Origin: Antedon mediterranea
Taxonomy: Eukaryota > Echinodermata > Crinoidea > Comatulida > Antedonidae
Length of the DNA: 64,000 nt
Direction: 5' to 3'
Assembly: GCF_964355755.1 (NCBI RefSeq)
Contig: NC_092671.1
Coordinates: 33,685,304 to 33,749,303, forward strand
Part shown: one piece after another, positions 1-64,000 of the stretch
How the letters are laid out: the number at the start of each line of letters is the position of its first letter
Numbering within the stretch: the stretch's first letter is position 1
Notes under the pieces: generated by a model
What the model was told of the DNA's origin: nothing
Database searches by the model: none
What the model saw: only the letters and a program-made list of their open reading frames with translations
Program-made: the position numbers and the translations under genes

Positions 1-354
1 CACATAGAACAGTAAAAGTGTCTAAACAAAATTTTAAATAAGTTAATATTGTTTTTTATTTCATAAATCACCATTGTTGTAAGTACTGTAGTTCTCTAGC
101 CCTTTCACTGATCCCACTAATCAACCAACTGATCATCCTAAACTAATAATAAAGCAACCCATCGTTTACGTAGCACTAGTAGCCACTGTGCAGTGCAGCA
201 GTAGTAGTACTACTACTGTACCAAAGTAATTTTAGTAAGTAGTAGAAGACTCGGCATAGCCTAGAAAACATTTTTACAGGCTAGGCCTGCCTAAAAGCTA
301 GTTTATTTATTAATATTTAGTTATGGGGTTAGAGGTTAATCCTCTAGAGCATGA
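1..354. other. AT-rich flank, no gene seen
   Basis: No open frame, splice-site pair or RNA gene is supported here. There is a run of AGT/ACT triplets near 196-220 and several copies of the word AGGCCT. The stretch ends at the terminal inverted repeat of the next element. Confidence 0.5.
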
Positions 355-1285
355 GGCCCGGCCGCGATTTTTTTTTTCGTACATAAGTTGGGGACCCCCT
401 CATGAAACGTCACAAAATAAACATGAATAATTCATAGTTAAATGTTCTTGTTCCGTGTGCACCCAAGCGTATAGCAACAAGAAGTGATTACACAAGTGCG
501 GTACAATTCTAGGCCTATCTCCGCGCTGTTGTTGCGGCGTGCGATTTCATAGAAGAATAGCGGCGTTTTGTGTTGATTGTCGAAATAATCAGCCTTTAGT
601 TTATGATAGTGTTTTTAATATAATTCATTACTAAAGAATTACGTGTTAAAATTATAGTTTCTATTAATACTATTAGGCCTATGCCTAATTATTAGTCTCT
701 AAACATATGTCTATTCTAGTAGAGCTGTGTGTGTGTGTTATAGGTATGACACAATCCGAGTAATAAGTCAGCAAAATTAAACAATAAACATTACACAAAA
801 ATACATTTTTTATTCTCGTGGGTCTAATCTAATCTAAACCCATCTCATGTGTTCATATACGCGCATTTTTAAAGTTCCTTTGAGTAGACCTACATGCATT
901 GTTTGATAATAAAATAGCAGAATTAAAAACAAATACAGTACACAAATTATAAACATTCTTTATTCTTGTGGGTCTAAGCTTTCTTTGGGCTATGTCCAAT
1001 GAATTACTACTTAGTTTAATGTCTTTCCTAGCTGTCGATTAGCCTCGACTCGACACATTTTGTGTGAAGAAGAGTGCGCGAAGGCAATCGCGTAAATTGA
1101 CTTAGAATCCTAGGCCTACTGTAGAAAGTATCGTATCGCAGTTGTGTAATCGCTTCTTGTTGCTATACGCTTGGGTGCACACGGAACAACAAATTTAACT
1201 GATGAATTATTCATGTTTATTTTGTCACGTTTCATGAGGGGGTCCCCAACTTATGTACGAAAAAAAAAATCGCGGCCCGGCCGCC
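355..1285. mobile_element. Non-autonomous DNA transposon (MITE-like) with about 150-bp TIRs
   Basis: The left arm (355 to about 505) and the right arm (about 1135 to 1285) are inverted copies. Both start with GGCC(C/G)GGCCGCGATT, then a T run, CGTACATAAGTTGGGGACC, CATGAATAATTCAT and TGCACCCAAGCGTATAGCAA. The interior (510-1130) has no transposase frame, but it has two copies of TTATTCT(C/T)GTGGGTCTAA near 810 and 959. A clear target duplication is not visible, so the superfamily is open. The GGCC-rich ends and the PIF/Harbinger-like exon next door (1408-1576) hint at Harbinger, which is inference. Confidence 0.75.
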
Positions 1286-1407
1286 TACTATACTAGCTAG
1301 TACTACGAGTACGTACCCTACTTTACTTGACTTTCAGCCAAATTATTTAAGGCCTCTAATTGTTATAATCAACAATAATAATAAATATAAATAATAATAA
1401 TAATTAC

Positions 1408-1576
1408 CTTTTGACATACGGACATTTTCTTTCCACAAATGGGCGGTGTAACGGTTGCAAACTGTTTCGTTCCACCAGTCTAAAGACACAATTGGGTTAC
1501 GAGGTCGCCTAGCCGCAATCAAAACTACGAAGTTTTTTGTTACGTCTACCATGTTTATCGTCGGGACATGTAACAC
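1408..1576 (-). pseudogene. PIF/Harbinger-type transposase exon fragment
   Basis: The minus-strand frame contains VSLDWWNETVCN followed about 8 residues later by WKENVRMSKG. The pair WW...W-EN-RMS matches my memory of the N-terminal part of HARBI1-like and PIF nucleases (WW...V...W.ENFRMS). The frame runs into a plausible donor, AAAAG then gtaatt at 1407-1402. No catalytic D, D or E motif lies in the window, so this is at best one exon or a fossil. It sits beside the TIR element 355-1285. The plus-strand frame over the same bases looks like a shadow. Confidence 0.4.
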
Positions 1577-1740
1577 ATGTGAGACATCGAGAGTGGAAAT
1601 TCCTGAGTTACAGTGCGCACGCTCAGTATACTTAGGTCAAACACAGACTTCCTGTTCAAGAATGGCCGCTTGGGTAATAAAGATGAAATTTAACACGACC
1701 ACCCAAGAAGTATTTTTAGCAGAAACGGGGTACTAAAAAA

Positions 1741-1800
1741 TACGGTATAAAAAATACCGTATTTTATACCGTATTTTTATACCGTATTTTGAGCAGTTGC
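1741..1800. repeat. Short palindromic tandem repeat ATACCGTATTTT
   Basis: Four imperfect copies of a self-complementary word, TATACCGTATTTT / AAAATACGGTATA, lie back to back. It lies next to the left edge of the large duplication at about 1811. Confidence 0.6.
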
Positions 1801-1899
1801 AGCAGAAACAGGCCCTTACACATACAAAATAAAATTAATTCTTACACCACATAAGATATAACAAGATAATAATCATATTTAAAAACAAATCTCTTTCAG

Positions 1900-4800
1900 A
1901 TTATGACAGAATTCGTCGACAAGCACGTAAGTAAACTAAACGTTGATTTAACTGTGATAAAACGGCTTAAATATAAATTCGTGTTCATATTTTGTTATTT
2001 CTTTTGCTTTTTATTTCAGGAACGCCCTCTTGGGATGAAATGATAACTAATAGTAAGTAAAAAAGGTGGATGTCATACAAATATCTATAAAAATTGAAGG
2101 CCTACGGTGATTGTTATTCATATTTTGAAACAACTCTCTTTCAGATTATGACAGAGCTCGTCGATATGCCAGTGAGTAAATTAAAGTTAAGAGCATTATT
2201 TTGATAAAAAAGCATGTAATTAACTATTTGAAACTCTTCATATTTTGCTCTTTGTTTCAGGAACTCGTTATATCTTGAATGAAATCAATCTATAACAGTT
2301 ACTCATATTTTAAAACAAATCTCTTTCAGATTATGACAGATATCGTCGACAAGCACGTAAGTAAACTAAACATTGCTTCAACTGTGATAAAACGGCTTAA
2401 ATATAAATTCATGTTCATATTTTTTATTTATGTATGTATGTGTTTATTTATTTTTTTTATTTATTTTTCTCTTTATTTCAGGAACGCCCTCTTGGGATGA
2501 AATGATAACTAACAGTAAGTAAAAAAGATGGATGTCATACAATTTTCTATAAAAATTGAAAATTAAGTGTGACATAGTTCATATATAATTTTAATGTCAC
2601 CATCAGGATGATCTGGGTATTATGATGACATTTTATTTCTTTCAAAAATACAATCAGCAATAAATCGACATAAATCATGCCTCTTTACCATAAAATACAC
2701 AAACAAGATTAAATAGTTATTAATGCTTGGTTCGACCAAACAACAAGTTCCCAATCAAAACGCAACAGTTTAATTGTCGTTTAATATGTATCGGCTAATT
2801 ATCGATTAATAGTATTATTGGCTGAGGAAACACGGTGTAAACATAAACAGATATATTGATGGAACGTACAGTAAATAATATACAATACACATAATTAAAT
2901 GTAGGCCCGCCGTGATTGTTATTCATATTTTGAAACAACTCTATTTCAGATTATGACAGAGCTCGTCGATATGCACGTGAGTAAATTAAAGTTAAGAGCA
3001 TTATTTTGATAAACAGGCATGTAATTAATTAAACTATTTGAAACTGTTCATATTTTCCGCTTTGTTTCAGGAACTCGTTATATCTGGAATGACATCAATG
3101 ATGACAGTAAGTTACAAAGATGAATGCATTTTGTCAAACTTGATCGTGTTGAATGAATGTATCGATGATTTTACAACCCCAAGCCTTATACATTAATATG
3201 CTACAATCGATTATTTTACAAATACATTTGATTGCATATTGTGTCTTTTTCTTGTCTGCTGGATTTATTGTAGTTGGTAAAATTAACATGAATAAGACAA
3301 GCAACAGAACAAACAACAACGACCCAGAAATAGTTCTATAAAACTGAACAAGTAATGTAGGCCTACTTATAGGTCAAAGAAGTTGAAATTAAAGAAAAGA
3401 TTAAAGCATAATTATAATGATGAATGAAAATATTTATATCCATCTAGTCATTTCAAATTTTACTTGTTTAGTAAATAACGGAGTTTCACGATCATGTTGA
3501 TTAGATATCTTTTTAAAACGTTATACTACCTTGATAAATAAAAATATTCATATTTCTCTAGTAGCTAGATCAACTTTCGTATGCACTTTGAGGTCCAGAG
3601 AATTTGACTTCAGAAATTGGTTTAGGATGGTCAAACAATCATTATAGGCTTGGTTACACATTTTTAAAATGTGGCGAAAGGTCAAAAGGTCAGGGTGAAA
3701 GGTTAACAAACTAAACACCAATAGGTCCTTAAATCTCGACAACCACTGGTCACAGCGAGGTAATTTTGGTCTCAAATTGATCAGAAGGTATACATTTTAG
3801 TCAAAAATTACCGAAAATGCCATTTCTGACCTTTGACCCACAACCCTGGGCATCTATTTATCTCCATAACTACTGGTCGTAGACACTTGAATTTGGTTTT
3901 AAATTGTTCGAAATATATATTTTGTTATTTGTTAAACATTTTTAAAAATGTTACAAAAGGTCAAAGGGTCAGGGTCAAGGGTTATATGAACAAATAAATA
4001 AAGGTATTTGTATCTCGGCAACCACTGGTCGCAGCAAGTCAATTTTGGTTTCAAAATGTTCAGATGGCATACATTTATATTCCGTCTAATGGGGCATTTT
4101 AGTAAAAATGATCAGAAATGCCATTTCTGACCTTTGATCCACAGGGCATCTTCATATCTCTGTAAGTATTGGTCGTAGAAACTTAAATTTGGTATCAAAT
4201 TGTTCGAAATATACATATTTACATTCATTGTAATAGAAAATGTGGTAAAAAGATGAACAAAAAATAATATTACTAATGTTTCAAACAAAAACAAATCTCT
4301 ACTCAACTTATCCTTAAACAGTAATGTTATGCAATAACTGATACTTTAAATTGTTTCAATTTCAAGTACTAGTTATTGCTGTCCACGAGAACATTTTGAT
4401 ATAAACGTCAAGCTCAACAGTTCTTTACAGAATGCTAAAAGTAACTCGCCTTGTGTATCCGATTAAACGCCCCAAGCATTTATTGTTCAAAAGGGTTTTT
4501 AGGGGGAGGGGATGCATATTTATTTGGGGTATAATATTGTAACATGTATAATCAAATAAATACCACCTAGATGTATAAAACTACAGCACAATTAATATCA
4601 AAAAATGATAAAATTATGTCAAAATGCTTGGTAAATTGTAGATTATGGTAGTTAATGTGATACAATTATTTTGTAAATGCATGTGGCTGATCGTTTATCC
4701 CACATGGTGTCCTATTGGAGGAAATGGTGGCGTTTATTTGAGGGAGGCTTTTATCCAAAGCGGGTGTTAATTCGAATAAATACTCGAGCTCAACAGTTAA

Positions 4801-6205
4801 AAATGCTAGAAGTAACTTACCATAGTTAAACGGGCATTTATTTATTCAGGGAAGGCGTTTATTTTGTTTGGGTGTAGTAATGGTAACATGTATAATCAAA
4901 TAAATACACCCAAGATAAAAAAAAATAAATATAATAAGAATAATAACTGGATTAAACCTCATTCTATCCTTGTGCAAGTACAATCATGTAATAAAAGGTA
5001 TCAGAGACAACTATAGACCAATTCATTGTCATTATTCCGTATCCCTGTTACATAATATTTTTGAATGTTACCGACAAAACTTATACATAATATGTATAAG
5101 TTTTGTCGGTGTATATTATACACGTCTGTTCCCAGTGTAGATAATAAAACAATATATGTTTCTGGAGATTTATTATCAATACTATAGGGTAATGCGTTTA
5201 AGAGCTTCGGCTCATTGCATACCCGTTTTGTATCAAATAAGTTTATAGAAATATTCTTGTGAAAGAAATACTGTATTATTTTGTTGTTGATACAAATAAA
5301 TGGTACGTATATAGTACCGCGAATGATACCACTAGAAACTTTGACATGTTTTAGGTACTGAATGCATTGACAATAAAAGCATCAGAAGTTATCATGATAA
5401 ATTCATACTACAACAATGTACTACAGTACACAAGGGTGTTTTCAGGAAAGCTGGACATATTGTACAATAGTAATGAAACTATGTATTGGCATTTAAAAAT
5501 ATGCAAAAATTGTTGTCAAATTGTAGTCACAAACAAACAGATGATAGAATGAAGATCCATTATGAGTGCAATCGTGTCAGGATAATGATATGTCATTGTT
5601 TTATTTCATTATACTGGCACCTGGAGAAGATCCATTTAATGTTATCTATGACACTGTCACTATTCTAAAAGACAGAAACATTTCGTTAAAGAGCATAAAG
5701 AAGAAAACGAATCATGTAAAGTACCTTTTATCAGTTGAGAAACAAATTATAATTATTAAAATTAGAGTATTTATTCGAATTAACACCCGCAAATAACAAA
5801 ATGTTTATTTCAAACAATTTAAGACCAAATTCAATTGGTCAGTAGCATTTCCGGTAATTTTGACTAAAATTTCCCATTAGACTGAATATAAATGTATACC
5901 TTCTGATCAATTTGAAACAAAAATTACCTCACTGTGACCAGTGGTTGTTGAGATTTAAGGACCTATTTGTGTTTAGTTTGATAACCTTTCACCCTGACCT
6001 TTTGACATTTCGCCACATTTTCAAAATGTGTAACCAAGCCAATAATGATTGTTTGATCATCCTAAACCAATTTCTGAAGTCAAATTCTCTGGACCTGAAA
6101 GTGCATATACGAAAGTTAATCTACCTACTAGAGTATATATCCATTGTGTCAATTCAAATGTTTCATGCTTTCTCTATTTTAGGTGGTATCGGAGAAGAAC
6201 CTTAA
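1900..6205 (+). CDS. Micro-exon peptide-precursor gene, locus A (5' end missing)
   Basis: Nine exons with AG acceptors and mostly GTAAGT or GTGAGT donors, each starting with two bases and ending with one base of a split codon (phase 1-1): 1900-1926 YDRIRRQA; 2020-2052 TPSWDEMITN; 2145-2171 YDRARRYA; 2261-2291 TRYILNEINL then stop; 2330-2356 YDRYRRQA; 2482-2514 TPSWDEMITN; 2950-2976 YDRARRYA; 3071-3106 TRYIWNDINDD; terminal 6183-6205 GIGEEP then stop. AATAAA lies at 6419. The R-x-R-R motifs suggest convertase cleavage into short peptides. Locus D (35186-42045) has the same order. No signal exon is seen to the left, and the duplicated block starts at 1811, so locus A may lack its own 5' half (a pseudogene) or extend beyond the window. 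A 2.6-kb transposon sits in the last intron. Function is unknown. Confidence 0.6.
2261..2291 (+). CDS. Stop-bearing micro-exon in the middle of locus A
   Basis: The acceptor tttgtttcag is intact, and the exon reads TRYILNEINL followed by TAA in the family frame. Its usual donor has been replaced by CTATAACAGTTACTC, which runs within 30 bases into the polypyrimidine tract of the next exon. The locus D copy (40667-40701) has the same change, so it predates the duplication. If included, the exon would end translation early; if skipped, the longer frame is kept because neighbours are phase 1-1. Confidence 0.5.
3554..6133. mobile_element. 2.6-kb TIR DNA element inserted in the last intron of locus A
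   Basis: The left end (CTCTAGTAGCTAGATCAAC, then TTTCGTATGCAC and on to about 3800) is the inverted complement of the right end (about 5865-6133, ending CTACTAGAG). The arms are about 250 bp and give mirror-image frames of no biological meaning at 3548-3775 (-) and 5912-6205 (+). The paralogous intron of locus D reads ATTCATAT then CCATTGTG near 41975 with nothing between, so this is a clean filled/empty pair. The arms have internal repeats of about 380 bp (3600-3900 against 3990-4230), each with CCATTTCTGACCTTTGA. No transposase frame was found. Confidence 0.75.
5070..5110. repeat. 41-bp perfect palindrome
   Basis: ACCGACAAAACTTATACATA is followed by one base (A, 5090) and then its exact reverse complement. 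It lies inside the 3554-6133 element. It could be a cruciform or a replication or termination hairpin of that element, or a relic of a nested insertion. Confidence 0.85.
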
Positions 6206-6499
6206 ATTTGCCTTTGAGGAAAACAGTTCGTAAACCAATGTAACGGTTGTTATTTCAGTTCTGTCAATTTTGTGTAATAGTCTAATATTTGACAACCAAT
6301 TAAAAGTTTCTGTTACTGAATGTATCATACCATAGGCCTAGTTGTTTTATATTTGTTGTTGGTGTTGAAAGTCATATCAATTTTATATCTTGCAAAAAAA
6401 GGGACATAATAATTATAATAATAAAGAAGAATATCGGTATGGAAAAAAATGTACTGTATAAAACAGATTAAAACAGAATTCCAAATGAGACCCAGGTGA

Positions 6500-6960
6500 A
6501 AATTCCAGTTGAGACCAGTTGGAAATTCCAATTGGTCCAACTGGTATTCAACTGGTCCAACTGGTTTTCAATTGGTCCAACTGATTTCCAATTGGTTCAA
6601 CTGGTTTTCTGAACTGGTCAGCTATTTTTTCCAACTGGTTTTCAATTGGTCCAACTGGTCGGTTTTTTCAACTGGTTTTCTCAACTGGTCAGCTGTTTTC
6701 CAACTGGTTTTCAATTGGTCCAACTGGTTGATTATTCCAATTGGTTTTCCCAACTGGTTTTTCTAACTGTTTTTTTTCCATAACGTCAACTGGTTTTCCC
6801 AACTGGTCTCCACAACTGGTCTCCAACTGTTTTTCCCCCATCAGGTCAACTGGTTTTTCAAGCACTACTCAGTAGGCCTATAGGCTGGTTGTTTTCTTAA
6901 CTGGTCCAAAACAGATTTTGCAACCAGGTAAATTGGTATTTCCCAACTGGCTTTTATAAC
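6500..6960. repeat. CCAACTGGT-type tandem repeat, left subterminal array
   Basis: Repeated words TTTTCAACTGGT, TTCAATTGGTCCAACTGG and CCAACTGGTT occur dozens of times with variable spacing. The plus-strand frame at 6509-6766 (rich in NW and GF) is a translation of the repeat, not a protein gene. Confidence 0.8.
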
Positions 6961-6984
6961 CAATTGTGTGCAAGGAGAGGGCAG

Positions 6985-7085
6985 GAAGGGTAGAGGGAAG
7001 TGGGGGGGGGGGAAAGGGGGGTGGGGTAGGATGAGAGGGAAAGGAATGGTAGGGAAGAAGGGGATCCTCCTCCGGGAGGAAGGAT
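6985..7085. repeat. Purine-rich G tract
   Basis: A strongly strand-biased G/A run includes a stretch of nine G near 7003-7011 and AGGGGATCCTCCTCCGGG, about 100 bases long in an AT-rich setting. It is part of the 6491-10890 insertion. It could form G-quadruplex structure or simply be low-complexity expansion. Confidence 0.6.
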
Positions 7086-7556
7086 ATGAGCTAGTGCGCG
7101 CATAGTCCCATAATGACTTATGACAAACTGATACAAATATGTCAATTTAATTAATATCATTATTTGTAAAATATTCAATTATTATTGTGTAAAATATTCA
7201 ATTATTGCTACAAACACAAAAAATTAAAACGAAAGTAAAATTTTTTTTTGAAATAATTGACGAGCATGCGCACACCAGTGTAATTCTCGTATCAACCAAT
7301 CAAAACATTGCTCTCTTAACGACCAACTGTCCAAAACGGCTTCCTATTACTGTGCGTCCTGGCAAGAAATCGTTGGATTAAACTGAGGCATGTTCCTGCC
7401 TAGCTGCTCCAGTACATATGACTCTATTTTGCAGTATTTTGATGTTTTTCTATTCCAAAATGGTTGTACAATTTATTTGTCTCAGTGATAATGTCAGGAA
7501 AGTGTTTTTAATCACACATTTGGCTGGACGGCAGTCACACATATCGGCTGCATATC

Positions 7557-7620
7557 ATGGCGACGGTGGCAATCAGGACCGAATGGATACAGAGGAACAA
7601 ATTGCTGTTTTATAAAAAAG
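7557..7620 (+). CDS. Possible first coding exon inside the 4.4-kb element
   Basis: CATCATGGCGACGG is a good start context, and the frame reads MATVAIRTEWIQRNK then LLFYKK before a weak donor (gtggta at 7621 or gtaggc at 7624). It ends in phase 1. Together with the terminal-type exon at 10156-10251 it may belong to a small gene carried or captured by the transposon. No connecting exon in a compatible phase was found and the protein is not recognised. The longer frame beginning at 7418 in another register is less likely. Confidence 0.25.
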
Positions 7621-7783
7621 GTGGTAGGCCTGGCTTGATGTATAATTTCTAAGTATTATCACTCCCGGAGATCGACAAAAAAGCATCCCTAGTAGGCTTA
7701 CAGTAGCTAGCCTATTGCATATAATAGGGGCCTAGACTCTAGGCTTAGGCCTAGGCCTTGTTTTATTTAGGGGGCACTGCAGG

Positions 7784-9593
7784 GTGTCAGATGAAATTGG
7801 TCGCGTCTGAAATCGGTCGCGTTTGAAATCGGTCGCGATAAAATCAACTTCCGGTATTTTGTATGGCGCGCCGCTAGAGCTATACGTTTAATGATATCGG
7901 TCGCGTTTGAAATCGGTCGCGCTATTTTGCATGGGACGCACTACGATACATTTTTAATGAAAACGCTAATTATGTTTTTAGTTAATTTTGAATATAGAAT
8001 TTCTAACTAATACTATTAATATTTTGTTTACCTCGATCGTTATTATTTTTTTAGTACAGTAGGCTTAAATATAAATATTTATCTCATTATTTATAAATAA
8101 TTTGTGTTTTCATTTTATCTTACAGGTGTCAATGAATAATTGTAATGTGTTCGTTTAGAAAATCGGGTTAAAAAGTGTTATTGAATATTGTTTAAGTTTT
8201 TGAAAAGATTAGCATGCCACTGTTTAAAGTTTTAAAAATGTTGAATTAAACAAGTAGACGCGCATATTGCGTATTTTTTTTTATCACAGTTAATTACGAA
8301 ACTAGTTCTATACCTGCAAGTGGATACCAGCTCAATGAGGTTTATGCAATAAAGGAAGATGATGTATGACGATGATTTTTACGTTCGATATCCGCCACTC
8401 TTACGTGAGCATGGTTTTAGGATAATACTAATAAAATAATATGCCGTTATATATCAATCTAAACTGTACAATGATAGGCCTAGTGATTATTATAAATGTA
8501 TAGAAAATATATAGAAATAAAAGATATTCAAAATTAAAAACTATAGTATTGCCGAAGTACGTAAATTATATACTGTACATCATTTCACCATGGAACTAGG
8601 TTTCACAAAACACGTTCAGGCCTATAGATGTTTTAAACGTATGGTTATTAGTAATAGGCCTATTATACGTCATCTTTACATGTCCATGGACAACGATCGC
8701 CGTACGTGTTTTGTCCATGATTTGACACACTAGTGCGTGTTTTTTTTTTAAGGGAATCCCCGTCAGCAAAATAACGTGCAGTTAACGTCTGCATGATCAT
8801 AGAAGGCGCATCCACGATATGATTAATGGCCTATTTCGGGGTTTATTTCAGTAACTCGCCTTTTAACGATCCGCATATAATAATCATTTTTTACTAGAAA
8901 ATATTTTAGGCCTAAACATTAGAAATAAAAATATACACGTGATTTGCCTCAACAATATTCATTATTTTATAGGCCTAAACTTAATATTATCCTACATAAC
9001 GTACGGACATAAATAAAATAGAAATTAAAATACGGTAAGGTAATCCAATAGTAAGTTTTTAACGACATGGATATGATATATCTGCCACAGTATGCATAAG
9101 TATAAAAATGGATACGCTGGCTTTACGGGCTATTATTATATTGTTTGATTAATAAAAGACACAGACGTATATTCTCTATATAATATATTAATTACACAGT
9201 ACATAATAAAATAGAGGTAAATTATTATATGCCTAATAAAATATTTAAACGTGTTTAGAAATGGCCATTTAGAAAAGACACAGTCCTTCTTCTCCGAGAC
9301 ATGTGAAATAAAAAAAAAATGATAATAAATATTTATTAACCAAAATAAAAAATATCCACATAAATAATCTAGTTCCTAAAAAATATCAATTAAATAAACT
9401 ATATAAACGAAGAAAATGTATATCCCGCTAGCATGCATCTCGCTCCATACAAAATAGCGCGACCGATTTCAAACGTGACCAATTTCAAACGTATAGCTCT
9501 AGCGGCGCGCCATACAAAATACCGGAAGTTGATTTTATCGCGACCGATTTCAAACGCGACCGATTTCAGACGCGACCGATTTCATCGTAAACC
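7784..9593. mobile_element. Nested TIR element with 9-bp target duplication (MULE/hAT-like)
   Basis: CACTGCAGG occurs immediately outside both ends (7775-7783 and 9594-9602), fitting a 9-bp target duplication. The arms (7784 to about 7935 and about 9433 to 9593) are inverted copies made of repeated GAAATCGGTCGCG, then AACTTCCGGTATTTTGTATG and GGCGCGCCGCTAGAGCTATA. The interior is AT-rich and has no transposase frame, so the element is non-autonomous. Long TIRs plus 9-bp duplications are typical of Mutator-like elements; 8-bp hAT remains possible. Confidence 0.7.
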
Positions 9594-9599
9594 CACTGC

Positions 9600-9930
9600 A
9601 GGCCTACTGGGTAGAGGCCTGCTAGAGTAGTAGGCCTAGCTAATAAAAGCTAGCTTACAACAGATGGCTAGGCCTCTCACTATGGCTAGCCTAGGCCTAT
9701 GTTAATTTGGTGGTTGCTGAATTACATTTATTTTTACATTCATCATTTACGGCCGCTAAAATGCTAGCTAGGTAGGCCTCCTATCCTAGGCTAGCTAGTA
9801 TTACTCTCTAGCCTAGGCCCTAGTAGTACTAGTAGGCCTGCCTCTCCTCCTACTACTACTGTACTACCCTATCCTATACAAATAAGGCTACAAAAGCAAA
9901 TATATGCCTAGGCATAGCCTGAGGTAATTA
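9600..9930. repeat. TAGGCCTA / CTAGCTAG-rich patch
   Basis: Overlapping copies of AGGCCTA, CTAGGCCT, GCTAGC and CTAGTA fill this stretch, the densest patch of a word found all over the window. The frame at 9433-9630 is a product of the neighbouring TIR repeats. No gene was seen. Confidence 0.5.
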
Positions 9931-10155
9931 TACATTTATGATTTAATAATAATTATTTCATTTAGGGATAGGCCCTCTTTTAATAATACAAATAAATAAT
10001 ATTCATAATGATCCATCTTCTGAAAATTCAAAATTATTGCCAGTTCTGTACTCTTATCTCGGCCTACCAAAAAGTAATCTCGCCTAGGCCTACTGTAATC
10101 CATGCTGTTTTCAGTCATAATTTTTATATTATTATATCTTTCATTCAAATTGCAG

Positions 10156-10251
10156 ATGATTTCTAGCAGATTATTTGAACACAATTACAAGGCTGTGGCG
10201 GCTGTATTAAATACTAACCAAGCCAGTCATAATGCTGCAAAAGCACAGTAA
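10156..10251 (+). CDS. Possible terminal coding exon inside the 4.4-kb element
   Basis: After a good acceptor (tcattcaaattgcag) the frame reads MISSRLFEHNYKAVAAV then LNTNQASHNAAKAQ and a stop. Codon use looks more protein-like than the surroundings. AATAAA motifs follow at 10533 and 10542. A second donor/acceptor pair (GAAGG gtaagt at 10263; cttttcag at about 10358) suggests further splicing or a 3' UTR intron. The product is not recognised. It could be the last exon of a captured host gene or a transposon accessory gene. Confidence 0.3.
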   Translation: MISSRLFEHNYKAVAAVLNTNQASHNAAKAQ

Positions 10252-10890
10252 AAAATTGAAGGGTAAGTTAAAATCATTTTTTTATAGACGACATTGAATA
10301 ATTTTAATTTAATAAATACAATATCTATAATTTTTTTTTCTTTTTGATTACTTTTCAGATCAATTGTTGAGACATGACTAAATATTAAGAAGGCCATAAG
10401 CAAGTCGCTTCATAGTCGCTTCTATATTATTACTAAATAAAATGTACTTGTAAAAAGCAACGGGAATACAGGGTATACTGGTTATTATTTATTAAGATGT
10501 TTGTGTAATGGCTGTGTATGTTAAGGTATAACATTAATAAAGTTAATAAAGTATACAATTAAACAAGTTCTCTTGTTTGTGTATTTGTTTCAGTACTGAA
10601 TTTTGGACCAATTGGAAAATTTCCAACTAGGATTGACCAGACCAGTTGGAAAATTTCCAGCTGGTTTTCAATTAAAAATTATTCCTGTGACCAGTTGGAA
10701 CTGGAACCAGTTGGACCAATTGGAACCAGTTGGAACTGGGACCAGTTGGAACTGGGACCAGTTGGAACTGGGACCAGTTGGAACTGAGACCAGTTGGAAC
10801 TGGAACCAGTTGGACCAGTTGGAAAAAAACGAATTTCCATCATCCAACTGGTTCCAGTTCCAACTGGTCCAACTGGAATTTTTACCTGGG

Positions 10891-11721
10891 GAGTAGTCAG
10901 GTGGCACTTTTTGTGAGAAATAGAATAATAATAGAATTGTTAAAAAACAGACCAACACCATTGTAATGCTTTAACAATACAAGATTATGCATCTCCTGAG
11001 ACTAAACAATATATTGGCTAACATAACGCTATTACGTTATACAGCCATACCGTAAATAAAATGGTGGGTATCAGTATTTGCATAAAGTAACTCTACAGTG
11101 TTTATAGGTTACAGGACATTAATTAACATTCAAATTAATAGAAACAGTAAGTTTTTAAAACCTTTCAAACAGGTGAATAATTAATAAAAGTCCCAAATAC
11201 CGAATTAAAAAATTATCTAAGTCACCAAAACGATTATAAATGTGACAGGTTACTGGACTTGTTTCCACGAAGACCGTAGTCTGGTTTAGTTTACTCCTTT
11301 AGGAGGTAGGCCTGCTGAAAGAAAATGGAAATTGTTTTAAAAGTTAATATCATTTTAACATGCGTATACAATACCAACTATAATAACTACGTTATGCGAA
11401 ATCTTATTCCCATGTGATATTATGCTGTTCGCACTGTTATGCCTTATAAAAATTACATGATAGGCCTGATTGTCATATAAACAACACCATTAATAGGATT
11501 ATTACCGATTAAATCGCTTTACACACAATATTGTATTTAAAGATATTTTTAGGAAGCACTTCTTTAATTTGTTTCCTGTTTTCAAATGATATATTATCAG
11601 CATTCAATCAGAAACAGATACATTTGGCTTCTTGTTAAAAGGCATTGATATTATGTGAAATGATATTTTTTATTGTTATAAGAGAATATTAGGGATTACC
11701 GGGAAAAAAAGTTGAGCAGGG
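10891..11721. other. Duplicated intergenic spacer, no gene seen
   Basis: This stretch matches 42366-42532 plus 44235-44883 almost base for base, interrupted there by a 1.7-kb insertion. It holds no phase-consistent exon and no RNA gene. It separates the 3' end of locus A from the minisatellite downstream of locus B, so two convergent genes end on either side. Confidence 0.5.
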
Positions 11722-14130
11722 TTCAATTATACCAAACGCTGGTTTGCAACGAAGGCGTACTGCCATACCTCGGGTAGGTTTATTATTAGGTTCAATTATA
11801 CCAGACGCTGGTTTTCAACGAAGGCGTACTGTAATACCTTGGGTAGGTTTATTACTGGGTTCAATTATACCAAACGCTGGTTTGCAATGAAGGCGTACTG
11901 CCATACCTCGAGTAGGTTTATTATTGGGTTCAATATACCAACGTTGGTTTGCAACGAAGGCGTACTGCCATACCTCGGGTAAGTTTATTATTGGGTTCAA
12001 TATACCAAACGCTGGTTTGCAACGAAGGCGTACTGCCATACCTTGGGTAGGTTTATTATTGGGTTCAATATACAAAACGCTGGTTTGCAACGAAGGCGTA
12101 CTGCCATACCTCGGGTAGGTTTATTATTGGGTTCAATATACCAACGTTGGTTTGCAACGAAGGCGTACTGCCATACCTCGGGTAGGTTTATTATTGGGTT
12201 CAATATACAAAACGCTGGTTTGCAACGAAGGCCTACTGCCATACCTCGGGTAGGTTTATTATTGGGTTCAATATACAAAACGCTGGTTTGCAACGAAGGC
12301 GTACTGCCATACCTCGGGTAGGTTTATTATTGGGTTGAATTATACCAAACGCTGGTTTGTGACGAAGGCGTACTGCCATACCTCGGGTAGGTTTATTATT
12401 GGGTTCAATTATACCAAACGCTGGTTTGTGACGAAGGCGTACTGCCATACCTCGGGTAGGTTTATTATTGGGTTCAATATACCAAACGCTGATTTGAAAC
12501 GAAGGCGTACTGTCATACCTTGGGTAGGTTTATTACTGGGTTCAATTATACCAAACGCTGGTTTGCAACGAAGGCGTACTGCCATACCTCGGGTAGGTTT
12601 ATTATTGGGTTCAATTATACCAAACGCTGGTTTGCAACGAAGGCGTACTGCGATACCTCGGGTAGGTTTATTATTTGGTTCAATTATACCAAACGCTGGT
12701 TTGCAACGAAGGCGTACTGCCATACCTCGGGTAGGTTTATTATTGGGTTCAATTATACCAAACGCTGGTTTGCAACGAAGGCGCACTGCCATACCTCGGG
12801 TAGGTTTATTATTGGGTTCAATTATACCAAACGCTGGTTTGCAAGGAAGGCGTACTGCCATACCTCGGGTAGGTTTATTACTGGGTTCAATTATACCAAA
12901 CGCTGGTTTGTGACGAAGGCGTACTGCCATACCTCGGGTAGCTTTATTATTGAGTTAAATTATACCAAACGCTGGTTTGCAACGAAGGCGTACTGCCATA
13001 ACTCGGGTAGGTTTATTATTGGGTTCAATTATACCAAACACTGGTTTGCAACGAAGGCGTACTGCCATACCTCGGGTAGGTTTATTATTGGGTTCAATTA
13101 TACCAAACGCTGGTTTGCAACGAAGGCGTACTGCCATACCTCGGGTAGGTTTATTACTGGGTTCAATTATACCAAACGCTGGTTTGTGACGAAGGCGTAC
13201 TGCCATACCTCGGGTAGGTTTATTATTGGGTTCAATATACAAAACGCTGGTTTGCAACGAAGGCGTACTGCCATACCTCGGGTAGGTTTATTATTGGGTT
13301 CAATATACCAACGTTGGTTTGCAACGAAGGCGTACTGCCATACCTCGGGTAGGTTTATTATTGGGTTCAATATACAAAACGCTGGTTTGCAACGAAGGCG
13401 TACTGCCATACCTCGGGTAGGTTTATTATTGGGTTGAATTATACCAAACGCTGGTTTGTGACGAAGGCGTACTGCCATACCTCGGGTAGGTTTATTATTG
13501 GGTTCAATTATACCAAACGCTTGTTTGTGACGAAGGCGTACTGCCATACCTCGGGTAGGTTTATTATTGGGTTCAATATACCAAACGCTGATTTGAAACG
13601 AAGGCGTACTGTCATACCTCGGGTAGGTTTATTACTGGGTTCAATTATACCAAACGCTGGTTTGCAACGAAGGCGTACTGCCATACCTCGGGTAGGTTTA
13701 TTATTGGGTTCAATTATACCAAACGCTGGTTTGCAACGAAGGCGTACTGCGATACCTCGGGTAGGTTTATTATTTGGTTCAATTATACCAAACGCTGGTT
13801 TGCAACGAAGGCGTACTGCCATACCTCGGGTAGGTTTATTATTGGGTTCAATTATACCAAACGCTGGTTTGCAACGAAGGCGCACTGCCATACCTCGGGT
13901 AGGTTTATTATTGGGTTCAATTATACCAAACGCTGGTTTGCAACGAAGGCGTACTGCCATACCTCGGGTAGGTTTATTACTGGGTTCAATTATACCAAAC
14001 GCTGGTTTGTGACGAAGGCGTACTGCCATACCTCGGGTAGGTTTATTATTGGGTTCAATTATATCAAACGCTGGTTTGCAACGAAGGCGTACTGCCATAC
14101 ATTGGGTAGGTTTATTATTTGGATTTTAAT
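11722..14130. repeat. 69-bp minisatellite, about 35 units
   Basis: The unit contains GGTTCAATTATACCAAACGC, TGGTTTGCAACGAAGGCGTA and CTGCCATACCTCGGGTAGG. Most units are 69 bp, some about 66-68 (ATACCAACGTTGG variants). A higher-order copy is visible: 12335-12913 recurs at 13434-14012, an offset of 1099 bp. Because 69 is divisible by three, long frames stay open on both strands (plus: RWFATKAYCHTSGRF; minus: KPAFGIIEPNNKPTRGMAV). The paralogous array has about ten units (44884-45431, 46709-46850). Confidence 0.9.
13508..14087 (-). CDS. Possible repeat-coding terminal exon of locus B
   Basis: Reading minus from the donor of exon 14158-14184, the first consensus acceptor in the array is GCAAACCAG near 14073-14081. 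Splicing there enters in phase 1 and yields A then FDIIEPNNKPTRGMAV, continuing as 23-residue repeats for about 190 residues to a stop at 13508. Each unit also has a GAG-gtatgg site that could act as a donor. A frame kept open by a 69-bp period can be accidental. In the locus E copy, the Helitron-like insertion at 46708 creates an in-frame TAG at its border. Confidence 0.25.
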
Positions 14131-14157
14131 TTGACTTATTGTACAGTTGTAACTTAC

Positions 14158-17100
14158 CTTCAGTGTTTATTTTCTTAGGAGGTCCTGAAACAATTAAACA
14201 AAAACATAGGAACATTTTGAAATTTATATTCATGTTAACATTTGGATAAGTTATTAGGTTTGCAGGTTTGGTTATCAAATGTTATCTACTTTTTAACTGG
14301 TTTATTATCCCAAACGATCTGTGTTATAATCTGAAAAGGAATCAGTAATTAAGTATTTTACATTAGTATTGATTGTAGTTGAACATGGTGCATACGACTT
14401 TCATAATTACGGTTGAATTGTGTTTTGGCTTTTTAAAAAAAATTTAGATATTTTGATTTATGTGACATATCCGTTTAAGAGTTTCTTCTTTCTTCTGGAC
14501 ATATTTCGATTTGGTTTTCATTACTTACTTTCAGCGTTTATTTCCATAATAGAAGACTCTGTAACAAAGATTATTAGTAGGAAACATGAAGAATACATTG
14601 TCATTTTCAAACTTAATTATCAAATCCCCTTTTATTTCAACATCTAGAAAGATATTTTGGATTAAAAAAGAAGTTATCAACCTTTTCCTAATACAGGATG
14701 TGCGAATACGGGATGATCGACACACACAATTGGTGCTGACCAGGGTTCAATTAGACAAAAGACTGATTAGCGCTGAGGGCGTATCCATACTTGGTTTCGG
14801 TTTAGGTTTTTTTCTCACACGTCTGTAGAGCACTTAGATGTTTCACGACATCAAAGAGATTAGCATGCATTAAACTTTCAGAATGTTAAAGCGGCAGAAG
14901 AAAACTATAAAATGTGCAAACTTATTTCCCCACATGTGAGTAAGGTCGTAATATTGATTACGCCTATAATTATAAAATACTAGAGGGTGAGCTCGCTTCG
15001 CTCGTTCCCCCTCTAGGAAGTGTAGACGATGGTTCTCGGAATAATATGGAATGAGACGGGTAAACAGGTTTTAAAAGGACGTTCTCCTTGTACGTTTTCT
15101 GTCGGTTACCATTATTGAAAATGCTTGACAGATCGTAAAACTAAACCTGTCTTAGATGATTAATAATATTTTAAAGGATAGTGTTTATTGTTTGGTAGGG
15201 TCATTATAGGTTGGAGGTGGGGAGGCGGAGATCATTTGAGGTAGGTGCATATTCGAGGGATAATTTTGTGTTTTAATAATATGGTAACATTATTTTATAA
15301 TCAAATTAAATCCTCTAATAGATATGAAAAGTGGTAAAAAGAAAAACAGATGCTTGGTAAATTGTAGATAATAGAGATGAATTCTACTACAATTAGTATA
15401 ATTGTGTTATTATAAATATAATACTTTATTTGTGTGTATTATAAATGAGGATGGGCGTTTATTATTCAAAGTGATGTTTTTTTTGGAGAGGCGTTTATTA
15501 AAATAAATACCATCCTACTAATTAATACTTTATTTAATTTAAACATCTTTTGAAATTAACTTCCGCGACAAAGTAAGCCGTTTCAGCCCAAGAAAAAAGA
15601 CGTTTTAGACGGCTTGCAACATGGGCGGACATTCTGGTCCTAACGGACTTTATGGCGTATATTTACTTTTATCTTTATTAATTTGATTGCAGTATAATTT
15701 TTATTTTTTAACTACTGTACCTTCGCAGGCGTGGTCCGCTTCTAAAATAAACAAAAACATCTAAAATGGCTATAGCCTATAACTATATAACGACCAACTT
15801 AGTTGAAACCAGGTTGTTGCAAAGTGAACTAATTGTGAACCCAGAAATTACTTTGACTACGTAGAATTAAAATTGAGTCGAAAATCTGACGTTGAAATCA
15901 TAAATTTTGTTAAAAAACTCTTTATAATATCTTTCTAAGATAGAAATATGGAACAATATCGTAATAGTAAAATCCATTGTTGTCAAATTTAGATTTCAAG
16001 GTACATCTGAGATAGATCAGGTAGGCATCCAAGGCAGAGATTTGTACCGAAGTTTTTTTTTATGCTCGTCTAATTTATGTCAGAATTAACCATAATTTAT
16101 ATATAGATTATGATTATTAAAATAATAAAATAGAATAATATAGTATACCATCACCTTCTTCACCTCGACGAACTCTGTCATGAACTGAAATAACATAACA
16201 TATTAAAAACGGGTGATTAATAGCAAGAATATTGCATTAAAACATTGAATGTTAGTGTTTTGTGTTAAACAGATGTAAAGTTCATGCTTAAGATTGATTC
16301 CATTGTGTTTTTGAATTCATTATTCACTTTGTAAACGTAATATGTGGTCCCCTACCGGTATCGTTTATATTATAGTAATGTGTATTAAATTTGCGAATAA
16401 ATATAATTATTACTGTACATTGAACATAAAAAGAAATATATAATACATAATTATATTACATGGTATTAAAATGTTGAAAATCATAAATTATCCAAGCAAT
16501 GATTATCCGCTATCATCGTATTTATTTTATTTTATGAATACAGTACTATTATTCTATTATGAGGTTCTGAAAAAGATCAGACAAAAAGCATGAACACTTT
16601 GAAATTTATATTCATGTAACAGATAAGTTGATGTTTGTAACCGTGTTTATCAAAAATGTGTTATCTACTTTTAGTTTAGGTCAACATTTGAAGGATTTGT
16701 TTAATCCAAAAAGCAATTAATCAAAGTAGCCTACTAATGTAAGAATGTATGCCTATGGTTATAATGGAACATGGTACACAGACAATGCAAATGGTTGTAT
16801 TTGTGTTCGAATTAAGGTCACGTGCAGTGCGGTACGGTAATTAGTTCTACCTAACAGAAAAGTGACGATAAGTAATGATAATAAATTTAATGATAAAGTG
16901 ATGATAATTAATGTTTCTAATTTGTCTCGTGTCGTCTCTATATAAATTTCTTTCTAGTCCTAGGCCTATATTGAAGAAATAATTCGGACTAGGTGTTAAA
17001 CTTCTTCTTATATTGATACCGTTTGAGCTCTTAAGTCGGCGTTCACAGTATAAATACAGTTCCTTCGCATTAATACCTATCGTCAGGATCATCCCCGATG

Positions 17101-17976
17101 ATGATAGAATTGATTTAGAAATAATGATTACTTGCACCATGACGTGCATTCGATAACGTTTGTAGAATAAAGCTCTTTCTTCAATCTACACTATCAAATT
17201 AGTTTGACAAAAAAGGGTTTTTTACAAATTATACTGCATGTTATGCATATTTTGTTTTATTTTTAAACTTACCTTCAGCGTTTAATCCAGATCTTTTAGC
17301 AGCAGGTTCTGAAGCAATAAAGAAAAAATTAACTTTAAAGTGTATAAGTTTTCAAATTAGATTAATAATATATTTTGCTTTGATTTTTGTTTTCGCGTTC
17401 GATTCGCGAACACATTTGCCTAGAGTGAAAATCGGCTTAAAGACTTACTCCTCTGACATTGCCCAAATTCAGGTTGCAAGAAGAACACGACCAAAAATAC
17501 TACCACCAACGTTTGTAATCTCCTGAAAATTGTACTCAAAATATTATTTTGAAAACAAACATAGGATTAATAAGGTCAGTGAATATTTAAGCACCTACTC
17601 CGCTTCCGCTTTAGATCCAGTTCGCGTCAGTACATACAGCATTTACGGCTTTTCGTTTATACGACGCGCCACGCGGATACTTCTGACTTATAGATGTGCG
17701 TATAGTGTAGCCGGCTAGTCGCGTATAGCAGTGTGAAAACTGAACAGTGAGATGACGGGCCACGCGGATACTTCTGACGTATAGATTTCCGCATAGTGTA
17801 GCCGGCTAGTCGCGTATAGCAGTGTGAAAACGAAACAGTGAGATGTGATTGTATTAATCGCAGCCGGAACCAGAGCAGATGTGAAAACAGTGAGATGGGA
17901 TTGTATTAGCCGCAGCCGGAACCGTAGCAGATGTGAAAGACGCTTTAGCTGGTACTTACAATTGAGCAGCTGCCAT
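14158..17976 (-). CDS. Micro-exon peptide-precursor gene, locus B
   Basis: Exons in transcript order: 17960-17976 start exon (MAAAQ plus TT); 17449-17522 signal exon; 17273-17308 PAAKRSGLNAE; 16155-16184 HDRVRRGEE; 14529-14558 SSIMEINAE; 14158-14184 PPKKINTE. Split codons give L, K, V, E and R at the five joins, with no stop. Donors are gtaagt except gtgatg after 16155; all acceptors end in cag. The product starts with a signal peptide and carries one R-x-R-R convertase site. The terminal exon is not certain: the minisatellite to the left is open in the right phase. An exon-like stretch with an in-frame stop (16532-16566) lies between the second and third body exons. Most of this unit is duplicated in locus E. 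Confidence 0.65.
14988..15025. repeat. Hairpin resembling a Helitron-like 3' end
   Basis: CTAGAGGG, then GCTCGCTTCGCTCG, then CCCTCTAG form an inverted repeat like the terminal hairpin of the Helitron-like family at 45432-46708 (CTAGATGGTACGC ... GCGTACCATCTAG). It is copied at 47706-47742. It is probably the fossil end of a related element in an intron of locus B. Confidence 0.4.
16532..16566 (-). pseudogene. Exon-like unit with in-frame stop in locus B
   Basis: An intact acceptor (tctttttcag) is followed in family phase by PHNRIIVLYS and TAA. The upstream intron matches that of PPKKINTE, so this is a duplicated exon whose donor decayed. Equivalent units occur at about 49395 (PHNGITV...), 56574 (PPNRIIVFMK, stop) and 56937. 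They could serve as alternative last exons or be dead copies. Confidence 0.35.
17449..17522 (-). CDS. Signal-peptide exon of locus B
   Basis: Acceptor tctcctga is ttttcag on the minus strand; the donor is gtaagt. The 74-nt exon reads RLQTLVVVFLVVFFLQ then PEFGQCQR: a hydrophobic core of about 13 residues followed by a polar, cleavable region. Entry phase 2 and exit phase 1 match the signal exons at 29150-29235, 35186-35229 and 63516-63583. Confidence 0.7.
17630..17945. repeat. Tandem repeats just upstream of locus B
   Basis: A unit of about 110 bp with GCCACGCGGATACTTCTGAC and GTAGCCGGCTAGTCGCGTAT occurs twice (17665-17745 and 17758-17845). A unit of about 60 bp with GCAGCCGGAACC and GCAGATGTGAAA also occurs twice. 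They lie within intron 1 of locus B and are CpG-containing in an AT-rich setting, so a regulatory role is possible but not shown. Confidence 0.6.
17960..17976 (-). CDS. Start exon of locus B
   Basis: ATGGCAGCTGCTCAATT is followed by gtaagt (17959-17954). The context CCATCATGG is favourable. Seventeen bases leave two over, and TT joined to the first base (G) of the signal exon gives Leu, so the reading continues as MAAAQ-L-RLQTLVV. The phase match and consensus donor support the assignment. The transcription start was not located. Confidence 0.55.
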
Positions 17977-18415
17977 GATGGTTAATCGAACGTCAGTTTA
18001 TTACGAATGGTTCATGTATCGAATTTATACACTATTTTATATCTAAACTGATGCAATAATAATAATAATAATAATATATATATGCATATTCCTAATAGAA
18101 TAAACAGACGGCTGACATTAAAAAAATGTAAACAAAACTATAAAAATCTATTTATCTAGAGTATTTTACGATGTTCATTATTGTTGTTATTCGAATACCA
18201 TTAAGTAAAACAATGTTTATACTTTTAAATATATTTAGTTTAAGTGTGCTTATTGTTTTTACATGGTGTATGAAATAATAATGAAACTAACTGACACTTG
18301 CTGTAAGAAAAATGTTCCAAGCCATTCTTTGGAGAAATTGAGGATTTGTATTAAAATTGAATAGCTATCATCATAATATTAATAAAGTTAATGAGAAAAT
18401 TAACCATTTTTGATC

Positions 18416-18664
18416 CAATACAAGATACAAGATACAAGATACAAGAAAACTTTAATCATCCCAACTTGGGAAATTGTGTTGCTGTCTAATAACAATGCCG
18501 TATTTAAAAGAGAAATGATATGCCTAATACATAAGTGTATAAAAGTGTATCGTAATAAATTCTTTCTTTGATACCTTTCATTATAGTCTCGTATGCTCCT
18601 TGGGAGGAAGGTGAGACGATGACGTTCAGTGGATCCCCGTTGCGGCCTCAGTCTACCCCTACGT
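18416..18664 (-). mobile_element. 5'-truncated LINE 3' end
   Basis: Three copies of CAAGATA (tail repeat, 18420-18440) are followed by ACTTTAATCATCCCAACTTG and GGAAATTGTGTTGCTG, the reverse complement of a 3'-terminal signature common to CR1/L2/Rex-type LINEs. Upstream on the minus strand, the frame with TFLPRSIRDYNERYQ resembles the C-terminus of such ORF2 proteins (..FLPR.IR..N). Only about 250 bp remain. Confidence 0.6.
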
Positions 18665-18819
18665 TCCATGAGTAAATCGTATTTTTTTTTAGAAGAAAAT
18701 TGTAATCTACCTTCTTAATACCATTGGCCCTAGTATCATTCACCACCTTTTGTTCGGTCGATATGTTATACGCCTTTAAATGTTTAATAAAAGTTTTGCA
18801 AATACGCCTTTTAACGAAA

Positions 18820-19235
18820 CGGAAGACATCTTCGATCGATGACAAACAATGTTGTTCAGGAAAGTGTAACCAACAGAAATAACATAGCGTCCTCAGGGGA
18901 TTTCAGGACACCATGTTAATATTGATATACTGTGTTTGACTTTTGAATTTAGACGATCACAGTTTGTTTTAAGTCATACATTGGTGTAGGCTAATACTTA
19001 AACAATATTTTACAGTAACATGTTTGTCTACAATACTGTCTTTTAAGGAATTTTTAAATAACTAAATTTTTCTTTTGGTCATGCTTTCAATTCAATTCAA
19101 CTCAAAATAACATTTATTTACTTTCTTTTAAAATCGAAAAGTCACAGCATTGTCTGTTATCGGTTGAAGACACAGCATTGTTTGTCATCGGTCGAAGACA
19201 CAGCATTGTTTGTCATCGGTTGAAGATGTCTTCCG
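18820..19235. repeat. Inverted repeat flanking about 350 bp, with a 33-bp tandem triplet
   Basis: CGGAAGACATCTTCGATCGA TGACAAACAATG at 18820-18851 is the near-exact complement of 19204-19235. On the right, CACAGCATTGTTTGTCATCG is tandemly repeated three times (19142-19225). It is likely a small foldback element or MITE. Confidence 0.6.
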
Positions 19236-20479
19236 TATGTTTATGGGAACATAGACATATAATCTCAACCAGATGTTTCTATATTCAATCATCTGTTCAA
19301 TTTTGTTTTGCATTTAGTATTACAATAGTATCATTGTTATTCTCATATTATACTTTTAGTTCTTTTTACAGGGTATGCCGTGCAATACAGGTATATAAAC
19401 AGAAACAACTAACCGTTTGTATTTCTGTTTTGCCATAATATATATGTACCTACGTTTTTGTCTGTCTTCATATCTTGTATTCATCTTTAACTAGACTGGA
19501 TTACATAGTGATAACCCATGACACATTATCTTAAACACCCATTACCAGATGTGAAATACTTATTGTGTTTCTATATAGATAATCTTTGAAGAATATTTGT
19601 GGTTTGTGAGGAAACGTAATTCCCGTATGGCAACGTTTCATTTTTTTAGAAGGAGGTTTTCACTTACACAACGTTTATTTTCTGTTTTAAAACTAACTTT
19701 TTATAATTGCACATCATTTTCCGTTGAAACACAGTTACCGTAACTTTGTTTCTTGTTTATTTAGAGCGAGTTGACAAATGACATCCGACAGTCCATCGGT
19801 TGTGATTCGTCAAATTTCTTAAGTTGTGTTACGTCGTTGTGTTGCGTCTCTAGTTAGAACCAAGCATTATGCAAAATAACTAACAATTTTGTACTAAAAA
19901 CAGTTACACGCTTTATTTTTTTGCAATTGTCAGTATTATTTGTATTCGAATATCAGCAATTAATAGAGTGTTTATAGTTTTAAATGTTTAGTTTAAGTGT
20001 TTAATTATGTTTATATTGTGTATAAAATGAGGATAATATACTTACTAAAATGTATACTGTGGTTATCTCTCAAAGTTTTTCCATGTGTGGATTATATTCG
20101 ATTATGTAAATATTTATACGGATAATTAACTGAATGTACTGTTTACTATACTTTTTTCTCGTCGATATATTTTCTGCTTTATTTTGTTTTACGTTTTTAT
20201 GCATTATGATTACCAATAGTAAATTAATCACAATCTATCAGATAGATGGCAATCTCCTGACACTGCTATTTTTGGACATTGAACATTTGACTCCACCGGT
20301 CTCTTGCAGAAACCACTATGTTCTTTCCTTCCTACCCCAGGGTAAAAGACGCTTTAATTCACATTTTAAAATATCTTTTGTAGCGGATTTATCTTTAGTC
20401 CAAATCTTCAAGTTATCGCTAACAATTTTAACCTTCTTACTCATCTAAGGCAATGGAAAAACCGGTGCAGAGTATATCT

Positions 20480-21100
20480 ATAAAAAAACTTTTGCGATTT
20501 CAATACAAAATGATCTAAACACTTATCTTTAAAATATCAAACTCTTGTTCATAAAAAATATTAAATTTAGTCTTATTTATTTATTTATTTATTATGTATT
20601 TTGCAATTATTTAAGTCGTTTCCATTGAAAATCTATTAGAAAGTTGTATTTTTGTTCACTAAAAATAGATATTCGTCAAGGCGCTTTTGTAAACAAACCA
20701 CTAACCCAAATGACGTCATGTTTGGTACCTGTATCTGTTCCAAAATAATATTTCAATCTACAATAATTGTTAACAACCTCTTTATCTTTTTAAAATAAAA
20801 GTAGCCAGTTGAAATTGGTATGGTGTTAAGTTGCTAACATTTCTACCAAGAGTTTGTGAATCTCTGACTCTGATTGGCTATAAAGATAAAATACGCTCCT
20901 TGATTAGAAACAGAATATTTGAGAATGTAATCGTTATTTTCTTCTTTTTTTTAAAGAAAAAAGCTACAGTATAATTTTATGTACTGCATAGTGAACATAT
21001 TTTCAAGTTATTGAGTAAATGGCGAGTTTTTCAGCAGACACGTTGATCAGGCAGGCAATGCTAGGCCCAGCTAATCCGCGTCACTCTTTCATTGTTAATA
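20480..21100 (+). repeat. Dispersed repeat, copy 1
   Basis: This matches 36790-37420 with interruptions. Shared words include GGCGCTTTTGTAAACAAACC, GACTCTGATTGGCTATA / GACTGTGATTGGCTATA, CACTTATCTTTAA and CACGTTGATC / GCGTTGATC. There is no coding frame. It is an unclassified interspersed repeat. Confidence 0.6.
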
Positions 21101-21322
21101 AAAGATATAAAAAATCCTCATTTATTTCTTAAGTTAAAATATTTTATTATTTTTAGTGTCACATTATGCATGCATCATAATAAATGCAAATCATATAACA
21201 CAGTAATCAAATTCAATTTGTATGTATGGACAACGGTCTCTACCAGAGATTGATTTTGGAGTCGCAACGTGCTATTACTTGACTGGCCTTTGAAATAAAC
21301 AACCGAACATTAAACAGTTCAT

Positions 21323-21349
21323 AATTTATGCCATAATATGGCATAAATT
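21323..21349. repeat. 27-bp palindrome
   Basis: AATTTATGCCATA, one A, then the exact reverse complement. It is isolated, about 60 bases left of a small MITE. Confidence 0.7.
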
Positions 21350-21408
21350 CATCATATTATGATCTTTTACCAGGTGTTTTATAACAAAGACTTATACAAA
21401 GGCAACAT

Positions 21409-21508
21409 TGCTACATTCACACCATTTTACGGAACGTTAAACAATGGAAAATCATAATAACATTTGAACGTCTTTCATTCCCTGAAACGGAACAAGTGTG
21501 AATGTAGC
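21409..21508. mobile_element. Small MITE-like element
   Basis: GCTACATTCACAC at the left and GTGTGAATGTAGC at the right form 13-bp terminal inverted repeats about 100 bp apart, with partly complementary inner parts (ACGGAAC). It is too small to encode anything. Confidence 0.5.
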
Positions 21509-22510
21509 TTTATAACTATGAATATGCCTCTAAAATGTTCTTTGATGCAATAATGGTCAGTATAAGAAATGGAATTGCGAGTACAGTATATGAAAATAAA
21601 GACAGATACGCTGTAGCTACAGAAGCATTTTAATTACCAAATAAAATAACACTCTTAATAAACATGAACACATGCACGATCAAAAAGTTACACCACTGTA
21701 AAACCGCTATATACCGAAACCAAAATACATAGGCCTAAACCATTGTTTTCTTTAGAATTTAAATGAACAAAGTTGAATAGGAATTTAAAAGAACTAGTGT
21801 ACTCTACTACAACCAGAGGAGACCAACATTAATGTAGTTCAGCCAGGGTTGTGTATAACTACAAAGAACAAGTATAGAGACACAATTAGTAATAGAGATT
21901 TGGTTAAAACAGATCTGCAGATGATTCAGTGTAAGTCAACTCTTTAGTTACCATCTAAAAATACAAGTGAAACATTACTAATTAATTAGATTAAAATGTA
22001 TATACAATAATGATATAGTAGTTAAAATTATTCACACAGTACAGTTTATGGAAATTGTGAAAATTGTATTATTGTTGACAATTTGTATCCATTCTTGAAT
22101 AATCTCTTCATGTTACGATATAGTAGACACAAAATACTACGTCATGTTTATTTATTGTGATATTGGGACGTGTTTCCTCGCCTCTCACTTCGACACAGAT
22201 ATTTAAGTTGATACACCGATTGTTTGTGATTGGTCAATAATTTACTCGTGGTGACCTAGCGTTTCGTCCTAGTGGGAACGAAGCTTTAGTAAATTAATGA
22301 TTGAGTGATGAATAATTGTTTATGTAAAAGTATTCTATTTTATTTATACTGTATTTTCTTTTATCATTAACACCAAAATATTTACTTCGATGCTAACTTT
22401 TAATTAGTTTTAAGTGTAATTTTTATATCAATGGTACTTAATTTAGTCTATATTATTATTATTAATTTAGTGTGTTTTTTTTTTTTTTATATATATATTC
22501 AAAAACTTGC

Positions 22511-22549
22511 CGCTTTCAAAGTTTGTGTTCATTAGGGCACCAGGAATGC
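22511..22549 (-). CDS. GC-AG micro-exon IPGALMNTNFES
   Basis: The acceptor is tgtatcag on the minus strand; the exon is followed by gcaagt, the usual form of a GC donor. Length 39 and phase 1-1 fit the family. It is less certain than exons with GT donors because it has no second copy in the window. Confidence 0.4.
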
Positions 22550-24337
22550 CTGATACAACAAGTAGAAAAGAGAAAAGTCCACGTGCTTAACATAGCAAAT
22601 GTTGCGAACAAATGATTATTGTAAAAATCTAATAATTCATAACATTTTGAAATACTAATAGGGATCGAGCAATACCAAAATGAATTTAGGAAAATCACTT
22701 TTTCATTTTATGTCTCAGTTCACCTACCTATAATTTCAAATTTTCCTTGAAGCAGGATAAAGGGAAAATCATTAGTGTAACATTTATAGTACAACAAGAT
22801 AAGATTCTTAACCCTAATATAATTTGCATGTGGTAAAAACGACATCTGAATTAATTGTATGTACACCGGTGCACCGCGGTGCTGGTGCTGTACGGCGTGG
22901 AAGGCGTACAGCACCAGCAGATATTTGATTGACCAATCATAATCGTCAGTTTTGACGATCCATCACGTCGTACTTGGTAAAAATGCAAAAGATCAGCTAC
23001 CGCTTGACGCACCAAAGTAGGTGAAACTCAAAAAAGAAATTCCAACCAATCATGACGCGATGAAATATTCAAGTTGCTTGTGATTTGTAAACTCACTTAA
23101 TAGGATAATTTTACCACATCCTTTCGTAGGTTTGCAATATTCTGTTCCAACTGCATTTAAAAAAAATTATTTATGCCTACGCACCATCATCCCGAAGGAT
23201 TCCGCGAGTGAGAGCTATTTAGAGGGTTAGGTCGTTCAGTTACATATAGGCATATTACCATTCTTAATCTTTAATCATTCACTTGTTGTTATATTTCATT
23301 CCAACTTTCTGTCAAGATGCAAAATAATGGTCTATAATTTATTTATTTATTTTTTAAATTTTATTAATTTCGGCAAACACATAATACAGACATAACAATA
23401 CAAAAAATAGCTAGATTGCGCCAAGGAGCGGCAAAAGATGCCAATTACCATTATTATTATTATTATCGTTATTATTATCATTTTTGTTATTTTTTATTGT
23501 TGTTGTTATTGTTGTTATTGTTCAGGTCAATGTTTTTTTATTCAATTCTACTAAATGTATGCTAAAATAAATTATGAAATAATTTTTTTTTCAGTTTTTA
23601 TTTTTGAGTGTCTCTATTTCTTCCACCTACCTATTCCGTAGCCTTCTCCTATTCTTCCAACTCCGATACCACCTATTGGAAATATTTCTGTAAAGGTAAA
23701 TTGAAAAATCATTACTGTATACAGTAATTGAAAAATTTGACAAAATATATTGTCTTTATGTAGTTTCACATTTTTAACATATGTCGATAATTATTTATAC
23801 TACTTAGGAGTTTGGTTTGCTATTGTATTACATTTTAACACTGTTCTTTTTGACTGATTTATTGCAATGTTTTTTTCCTACTCACCTCCATCCCGGCGAA
23901 TTCTGCTACCATGCTCTGAAATGTAATAAAATAAGAACACACACGATCATGTATGCTTCACTGTTATTTTTTAAACATTCTGTTATTATGTTAAATAATG
24001 GCGTATACTTATTTTGTTCCTTTAATATGTTATCCACTTTTACATAGTTACTGAAGTGAGGTTTTCTATTTTCTTTTATAATATGCTCTAATTAAATTAT
24101 TTGGTCTTTATGAATTATGTTGCTGATAAAAAATAACGTTGTATTAAGATGATCGTCATCACTGGTATGACCTGAAATGCAGTACATTATGGAAGTTAAA
24201 GGCAGCCATGTTGTGCAACATGACGATGATTCTGGGGAAGGAGGTTATGCGAGATTGGTTTTTAAGGTTAGGTTTTAGTTACCTAAATCTAATGCCAGAA
24301 AGTTAGGCTTATGGCCAGGTATAATTTATATTTTCAG

Positions 24338-24385
<48 letters not shown>

Positions 24386-27300
24386 CATACTGTAAATTAT
24401 AGAAACAGTGCTCATATTCGGAACATGATCTCATAATCGCGTCGAGCATAACTCATTGGCGAAAGTTCCGTATTTTTTAGTTGTATGAAAAAATGTCTCT
24501 GGCTGGATTCGAACCTGCAACCTCTCGCTTACAGGGCGAGTATCATACCACTAGACCACAGAGCCATGTATGGTATTATCACAGATTTTCACCCACCAGA
24601 TACATTCTCTCATACAACAAACGCCCTCACAATCAGTGGAGGCTTAACAAGTCAGAATAAATTCCAACTTTAATTCGCAACGGTTTTTTAAATAATATTG
24701 TGTATATGTAAATCAATGATGTTGCGTAGCACTGTGTAAATTATATATAAATCATACTGTAAATTATAGAAACAGTGCTCATATTCGGAACATGATCTCA
24801 TAATCGCGTCGAGCATAACTCATTGGCGAAAGTTCCGTATTTTTTAGTTGTATGAAAAAATGTCTCTGGCTGGATTCGAACCTGCAACCTCTCGCTTACA
24901 GGGCGAGTATCATACCACTAGACCACAGAGCCATGTATGGTATTATCACAGATTTTCACCCACCAGATACATTCTCTCATACAACAAACGCCCTCACAAT
25001 CAGTGGAGGCTGAGATCATGTTCCGAATATGAGCACTGTTTCTATAATTTACAGTATGATTTATATATAATTTACACAGTGCTACGCAACATCATTGATT
25101 TACATATACACAATATTATTTAAAAAACCGTTGCGAATTAAAGTTGGAATTTATTCTGACTTGTTAAGCCTCCACTGATTGTGAGGGCGTTTGTTGTATG
25201 AGAGAATGTATCTGGTGGGTGAAAATCTGTGATAATACCATACATGGCTCTGTGGTCTAGTGGTATGATACTCGCCCTGTAAGCGAGAGGTTGCAGGTTC
25301 GAATCCAGCCAGAGACATTTTTTCATACAACTAAAAAATACGGAACTTTCGCCAATGAGTTATGCTCGACGCGATTATGAGATCATGTTCCGAATATGAG
25401 CACTGTTTTTATAATTTACAGTATGATTTATATATAATTTACACAGTGCTACGCAACATCATTGATTTACATATACACAATATTATTTAAAAAACCGTTG
25501 CGAATTAAAGTTGGAATTTATTCTGACTTGTTAAGCCTCCACTGATTGTGAGGGCGTTTGTTGTATGAGAGAATGTATCTGGTGGGTGAAAATCTGTGAT
25601 AATACCATACATGGCTCTGTGGTCTAGTGGTATGATACTCGCCCTGTAAGCGAGAGGTTGCAGGTTCGAATCCAGCCAGAGACATTTTTTCATACAACTA
25701 AAAAATACGGAACTTTCGCCAATGAGTTATGCTCGACGCGATTATGAGATCATGTTCCGAATATGAGCACTGTTTCTATAATTTACAGTATGATTTATAT
25801 ATAATTTACACAGTGCTACGCAACATCATTGATTTACATATACACAATATTATTTAAAAAACCGTTGCGAATTAAAGTTGGAATTTATTCTGACTTGTTA
25901 AGCCTTCACTGATTGTGAGGGCGTTTGTTGTATGAGAGAATGTATCTGGTGGGTGAAAATCTGTGATAATACCATACATGGCTCTGTGGTCTAGTGGTAT
26001 GATACTCGCCCTGTAAGCGAGAGGTTGCAGGTTCGAATCCAGCCAGAGACATTTTTTCATACAACTAAAAAATACGGAACTTTCGCCAATGAGTTATGCT
26101 CGACGCGATTATGAGATCATGTTCTGAATATGAGCACTGTTTCTATAATTTACAGTATGATTTATATATAATTTACACAGTGCTACGCAACATCATTGAT
26201 TTACATATACACAATATTATTTAAAAAACCGTTGCGAATTAAAGTTGGAATTTATTCTGACTTGTTAAGCCTCCACTGATTGTGAGGGCGTTTGTTGTAT
26301 GAGAGAATGTATCTGGTGGGTGAAAATCTGTGATAATACCATACATGGCTCTGTGGTCTAGTGGTATGATACTCGCCCTGTAAGCGAGAGGTTGCAGGTT
26401 CGAATCCAGCCAGAGACATTTTTTCATACAACTAAAAAATACGGAACTTTCGCCAATGAGTTATGCTCGACGCGATTATGAGATCATGTTCCGAATATGA
26501 GCACTGTTTCTATAATTTACAGTATGATTTATATATAATTTACACAGTGCTACGCAACATCATTGATTTACATATACACAATATATATATATATATATAC
26601 TGAAAATGATGGTGGAGGAGGAGGAAGTTATCTATTGCATTTAATATTATTATAACACATTACAAAATGACTCTAACTTTTATACTTTAATCAATTTAAC
26701 TTACCGTTAGCGTTATTTACAACAGGAATATGGACACATTAATTATAGATTATTAGTTCCAAGTCATTAAAAAACATAATATGGATCGAACAAATACTGA
26801 AATGTATTCACTTTTTCAGTTTGTATTTTTCTTTCTTCAACCTACCAATTCGGTTAACTCCCTTTTGACCTCCTCTTCCTTGGAATATCTCTGTAAAGAA
26901 TTGAAAAAGACGTTGCCTAAATTGAAACATTTGACAATATACATTGACTTTATTGTGTTTTCCTATGTATTTGTCACATTTCTACATAGCTATGTTGATA
27001 ATTCGTTATACTATTTAGGAGTAGGTTTGCAAATTTATTACATTTTAACGCTGTTCTTTTTGACTGTTTTATTGCAATGTTTTATTCCTACTCACCTCCA
27101 TCCCGACGAATTCTGCTACCATGTTCTTCTGAAATGCAATAAAACAAGAATACACACGATCAAGTATGCTTCACTATCATTTTTTAAACATTCTGTTATG
27201 GTGCCAAATAATGGCCTATAATTAGTTTGTTCCTTCATTATGTTATCCACTTGTACATAGTTACTGAAGTGAGGTTTTCTATTTTCTTTTATAATATGCT

Positions 27301-29806
27301 ATAATTAAATTGATTGGTCTTTATGTAGTCTGTTGCTGAAGAAAAATAACGTTGTATCAAGATGATCGTCATCACTGGTATGACCTAAAATGCAGTAGGC
27401 CTACATTATGGAAGTTAAAGGCAGCCATGATGTGCAACATGGCGATGGTTCTGGAAAAGGAGGTTATGTGAGATGGGTTTTTAGGTTAGGAGTTTAGTTA
27501 CTAAAGCTAAGGCCGTAAAGATAGGCTTATGGCCAATAGATACGGTATAGTATACGTTTTTATGCAGATTATTATGGAGGAGGAAGTTAGTTGGTGCATT
27601 TAATTATTATGATAACGCATTGCAACATAACGCTAACTTTTATACGTTATTTGATAACATACCGTTAGCGTTATTTACAATAGGATTATTAACACATTAA
27701 TTATAGATTATTAGTTCCAAGTCATTAAAAAAAATATATAATGGATCGAAGAAATACTGAAATGAATTCATTTTTTTCAGTTTGTATTTTTCTTTCTTCA
27801 ACCTACCAATTCGGTTAACTCCCTTTTGACCTCCTCTTCCTTGGAATATCTCTGTAAAGAATTGAAAAAAAACCTGTATTTAATTGAAACATTTGACAAT
27901 ATACATTGACTTTATAGTATTTTCCTATGTATTTGTCACATTTCTACATAGCTATGTCGATAATTGTTTATACTATTTAGGAGTAGGTTTGCAAATTTAT
28001 TACATTTTAACGCTGCTCTTTTTGACTGTTTTATTGCAATGTTTTATTCCTACTCACCTCCATCCCGACGAATTCTGCTACCATGTTCTTCTGAAATGCA
28101 ATAAAACAAGAATACACACGATCATGTATGCTTCACTATCATTTTTTAAACATTCTGTTATGGTGCCAAATAATGGCCTATAATTAGTTTGTTCCTTTAT
28201 TATGTTATCCACTTGTACATAGTTACTGAAGTGAGGTTTTCTATTTTCTTTTATAATATGCTATAATTAAATTGATTGGTCTTTATGTAGTCTGTTGCTG
28301 AAGAAAAATAACGTTGTATCAAGATGATCGTCATCACTGGTATGACCTAAAATGCAGTAGGCCTACATTATGGAAGTTAAAGGCAGCCATGATGTGCAAC
28401 ATGGCGATGGTTCTGGAAAAGGAGGTTTTGTGAGATGGGTTTTTAGGTTAATAGGAGTTTAGTTACTAAAGCTAAGGCCGTAAAGATAGGCTTATGGCCA
28501 ATAGATACGGTATAGTATACGTTTTTATGCAGATTATTATGGAAGAGGAAGTTAGTTGGTGTATTTAATTATTATGATAAGGCATTGCAACATAACTCTC
28601 TCTTTTATACGTTATTTGATAACATACCGTTAGCGTTATTTACAATAGGAATATTAACACATTAATTGTAGATTATCCCCCCAAAAAAATAATTATAGAT
28701 CATTAGTTCAAAGTCATTTTAAAATATTAATATGGATCGAGCAATACTGAAATGAATTCACTTTTTCAGTTTATGTTTGATTGTTTCTCTTTCTTCTACC
28801 TACCAATTCCGAAACCTCCTCCACCTCTTTCTGGAATTATCTCTGTAAAGATAAATTTAAAAACCGTTACTGTAATTGACAACATTTGACAAAATGTATT
28901 GGTTTTATTTGTTTTTGCTGTATTTGTCGACAAGTCTACATAGTTTGTCGATAATTATTTAAACTACTTTTTGCAGTAGGTTTGCAATTTTATTACATTT
29001 TAACAATGTTATTTTTTTGCTGTCTTTATTGCAATGTTTTATCTCTAGCCACCTTCATGCCAACGGATTTTGCTACCATGGTGTGAAATGTAATAAAGGA
29101 ATACGTTGTCATGTAGGATGGCTTAAAATAACTAAAGAATACCACTTACTTTCTATATTTTTACCGAAGACAGACTCAGCATAGAAACACAAAACTACCG
29201 GTACTAAAAATATAACCACCAACAATTGGAAGCTTCTGTAAAATAAAGAAAAAAGACTACTTGGTAATTGGGTGGAATGGTAGCGGTTTGGAAGAGGTTT
29301 TGACATAGATATTCTATACACAGGAAGGTAACTATTTACTAATTGTAATTGTTTTCATTGTAATTTTTTTATTTATTTATTTTTTCCAATTTTTAATTGT
29401 TACATAGGACATCACATTTTAAAGCTTTGCTTATGGTGATGCCCGATTCAATCAATCGATATATAACTTTTGCTTAAAACCATGTTCAACTGTAGGCCGT
29501 TGCCAATATACAGTAATCTCCTTAAACACTGCTACTTTTAATACTTACAATATTATATGTTTTCATCTTTTCCATTGATTGTAAACCTCTAATTAAACTT
29601 TCCTGTATTTTATTATTCAACTTCTGTTTCCAATAATATTCAATATAAACAATTAATTTTTATTTTTATCATTACTGTAAATAATCATTGTATATATTTT
29701 GTAATTAATATTTATATTGGTCTTGTTTTTTTGTAAAAATCTACTGTAATATTATATCTTATTGTGGTTACCATTATAAGAAATGTACGATTGATTGAAT
29801 AAAGTT

Positions 29807-29859
<53 letters not shown>

Positions 29860-30598
29860 ACCAATCGGCTAACTAAACAACACCAGATTTGGTGCCGATT
29901 ACTTTCCTTACTCCCTGAATGTATAAAGTTGCATTAATTATCTAAACATACAGTAGTAGTTATTTTGTGCTTGAGAAACCAAGCTTAAAGCTCTCTTGAG
30001 CTTATTTTGAGTTTTCCCATCTTTGTATATTTTAAGGCGCGATTTACCGAATTTAGCCCTTACGTAAATTTATATATAGATACTTATCAAGTGTGATGCA
30101 TTGTGAATGAATTAACAATATGTCTAAATGCGCATGCGATTGCCTACATAAGCAAATTGAACAAAATGTTAATTCAATTTTGCAATTAACACCAAACAAG
30201 CTATTGAATATATGAAAAAGTTTATATAAAAAAATAATGTAATTATAAATTCAATGGCAAATTGATGATGTTGGTATTAGTGGCTGGATCTCAATGGAGA
30301 TACAAACTAAGATAAGCGAAAAGCGAAATCAAAACGTAAAAAAGTTAAAAAGTAAAACTAGAGTACAATTAGCAGATAAAATAATAGATTTTATGTATAT
30401 AATAATTATAATAAATATTTATTTAAAAAAGTAATATAATTATTTATATAGTACCCGCCTTTATAACAGTAGTCCATTACAAATAGAAGATTTATATTAG
30501 AAACCTCTAGGTCGGCAATCCATTCAAAGTCAATAGTTTACCTACAAATACTTAAAGCAGATTACGTAATCGAAAATTACTTACAGTTTACTTGACAT
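22511..30598 (-). CDS. Micro-exon peptide-precursor gene, locus C (glycine-rich)
   Basis: Exons in transcript order: 30585-30598 start (MSSK plus CT); 29150-29235 signal; [29053-29082 HGSKIRWHE, acceptor destroyed]; 28804-28842 IIPERGGGGFGI; 28058-28090 EHGSRIRRDG; 27807-27851 IFQGRGGQKGVNRI; 27096-27128 EHGSRIRRDG; 26846-26890 IFQGRGGQKGVNRI; 23886-23915 HGSRIRRDG; 23631-23687 IFPIGGIGVGRIGEGYGI; 22728-22745 KFEII; 22511-22549 IPGALMNTNFES (GC donor). All are phase 1-1 after the signal, and split codons give L, K, E or G with no stop. Three R-I-R-R sites would release Gly-rich peptides. The 27807/28058 pair and the 26846/27096 pair lie in two near-identical 950-bp tandem blocks. A tRNA array fills the intron between 26846 and 23915. 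The terminal exon was not found. Function is unknown. Confidence 0.65.
22728..22745 (-). CDS. 18-nt micro-exon KFEII
   Basis: The acceptor is ctgcttcaag and the donor gtaggt, the donor form used by the other glycine-rich exons of locus C. It is phase 1-1. The acceptor AAG is weaker than CAG. If real, it is the shortest internal exon in the window. Confidence 0.4.
   Translation of the reverse strand, partial: ENLKL
22880..22919. repeat. GC-rich hairpin, 15-bp stem
   Basis: TGCTGGTGCTGTACG and CGTACAGCACCAGCA are exact complements separated by 10 bases. A second small hairpin (ATCGTCA-GTTT-TGACGAT) follows at 22943. Both lie in the intron between 22745 and 23631 of locus C. The stem stands out from its AT-rich surroundings; a structured RNA or a MITE remnant is possible. 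Confidence 0.6.
24495..24565 (-). tRNA. tRNA-like, anticodon TGT (array copy 1)
   Basis: The 71-nt sequence starts GGCTCTGTGGTCTAGTGG and ends AATCCAGCCAGAGAC. Anticodon arm CTCGC-CCTGTAA-GCGAG; T arm GCAGG-TTCGAAT-CCAGC. A and B box words are present. Position 33 is C instead of the near-universal T, and there are mismatches at 2-71 and 51-63. The body resembles tRNA-Pro, the anticodon would read Thr ACA. Probably tRNA-derived; function uncertain. Confidence 0.6.
24862..24932 (-). tRNA. tRNA-like, anticodon TGT (array copy 2)
   Basis: Identical in sequence to copy 1 by eye, same orientation, 367 bp away. It forms the left side of the head-to-head junction. Confidence 0.6.
25246..25316 (+). 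tRNA. tRNA-like, anticodon TGT (array copy 3)
   Basis: First of the four rightward copies. Same cloverleaf and same C33. It is followed by ATTTTTTC, a T run that could terminate RNA polymerase III. Confidence 0.6.
25613..25683 (+). tRNA. tRNA-like, anticodon TGT (array copy 4)
   Basis: Exactly 367 bp after copy 3, with the same sequence and the same T-run trailer. Confidence 0.6.
25980..26050 (+). tRNA. tRNA-like, anticodon TGT (array copy 5)
   Basis: Exactly 367 bp after copy 4. The unit around it differs by a single base in the leader (CCTTCACTG for CCTCCACTG), while the tRNA part is unchanged. Confidence 0.6.
26347..26417 (+). tRNA. tRNA-like, anticodon TGT (array copy 6)
   Basis: The last copy, 367 bp after copy 5, and close to the right TA tract and inverted end of the array. 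Confidence 0.6.
26700..26725 (-). pseudogene. Decayed micro-exon relic (also at about 27662 and 28624)
   Basis: AATAACGCTAACG followed by gtaagt resembles the 3' end of the exons AACGCTGAAG-gtaagt of loci B and E, but no AG acceptor lies upstream. The two sister copies near 27662 and 28624 end in gtatgt. They suggest that locus C once had an NAE-type exon in each repeated block. Confidence 0.3.
29053..29082 (-). pseudogene. Dead cleavage micro-exon HGSKIRWHE in locus C
   Basis: Homologous to the HGSRIRRDG exons, but the acceptor reads ttcac instead of ttcag, the donor is gtggct, and the motif has become K-I-R-W. The splice site and the basic site have decayed together, which is what relaxed selection would give. 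Confidence 0.55.
29150..29235 (-). CDS. Signal-peptide exon of locus C
   Basis: Between ttttacag and gtaagt the 86-nt exon reads SFQLLVVIFLVPVVLCFYAE then SVFGKNIE. The hydrophobic core is followed by a likely cleavage region at FYA-ES. Entry phase 2, exit phase 1. FQLLVVIF aligns with LQTLVVVF of locus B and MKSLVVVF of locus E. Confidence 0.7.
29809..29854. repeat. (TA)n microsatellite after AATAAA
   Basis: About 23 TA units follow GAATAAAGTTCACA (AATAAA at 29798-29803). The arrangement suggests the 3' end of a plus-strand retroposed transcript covering about 29340-29808, but no coding part was recognised. Confidence 0.6.
30035..30082 (-). mobile_element. 5'-end fragment of the Helitron-like family
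   Basis: On the minus strand it reads TATCTATATATAAATTTACG then TAAGGGCTAAATTCGGTAAA, matching the first 45 bases of the elements at 32474 and 45432. Similarity stops after CGCGCCTTA. No 3' hairpin was found to its left. Confidence 0.5.
30585..30598 (-). CDS. Start exon of locus C
   Basis: ATGTCAAGTAAACT is followed by gtaagt. Fourteen bases leave CT, which joins A of the signal exon to give Leu (MSSK-L-SFQLLVV). The phase and codon at the join match locus B, where the join is also Leu. Intron 1 would be 1.35 kb. Confidence 0.5.
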
Positions 30599-31341
30599 GA
30601 CTGTACAAGAATACTGCTTACATGTAGTGAATCAGATTCAAATAAAAACAATATTCACGTCCACATCGATGATGGAATTGATATTTTATGAAAAAAGTGA
30701 CATTTGCCATTTCAAAAAGTGCTTTTGATTTCATAAAACGTTTTAAAATAATTTATAAAAAGATGAGATAACTTACGTCTGTGGACATATTACCATTTAT
30801 TTCCATAAATCTACTTTGTGATTTTTAATCCTCATTGTTAAGCTATTCATATAATAAAACACACCTGTTAGTAACGTTGTTTTTTATGGAGAATATATAA
30901 TAGAATTTATACAGTAATATATTGACTTGACTTTCTCTAAGCATATTAATGGTTACGATGTTAGTTTTCTTTTTCGTGTATTGACAGTGAGCACTTGTTT
31001 ACGTAATGACATTTAAACCAACGATAATGTAGAATTGTAACTATTTCTTTAAAAGAAATGTATGATTCATAATTATTTAATAAATTAATAATAATCCCAT
31101 TTATATGTTGCATTAACAAAAATATTTATTGTATTTTAAATAGTTGTGGAAGAGATATACATCGGCGTTGTAGCTTCAACAAAAATATTCAAAGTTTTAC
31201 AGAAGATGGGCCTTACTTTACTAAAAACACATTTGATTTGCAAATTATTTACTTTTACTGTTTTTTTTTGCATTATATTTTAATTAATAATTAATCAAAA
31301 TTACACATTTTTGGTTTTATAATATTATTAGTTACACCCGG

Positions 31342-31449
31342 CTTGTTCATGGAATACGGGAAATATCTACGTTCTGGCTCAATATTCCAATAAGCCGAAT
31401 GGATTATGGAACCAGGACGTAGATATTTCCCGTATTTCGTAAGAACAAG
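31342..31449. mobile_element. Foldback MITE
   Basis: CTTGTTCATGGAATACGGGA then AATATCTACGTTCTGG at the left is inverted at the right (CCAGGACGTAGATATTTCCC then GTATTTCGTAAGAACAAG). The arms are about 38 bp in a 108-bp element. Confidence 0.65.
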
Positions 31450-32022
31450 CATGTTGCAACGATTTTATCTCTTATTGCATACTTATAGCGTTTATCTTTT
31501 TATGTAAATCCACAAGTAATTATATGAAAAAAATAATGTGTTTGTATTTGGTGTTACCTAACCCGAGGAGGTATACTGATTCGATATATGAATTATAAAC
31601 ATTTGTATTGCATTACCAATTTTCAAACGTCTGTCGTTATTTCTGATTACCACTTTTTCGTTGAACTCCATAAAAATGCATAAAAAAACATTAATCAAGT
31701 AAAATAAATAATAAATAACTAAGCGAAATAAAAGCAAAACCTACACGTTCAGAAACAAACGATTCATATAATACTACTGTATTTCTAGTAGGCCTATGTC
31801 TAATTATATTCAGATTACGGAAGAATTTAATAACGCTTATTAAAAAAAATATATTTTAAGTGTTCATATGTTTTCTGATCTTATGAAGAAAGCCCAGTTG
31901 ATTTTAAAGATGTTAAGTAACATAAAATAAAACCATTACTATTAAAACTGAAAAACAAGTACAATAGGCATAATATTGAACTATTCATATTGTTATTGTT
32001 ACTTTGATTTACTGCGTTTCAG

Positions 32023-32049
32023 ACCGTGAGAGAATCCGTCGGCAAACAT
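32023..32049 (+). CDS. Orphan cleavage micro-exon RERIRRQT
   Basis: After gcgtttcag, the 27-nt exon reads RERIRRQT in phase 1-1 with donor gtgtgt. It matches YDRIRRQA of loci A and D in length, phase and R-I-R-R. A partner-like acceptor at about 32138 (tttgtttcac) is broken. It lies upstream of the locus D signal exon, so it belongs to a separate, mostly lost plus-strand copy or to an unseen gene. Confidence 0.45.
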
Positions 32050-32473
32050 GTGTGTAATTTAACTAAACTTGTTATTTAGATAAAACCAGACGAAATATAA
32101 CGTTTCAAAGTATTCATGTATTCTGTTCGGCTCTTTGTTTCACTTTCTAAAAAAAAGTAGATTAGATTAATTGATGAAAATAAAACCATGTTATTATTGG
32201 TATAAAAAAAAGAGAAAACGTCATGTGTTAAACCTTTGAAAATGGTAACCATCATTTTATTAAACAGTTTTATTGCGTCGATTTAATGGTTTTTAGGGTA
32301 GATAACAGATTGATTAAAATAGTATAAGTTTATATAAAACTGAATCACCAATTTATTTTATTAAAAGCTGATGTCAAAAACTTCGTACTGCAGCGTTCCT
32401 ATTATTATGTCAACTAAACTGTAAGTATATATCATATTCTAGTGACAATATCCAATATCCAATATCACTATTA

Positions 32474-33906
32474 TCTATATATAAATTTACGTAAGGGCAA
32501 AATTCGATAAACTCGGTTAATTAGAATTATAGAATTTTTACTCGATGGTATATAAAGTTGGTTCATACTTTCGGTACTGATTTTAACCATCTGATATAAC
32601 CCTGTTTACTAATTAAATTGAGTTAGGTAATTAGTTATTGACGATTAAAACGAATTTAGGTTCAACGATTTACCCCCAAATAGGGGTGTTTTCCGATCGT
32701 GGTATACACTGTCTAATGGATGTCCATCTTGAAAAATACCCGCCACAAAAATGCGAGGAGGTTTCGCATTTTCCTATCTCCTCCTACGATAATTGTTTTT
32801 AATAGCTGAAAACTGGTTGAACAGCTAGAGTACAGCTTCATAATGTTGAAGACAGGCCGATTTTCTTTAAAAAAATACTATTTTGATAGATTTAATATAC
32901 GATTATACAAATGTATTGATTTGATTGAGTTTGGTTTAACACAAGTAGGTACATTTATGAGCCCTTGGTTTAACACATATGGTAGGTAAATATATGGGCC
33001 CTTTGAGAATAAACTTGCAATACTTTGACAATACTGTAAATACCTATTAACTATTTTTGGTCGTCATTTGAATCGAACATTTCTTACTGTGAATGTTCAT
33101 ACTGTTAGATGTAATATAAAAATATATACAAATAAACTTTATTACTGAGATTGTGGTTAGGCTCTACTGATATATAAACACATTATTATATACAAATAAA
33201 CTTTATACTAACAGTTCCTTCTCAACGTTTGTATTAATTAATAATTACCAATAATATAAACGTCGTAGTGGTGTATCGTGACATGTACTTTGATATTTCA
33301 ATCGATTATGACAGTGACAGTTTTAACAAAGTATTAAATCGCAAATGTTTTACTTTATTTAGAGGTATATTATTTATAGGCCTATAAAACATGAAAAAAA
33401 TATTTCGTTACTGAGTGGATAAAGAATATATTTAAAAATTGTTCCTCTTTGTACCTTTCCGCTTTCCCATCCCTCAACCCTAATTTTACATACAAAACAC
33501 AAATTGGGTTTCTTTAAATGAGTCCAAATCAAAAATTTGAACTCATTTTGTGATAAGTTTCTCCTTCGGAAGTAATTCCCAGGGTGCTAATTTTAGTTGA
33601 CTACATAAATCATCGTATCTATTTATTCGTTTCTGTAAACGGCAATGTATTATAGTCCTGCGGTACGTACATTTGAAATCGCCAGTTTTGTTACGCTGAA
33701 ATTACTGTGTATTCGAGAACCATCTGTGGGCACGACCTAGATGGTACGCGAGCGATCGTGTCTATTTATTCGTTTCTGTAAACGGCAATGTATTATAGTC
33801 CTGCGGTACGTACATTTGAAATCGCCAGTTTTGTTACGCTGAAATTACTCAGTATTCGAGAACCATCTGTGGGAACGACCTAGAGCGAAGCGAACGTACC
33901 ATCTAG
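32474..33906 (+). mobile_element. Helitron-like non-autonomous element, copy 1
   Basis: Starts TCTATATATAAATTTACG after ...ATTA and ends GTACCATCTAG before TTAG, that is 5'-TC and 3'-CTAG between A and T. The last 150 bp are tandemly duplicated (33620-33760 and 33762-33906), each with TCGTTTCTGTAAACGGCAAT and GAGAACCATCTGTGGG. The first copy keeps the hairpin arm CTAGATGGTACGCGAGCGA. No Rep/helicase frame was seen. Confidence 0.65.
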
Positions 33907-35185
33907 TTAGTACAATAATACATACTTTCCATATTGATTCCTGTGAGATTTACTGATATTGTTATGTTACTATATTTTGGTGGCATAGTATACATATAAT
34001 AAAAGTTATGAGAGTAATGGTACAAATTATGGCATGAGGTGAATGTTGAAAGGTTTCAACGAGGTGAAAGCGAGTTGATATATAACCTTTCATCATTCAC
34101 CCAATACCATTATTTGTACCATTCGACGAATATAAACATTCGTTTTTGTTTTATACAACATCGAAATAGATTCCTGTCGTTTGAATCAAATAAAAGGTAG
34201 GCCTATCCAAGGCCGACATTTGATTCACATTGATTGAAGCAGTAACATTTGGTTTGGTCATATTACATTTATATGGATTTTATAAACACACCTACTGTAT
34301 TGTTAATCATGTATCGTATTAACAAACGACCAAACAATCGTAGGCCTAGCAAGGCTAAAATCCATAGGACTAGCCTAATACTAACTAGGCGGAAAGGTAG
34401 CAATACCAAATACGAAACTTCGACAGGCAACTGGAACTCATCGTCTTATAGAAATTTTCCCATTAATTAATCAAAATCCTACAAACGATATAAAGCTAAT
34501 TTGAATGCCTTTTTGATCTAAATTAGTACAGTACACATAATGTCTCTCAAAAAATGTACTATCATCGCGAAACCAGTCATAACATTCAATCTTCGCGGCG
34601 AAAGTACAGAACAGGTGGCGTTGTTGTATTTCAAAAGCAATAGTATAATAAAAATATTGCCCAAAAGCGAACAAATATTTGTTTTCGTACACGATAAAAG
34701 TACTTTTAAACGATCGTTTAATAATGCATACTATTGCACATCATGTGACTACAATCATCCAATCAAATGACAGGAATGTATATAGGTGTTAAATAATATA
34801 TTCTAGGTCTGGTTTTGAAAACCAAAAATAACACACCTTCCGTTGTAGATACGGAGCAATCAGTTATATATCTGCAATGCGGCAAGTAACCAGTTATATA
34901 TTGAATTAGAAACTACTAATACAAATGTTTTCACAGATAAATAAATCAAGCCAAGCGAAAACATCAGCTGTTTGAGCGAATAGCTACTTCCACCTGCTGT
35001 CTGCAACTGAGCTGTTTGCCATCGCAAAATGGGATTTGCAAGATGGAAATGCGTACGCATATCTCAACGCTTTTGACTTTGCACAAATTCTTCTAGTGGG
35101 AAAACAGGCTTTTATAGAAATCCTCAAATAGTGATAATATATTTATATAATATATATTATTTATAATATTGTATTTTTGTTACAG

Positions 35186-35229
35186 AGGCTTGTTGGTTTT
35201 ATTTTTAGTAGTGTTTGTGCAATGTGCAA
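35186..35229 (+). CDS. Signal-peptide exon of locus D
   Basis: Between ttgttacag and gtaagt, the exon reads GLLVLFLVVFVQCA, leaving A, which with AA of exon 38031 gives Lys. It is shorter than the other signal exons (44 nt). An alternative acceptor two bases on (CAGAG) would change the entry phase to 1. Confidence 0.6.
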
Positions 35230-36082
35230 GTAAGTAAATACTTTTTTTAAATATCGTTTTATTTTACCATATTTCTGTATTAGAGTAATCAAAATATTTC
35301 TTAAGTTCAAGTATTTTATTTAACTTCTAATTTCACAATACCCATAATATCTGAATATATAACTATAAACTGCTATGACTGTGTCTTTTATTAAGAATAG
35401 ATTTATTAATATACAATACATATTTATAATATAAACACTAAATAAATTAATACACGTTATGCCAGGATTTACAACATCATCTATTACTAGTATATAAATT
35501 TACGTAAGGGCAAAATTCGGTAAATCGCGCGTTACTTCTAGAATCTTTACTCGATGGTATATAAAGTTGGTTCGACTTTCGGTACTGCTTTTAACCACCC
35601 GATGTAACACTTTTTACTAATTAAATTGAGTTAGATAATTAGTTATTGACAATTAAAATGAATTTAGGTTCAAAGATTTGCAACAAATACGGTATAGGTG
35701 TTTTCCGATCGTGTTATACACTGTCTAATGATGTCCATCTTAAAATTACCCTCACACACAATAATACGAGAATGCTTCGTATTTACCTATATTTTTCTAC
35801 GATAATTGTTTTTAATAACAAACAGCTCGAGTACAGCATCATAATGTTACATTTATTCTTTAAAAATACTATTTTGATAGATTTAATTTTTTTTTTAAAT
35901 TTTGTAGTTTATACAAATGTATTGATTTGCGATGAATGGAACATTCAAATATCTCAGTCTCAATATAATTATTTGGTTTAACACAAGTAGGTAAATTCAT
36001 GGGTCTAAGGATAAACTTGAAACCTTTAGATATAGTATTGCAATAGAATCGCAAATTTCTTACTGTGAGTGTGGGTACTGTT

Positions 36083-36160
<78 letters not shown>

Positions 36161-39100
36161 AGTATCTCTTCTGAAATCCCGCTTCGTGATACTGAATAGA
36201 TAAGGGCGTATAAATTTGATCTCTGGTGCGCGTGCGTACAATTGAGGGACTAGTGCAGCTGTTCCGCCATACCACGCCGGGAATGTTAAAGAATCGCTAT
36301 CCAATCGAGTTTTAACAATAACATGAAAGCATCAGTGGTCTAATGGTTAGGACAGCTGCATATCAAGCAGACGGTCCGAGTTCGAATCTCGTTTGGGGTG
36401 GCTTTTTTTCTCATTCTAACAGATTTCCTCATCTTTATCGTTTCAAATTAATTAATTAAATTTCAGAATATCACCAGGCGGTTCAGAATTAATGTTCTTT
36501 GCTTGATGTGTCTCACACACTTCTCATAGATCATTTTGGTCCATTCCTTTCTGTTGGTTGTCCAGGTAAAACGTGGAATACTTCTGCCTCTTTTCCCGTC
36601 TATTTTACCATCTAGTAGTCCCCTTTGAAGACTTTCCTTCCTTATGATATGACCAAAAAAATATAGCTTTCTTTTCTTGATGGTTGTAATAAAGGCCTGG
36701 CATCAGAAAAGCGGCGCAGAGTCGCAACCCGAACTTTTGAGATATTTAGCCTTGAAGTTCATCAGAATGTGAAAAAACGGCCTAACCTATCAATTTAAAA
36801 ATTTCAATAAAAAACGATACTATAAACACTTATCTTTAACATATCAAACTCTCTCTATCAAAATATCACAAGTATGTGTATTTTGCAATTATTTATGTCG
36901 TTTCTATTGAAAATGATTAGGAAATTTTCGTTTTGTTCACTCAAAAATCAACTTTCTTTACGGCGCTTTTGTAAACAAACCGCTAACCCAAATCACGTCA
37001 TGTTTGGTACCTATCTGTTCGAAAATATAATAAGCTACCATCATTTTTAACAACCTATGGGATTTTTTTTATCTAGTCAGAATTTGTGAATCCTTGACTG
37101 TGATTGGCTATAGAAATAAATTACGCTCTCTTATTGGCTGACGCTTTTGTTTATGATGAAAAAGCATGGCTTCCATCGTAGTTTCTCGAATGATCGTTTC
37201 AACATATTTTTGAATATTTAGGAAGTTAATCGTTATTTTTATCCATATATTTTTAAAAAGAACAAAAAATATAATATTATGTTCCGCACAGTGATATATT
37301 TTCGACTAGTTTGCCGTTATTGAGAAGAAAATAGCGCAGTTTGGACAGAGAGTCTTGTCGCGTTGATCGGCGGGCTTGGCTAGGCCAAGCTAATCGGCGT
37401 CGGTACTTCATTGTTTATTTTCTCAAAATGAAGATTTCCTGAGCTAGAAAGTGACTCGTATGTTTTCATTAATACCTCTTCATATAATAAACCAATTTTA
37501 ATAAACAACGGCTTATTTTAAAGATTATTAAATATAGATTACGAATATATAAAAATAAAATATTAATTCCGACACTATGCCGATTTTGTGATGCCATGCC
37601 TCTTATATAAAACACAAATTGGGTTGTTTAAATGGGTACAAATGTGACTCATTTTGTGACAAGTTTCTCTTTCAGAAGTAATTCCCAGGGTGCTAATTTT
37701 AGTTAACTACATAAATCATAGTGTCTATTTATTCGTTTCTGTAAACGACAATGTTTTATAGTACTGGGGTACGTACATAAAAAAAAACATTTTTGTTTTA
37801 CACTGGAATTACTGTTTATTCGAGAACTATCTGTGGGCACGACCAAAGCGAGCGTACCATCTAGTTAAGTATGACTGTATAAAATGAGAATATATATTAT
37901 AATAGTTTCAAACAAAAGCCTACTTCCTTCACAAAAAGTCTTCTCTAAATGATCCATACATCATATTTCATAAAATACAAATCATTATTTTCAAAGTATT
38001 CATATTTTGCTGTGCTGTTTTTTTTTCAGAAGCTCCTCCTCCACCTCCTCCACCTGCTGTATGGAATTATGGAACGACTGAAAGTAAGTCAGATGGTAGT
38101 AATAATTAGAATAATAATATAAAGTCAAACAATCGTTATATATATATTCACGCCGAGAATGTTAAAGAGTCGTTATCCAATCGAGTTCGAACAATACCAT
38201 GAAAGCCCCAGTGGTCTAATGGTTAGGACATCTGCATATCAAGCAGGCGGTCCGAGTTCGAGTCTCGGTTGGAGCGACTTTTTCTCATTCTCACAGATTT
38301 CCTCATCTTTATCGTTTCAAATTAATTAATTAAAGTTCAGTATATCACCGGGCGGTTTGGAATTAATGTTCTTTGCCTCTTGTGTTTATTTATATATACT
38401 TAAACATACGAAATAAATTAATTCTTAAACCTCATAAGATAACAGTAAATCATATTTTAAAACAAATCTCTTTCAGATTATGACAGAATTCGTCGACAAG
38501 CACGTAAGTAAACTAAACGTTGCTTCAACTGTGATAAAACGGCTTATATTTTTTATGTATGTATGTATGTATTTATTAGGTGATCATTTAGAATAAAATG
38601 ATCACCTATTGTTATTGTATGAAATCTTTATTATTTTTCTTTTTTTTTTCTTTTTATTGTTTCTGTACACTATTATCTCAAAAATTTAATGTCAATGATT
38701 ACCAAAATTTCAGAATATCTTTCAAATAATATAACTTAATCCTAATCAGCTTTCCAGCGTGATCACTTATCCGTGACGTCATTTATACGCCATTTTGTGA
38801 AATCACATTACCAATCATATCTCCATAATTCATTATGACATATTAATGAAATTCACTACAGGTAAACTTCAGGTCAAGGGTAAAAATATTAGCAAATAAA
38901 AAGTTGCGCGTTTCAAGGTCATGCACGTGAAATCGCGCGTTAAAAATTTAAAACGCGCAAAATTAGGTTTTGATCAATTTAGAGCATGAATTAGGCCATT
39001 TGCGCGTTTCAAAAAATTACTGCGCAAAATGCGTTTTTGTGCGCACGATTCTTAAAATGCGTAAAAAATAAAATTTGATGTATAAATCACATTCTACTCA

Positions 39101-42045
39101 CAATCCTTAGTACATTCACCAATTTTGAGTCCATTCCGACCTAAAATAACGCTATACGAGCACGTTAAAAATGACAAAATGCGCACACTAATTGTACAAA
39201 AGTGCTAAAAATGGTAAAAAATAAGGACTTTTTAAAATGAATATAACTCTTCAGAATGGCAGATGACCCCCAATTTTTTTAACTTATTATGGAAGCCAAT
39301 AAGTTGTAGATACAAATGTATATACACATTAGACGTACAAAATGGTATGACGTCATCAAATGGCCACTTGAATTTAAAAATTAGGAATTTTTATCTTTTT
39401 GTGTGGGTTATCACATTCAATAGAGCGCATCTCCGTTATTTGAGCCCGATTTTCGCACAACTTTTAGTATGTGCTTGCTCAATTAATGTTTCTTCTAATG
39501 AGTGGTCAACATTTTTATTTTGATGACGTCATCACGCGTAAAAACTTGAATAACCTAGGTCGTGTAATTTCAGCTACACCATACATTTGAATATCTTATA
39601 GCTCTTCAGAATTAAAGGTGACCTTGAAGATTATAACTTATTATGAAAGCTGATGAAATGTAGATATGAATTCATATTAAAATTAAGCCTATCGGATGTT
39701 GTGATGTTATCATATGGCCAGTTGAAGTTAAAAAGTAGTTTTTAAATTTCTTTAGTCAAAGTTATACAAATTTCAAAGACCGCGCATTGCGCTTCTACGT
39801 GTCAAATTTTCTTCCAATCCTTATATTTTTTTGCTCAATTCATTATCTTACTGTATATTGTTTATGGCATATAATAGGCACAACTCAACACTATAAGCAT
39901 ATAATAGGATGGAATGTATCATCATTTTCCGATCGTATGATAACGTACGTGCATGTTTAAAACAAATTATTTTCAGTAATTAATTAATTAATGTCAATAA
40001 AATGATAATAATGATCACCTATAATTCGTCAAAGTGACGAATTAAATTCTAGTTTTTTTATTTATTTTGCTCTTTTTTTCAGAAACTCCCTCTTGGGATG
40101 AAATGATAACAAATAGTAAGTAAAAAAATGGATGTAAAAAAATTATCTATAAAAATTGAACATTAAGTGTGACAGAGTTCATAATTTTAATGTCACCATC
40201 AGGATGATCTGGGTATTATGATGACATTTTATTTCTTTAAAAAATACAAACAGCAATAAATCGACAAAAAACATGCCTAAATATGCATGCATAAAATACA
40301 CAAACAAGATTAAATAGTTATTAATGTTTGGTTCGACCAAACAACAAGTTCCCAATCAAAACGCAAGAGTTTGATTGTCGGTTAATATGTATCGGCTAAT
40401 TATCGATTAATAGTATTATTGGCTGAGGAAACACGGTGTAAACATAAACAGATATATTGATGGAACGTACAGTAAATAATATACAATACACATAATTAAA
40501 TGTAGGCCTACCATGATTGTTATTCATATTTTAAAACAACTCTCTTTCAGATTATGACAGAGCCCGTCGATATGCCAGTGAGTAAATTAAAGTTAAGAGC
40601 ATTATTTTGATAAAAAAGCATGTAATTAACTATTTGAAACTGTTCATATTTTGCTCTTTGTTTCAGGAACTCGTTATATCTGGAATGACATCAATCTATA
40701 ACAGTTAATCATATTTTAAAACAAATCTCTTTCAGATTATGACAGATATCGTCGACAAGCACGTAAGTAAACTAAACGTTGCTTCAACTGTGATGAAATG
40801 GCTTATATTAAATTCGTGTTCATATTTTTTTATTTATGTATGTATGTATTTATTTTTTTATTTATTTTGCTCTTTTTTCAGGAACTCCCTCTTGGGATGA
40901 AATGATAAATAATAGTAAGTAAAAAAGATGGATGTCAAACAATTATCTATAACAATTAAAAATTAAGTGTGACATAGTTCATATATAATTTTAATGTCAC
41001 CATCAGGATGATCTGAGTATTAGGGTGACATTTTATTTCTTATTACAATCAGCAATAAATCGACATAAAGCATGCCTCTTTACCATAAAATACACAAACA
41101 AGATTAAATAGTTATTAATGATTGGTTCAACCAAACAACAAGTTCCCAATCAAAACGCAACAATTTGATTGTCGGTTAATATGTATCGGCTAATTATCGG
41201 TTAATATTATTATTGGTTGAGGAAACACGGTGTAAACATAAACAGATATATTGATGGAACGTACAGTAAATAATATACAATACACATAATTAAATGTAGG
41301 CCTACCATGATTGTTATTCATATTTTGAAACAACTCTTTTTCAGATTATGACAGAGCTCGTCGATATGCACGTGAGTAAATTAAAGTTAAGAGCATTATT
41401 TTGATAAACAAGCATGTAATTAATAAACTGTTTGAAACTGTTCATATTTTGCTCTTTGTTTCAGGAACTCGTTATATCTGGAATGACATCAATGTTGACA
41501 GTAAGTTACAAAGATGAATGCATATTGTCAAACTTGATCGTTTTTAATCAATATATCGATGACCTTACAACCCCACGCCTTATACATTAATATGCTACAA
41601 TCGATTATTTTTCTAAATGGTGCATTGATTGCATCTTGTGTCTTTTTCTTGTCTGCTGGTTTTATTGTAGTTGGTAAAATTAACATGAATAAGACAAGCA
41701 ACAGAACAAACAACAACGACCAAGAATAGTTCTATAAAACTGAACAAGTAATGTACTTATAGGTCAAAGAAGTTGAAATTTAAAAAAAAATTAAAGCATA
41801 ATTTAATGATGAATGAAAATATTCATATCTATCTAGTCAATTCAAATTTTACTTGTTTAGTAAACAACGGAGTTTCACGACCGGTCCAAGTCACTGTTAA
41901 CTAAACAAGGAAGTCATGTTGATTAGATATCTTTTTAAAACGTTATACTACCTTGATAAATGAAAATATTCATATCCATTGTGTCAATTGAAATGTTATT
42001 TGTCATGCTTTCTCTATTTTAGGTGGTATCGGAGAAGAGCCTTAA
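35186..42045 (+). CDS. Micro-exon peptide-precursor gene, locus D (most complete plus-strand copy)
   Basis: Exons: 35186-35229 signal; 38031-38084 APPPPPPPAVWNYGTTE; 38477-38503 YDRIRRQA; 40083-40115 TPSWDEMITN; 40551-40577 YDRARRYA; 40667-40701 TRYIWNDINL then stop; 40736-40762 YDRYRRQA; 40882-40914 TPSWDEMINN; 41345-41371 YDRARRYA; 41465-41500 TRYIWNDINVD; terminal 42023-42045 GIGEEP then stop. AATAAA is at 42292. Split codons give K, N, Q or R, N and S at joins, with no stop if 40667 is skipped. The predicted product is about 110 residues, secreted, with up to four R-x-R-R sites that would cut it into peptides of roughly 15-25 residues. Helitron-like elements occupy two introns. The start exon is not certain: ATGGAAATGC at 35043-35052 (donor gtacgc) fits only if the acceptor is shifted by 2 nt. 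Function is unknown. Confidence 0.7.
36085..36157. repeat. (TA)n microsatellite
   Basis: About 36 uninterrupted TA units. The minus-strand frames rich in YIYI are translations of this tract. Confidence 0.9.
36329..36399 (+). tRNA. tRNA-like pseudogene, anticodon ATC
   Basis: GTGGTCTAATGGTTAGGACA, loop CATATCAAG and GGTCCGAGTTCGAATCTC give the D, anticodon and T arms. Acceptor pairing is poor (GCATCAG against TTGGGGT). The body resembles tRNA-Glu; the anticodon ATC would read Asp GAU. It is a diverged relative of 38205-38275. Confidence 0.45.
36492..36660 (-). mobile_element. Non-LTR retrotransposon ORF2 C-terminus
   Basis: The minus-strand frame reads FFGHIIRKESLQRGLL, DGKIDGKRGRSIPRFTW and NRKEWTKMIYEKCVRHI. 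GHI.R..L....L.GK..GKRGR..P...W is the typical C-terminal tail of many LINE reverse transcriptases. Its 3' UTR (AACATTAATTCTGAACCGCC) runs directly toward the tRNA-like sequence at 36329-36399. Confidence 0.65.
36770..37420 (+). repeat. Dispersed repeat, copy 2
   Basis: Diverged second copy of 20480-21100, with GGCGCTTTTGTAAACAAACC and CACGTCATGTTTGGTACC. It is non-coding. Confidence 0.6.
38031..38084 (+). CDS. Proline-rich micro-exon of locus D
   Basis: A long T-rich tract plus cag acceptor, then 54 nt reading APPPPPPPAVWNYGTTE, donor gtaagt, phase 1-1. No copy is seen in locus A, whose duplicated block starts further downstream. If R-x-R-R sites are cut, this exon forms the N-terminal mature peptide. 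Confidence 0.6.
38145..38385 (+). mobile_element. LINE 3' end carrying a tRNA-like sequence, copy 2
   Basis: CACGCCGAGAATGTTAAAGA, the tRNA-like part (38205-38275), then TTTCCTCATCTTTATCGTTT and GGAATTAATGTTCTTTGCC correspond to 36283-36510. There the sequence continues into the ORF2 fragment, so these are antisense to a LINE tail. A short TA run precedes it. It sits at the left edge of the duplicated block (about 38393). Confidence 0.5.
38205..38275 (+). tRNA. tRNA-like, anticodon ATC
   Basis: Starts GCCCCAGTGGTCTAATGG. Anticodon arm TCTGC-ATATCAA-GCAGG; perfect T stem CCGAG-TTCGAGT-CTCGG; acceptor GCCCCAG against TTGGAGC with one mismatch and one G-T pair. The body resembles tRNA-Glu, the anticodon would read Asp. 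It is better preserved than 36329-36399. Confidence 0.5.
38576..40052 (+). mobile_element. 1.48-kb Helitron2/Helentron-like element in an intron of locus D
   Basis: The 3' end has the hairpin AATTCGTCA-AAG-TGACGAATT, then AAATT and CTAG. The 5' end TTAGGTGATCATTT is echoed inverted near the 3' end (AATGATCACCTA), the asymmetric arrangement described for Helentrons. The sister intron at 40823-40870 reads GTATTTA then TTTTTTTATTTATTTTGC, exactly the sequence made by joining the two flanks, so insertion was between A and T without target duplication. The 5' dinucleotide is TT, not TC. The interior has GCGC-rich words but no Rep/helicase. Confidence 0.7.
40667..40701 (+). CDS. Stop-bearing micro-exon in the middle of locus D
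   Basis: Reads TRYIWNDINL and TAA after an intact acceptor. Same lost donor as 2261-2291 in locus A. The 65-nt gap to the next exon (40736) leaves little intron, so the exon is either an alternative last exon or always skipped. Confidence 0.5.
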
Positions 42046-44883
42046 ATTGGCCTTTTGGGGAAAACAGTTCGTAAACGAATGTAACGGTTGTTATTATATA
42101 TAAAGATGCACTATCTAAGATCGTTTCTTATTTCAGTTCTGTCAATTTTGTGTAATAGTCTACTATTTGACAACCAATTAAATGTTTCTGTTACTGAATG
42201 TATCATACCATAGTTGTTTTATATTTGTTGTTGGTGTTGAAAGTCATATCAATTTTATATCTTGCAAAAAAAGAGACATAATAATTATAATAATAAAGAA
42301 GAATATCGGTATAGAAAATGTACTGTATAAAACAGATTAAAACAGAATTCCAAATGAACCTAAGTAGTCAGGTGGCACTTTTTGTGAGAAATTCCTAATA
42401 ATAGAATTGTTAAAAAAACAGACCAACACCATTGTAATGCTTTAATAATACAAGATTAGGCATCTCCTGAGACTAAACAATATATTGGCTAACATAATGC
42501 TATTACGTTATACAGCCCTACCGTAAATAAAAGCGGTAGCATATTCGAGGTAGGGTATTTTCGGTAATTGGTTCTTTAGGCATAGTTTATTCCTCTTGAT
42601 GATCGTGATGGAGGTGATACTGAGCTGTCTGGTGTAGATATGGATGGATTAGGTACGATGACAAAAGCAGCAGTACAAATAATAATATAGGCCTACGTTA
42701 ATAGAATTTTTTAATTTCAAACGTAATGCAGAATATCAATAATTAGACGGACGTTTTTTCTTTCCAGGACGCATTATATTTTTTTTTCTATCCAATTAAG
42801 AGAGAAATCATGAATAATTCATTACCTTAATTATTTTCTATGCAAACTTAAAACTCAGCTATCCGGATTTCACTCGAAAAATGTCTTATCATCAAATCTC
42901 CCTATGTAATTTTATAATACTATTCCCCACAATATATTCTGATTCTTTATGGCGTATATTTAATTTGATTTTTATTAATTTGCAGTATAATTTCTATTAT
43001 TTAACCACTGTACCTTCACACACGCGCGCGGTATGTTTAAAATAAACAAAAAACTGAAATGGCTATGAATAATGGCAAACTTAAGCTCCAGTCCTACTAT
43101 CTGATTTTTTTTCGTCTTCCAAAGGAACACTGTATTGATTGATGGAAAGTGCCTGTTTCCAGTCACCTTTAGGATCAAATCTATTATTTTAACTGCTCCC
43201 TTGTGTATAAAAGAGAGAAAATATTTGAAACCAGGTTGTTGCAAGGTGAACTTATCTTAAACCCGGAAGTTACTTTGACCGGGAAGAATTGAAATTGAGA
43301 TGAAAATCTAATGTTGAAATCATAAATTTTGTTAAAAAACTTTTTATAATATCTTCCTAAGATAGAAATATGGAACAATAGCGTCGATGTGAACACTAAT
43401 GTTATCAAATCTACGTTTCGCGGTACATCTCAGATAGATAAGGTAGGTATCCAAGGCGGAGATTTGTACCAAAGTTTTTGCATTGTGCTCGCCTATGTCA
43501 GAATTAACCATACTTTATATATAGATGCAAAAGAATTAAAGATAGCTGGCCTACTTCCTAAATATACTGAACCTAACCCCCTAAATAATCTCTCTCAACT
43601 ATTAAAAAAAACATGTTCTTGAAAGAACTCGAACTGAGGGCTTCAGTGTAATATGTTAAAGTATTTACTACTATAGACCAAACATTTCGGTTGACAAACG
43701 CTGTTTACACAAACTATTTAATCTCTATACATGCTTATATAGTGCCCCTATAATGCTCCATATTTTGTCATAATTATTCTAATAAATTATTCATGATTTC
43801 TGGCTTAATTGGATTGAAAAAAAATAATGTCTCCAGGACCCTTGTGATACAACAATGGTAATGGTAATGGTTTTTGTCACGTCCCTAGACAACTTGTCAG
43901 TCAATCTCCACTGCATTTTTTTGTTTCTGTTTTAGTCTACTGTCTTGTAGTATTTACTCTTTCCTGAGTAGACTATACTTGCTTATCATCGGACTCGTCC
44001 TTATAGTGGTTCATTACTTCTGGAAAAACACGCTTGTTTGACAGCAATGGGATATATCTATATCGACGTTCCCGTTGTTGTAAAACAAGCGTTGATATTT
44101 TCATCGTCAATTTTCCCTTCAAAAAGGTTTAACATGGAGTTATTATTCATTTCATTGTTTAATATTTATATAATAGACAAAAGGACAACAGCATAACATG
44201 TTCATAATTATTTTTAACAATCCATTTTGTTTAAATCAGTATTTGCATAAAGTAACTCTACAGTGTTTATAGGCTACGGGACATTAATTAACATTCAAAT
44301 TAATAAAAACAGTACGTTTTAAAACCTTTCAAACAGGTGAATACTTAATAAAAGTCCCAAATACCGAATTAAAAAATTATCTAAGTCACCAAAACGATTA
44401 TAAATGCGACAGGTTACAGGACTTGTTTCCACGAAGACCGTAGTCTGGTTTAGTTTACTCCTTTAGGAGGTAGGCCTACTGAAAGAAAATGGAAATTGTT
44501 TTAAAAGTTAATATCATTTTAACATGCGTATACAATATCAACTATAATAACTACGTTATGCGAAATCTTATTCCCATGTGATATTATGTTGTTTGCACTG
44601 TTATGCCTTATACAAATTACATGATAGGCCTGATTGTCATTATAAACAACACCATTAATAGGATTATTACTGATTAAATCGCTTTACACACAATATTGTA
44701 TTTTAAGATATTTTTAGGATGCACTTCTTTAATTTTGTTTCCTGTTTTCAAATGATATATTATCAGCATTCAATCAGAAACAGATACATTTGGCTTCTTG
44801 TTAAAAGGCATTGATATAATATGAAATGATATTTTTTATTGTTATAAGGGGATATTAGGGATTACCGGGAAAAAAAGTTGAGC
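42046..44883. other. Downstream spacer of locus D with a 1.7-kb insertion
   Basis: 42046-42532 is the 3' UTR and flank shared with the left copy. About 42533-44234 is absent there. It contains a block (42900-43470) also found at 15540-16080 and 48290-48950, and a hairpin at 44031-44092 (CGCTTGTTTGACAGCAA ... TTGTTGTAAAACAAGCG). From 44235 the shared spacer resumes. No exon was seen. Confidence 0.5.
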
Positions 44884-46850
44884 AGGGTTCAATTATAACA
44901 AACGCTGGTTTGCAACGAAGGCGTACTGCCATACCTCGGGTAGGTTTATTATTTGGTTCAATTATTCCAGACGCTGGTTTGCAACGAAGGCGTACTGTCA
45001 TACCTCGGATAGGTTTATTACTGGGTTCAATTATACCAAACGCTGGTTTCCAACGACGGCTTACTGCCATACCTCGGGTAGGTTTATTATTGGGTTCAAT
45101 ATACCAACGCTGGTTTGCAACGAAGGCGTACTGCCATACCTCGGGTAAGTTTATTATTGGGTTCAATTATACCAACCGCTGATTTGCAACGAAGGCGTAC
45201 TGCTATACCTTGGGTAGGTTTATTATTGGGTTCAATTATACCAAACGCTGGTTTGCAACGAAGGCGTACTGCCATACCTCGGGTAGATTTATTATTGGGT
45301 TCAATTAAACCAAACGCTGGTTTGTGACGAAGGCGTACTGCATACCTCAGGTAGGTTTGTTATTGGGTTCAATTATACCAAACGCTGGTTTGTGACGAAG
45401 GCGTACTGCCATACCTCGGGTAGGATTATTATCTATATATAAATTTACGTAAGGGAAAAATTCGGTAAACCGCGCCTTACTTCTAGAATTTTTACTCGAT
45501 GGTATATAAAGTTGGTTCGTACTTTCGGTACTGATTTTAACAACCTGATGTAACCCTGTATACTAATTAAATTAAGTTAGATAATTAGTTATTGACGATT
45601 AAAACGATTTGCCCCAAATAGGGGTGTTTTCTGATCGTGGTATAAACTGTCTAATGGATGTCCATCTTGAAAAATACTCGCCACAAAAATGCGAGGAGGC
45701 TTCGCATTTTCCTATCTCCTCCTACGATAATTGTTTTTAATAGCTGAAAACCAGTTGAACAGCTAGAGTGCAGCATCATAATGTTGAAGACAGGCCGATT
45801 TTCTTTAAAAAATACTATTTTGATAGATTTAATATACGATTATACAAATGTATTGATTTGCGATGAATGGAACGTCCCAATCTCTCAGTCTGCCAGAGTT
45901 TGGTTTAACACAAGTAGGTAAATTTATGAGCCCTTGGTTTAACACATACGGTAGATAAATATATGGGCCCTTTGAGAATAAACTTGCAATACTTTGACAA
46001 TACTGTAAATACCTATTAACTATTTTTGGTCCTCATTTGAATCGAGCATTTCCTAAATGCTCATACTATTAGATGTAATATAAAAATATATACAAATAAA
46101 CTTTATTACTGAGATTGTGGATAGGCTCTACTGTTAGATATACAACTTTATACTGACAGTTCCTTCTCAACGTTTGTATTAATTAATAATTACCAAAAAT
46201 AAAACGTCGTAGTGGTGTATCGTGACATGTACTTTAATATTTCAATCGAATATGAAAGTGACAGTTTTAACAAAGTATTAAATCGCAAATGTTTTACTGT
46301 ATTTAGAGGTATATTATTTATAGGCCCAAAAAACATGAAAAAATATTTCGTTACTGAGTGGATAAAGAATATATTTAAAAATTGTTCCTCTTTGTACCTA
46401 TCCGTTTTCCCATCCCTCAAACCTAATGTTACATACAAAACACAAATTGGGTTCTTTAAATGAGTCAAAATAAAAAATTTGGACTCATTTTGTGATAAGT
46501 TTCTCCTTCGGAAGTAATTCCCAGTGTGCTAATTTTAGTTGACTACATAAATCATCGTGTCTATTTATTCGTTTCTGTAAACGACAATGTATTATATAAT
46601 AGTACATTTGAAATCGCCAGTTTTGCTACGCGGAAATTACTGTGTATTCGAGAACCATCTGTGGGCACGACCTAGATGGTACGCGAGCGAAGCGAGCGTA
46701 CCATCTAGTTGGGTTCAATTATACCAAACGCTGGTTTGTGACGAAGGCGTACTGCCATACCTCGGGTAGGTTTATTATTGGGTTCAATTATATCTAACGC
46801 TGGTTTGCAACGAAGGCGTACTGCCATACCTCGGGTAGGTTTTTTATTGG
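44884..46850. repeat. 69-bp minisatellite, right copy, split by a Helitron-like element
   Basis: About eight units lie at 44884-45431 and two at 46709-46850. Unit sequence as in 11722-14130. The array is much shorter than its sister, showing copy-number change since the duplication. Confidence 0.85.
45432..46708 (+). mobile_element. Helitron-like element inserted in the minisatellite, copy 3
   Basis: The left flank GGATTATTA and the right flank TTGGGTTCAATT rejoin into the normal array sequence (GGTTTATTATTGGGTTCAATT in two steps) with nothing gained or lost. The element starts TC (TCTATATATAAATTTACG), ends CTAG, and has a terminal hairpin CTAGATGGTACGC-loop-GCGTACCATCTAG. Insertion between A and T, TC and CTRR ends and a 3' hairpin are the Helitron hallmarks. 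Its length is 1277 bp and there is no Rep/helicase, so it is non-autonomous. Confidence 0.8.
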
Positions 46851-46886
46851 GATTTTAATTTGACTTATTGTACAGTTGTAACTTAC

Positions 46887-49800
46887 CTTCAGTGTTTATT
46901 TTCTTAGGAGGTCCTGAAACAATTAAACAAAAACATAGGAACATTTTGAAATTGATATTCATGTTAACATTTGGATAAGTTATTAGGTTTGCAGGTTTGG
47001 TTATCAAATGCTATCTACTTTTTAACTGGTTTATTATCCCGACGATCTGTTTTATAATCTGAAAAGGAATCAGTAATTAAGTATTTTACATTAGTATTGA
47101 TTGTAGTTGAACATGGTGCATACGACTTTCATAATTACGGTTGAATTGTGTTTTGGCTTTTTAAAAAAAATTTAGATATTTTGATTTATGTAACATATCC
47201 TTTTAAGAGTTTCTTCTATCTTGTGGACATATTTCAGTTTGGTTTTTATTACTTACTTTCAGCGTTTATTTCGATAATAGAAGACTCTGTAACAAAGATT
47301 AGAAGGAAACATGAAGAATACATTGTCATTTTCAACATTAATTATCAAATCCCCTTTTATTTCAACATCTAGAAGGATATTTTGGATTAAAAAAGAAGTT
47401 ATCAACCTTTTCCTAATACAGGATGTGCGAATACGGGATGATCGATACACACAATTGGTGCTGACCAGGGTTCAATTAGACAAAAGGCTGATTAGCGCTG
47501 AGGGCGTATCCATACTTCGTTTCGGTGTAGGTTTTTTTCTCACACGTCTGTAGAGCGCTTAGATGTTTCACGACATCAAAGAAATTAGCATGCATTAAAC
47601 TTTTAGAATGTTAAAGCGGCAGAAGAAAACTATAAAATGTGCATACTTATTTCCCCACATGTAAGTAAGGTCGTAATATTGATTACGCCTATAATTATAA
47701 AATACTAGAGGGTGAGCTCGCTTCGCTTGCTCCCCCTCTAGAGGAAGTGTAGACGATGGTTTTCGGAATAATATGGAATGACACGGGTAAACATGTTTTA
47801 AAAGGACGTTCTCCTTGTACGTTTTCTGTCGGTTACCATTATTGAAAATGCTTGACAGATCGTAAAACTAAACCTGTCTTAGATGATTAATAATATTTTA
47901 AAGTGTAGTGTTTATTGTTTGGTAGGGCCATTATAGGTTGGAGGTGTGGAGGCGGAGATCATTTTTTAGGTAGGTGCATATTCGAGGGATATGTTTAATT
48001 TTGTGTTTTAATAATATGGTAACATTATTTTATAATCAAATAAAATCCTCTAATAGATATGAAAAGTGGTAAAAAGAATAACAGATGCTTGGTAAATTGT
48101 AGATAACAGTGAGATGAATTCTACTACAAAAAGTATAATTGTGTTATTATAAATATAATACTTTATTGTTGTGTATTATAAATGAGGATATGCGTTTATT
48201 ATTCAAATTGATTTTTTTAGGAGACGCGTTTATTCAAATAAATACCGTCCTACTAATTAATACTTTATTTAATTTAAACATCTTTTGAAATTAACTTCTG
48301 CGACAAAGTGGGCCGTTTCAGCCCAGGAAAGAAGACATTTTAGACATCCTGGTACTAACGGGACACAGATAGCTTACAGTTATTCCTGCCAGCTTACTCA
48401 ATAAAACTCGGCTATCGGGATTTCACTCGATTTAAAAAAAATCAAATCTCCCTATGTAAACTATTAATACTATTCCCCAAAATATATTTCGATGCTTTAT
48501 GGCGTATATTTAATTTTATCTTTATCAATTTGCAGTATAATTTTTATTTTTTAACTACTGTACCTTCGCACGCGTGGTCCGGTCCTAAAATAAACAAAAA
48601 CATCTAAAATGGCTATAGCCTATGACTATATAACGACCAACTTAGTTGAAACCAGGTTGTTGCAAAGTGAACTCATTGTGAACCCGGAAATTACTTTGAC
48701 CACGTAGAATTTAAATTGAGTTGAAAATCTACCGTTGAAATCATAAATTTTGTTAAAAAACTCTTTATAATATGTTTCTAAGATAGAAATATGGAACAAT
48801 ATCGTAATAGTAAAATCCATTGTTGTCAAATTTAGATTTCAAGGTACATCTGAGATAGATCAGGTAGGCATCCAAGGCAGAGATTTGTACCGAAGTTTTT
48901 TTTATGCTCGTCTAATTTATGTCAGAATTAACCATAATTTATATATAGATTATGATTATTAAAATAATAAAATAGAATAATATAGTATACTCTCACCTTC
49001 TTCACCTCGACGAACTCTGTCATGAACTGAAATAACATAACATATTAAAAATGGGTGATTGATAGCAAGGAATATTGCATTAAAACATTGAATGTTAGTG
49101 TTTGTGTTAAACAGAGGTGAAGTTTATGCTTAAGATTGATTCCATTGTGTTTTTGAATTCATTATTCACTGTGTAAACGTAATATGTGGTCCCCTACCGG
49201 TATCGTTTATATTATAGTAATGTGTATTAAATTTGCGAATAAATATAATTATTACTGTACATTGAACATAAAAAGAAATATATAATACATAATTATATTA
49301 CATGGTATTAAAATGTTGAAAATCATAAATTATCAAAGCAATGATTATCCGCTATCATCGTATTTATTTTATTTTATGAATACTGTTATTCCATTATGAG
49401 GTTCTGAAACAGATCAGACAAAAGGCATGAACACTTTGAAATTTATATTCATGTAACAGATAAGTTGATGTTTGTAACCGTGTTTATCAAAATGTGTTAT
49501 CTACATCTAGTTTAGGTCAACATCTTGAAGGTTTTGTTTAATCCAAAAAGCAATTCACCAAAGTAGCCTACTAATGTAAGAATGTATGCCTATGGTTATA
49601 ATGAACATGGTACACAGACAATGCAAATGGTTGTATTTTTGTTCGAATTAAGTTCACGTACCGTGCGGTACGGTAATTAGTTCTACCTAACAGAAAAGTG
49701 ACGATGCGTAAAGATAATAAATTTAATGATAAAGTGATGATAATTAATGTTTCTAATTTGTCTCGTGTCGTCTCTATATAAATTTCTTTCTGAAGGAAGG

Positions 49801-52800
49801 CAGACGGCAGGTAGGCCTAGTTTGAATTATACACAAAATATCTAGGCCTAGGCCCATATTGAAGAAATAATTCAGAGTAGGTGTTAAACTTCTTCTATCG
49901 GTTGCATTAAATATAGGTACACTTTTGTTATTTATTCTAACTAAACATCTACAATGGCCAACGTGGAAAACAAAGAGCCAAATATTTCTAATTTAAATAT
50001 TAGCGCCGCTGAACCGAACACCTGGCTGTCGACTCTCATCAAGTCAATCATGGGCTGCAAAACCATTGCTGATATTATATCTACATTATGCGACGCAGTC
50101 ACCAAGATTGTCTCCTTGGAAAAAGACATTACCACCCTCAATCTTGAAATCACCGGTTTACAAAAAGAACTGAGGAATTTGCACGCCGATATGCAGGAAA
50201 ATTCTGATTTCATGGATGTTAAGCTGAAGGATATTGCCGAGGATACGCAGCAATCCACTACGGAATGCATAGAAGAGATACGTGACAAAATTGACAACCT
50301 AGAAGGACGTCAACGCCGTAACAATCTGATGTTTACTGGCATACCCGAACAAGCGGAGGATAGTGAAGGTACTGTTAATTTCCTTTCCTCATTTATCTCC
50401 AATACCACCGGCATCAAAATCGCTAATGATGATATACAACGAGCCCATCGAGTTGGACCACGTAATACCACCAGGGATAAACCGAGACCACTTGTTGCAT
50501 ACTTTCTCAGATATTCTACTAAAGAAAGAGTACGCAAGGCAGCTCCAAAAGTGAGACCTAAATTTAAAGATAATAACATCTACGTAAATAATGATTTTAT
50601 CAGCAAAGTGATAAGTAGAAGAAAGGCATTATACTCATCGATGAAATACCTGCATTCCAACAAAGTAAAGGCCTGGCTCCACCTTGACAAATTGCGTTAC
50701 ATAGATGCAAATGGTTATGTTCGCACATTCATCGACATGGATCATCTTGCCAAATACTACCCGAACCTCAAGGAAGCACATGCCCCCGTAGCTACTGAGT
50801 AATTCTAGTCGTCGCAATAATTTAACTTTACTTTGACTCTACTTACCGTCAACCGAAATATTACCTATAATATATTTTTATTTCAAGAATTGTTTATTTT
50901 GCTTCTCATTAATTATGTATTAATGTATACAGTCTCATGCATGCTTATTGCTGTATTTCTTTTTTAGATAACGCTATACGCAGCTATTGTTAATGAATGT
51001 TAATTATCTTCACTTACTTCCTTTTTATGACTTTAATGTGAACTCTGAACTTACTAACAACAATGATATTTCTAACATAACCTTTAATCCAGTTAATTAC
51101 AATGAAAATGAAAAATATGATGAATCTTTTGATCAACTAATTAATAATCTCAATTCACAGTCGGTTACCCTAGATGAATGCAGCTTTTATGATTATTCAC
51201 AATTTAATTCTAAGTTTAATACATCCTTTAATACTAAACTATCTCTCCTGCATCTTAATATTAGAAGTATTACGCATAAAGTTAATGATCTCGAATGCCT
51301 TTTGAATTCAATTAATAACAAATTTTCCATAATCGGTATCAGTGAAACATGGCTTAATGAAAACTCCCCTATTCCTTTCATTAATAATTACTCCTTCTTT
51401 GCAAGCAATAGAAGCAATAATCAAATTGGCAGAGGAGTTGCATTTTTTATACGTAATGATATTAGCATTACAATTCGAAATGACTTAAAATTACCAGACG
51501 ACCTTTCCGAATCACTTTTTGTTGAGATTGAAAATTCAAAGACAAAAAATGATATTATAGGCATTATTTACAGAGCCCCCTGTGGAGGGCTAGATTATTT
51601 TACTAAATCCGTCGATAATGTATTAACCCAAATTAACAATGAAAACAAAAATTGTCATCTCATGGGAGACTTCAATATTGATTTATTGAAATTCCATAAC
51701 CATAAATTAACAAACACCTACCTAAATACCTTAATTTCCCATTTTTTTTCCAACTATTTCAAAACCAACTAGGATTACCTCAACTTCGGCCACCTTGATT
51801 GATCATTTTTATTCCAAACAATCTAACTATAAAATAGTTGCTGGTGTTTTACTTAATGATATCTCCGACCACCTTCCTATATTTCAGTTCATTGATCAAG
51901 AAATTAATGATCAAAACCTTGATGATAATAGCGCCAACTATTCATTTCGTATAAACGACCTAAATGCCTTATCGATTGATTTAGAAGGTGAAGACTGGTC
52001 TATGATATTTGATTGTGACCCAAGATTGAGTTTTGATATATTTATTGAAAAATTTACAAATATCCACTCCAGACACTTGGTTAAAAGTAGTATAAAATCA
52101 AATAAAACGTTTAAACAACCATGGATGTCATCTGCTCTCTTAAAATGTAGTTCTCGGAAACATAAACTTTATAACAAATATATGCACACACGTAGTAATA
52201 ATGACAAATTAAACTATACAAAATATAATAATATTTTCACTAATCTTTGTCGCACTGCTAAAAAGAATTATTATACTTCCCAGTTTGATAGATATAAAGG
52301 TAATCTGAAGAACACATGGCTTGTAATAAATTCTGTTTTAAATAAAGGTAATAATAATAACAAGCACCCGAATCTAATTAAAGACGGTGATAATATTTAC
52401 AAAACTCAAAAAGAGATATGTGAATCGTTTAACAACTATTTTTCTACAATTGGTCCTAATCTTATTAATAGTATGCCAACTAATATAACTGATCCATTAT
52501 CTTATCTTCATTCTGCGTTTGCCAACTCATTTTATATTAGCCCAGTTTCAATTGATGATGTTAACCTAACTATATACAATCTAAATTCTAATAAAGGGTC
52601 TGGATCTGACGGTATTACTGCTCGTGTCTTAAAATCTGTATCTCCCTTAATCATCAACCAACTTACCCATTGTATAAATTCATCTTTTTTATCTGGCACT
52701 TTTCCAACACACTTAAAACTAGCTAAAGTTGTGCCCATTTTCAAGAAAGGTGAACGAAGTCAATTATCTAATTACCGGCCAATATCACTACTTTCAGTGT

Positions 52801-55800
52801 TTTCCAAAATTATTGAAAAACTCATGTATTCTAAACTTTCTGATTATCTCACAAAATTTGATATACTTAATAAACGCCAATATGGTTTTCGAAAAAATCA
52901 CTCTACATCCCATGCCGTTTTAGATCTTATTAATAATATTACAAATTCATTTGAATCAAAAGAAAATTTATTAAGTTTATTTATTGATCTTTCAAAGGCC
53001 TTCGATGTTATTAATCACAATAATTTAATTAAAAAACTTGAGTGCTATGGAATTAGAGGTATTTCATTGAATTGGTTTAATAGTTATTTGAAAGATAGAA
53101 AACAATATGTTGCATTAGGATCTTGTACATCGTCGACGATGGATATTACTTGCGGAGTGCCACAGGGATATGTGCTTGGGCCATTGCTCTTCCTTATTTA
53201 TGTTAATGATCTGGCTAATGTCAGTAACAAATTGCAAGTAATATCCTTCGCCGACGACACCACCTTATTTTACTCTAATTCCAATATTGATTTATTATTT
53301 ACTACATTCAATGATGAATTAACAAAATTTTGGGACTGGTTTATTTCAAACAAATTACTTATTAATACTCTTAAAACAAATTATTAAATTTTTCACAATT
53401 CTCAACGTAAACTAAAAGTTGATGACCTAAATATACTTCTTGGCGGAATTCAAATTGAACGCAAAACTGAAACACTTTTTTTAGGTGTATATATTCATGA
53501 AAACCTCAAATGGACCAGTCATCAAAATTACGTTTCGAAAAAAATATCAAGATCTATTAGTATTATTAACAGACTTAAGCACTTCTTCCCTCTAAATATT
53601 TTTAATTTCTCTTTATAACACACTTGTACTTCCTTATTTCTAGTATTGTAACATTATTTGGGCTGCAGATTACTCTTCTAATATTGCTAGATTAACTAAA
53701 TTACAAAAACGTGCAGCTAGAATTATTACTTTTTCACCATATAGAACCTCATCTGAACCCCTTTTTAAACGTCTTGGTATATTAAAATTAACGGATATCC
53801 ACAATGTTCAAGTTGCCAGTTTTATGTTTAATTATTTTAAAAACCAACTTCCTATTTCTATGATTGATATGCTCTGTAAACGTACCAAATTTCACAATTA
53901 CAATTTAAGAACTTCTCATTTAAACATTCCTTTTGCTAGACTTACAAAAACTAAATTTTTTATAACTATATCAGGTCCTAATTTGTGGAATCATATCCCA
54001 CCAAATATCAAAACGTCAATATCATTATTTACTTTCCGAAAAAAGTTAAAGAATCATTATATATCTAAATATTATACTGCTTAGTTAATATGCTTATTAT
54101 CATTATTTATACTCATATACTATTTATGTCTTACACAAAATATTAGTTGTTGTTTATTATTGCAATCTTTAATCTATACTATATATAATGTATATAGTAT
54201 ATACTATATATATACTGGAATTATAATTTATGTATACATATTTTTTTTTTTCATTTACCAATATCGGTAGTTATTTCATTTATAATTATCATGAAACTAT
54301 TGAAATATAATTTAAATAATTTTTATAAAGAAGATGTTAGTTATGTTATTATACTGTAATTTTTTATCCTAAATTATATAATTATATATTCTAGGTTATT
54401 TTTATTTTTTTAGTAATGTGTTTTGTTATGGGTCCCTACGAGACAAGTTTTTAACTTCTAGAAGGGATCTATGATAATAATGACTACCAATTACTGCTTT
54501 ATCTATGTTCACTTTAATATCTTTTTTCTATTTTGTATATATTCATTCATTATTATCTAAATAAATATTATCTGAATCTGAATCTGAATACCGTTTGAGC
54601 TAAGTCGACGTTCACAGTATAATTACAGTTCCTACGCATAAATACCTATCGTCAGAATCATCCCCGATGATGATAGAATTGATTTAGAAATATTGATTGC
54701 TTGCACCATGACGTGCATTCGATAACGTTTGTAAAGCTCTTTCTTCAATCTACACTATCAAACTAGTTTGACAAAGGAAGTTTTTTTTACAAATTATACT
54801 GCTTGTTATGCATATTTTTTTTAAATTTTTAAACTTACCTTCAGCGTTTAATCCATATCTTTTAGCAGCAGGTTCTGAAGCAATAAAGAAAAAAATAACT
54901 TTAAAGTGTATAAGTTTTCAAATTAGATTAATAATATATTGTGCTTTGATTTTTTTCATGTTTTCAATTCAATTCAACTCAAAATAACATTTAGTTACTT
55001 TTAATTGTAGTTTTTGTGTCAGGGAAATGAGTAATTAGATGTTTTGCCCTCCTCTGACGTAATTTGTACTTTATACTAAGTACATTTGAGAATACTTGAC
55101 CATCCGAGAACTATACTTGTGAATTTTTTCTCAAATGTACTTAGTATAAAGTACAAATTACGTCAGAGTAGGGCAAAACATCTAATTACTCAAACTACAA
55201 TTACAATCCTGTTGGTGCAGTACCCGCTGCTTACTTGGGCTCGAATCTAACCACAAGCCATCAGCGCAAGCTCGGTGGTCTAGAGGTATGAACGCCAGGC
55301 TAAGTGATTAGGTTATTAGGTTTGCGGGTTTGGTTATCAAATGTTATCTCTTTTTAGCTAGTTTATTATCCCGAACAAGCTGCTATAATCTGAAAAGGAG
55401 TCAGTAATTAGGTATTTTACAGGAGTGTTGCTTGCAGTTGAACGAAATTACGGTTCTATTGTATTTTGGCTTATTTTAGTTTGAATTAAGACATTGAGAT
55501 TTATGTGACACATCCTTTAATTTCAAGAGTTTCTTCTTTCTTGTGGACATACTTCGGTTTGGTTTTTATTACTTAGATTATAGTATATACGTATTTTTGT
55601 AACTTACTTTCAGCGTTTATTTCCATAAAAGAAGGCTCTGTAACAAAGATTAGAAGGAAACATAAAGGATACATTGTCTTTTTTAACCTTAATTATCTAA
55701 TGTGTTATCTCCTTTTAGTTAATTCAACATCTAGAAGGATATTTTGGATTAAAATAGAAGTTATCAACGTTTTCCGATAACGGGATGTGCGAATACGGGA

Positions 55801-58800
55801 TGATCGATACATAATTGGTGCTGAGACCAGAGTTCAATTAGAAAAGGCTGCAGGATAGCGCTTAGGGCGTATCCATACTTCGTTGCGGTTTAGGTTTTTT
55901 TTCTCACAAGTTTGTAGAGCACTTAGATGTTTCACGACATTAAGGCTCTATACATCAAAAGCATGCATTAAGATGCTATGCTTATAATGTGGCATAATTT
56001 CATAATGCTAAAGCTGCAGAGGAAAACTATAACATGTGCATACTCATTTCCCAACATGTAAGTGACGTTGTAATATTGATTAGGCCTATTATTATAAAAT
56101 ATTATGATTATCAAAGTAATAAATTAGAATAATAATGGTGTACTCACCTACTTCACCTCGACGAACTCTGTCATGAACTGAAATAACATAACATATTAAT
56201 AACGAGTGATTAATAGAAAGGATATTGCATTGAAACATTGAATGTTAGTGTTTTGTGTTAACTGAGGTGAAGTTTATGCTTAAGATTGATTATAGTGTGT
56301 ATTTGAATTAATTATTCACTTTGTAACCGTAATATGTGGTCCCATGCCAGTATCGTTTATATTATAGTAATGTGTATTAAATTGGCGAATAAATATAATT
56401 TTTACTGTACTTTAAACATAAAAAGAAATATATAATACATAATTATATTACATGGTATTAAAATGCTGAAAATCATAAATTATCAAAGCAATTATTATCC
56501 GCTATCATCGAAATTATTAACTTTCTGCTAAAGTATTATTTTATTTCATGAATACTATTATTCTATTAGGAGGTTCTGAAATAGATCAGACGAAAAGCAT
56601 GAACACTTTAAATTTATATTCATGTAACAGATACGTTGATGTTTAGTAACCGTGTTTACCAAATGTGTTATCTACTTTTAGTTTAGTTTAATATCTTGAA
56701 GAATCTGTTTGATCCAAAAAGCAATTAATAAAAGTAGCCTACTAATGCTAGAATGTACTAATGGTTATAATGGAGCATGGTACACAGAACATGCAATTGG
56801 TTGTATTTTTGCTCGTATTAAGATCACGCGCCGTGCGGTACGGTAATTAGTTCTACCTAACAGAAAAGTGACGATACATAATTATGATAAATATGATGAT
56901 ATGATATATATGATATTTGGATTTAGATGAGGTTCTGAAACTGATCAGACAAAAGGCATGAACACTTTGAAATGTACATTCATGTAACAGATAAGTTGAT
57001 GTTTGTAACCGGGTTTATCAAATGTGCTATCTACTTTTAGTTTAGTTCAACATCTTGAAGGATTTGTTTAATCCAAAGAAAATTAATCAAAGTAGCCTAA
57101 TGTAAGAATGTATGCCTATGGTTATAATGGAACATGGTACACAGAAAATGCATTTGGTTGTATTTTTGCTCGTATAAAGATCACGCGCCGTGCGGTACGG
57201 TAATTAGTTCTACCTAACAGAAAAGTGAAGATACATAATTATGATAAATATGATGATATGATATATATGATATTTAAATTTTATAATCTTTTTGAACACA
57301 TTGATGTTTAAATTTAACATATAGATTTTAATTTTTTTAACTGTTTTTTAATATTGTGCAATTTGTATATGTAACTTATTCTCAATTCAATGTTATATTG
57401 CAATGAGTAGAATGAATAAAACCAGAAATGAACAAATGTAATAATAAAGTGATGATAATTGTAATATACCACCAGTACCTTGGTACAGTAGTAATGTATT
57501 GTAATATACCCCCAGTACCTTGGTACAGTAGTAATGTATTGTAATATACCCTCAGTACCTTGGTACAGTAGTAATGTATTGTAATATACCCTCAGTACCT
57601 TGGTACAGTAGTAATGTATTGTAATATACCCTCAGTACCTTGGTACAGTAGTAATGTATTGTAATATACCCCTAGTACCTTGGTACAGTAGTAATGTATT
57701 GTAATATACCCCCAGTACCTTGGTACAGTAGTAATGTATTGTAATATACCCCCAGTACCTTGGTACAGTAGTAATGTATTGTAATATACCCTCAGTACCT
57801 TGGTACAGTAGTAATGTATTGTAATATACCCTCAGTACCTTGGTACAGTAGTAATGTATTGTAATATACCCCCAGTACCTTGGTACAGTAGTAACGTATT
57901 GTAATATACCCCAGTACCTTGGTACAGTAGTAATGTATTGTAATATACCCCCAGTACCTTGGTACAGTAGTAATGTATTGTAATATACCCTCAGTACCTA
58001 TGTACAGTAGTAATGTATTGTAATATACCCCCAGTACCTTGGTACAGTAGTAATGTATTGTAATATACTCCCAGTACCTTGGTACAGTAGTAATGTATTG
58101 TAATATACCCCCAGTACCTTGGTACAGTAGTAATGTATTGTAATATACCCTCAGTACCTTGGTACAGTAGTAATGTATTGTAATATACCCTCAGTACCTT
58201 GGTACAGTAGTAATGTATTGTAATATACCCCCAGTACCTTGGTACAGTAGTAATGTATTGTTATATACCCTCAGTACCTTGGTACAGTAGTAATGTTTTG
58301 TAATATACCCCCAGTACCTTGGTACAGTAGTAATGTATTGTAATATACCCCCAGTACCTTAGTACATTAGTAATGTATTGTAATACCCCCAGTACCTTGG
58401 TACAGTAGTAATGTATTGTAATATACCCCCAGTACCTTGGTACAGTAGTAATGTATTGTAATATACCCCCAGTACCTTGGTACAGTAGTAATGTATTATA
58501 ATTATACCCTCAGTACCTTGGTACAGTAGTAATGTATTGTAATATACCCCCAGTACCTTGGTGCAGTAGTAATGTATTGTAATATACCCCAAGTACCTTG
58601 GTACAGTAGTAATGTATTGTAATATACCCCCAGTACCTTGGTACAGTAGTAATGTATTGTAATATACCCTCAGTACCTTGGTACAGTAGTAATGTATTAT
58701 AATATACCCTCAGTACCTTGGTACAGTAGTAATGTATTGTAATGTACCCTCAGTACCTTGGTACAGTAGTAATGTATTGTAATATACCCTCAGTACCTTG

Positions 58801-61800
58801 GTACAGTAGTAATGTATTGTAATATACCCATAGTACCTTGGTACAGTAGTAATGTATTATAATATACCCTCAGTACCTTGGTACAGTAGTAATGTATTGT
58901 AATATACCTCAGTACCTTGGTACAGTAGTAATGTATTGTAATATACCCTCAGTACCTTGGTACAGTAGTAATATTGTAATATACCCTCAGTACCTTGGTA
59001 CAGGAGTAATGTATTGTAATATACCCTCAGTACATTGGTACAGTAGTAATGTATTGTAATATACCTCAGTACCTTGGTACAGTAGTAATGTATTGTAATG
59101 TACTGTAAAGCTGACTGATGATAATTGTAATATACCCTCAGTACCTTGGTACAGTAGTAATGCATTGTAATATACCCTCAGTACCTTGGTACAGTGGTGG
59201 TAGTAATATATTGTAATATACCCTCAGTACCTTGGTACAGTAGTAATGTATTGTAATATACCCTCAGTACCTTGGTACAGTATAGTAATGTATTGTAATA
59301 TACCCTCAGTACATTGGTACAGTAGTAATGCATTGTAATATACCCTCAGTACCTTGGTACAGTATTAATGTATTGTAATATACCCTCAGTACCTTGGTAC
59401 AGTAGTAATGTATTGTAATACCCTCAGTACATTGGTACAGTAGTAATGTATTGTAATATACCCTCAGTACCTTGGTACAGTAGTAATGTATTGTAATGTA
59501 TTGTAAAGCTGACTCAAAAAACATGTATTCACTTCGACTACTCTTTTTAACAACTATTTTATTATGACTCATACAAATTGGTATAGGTACAGGTGGTATT
59601 TGTAAACCAACTGATAATACAGGAAGAGGAGTACTGATAACAAATGTATCATCTTGCCTACTGGCACAATAACTAGACATAACAATAATTAATGTTTCTA
59701 ATTTGTCTCGTGTCGTCTCTATATACATTTTTTTGAAAAGGAAGGCAGACGGCAAGTAGGCCTAGCCTGAATTCTACACAAAAAGTCTAGGCCTAGGCCC
59801 ATATTGAGGAAATAATTTAGAGTAGGTGTTAAAACTTCTTCTATATTGATACCGTTTGAGCTCTTAAGTTGGCGTTCACAGTATAAATACAGTTGTTCGC
59901 ATTAGGCCAAAAAAAAAAATTGTGTTGGCCACGTTTTTGGTAAATCCCAAAAATGGGTAGGTCGGTAGGAAAAGTTTTTTTTTTTTTTTTCAGACCAAAA
60001 ATGTGTTACCGGCAAAATAATAAACCATTTACACAAATGATACAAAAAGACTTTTTAAACACTTTTCATAGCACCATAGGCTCATTCTAGCTATAATTGT
60101 TTCAAAAAAAGTTTTAATAAGGTTTATTAAATAAACGTAGGCCTAGCCTTTTTAGGCAAAAAGGCCTAGGCTAGCCCTAGGCTCTAGCTACCATTTCCAA
60201 CAAAAAATCAAGGTCGAAATAAACTAGGCCTATTACCGTGTTAATGCTGCATTACGCAAGCGGCAAGTTAACATAGCCTATTATATTATTTTAGATGAAA
60301 CATATTGAGTTTTATATTGTTTTATCCATACATAATTACACTGGCATTTAAGATATATAACATTAAAATGTAGGCCATTATGAGCCATATATTTCGGCGA
60401 TTTCTTATCGCGGGGAAATTCCCCCAACCAGAGACATCGATCGATCGAGGAGTAGGCATAGGCTTAGCCGATTCACCACGATAAGCGCTTAAAGCGCTCA
60501 AAAAGTTAAAAGTCAAGGTCATTGTAAACAAATTATCAACAAAAAAAAAGTAAATCGAATTTACATGCGCAGTTTGCTGTGCATGAATCGTAACAACAAA
60601 TTATACAAAATACTCACAACTTCTTTTTTAAAAATATGCTTCTAAATATATAAAAACAATTGTTGAAGTTAGTTTGAAAATAAAATTCGAAAATATAACC
60701 GTTTTTCGAAGCACGCTGTTCGAAACGCGACAGGCGCGTTGAATGAATCTAGGCCTAAACATACAACGTAAAATCGTCTAAAATCCATCTTTATTTCTGA
60801 TAATCACTATTTTGAAGCTTGTATACAATAAATGTATAATAAATAAAGATTATGTATCAGTTACAGTGTCTAAATCGTCATATTTCCATGTAAAAATGTG
60901 ATTTTTCTACCGGAGAAAAGTCGTGAAGATGTCCTCACAAGGGCCGCGCCATATTGTTTACCTTTGATTGTAATATGAACCCTGACATGTCAGATGCATT
61001 ATGGGCATGAAATATTTGTTCAAACTCTGCGCAAAGGTCAGTTTATTGAAGCATAACTTTTGACAAACATTTTGATACCAAACTTGTTTTAATTTCATAA
61101 GTTTTCGACGCATTTTCGTCAAATTTTCTGCAAGCTACACGTCTAAAACAGCGGACTAAGCTCCCGAGGGATGCCGGTGCGCGTGAGAATCCCGAATTCC
61201 AAGTCGCTTTCGGGATGTTTTTTTTAACATTCCCGGTGAACAAACAGCGGCGACGACGACGCTCTCGGGGCGGCTCCCGATAGGCCTAGGCCCCATATGG
61301 TCATCGTCGGATGAGTCAGTCTACTAATTTCTTCATAATTTCGAAACCGGTCATTCATAATGGTCAAGTTTGGTCTTATTTTGAAGAGAAGAAATAGGTT
61401 CTGATGAAGAGATGAGTTTTATTATGAAATATTTATTAATTTTTGTGCATTTGGTAGTCAAAGATAAATTACAAATTTTTAATAATTTTCCTAAAATATT
61501 TCTAAAATTTGCATAATCCATACTCCGCAAAAATAAGTTGTAACACAAATTTGATAACATATTTGGAAATAAAATGTCCTTTGCATTATTTTTGTTTTTT
61601 AATTTTTTTAATGTCTGTGTTTAGAAAAAAAGTTAGGGTTAATTATATGACATATGCTTTTTGGGTCCCAGGGGAGCAAAATAAACTTAGGGGTCAATGG
61701 GTTAGAGGTCCGCCGGCTAGAGGCCTAGGCTACGTACATGCCGGAACAGATGGATTATCGCTATATAAATAACAAGCTTGAACAAAAGAGCTTACGACAA

Positions 61801-62974
61801 TCTTAGGTAATTTTTTTATTAAACATATAGGCCTACTTCCTTGGCGAATCCATGCCTTTTAAATCATTTAACAAATTCGTAAACGGATCGTAGTACTACT
61901 GTACAGTGAAACCAAAAATCACCGCATCAACAACCTCGTGCGATGTACGATCTGTTGTTCTTTGCATGCTGCAGATCAACATTGGTAGAGTCCATTAATT
62001 AAGAGGGTGTTTAAAAACGTGATAACTATTAAAAACCTGTCTCAACCACTGTGTAATCAAAGCGTTTATTTAATTAAAACTTGGATCCCCTCAAAATTGA
62101 TAATCGCGTATTCTGGTTATCACGTGATTGATTCACGGTTGGTTGCACGCTTCTTTTTTACGTCCGGAAGAGGTGAAATATGTTCGCCAATTTGGCAAAT
62201 AAGACAATATTGTTCACCATTTCGTTTCACAATTGCAGTTTGGCTCCCCCGCCCCCCCCCCCCCAAAAAAAAGTCGACATTCATTTTCGTCCATTTAGGG
62301 TCGGTCTGGCGTGGCCAACACAATTTTTTTAGGCCTTATATACGTCTCGTCAGGATCATCCCCGATGATGATAAAATTGATTTAGAAATATTGATTGCTT
62401 GCACCATGACGTGCATTTCATTCAGTTTGTAGAGTAAATCTCTATCTACAATCTACACTATCAAACTAGTTTACAAATCATAATATATTGTATGTTATGT
62501 ATATTTAGTTTTTTTTAAACTTACCATCAGCGTTTAATCCACTTTTTTTAACAGGAGGTCCTGAAGCAATAAAAAGAATATTAACTTTAAAGTGTAAAGC
62601 TTTTTAAATTAGAACAATCTATAATATATTTTGCTTATTTTAGAGAAACATTTTTATTGTCAAAGACTTCGTTTTGGATACTATATAAACCTTCCAAGTA
62701 AACGGACAGCCTAAACATTCAACATCGATACGACTTCGCGCTTAAGTGAACGTTAAACAAATTCATGTTTATAAGTCGAAATGGTACAAACATTTTATCT
62801 AGGGGAAAATAAACAATGATTTTATCTTTCGTCAAACGAATAGAAGAACAAGACTTTTTTTGTATAACAATGACCTTTAAACGACAGACCTAATCATTAG
62901 ACGACGCGGCATTCCAATTATAGACATAGTTTGCCATATTGGATAATTTGAAACAGTAGGATTTCACATTGCAA

Positions 62975-63058
<84 letters not shown>

Positions 63059-63583
63059 CTGTCTAATATATTAAAATTATAAGCACACAAATTGTAGTGT
63101 TAATAATGTCAATGAATAACCAAACAATCATAGGCTTAGGCCTAGCTATGCTAAAGCGCCTAGGTTAGAAAAGCTGCGATAACATTAAAGCTAAATTAAT
63201 TATTTATTTTGTCTAAATTTATACGTATCTCTCCAAAAATTCCGTCGCGATACAGTATTTTCATTGTTTAAAAAACGGCGGTGCTGTTGGATTTCACGTT
63301 CAACTTTTTTTTTCATACACAGAAGAAACGGAACAATACTATTTAACGATCTTTAAATAGTTCGTAATTTCATGACATGTAACCCACAATCGTCCAATCA
63401 AATGACCGGAATTTATTTAGGTGTTATATGTTTTACAATATATTAAAAATAAGCAGAAATTGAGAAATTATACACTTTTTAAAACATACATTACATTAAT
63501 AAAACAATAACTTACTTGCCATGGCCAAGTGGTGGACTTGAAACACAAACAATATAACAAATACAACTACCAGCGATTTCATT
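46887..63583 (-). CDS. Micro-exon peptide-precursor gene, locus E
   Basis: Exons in transcript order: 63516-63583 signal; 62525-62560 PPVKKSGLNAD; 56148-56177 HDRVRRGEV; 55608-55637 PSFMEINAE; 54839-54874 PAAKRYGLNAE; 48997-49026 HDRVRRGEE; 47257-47286 SSIIEINAE; 46887-46913 PPKKINTE. Split codons give R, V, E, K, V, E and R. The order NAE, HDRVRR, NAE, then NAE, HDRVRR, NAE shows two exon cassettes in series, the second being the duplicated unit also present in locus B. Introns hold a LINE, a 40-bp minisatellite and a Harbinger-like element. Two R-V-R-R sites are present. The terminal exon is uncertain. The start may be the Met inside the signal exon; ATGGCTTTTAC at 63829-63839 is a weak alternative. 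Confidence 0.6.
49954..50802 (+). CDS. LINE ORF1 protein, L1-ORF1p-like
   Basis: 282 residues, apparently intact. Residues 50-118 are heptad-like and Glu/Lys/Leu-rich (coiled coil), followed by RRNNLMFTGIPE at 121-132 and IQRAHRVG about 35 residues later, the RRM and C-terminal signature of transposase-22/L1 ORF1 proteins. Such proteins bind element RNA and form trimers in the ribonucleoprotein particle. The ATG at 49954 follows a short 5' region. Antisense frames over it are shadows. Confidence 0.8.
   Translation: MANVENKEPNISNLNISAAEPNTWLSTLIKSIMGCKTIADIISTLCDAVTKIVSLEKDITTLNLEITGLQKELRNLHADMQENSDFMDVKLKDIAEDTQQSTTECIEEIRDKIDNLEGRQRRNNLMFTGIPEQAEDSEGTVNFLSSFISNTTGIKIANDDIQRAHRVGPRNTTRDKPRPLVAYFLRYSTKERVRKAAPKVRPKFKDNNIYVNNDFISKVISRRKALYSSMKYLHSNKVKAWLHLDKLRYIDANGYVRTFIDMDHLAKYYPNLKEAHAPVATE
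50987..51772 (+). pseudogene. LINE ORF2, N-terminal endonuclease part
   Basis: APE-type endonuclease motifs: LNIRS at residues 90-94, SETW at 119-122 and GDFN at 227-230. The frame ends at a stop just before the catalytic SDH motif, which appears in another frame at the start of the next segment. So a frameshift splits the endonuclease near 51760-51795. Confidence 0.8.
51795..53387 (+). pseudogene. LINE ORF2, endonuclease end and reverse transcriptase
   Basis: Begins with the endonuclease motif SDHLP (residues 24-28), then the reverse transcriptase: NYRPISLLSVFSKIIEKL, catalytic FIDLSKAFD at 396-404, GVPQG at 454-458 and FADD at 485-488. These are the A, B and C motifs of CR1/L2-clade enzymes. 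A premature TAA at 53385 interrupts the thumb region. The frame differs from the preceding segment. Confidence 0.85.
53388..54084 (+). pseudogene. LINE ORF2, C-terminal remnants
   Basis: After the stop, the same frame continues with LGVYIHENLKWTSHQNYVSK to about 53620. A second frameshift leads to a third frame holding the C-terminus, with NYNLRTSHLNIPFARL and GPNLWNHIPPNI (53824-54084). LWN.IP followed by F...LK is the standard end of this family. Confidence 0.75.
55003..55202. mobile_element. Foldback MITE with 61-bp arms
   Basis: 55030-55090 and 55130-55191 are near-exact inverted copies (GAGTAATTAGATGTTTTGCC, TCTGACGTAATTTGTACTTT, ATACTAAGTACATTTGAG). Shorter outer arms are AATTGTAGTTT and AAACTACAATT. 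The whole would fold into one long hairpin. It sits in locus E just beyond the duplication edge. Confidence 0.75.
55268..55305 (+). tRNA. Truncated tRNA-like 5' half
   Basis: AGCTCGGTGGTCTAGAGGTATGA matches the acceptor and D arm of a Pro-type tRNA, but the anticodon arm is disrupted and the T arm is absent. It is probably a tRNA or SINE fragment. Confidence 0.3.
56570..57275. repeat. 360-bp tandem duplication of an intron segment
   Basis: 56570-56910 and 56935-57275 are near-identical (GAGGTTCTGAAA.TGATCAGAC, ATTCATGTAACAGATA, GATCACGCGCCGTGCGGTAC). They match 16560-16880 and 49395-49715. Each begins with an exon-like acceptor. It shows that locus E grows by copying exon-plus-intron units. 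Confidence 0.7.
57461..59510. repeat. 40-bp minisatellite, about 50 units
   Basis: The unit TAATGTATTGTAATATACCC(C/T)CAGTACCTTGGTACAGTAG contains the inverted repeat GTACCTTGGTAC. Units are very uniform to about 58850 and vary in length after that. Minus-strand frames rich in YNTLLLYQGTEGI are readings of the repeat. It lies in the intron between 62525 and 56177 of locus E. Confidence 0.95.
59905..62335. mobile_element. Harbinger-like TIR element with TTA target duplication
   Basis: TTA borders both sides (59902-59904, 62336-62338). The ends are GGCC-A11-TTGTGTTGGCCACG and CGTGGCCAACACAATTTTTTTAGGCC, inverted repeats of about 27 bp. Equivalent unfilled sequence (CGCATTAATACCTATCGTC) occurs at 17068-17090. 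TWA duplications and GGCC ends fit PIF/Harbinger. The interior includes a CpG-rich patch (60940-61290) and frames without recognisable transposase motifs. Confidence 0.65.
60940..61290. other. CpG-rich patch inside the Harbinger-like element
   Basis: GGCCGCGCCATATTG, GCGGACTAAGCTCCCGAGGG, CCGGTGCGCG, GGCGACGACGACGCTC and GGGGCGGCTCCCGATAGG stand out from the AT-rich surroundings. No coding frame is supported. It could be a captured promoter or 5' UTR. Confidence 0.3.
62979..63056. repeat. (TA)n microsatellite
   Basis: 39 uninterrupted AT units in intron 1 of locus E. The minus-strand YIYI frame is spurious. Confidence 0.9.
63516..63583 (-). CDS. Signal-peptide exon of locus E
   Basis: Between ttcacag and gtaagt, the 68-nt exon reads MKSLVVVFVILFVFQV then HHLAMA, leaving A. 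It is a typical signal peptide with a basic residue, a core of about 13 hydrophobic residues and a small-residue end. The Met is one base inside the exon, so the exon can carry the start codon itself. Confidence 0.65.
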
Positions 63584-64000
63584 CTGTGAAATAAATATTT
63601 GTAGTGTTTAACATTTTCACAGAAAAAGGCTATCCTTGTCATAGCTATACAAGCACATTGGAAGTAGATCTGATTTTTCCTGGCCATGAAAAGGAAACAC
63701 TGGCCAACAAGCTCAGTCATTGCTGGGATTGGCTTCCTATAAAAATTAATTTGTTTACAGAATAAATAATAAATGAAACTCTTTGCCACTTTTATCAGCA
63801 ACTATATGTCAGACAAACATGGTTTGACGTAAAAGCCATGTTTGTTTAATTATACAGGTATTAGCCGTTATTCACGTTCCCACACACATTATGAAGCCAT
63901 ATCCTTAAACACTAAAGCCTGCAATTCAGCCCCATCTTTATTCATAAAAATTTAGCCATAACGTGTGGTTAACATGCTTGCCTTCCACGGTTCAATCTTG
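63584..64000. other. Upstream region of locus E, no further gene seen
   Basis: It may contain a 5' exon and promoter of locus E. The minus-strand frame continuing to 63801 runs through the intron acceptor and is not expected to be translated. Confidence 0.35.

What the first reader, a model, noticed from the sequence alone, without database searches (positions are those of the whole stretch)
1900..63583. A cluster of micro-exon genes encoding secreted, modular peptide precursors
Seen: about 45 exon candidates of 18-57 nt on both strands, almost all with cag acceptors and gtaagt/gtgagt/gtaggt donors, nearly all divisible by three and phase 1-1, grouped behind four signal-peptide exons. Split codons at every join avoid stops. 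Known: schistosome micro-exon genes have this design (signal peptide, symmetric tiny exons, variable secreted products). Inference: an independent micro-exon peptide system in a marine invertebrate, able to make many products by exon skipping. Ordinary gene finders would miss it because no exon exceeds 90 nt.
Basis: partly seen in the sequence, partly recalled or inferred. Interest (0 to 1): 0.95.

Follow-up and report, generated by a model that had tools for sequence, protein, structure and literature searches.

The report
Micro-exon secreted peptide genes in feather star
In a feather star (a crinoid, a relative of sea stars) several neighbouring genes are built from tiny interchangeable exons that encode secreted proteins apparently meant to be cut into short peptides, so that skipping an exon changes the set of peptides made; what the peptides do is unknown.

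Summary
Exon chains read from the window equal, letter for letter, four proteins that NCBI lists as "uncharacterized protein" of the crinoid Antedon mediterranea, isoforms X2 and X5. I place 43 exons of 11-86 nt in three annotated genes (A, B, C) and two partial copies. All 22 internal exons of A-C (21 annotated, one skipped) are multiples of three in phase 1-1.

They are of two kinds. "Cleavage" exons (27-33 nt in the window) encode [H/Y]DRxRR or HGSRIRR, a furin-type R-x-R-R site. "Cargo" exons (27-57 nt) encode what lies between. Isoform X5 of gene A skips one cargo exon. The same kind of unit recurs over about 0.28 Mb of C2 and on C8.

Cleavage exons diverge at about a third of the rate of their flanks, cargo exons at about two thirds. 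Best explanation: convertase-cut secreted multi-peptide precursors, diversified by exon duplication and skipping. They work like schistosome micro-exon genes and frog skin-peptide clusters but show no sequence relation to either. Expression site, cleavage and activity are unshown.

The parts
63516..63583 (-). gene A exon 2, signal peptide (MKSLVVVFVILFVFQVHHLAMA), phase 2-1; exon 1 (MSSK, 14 nt) is at 64926-64913, outside the window
   Evidence: P0002/P0003 exact
62525..62560 (-). gene A cargo exon PPVKKSGLNAD, 36 nt, present in X2, skipped in X5
   Evidence: P0002 vs P0003
56148..56177 (-). gene A cleavage exon HDRVRRGEV, 30 nt
55608..55637 (-). gene A cargo exon PSFMEINAE, 30 nt
54839..54874 (-). 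gene A cargo exon PAAKRYGLNAE, 36 nt
48997..49026 (-). gene A cleavage exon HDRVRRGEE, 30 nt
47257..47286 (-). gene A cargo exon SSIIEINAE, 30 nt
46887..46913 (-). gene A cargo exon PPKKINTE, 27 nt
44450..44478 (-). gene A terminal exon GLPPKGVN-stop; tandem acceptors: exon starts at 44475 (X2) or 44478 (X5)
30585..30598 (-). gene B exon 1 (MSSK), 14 nt
29150..29235 (-). gene B exon 2, signal peptide, 86 nt
   Evidence: P0001 exact
28804..28842 (-). gene B cargo exon IIPERGGGGFGI, 39 nt
28058..28090 (-). gene B cleavage exon EHGSRIRRDG, 33 nt
27807..27851 (-). gene B cargo exon IFQGRGGQKGVNRI, 45 nt
27096..27128 (-). gene B cleavage exon EHGSRIRRDG, 33 nt
26846..26890 (-). gene B cargo exon IFQGRGGQKGVNRI, 45 nt
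23886..23915 (-). gene B cleavage exon HGSRIRRDG, 30 nt
23631..23687 (-). gene B cargo exon IFPIGGIGVGRIGEGYGI, 57 nt
21944..21954 (-). gene B terminal exon DGN-stop, 11 nt
32371..32420 (+). gene C exon 1 (MSKTSYCSVPIIMSTK), 50 nt
   Evidence: P0004 exact
35186..35229 (+). gene C exon 2, signal peptide core GLLVLFLVVFVQCA, 44 nt
38030..38083 (+). gene C cargo exon APPPPPPPAVWNYGTTE, 54 nt
38477..38503 (+). gene C cleavage exon YDRIRRQA, 27 nt
40083..40115 (+). gene C cargo exon TPSWDEMITN, 33 nt
40551..40577 (+). gene C cleavage exon YDRARRYA, 27 nt
40736..40762 (+). gene C cleavage exon YDRYRRQA, 27 nt
40882..40914 (+). gene C cargo exon TPSWDEMINN, 33 nt; absent from annotated isoform X2
41345..41371 (+). 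gene C cleavage exon YDRARRYA, 27 nt
41465..41500 (+). gene C cargo exon TRYIWNDINVD, 36 nt
42023..42045 (+). gene C terminal exon SGIGEEP-stop, 23 nt
1900..3106 (+). gene C' internal exons 1900-1926, 2020-2052, 2145-2171, 2330-2356, 2482-2514, 2950-2976, 3071-3106; its 5' exons lie left of the window (about -11.0 kb and -9.4 kb)
6183..6205 (+). gene C' terminal exon SGIGEEP-stop
11286..17308 (-). A' copy: exons 17308-17273, 16184-16155, 14558-14529, 14184-14158, 11311-11286; no signal exon found

Best explanation
These are genes for secreted multi-peptide precursors of a feather star. SHOWN: each annotated gene has a short first coding exon (MSSK or similar), a signal-peptide exon, a run of symmetric phase-1 micro-exons and a tiny terminal exon. 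The micro-exons are of two kinds: 'cleavage' exons carrying R-x-R-R, and 'cargo' exons without it. SHOWN in annotation: isoforms that lack whole micro-exons in frame. INFERRED: after signal-peptide removal, a furin-type proprotein convertase in the secretory pathway cuts after each R-x-R-R. This would free peptides of 9-32 residues (10 of 12 predicted ones are 19-32) that are near neutral and without cysteine. Because the cleavage site and the cargo sit on separate symmetric exons, skipping or duplicating an exon would add, remove or fuse peptides without changing the frame. The array grew by tandem exon duplication and by duplication of gene blocks, with cleavage exons more constrained than cargo exons. 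The most likely role is an external or luminal secretion (mucus, gland or gut; defence or interaction with microbes or predators). That last step is a guess.
For: NCBI proteins P0001-P0004 of A. mediterranea reproduced exactly by exon chains. Isoform X5 lacks exon 62560-62525 and uses the other tandem acceptor. All 22 internal exons of A-C (21 annotated plus 40882-40914) are multiples of three and phase 1-1; the order of cleavage (A) and cargo (c) exons is cAccAcc, cAcAcAc, cAcAAcAc. R-x-R-R is kept in 33 of 37 cleavage exons tabulated (19 distinct cores), with Arg codons changed synonymously (AGA/CGA, CGT/CGC, CGA/CGG/AGG) while x varies (I, V, A, Y, N, F). In chosen paralog pairs cleavage exons differ at 11 of 351 sites against 173 of 2009 in their flanks (12 pairs, Fisher p 1.4e-4), cargo exons at 45 of 507 against 307 of 2419 (14 pairs, p 0.016). 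The same kind of unit occurs on another contig, C8: HERNRRDK, PPAVTGINVES, HDRIRREE, PPGPSGRINVES, HDRIRREE, with a related signal exon MQTLVVVFLAVFFF about 5 kb upstream (that these form one gene is inferred). Predicted peptides.
Against: No peptide, read or expression data could be seen; the isoform names only imply transcript support. The 37 exons were partly chosen with an R-x-[RK][RK] pattern. Left out of that count were at least seven relatives that lack the site or are broken: four copies of HDISSKQE (136967, 135046, 132295, 127985), NERICLNE (-76956), GDRILRELG (-93280) and a decayed copy (29074). Paralog pairs are not independent, so the p-values are optimistic. Codon-position differences over equal-length pairs are nearly even (53, 48 and 58 of 584), so purifying selection on the protein looks weak overall. 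In the same of 16 gaps scored inside exons were multiples of three and 9 were single bases; I take the nine to be misplaced gaps in the nine pairs of 30- with 33-nt exons, but did not check each one (flank gaps: 26 of 121 multiples of three). Gene A puts two cargo exons in a row and gene C two cleavage exons, so alternation is not strict. There is no Gly immediately before any R-x-R-R. N-terminal pro-sequences of ordinary zymogens also carry R-x-R-R (recalled).
Confidence: 0.68

Rival explanations
1. MEG-like secreted disordered proteins that act uncut: micro-exon skipping makes variable surface or gland proteins, and R-x-R-R is only a basic interaction motif.
For: No Pfam family over its cut-off in P0001-P0004; P0002 matches no PDB chain at E<=10 (the other three were not tried); isoforms of one schistosome MEG (2.1) are described as intrinsically disordered (PMC10399815, start of abstract in a search listing).
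Against: The basic motif is the full R-x-R-R furin consensus, kept by synonymous change while x varies, on exons more conserved than their flanks.
Confidence: 0.2
2. Neuropeptide or hormone precursors.
For: Several similar peptides separated by basic sites; predicted peptides starting with Q in gene C.
Against: No Gly immediately before R-x-R-R for amidation in P0001-P0004. SALMFamide precursor genes of the crinoid Anneissia japonica have phase 0 introns and one exon encoding many peptides (PMC9793003, passages seen), unlike here.
Confidence: 0.1
3. Structural or adhesive matrix proteins (Gly-rich and Pro-rich repeats).
For: Gly-rich cargo exons in gene B and on C8 and the Pro-rich exon of gene C.
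Against: Short proteins of 97-130 aa; cut sites between blocks would break a polymer.
Confidence: 0.06
4. Artefact: repeats or transposon debris with chance splice sites.
For: The region is full of satellites and retroelement-like frames.
Against: Exact agreement of 4 of 4 returned annotated proteins; frame and length statistics; reversed-pattern control 0 against 10 matches.
Confidence: 0.01

Closest known systems
Schistosome micro-exon genes (MEGs)
   Same: Signal peptide, most coding sequence in tiny symmetric exons, variants by splicing, fast lineage-specific secreted products (PMC10526429, PMC5825161, PMC4350168; passages seen).
   Different: No sequence relation found; internal exons here are 27-57 nt (24 nt in one outside copy); cleavage-site exons are interleaved with cargo exons; deuterostome host. 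The main text of PMC5825161 has 0 occurrences of 'furin' and of 'cleavage'; I did not look for them in the other MEG papers.
Pipid frog (Xenopus/Silurana) skin antimicrobial and hormone-like peptide gene cluster
   Same: A single cluster of secreted precursor genes in both orientations over about 380 kb, -RXXR- cut sites, tandem-repeated peptide exons (X. laevis), cut sites under purifying selection (PMC3731216, passages seen).
   Different: No sequence relation found; there the peptide region is shared between exons 2 and 3 of genes with 3-5 exons (S. tropicalis), whereas here site and cargo are on separate micro-exons.
Crinoid SALMFamide neuropeptide precursors
   Same: Secreted precursors with several peptides (PMC9793003, passages seen).
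   Different: Phase 0 introns, many peptides in one exon, amidated peptides (same passages).

Membership tests
Schistosome MEG | about 80% of coding sequence in symmetric exons of 6-36 bp (PMC5825161, passage) | tested here: not met
   From lengths, all symmetric internal exons make 219 of 327 nt (A), 282 of 393 (B), 231 of 348 (C, X2), i.e. 66-72%; in B only 96 nt are in exons of 36 nt or less.
Schistosome MEG | wider wording: many exons of 6-81 bp, mostly multiples of three, with introns of 0.1-5 kb (PMC10526429, passages) | tested here: inconclusive
   Internal exons 27-57 nt, all multiples of three, but the signal exon of B is 86 nt and introns run from 93 to 6347 nt: near, not exact.
Schistosome MEG | N-terminal signal peptide, secreted | tested here: met
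   Hydrophobic N-terminus in P0001-P0004; judged by hydropathy and eye, no signal-peptide predictor on hand.
Schistosome MEG | variants by alternative splicing of micro-exons | tested here: met
   P0002 vs P0003; annotation level only, reads not seen.
Schistosome MEG | sequence relation to MEG families | tested here: not met
   Three searches of 5.8 billion proteins gave only A. mediterranea hits at E<=10; short repetitive proteins limit sensitivity.
Pipid AMP/HLP genes | R-X-X-R or dibasic cut sites around each peptide | tested here: met
   (motif only; cleavage not shown)
Pipid AMP/HLP genes | antimicrobial or hormone-like activity | not testable with these tools
   predicted peptides have charge -3 to +2, unlike typical cationic AMPs (recalled)
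Pipid AMP/HLP genes | sequence relation to the frog genes | tested here: not met
   no frog hit at E<=10, with the same limit on sensitivity
Echinoderm amidated neuropeptide precursors | Gly next to the basic cleavage site | tested here: not met
   no G immediately before any R-x-R-R in P0001-P0004
Proprotein convertase substrates | actual cleavage after R-x-R-R in the secretory pathway | not testable with these tools
   -

The most novel reading that the evidence does not exclude
A combinatorial peptide-display system evolved in crinoids, independently of parasites. Protease sites and peptide cargo are separate, freely skippable exon cassettes, so that splicing chooses both which peptides are made and whether neighbours stay fused, as a germline-encoded diversity generator in an animal without adaptive immunity.
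Probability: 0.3. Interest if true: 0.9.

Novelty: new variant of a known kind. Interest (0 to 1): 0.72.

Why it matters
Micro-exon genes were described in blood flukes and tied to life in a host; [quoted passage not shown] A like architecture in a free-living deuterostome would make that explanation testable: micro-exon secreted genes may be a general route to variable secretions. The separation of cut-site exons from cargo exons would also be an unusual way to couple splicing with precursor processing. I saw no paper on this in the held library: 'micro-exon genes'+'echinoderm', 'crinoid'+'micro-exon' and 'Antedon'+'micro-exon' gave 0 papers; 'echinoderm'+'microexon' gave 5, whose titles and abstract openings are on other matters. 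'Antedon mediterranea'+'genome' gave 44, of which I saw the 20 listed. Subscription papers and preprints are not held.

Tried and rejected
Signal-peptide reading of several ATG stretches before cargo exons (14233, 14604, 46962, 47338, 55674, 122845, 123257 on -; 2430, 40836 on +): rejected as polypyrimidine tracts, since the annotated genes use other signal exons. Exon 32023-32049 (RERIRRQT) as part of gene C: rejected, it lies upstream of the annotated start, and a chain holding it had 4 stops in 45 joins. An alternative last exon IGKINMNKTSNRTNNNDQE at 41671 (copy at 3274; identical for about 48 nt, then a 1-nt indel): left open. An exon-like stretch at about 2261-2296 with an in-frame stop (also in the copy near 40666): left open as an alternative end or dead exon. 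A match on C9 lay in simple repeats; a scan of its locus showed no exon of this family. COX1 was not found in the assembly, so the species was named from the protein hits instead. Pfam and PDB searches gave nothing over a cut-off. A sequence model of the cleavage exon was built but the genome search does not take models. No fold prediction was run: short, variable, probably disordered, with no alignment depth. An exon-1 pattern search of the genome did not complete.
Full report
WHAT THE WINDOW IS. The window is G000:C2:33685304-33749303 of a 354 Mb, 18-contig assembly. The protein searches name the species: the only hits are proteins of Antedon mediterranea, a comatulid crinoid. The hits' contig is given as 40,927,303 bases and C2 here as 40,922,303; I cannot explain the 5,000-base difference.

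CHECK OF THE OBSERVATION. With five satellite arrays masked, exon-like segments of 15-60 nt in the window have lengths mod 3 of 61/22/26, against 20.7/18.3/19.8 on average in 30 second-order Markov simulations; phase-1 exons with R-x-[RK]-R number 16, against 0 in 30 of 30. Duplicated exons are counted singly there, so this is not 16 independent events. Length differences between related exons keep the frame (cleavage exons 24, 27, 30 and 33 nt, alignment; cargo exons of gene B 39, 45, 45 and 57 nt).

DIRECT CONFIRMATION. P0001 (130 aa, isoform X2), P0002 (108 aa, X2), P0003 (97 aa, X5) and P0004 (115 aa, X2) are all "uncharacterized protein [Antedon mediterranea]" in NCBI. Exon chains read from the DNA give all four exactly. 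Gene A (-): 64926-64913, 63583-63516, 62560-62525, 56177-56148, 55637-55608, 54874-54839, 49026-48997, 47286-47257, 46913-46887, 44475-44450. Gene B (-): 30598-30585 to 21954-21944, 10 exons. Gene C (+): 32371-32420 to 42023-42045, 10 exons. P0003 is gene A without exon 62560-62525 and with the other of two tandem acceptors at the last exon. P0004 lacks exon 40882-40914, which has intact splice sites and frame in the DNA. That NCBI models contain exons of 11-14 nt makes RNA support likely (inference); I could not see reads.

ANATOMY. Every annotated gene has exon 1 (phase 0-2), a signal exon (2-1), internal exons all 1-1, and a last exon (1-0). Internal exons fall into two kinds. Cleavage exons encode HDRVRR, YDRIRR/RARR/RYRR or HGSRIRR; cargo exons encode PPKKINTE, PAAKRYGLNAE, TPSWDEMITN, IFQGRGGQKGVNRI and the like. 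In 155 possible joins from the signal exon on, skips included, no stop arises at a split codon. Two further chains are partial copies: C' (1900-6205, with its 5' exons near -11.0 and -9.4 kb, in frame as I read them by eye) and A' (17308-11286, no signal exon found). C and C', with the B block and its partner beside them, are a segmental duplication.

BEYOND THE WINDOW. In window +-100 kb (20 loci) cleavage exons continue from -93 kb to +138 kb, with further signal exons at 139696 (MQTLVVVFLVLFLFQAEFGQCQDND) and a copy near -32.6 kb without an ATG at the matching place. A whole-genome pattern for the exon with its splice sites, up to 3 mismatches, found 10 places: 8 on C2 between 33.626 and 33.872 Mb and 2 on C8, with 0 for the reversed control. 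A second pattern for the HGS type found 6, all on C2, control 0. Both patterns are strict and miss known copies, so the counts are lower bounds and do not exclude other loci. The C8 locus shows HERNRRDK, PPAVTGINVES, HDRIRREE, PPGPSGRINVES, HDRIRREE in order, and a signal exon MQTLVVVFLAVFFF upstream.

EVOLUTION. In 12 chosen paralog pairs, cleavage exons differ at 11 of 351 sites against 173 of 2009 in the flanks (p 1.4e-4); in 14 chosen cargo pairs it is 45 of 507 against 307 of 2419 (p 0.016) (flank halves at or under 60% identity were dropped; pairs are not independent). In 80 all-against-all pairs within 12 families, exons are 87.9% identical, splice sites 96.9% and other flanks 76.2%. 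Against a simple story, from the same call: differences by codon position are nearly even (53, 48, 58 of 584); 9 of 16 gaps scored in exons are single bases (probably misplaced gaps between 30- and 33-nt exons, not checked one by one); and the cargo exons of gene B are less alike than their flanks in several pairs. That fits weak constraint or diversification of cargo. R-x-R-R is kept in 33 of 37 tabulated cleavage exons, 19 distinct cores, with synonymous Arg codons; that table was partly built with the motif itself and left out at least seven relatives lacking it (see evidence against).

MECHANISM. Signal peptide plus repeated furin consensus points to a secreted precursor cut by a proprotein convertase (general knowledge; cleavage not shown). 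The cuts would give 12 peptides of 9-32 residues from the X2 isoforms, charge -3 to +2 after trimming of basic ends, with the signal-peptide ends set by eye. Since site and cargo are on separate symmetric exons, skipping a cargo exon removes a peptide part, and skipping a cleavage exon would fuse two. Only the first kind is seen in the annotation.

COMPARISON. It works like schistosome MEGs (definitions from passages) and like the frog skin-peptide cluster (passages), but no sequence relation was found and the narrower MEG exon-size definition is not met. Hence: a new variant of a known kind, most likely of independent origin. I found no report of it in the searches listed under why it matters.

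Noticed in passing
11719-14119, 44885-45432, 46709-46851: The same 69-bp satellite sits in the last intron of both gene A and copy A' (between PPKKINTE and the terminal exon), with about 35 copies in A' and about 8 plus 2 in A; its frames are open on both strands and it mimics exons in a splice scan.
   Followed up: partly
49945-54084 +: What reads like a non-LTR retrotransposon (ORF1-like, endonuclease- and reverse-transcriptase-like frames, recognised by eye, no family search) lies inside the 5.8-kb intron of gene A.
   Followed up: no
-32.6 kb (left of window, -): A copy of the 139-kb signal exon in which the start codon region is replaced by a long CAG/AAC repeat: probably a dead gene start.
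   Followed up: partly
41671 and 3274 +: Possible alternative last exon IGKINMNKTSNRTNNNDQE with two N-glycosylation sequons, about 48 nt identical between copies, then a 1-nt indel.
   Followed up: partly
136967, 135046, 132295, 127985 (right of window, -): Four copies of a cleavage-exon relative, HDISSKQE, that lacks R-x-R-R but keeps frame and splice sites: a changed function or decay.
   Followed up: no
24375-26584: Inverted and tandem copies of a 367-bp unit, 94.5-100% alike in the pairs listed, inside the 2.9-kb intron of gene B.
   Followed up: no
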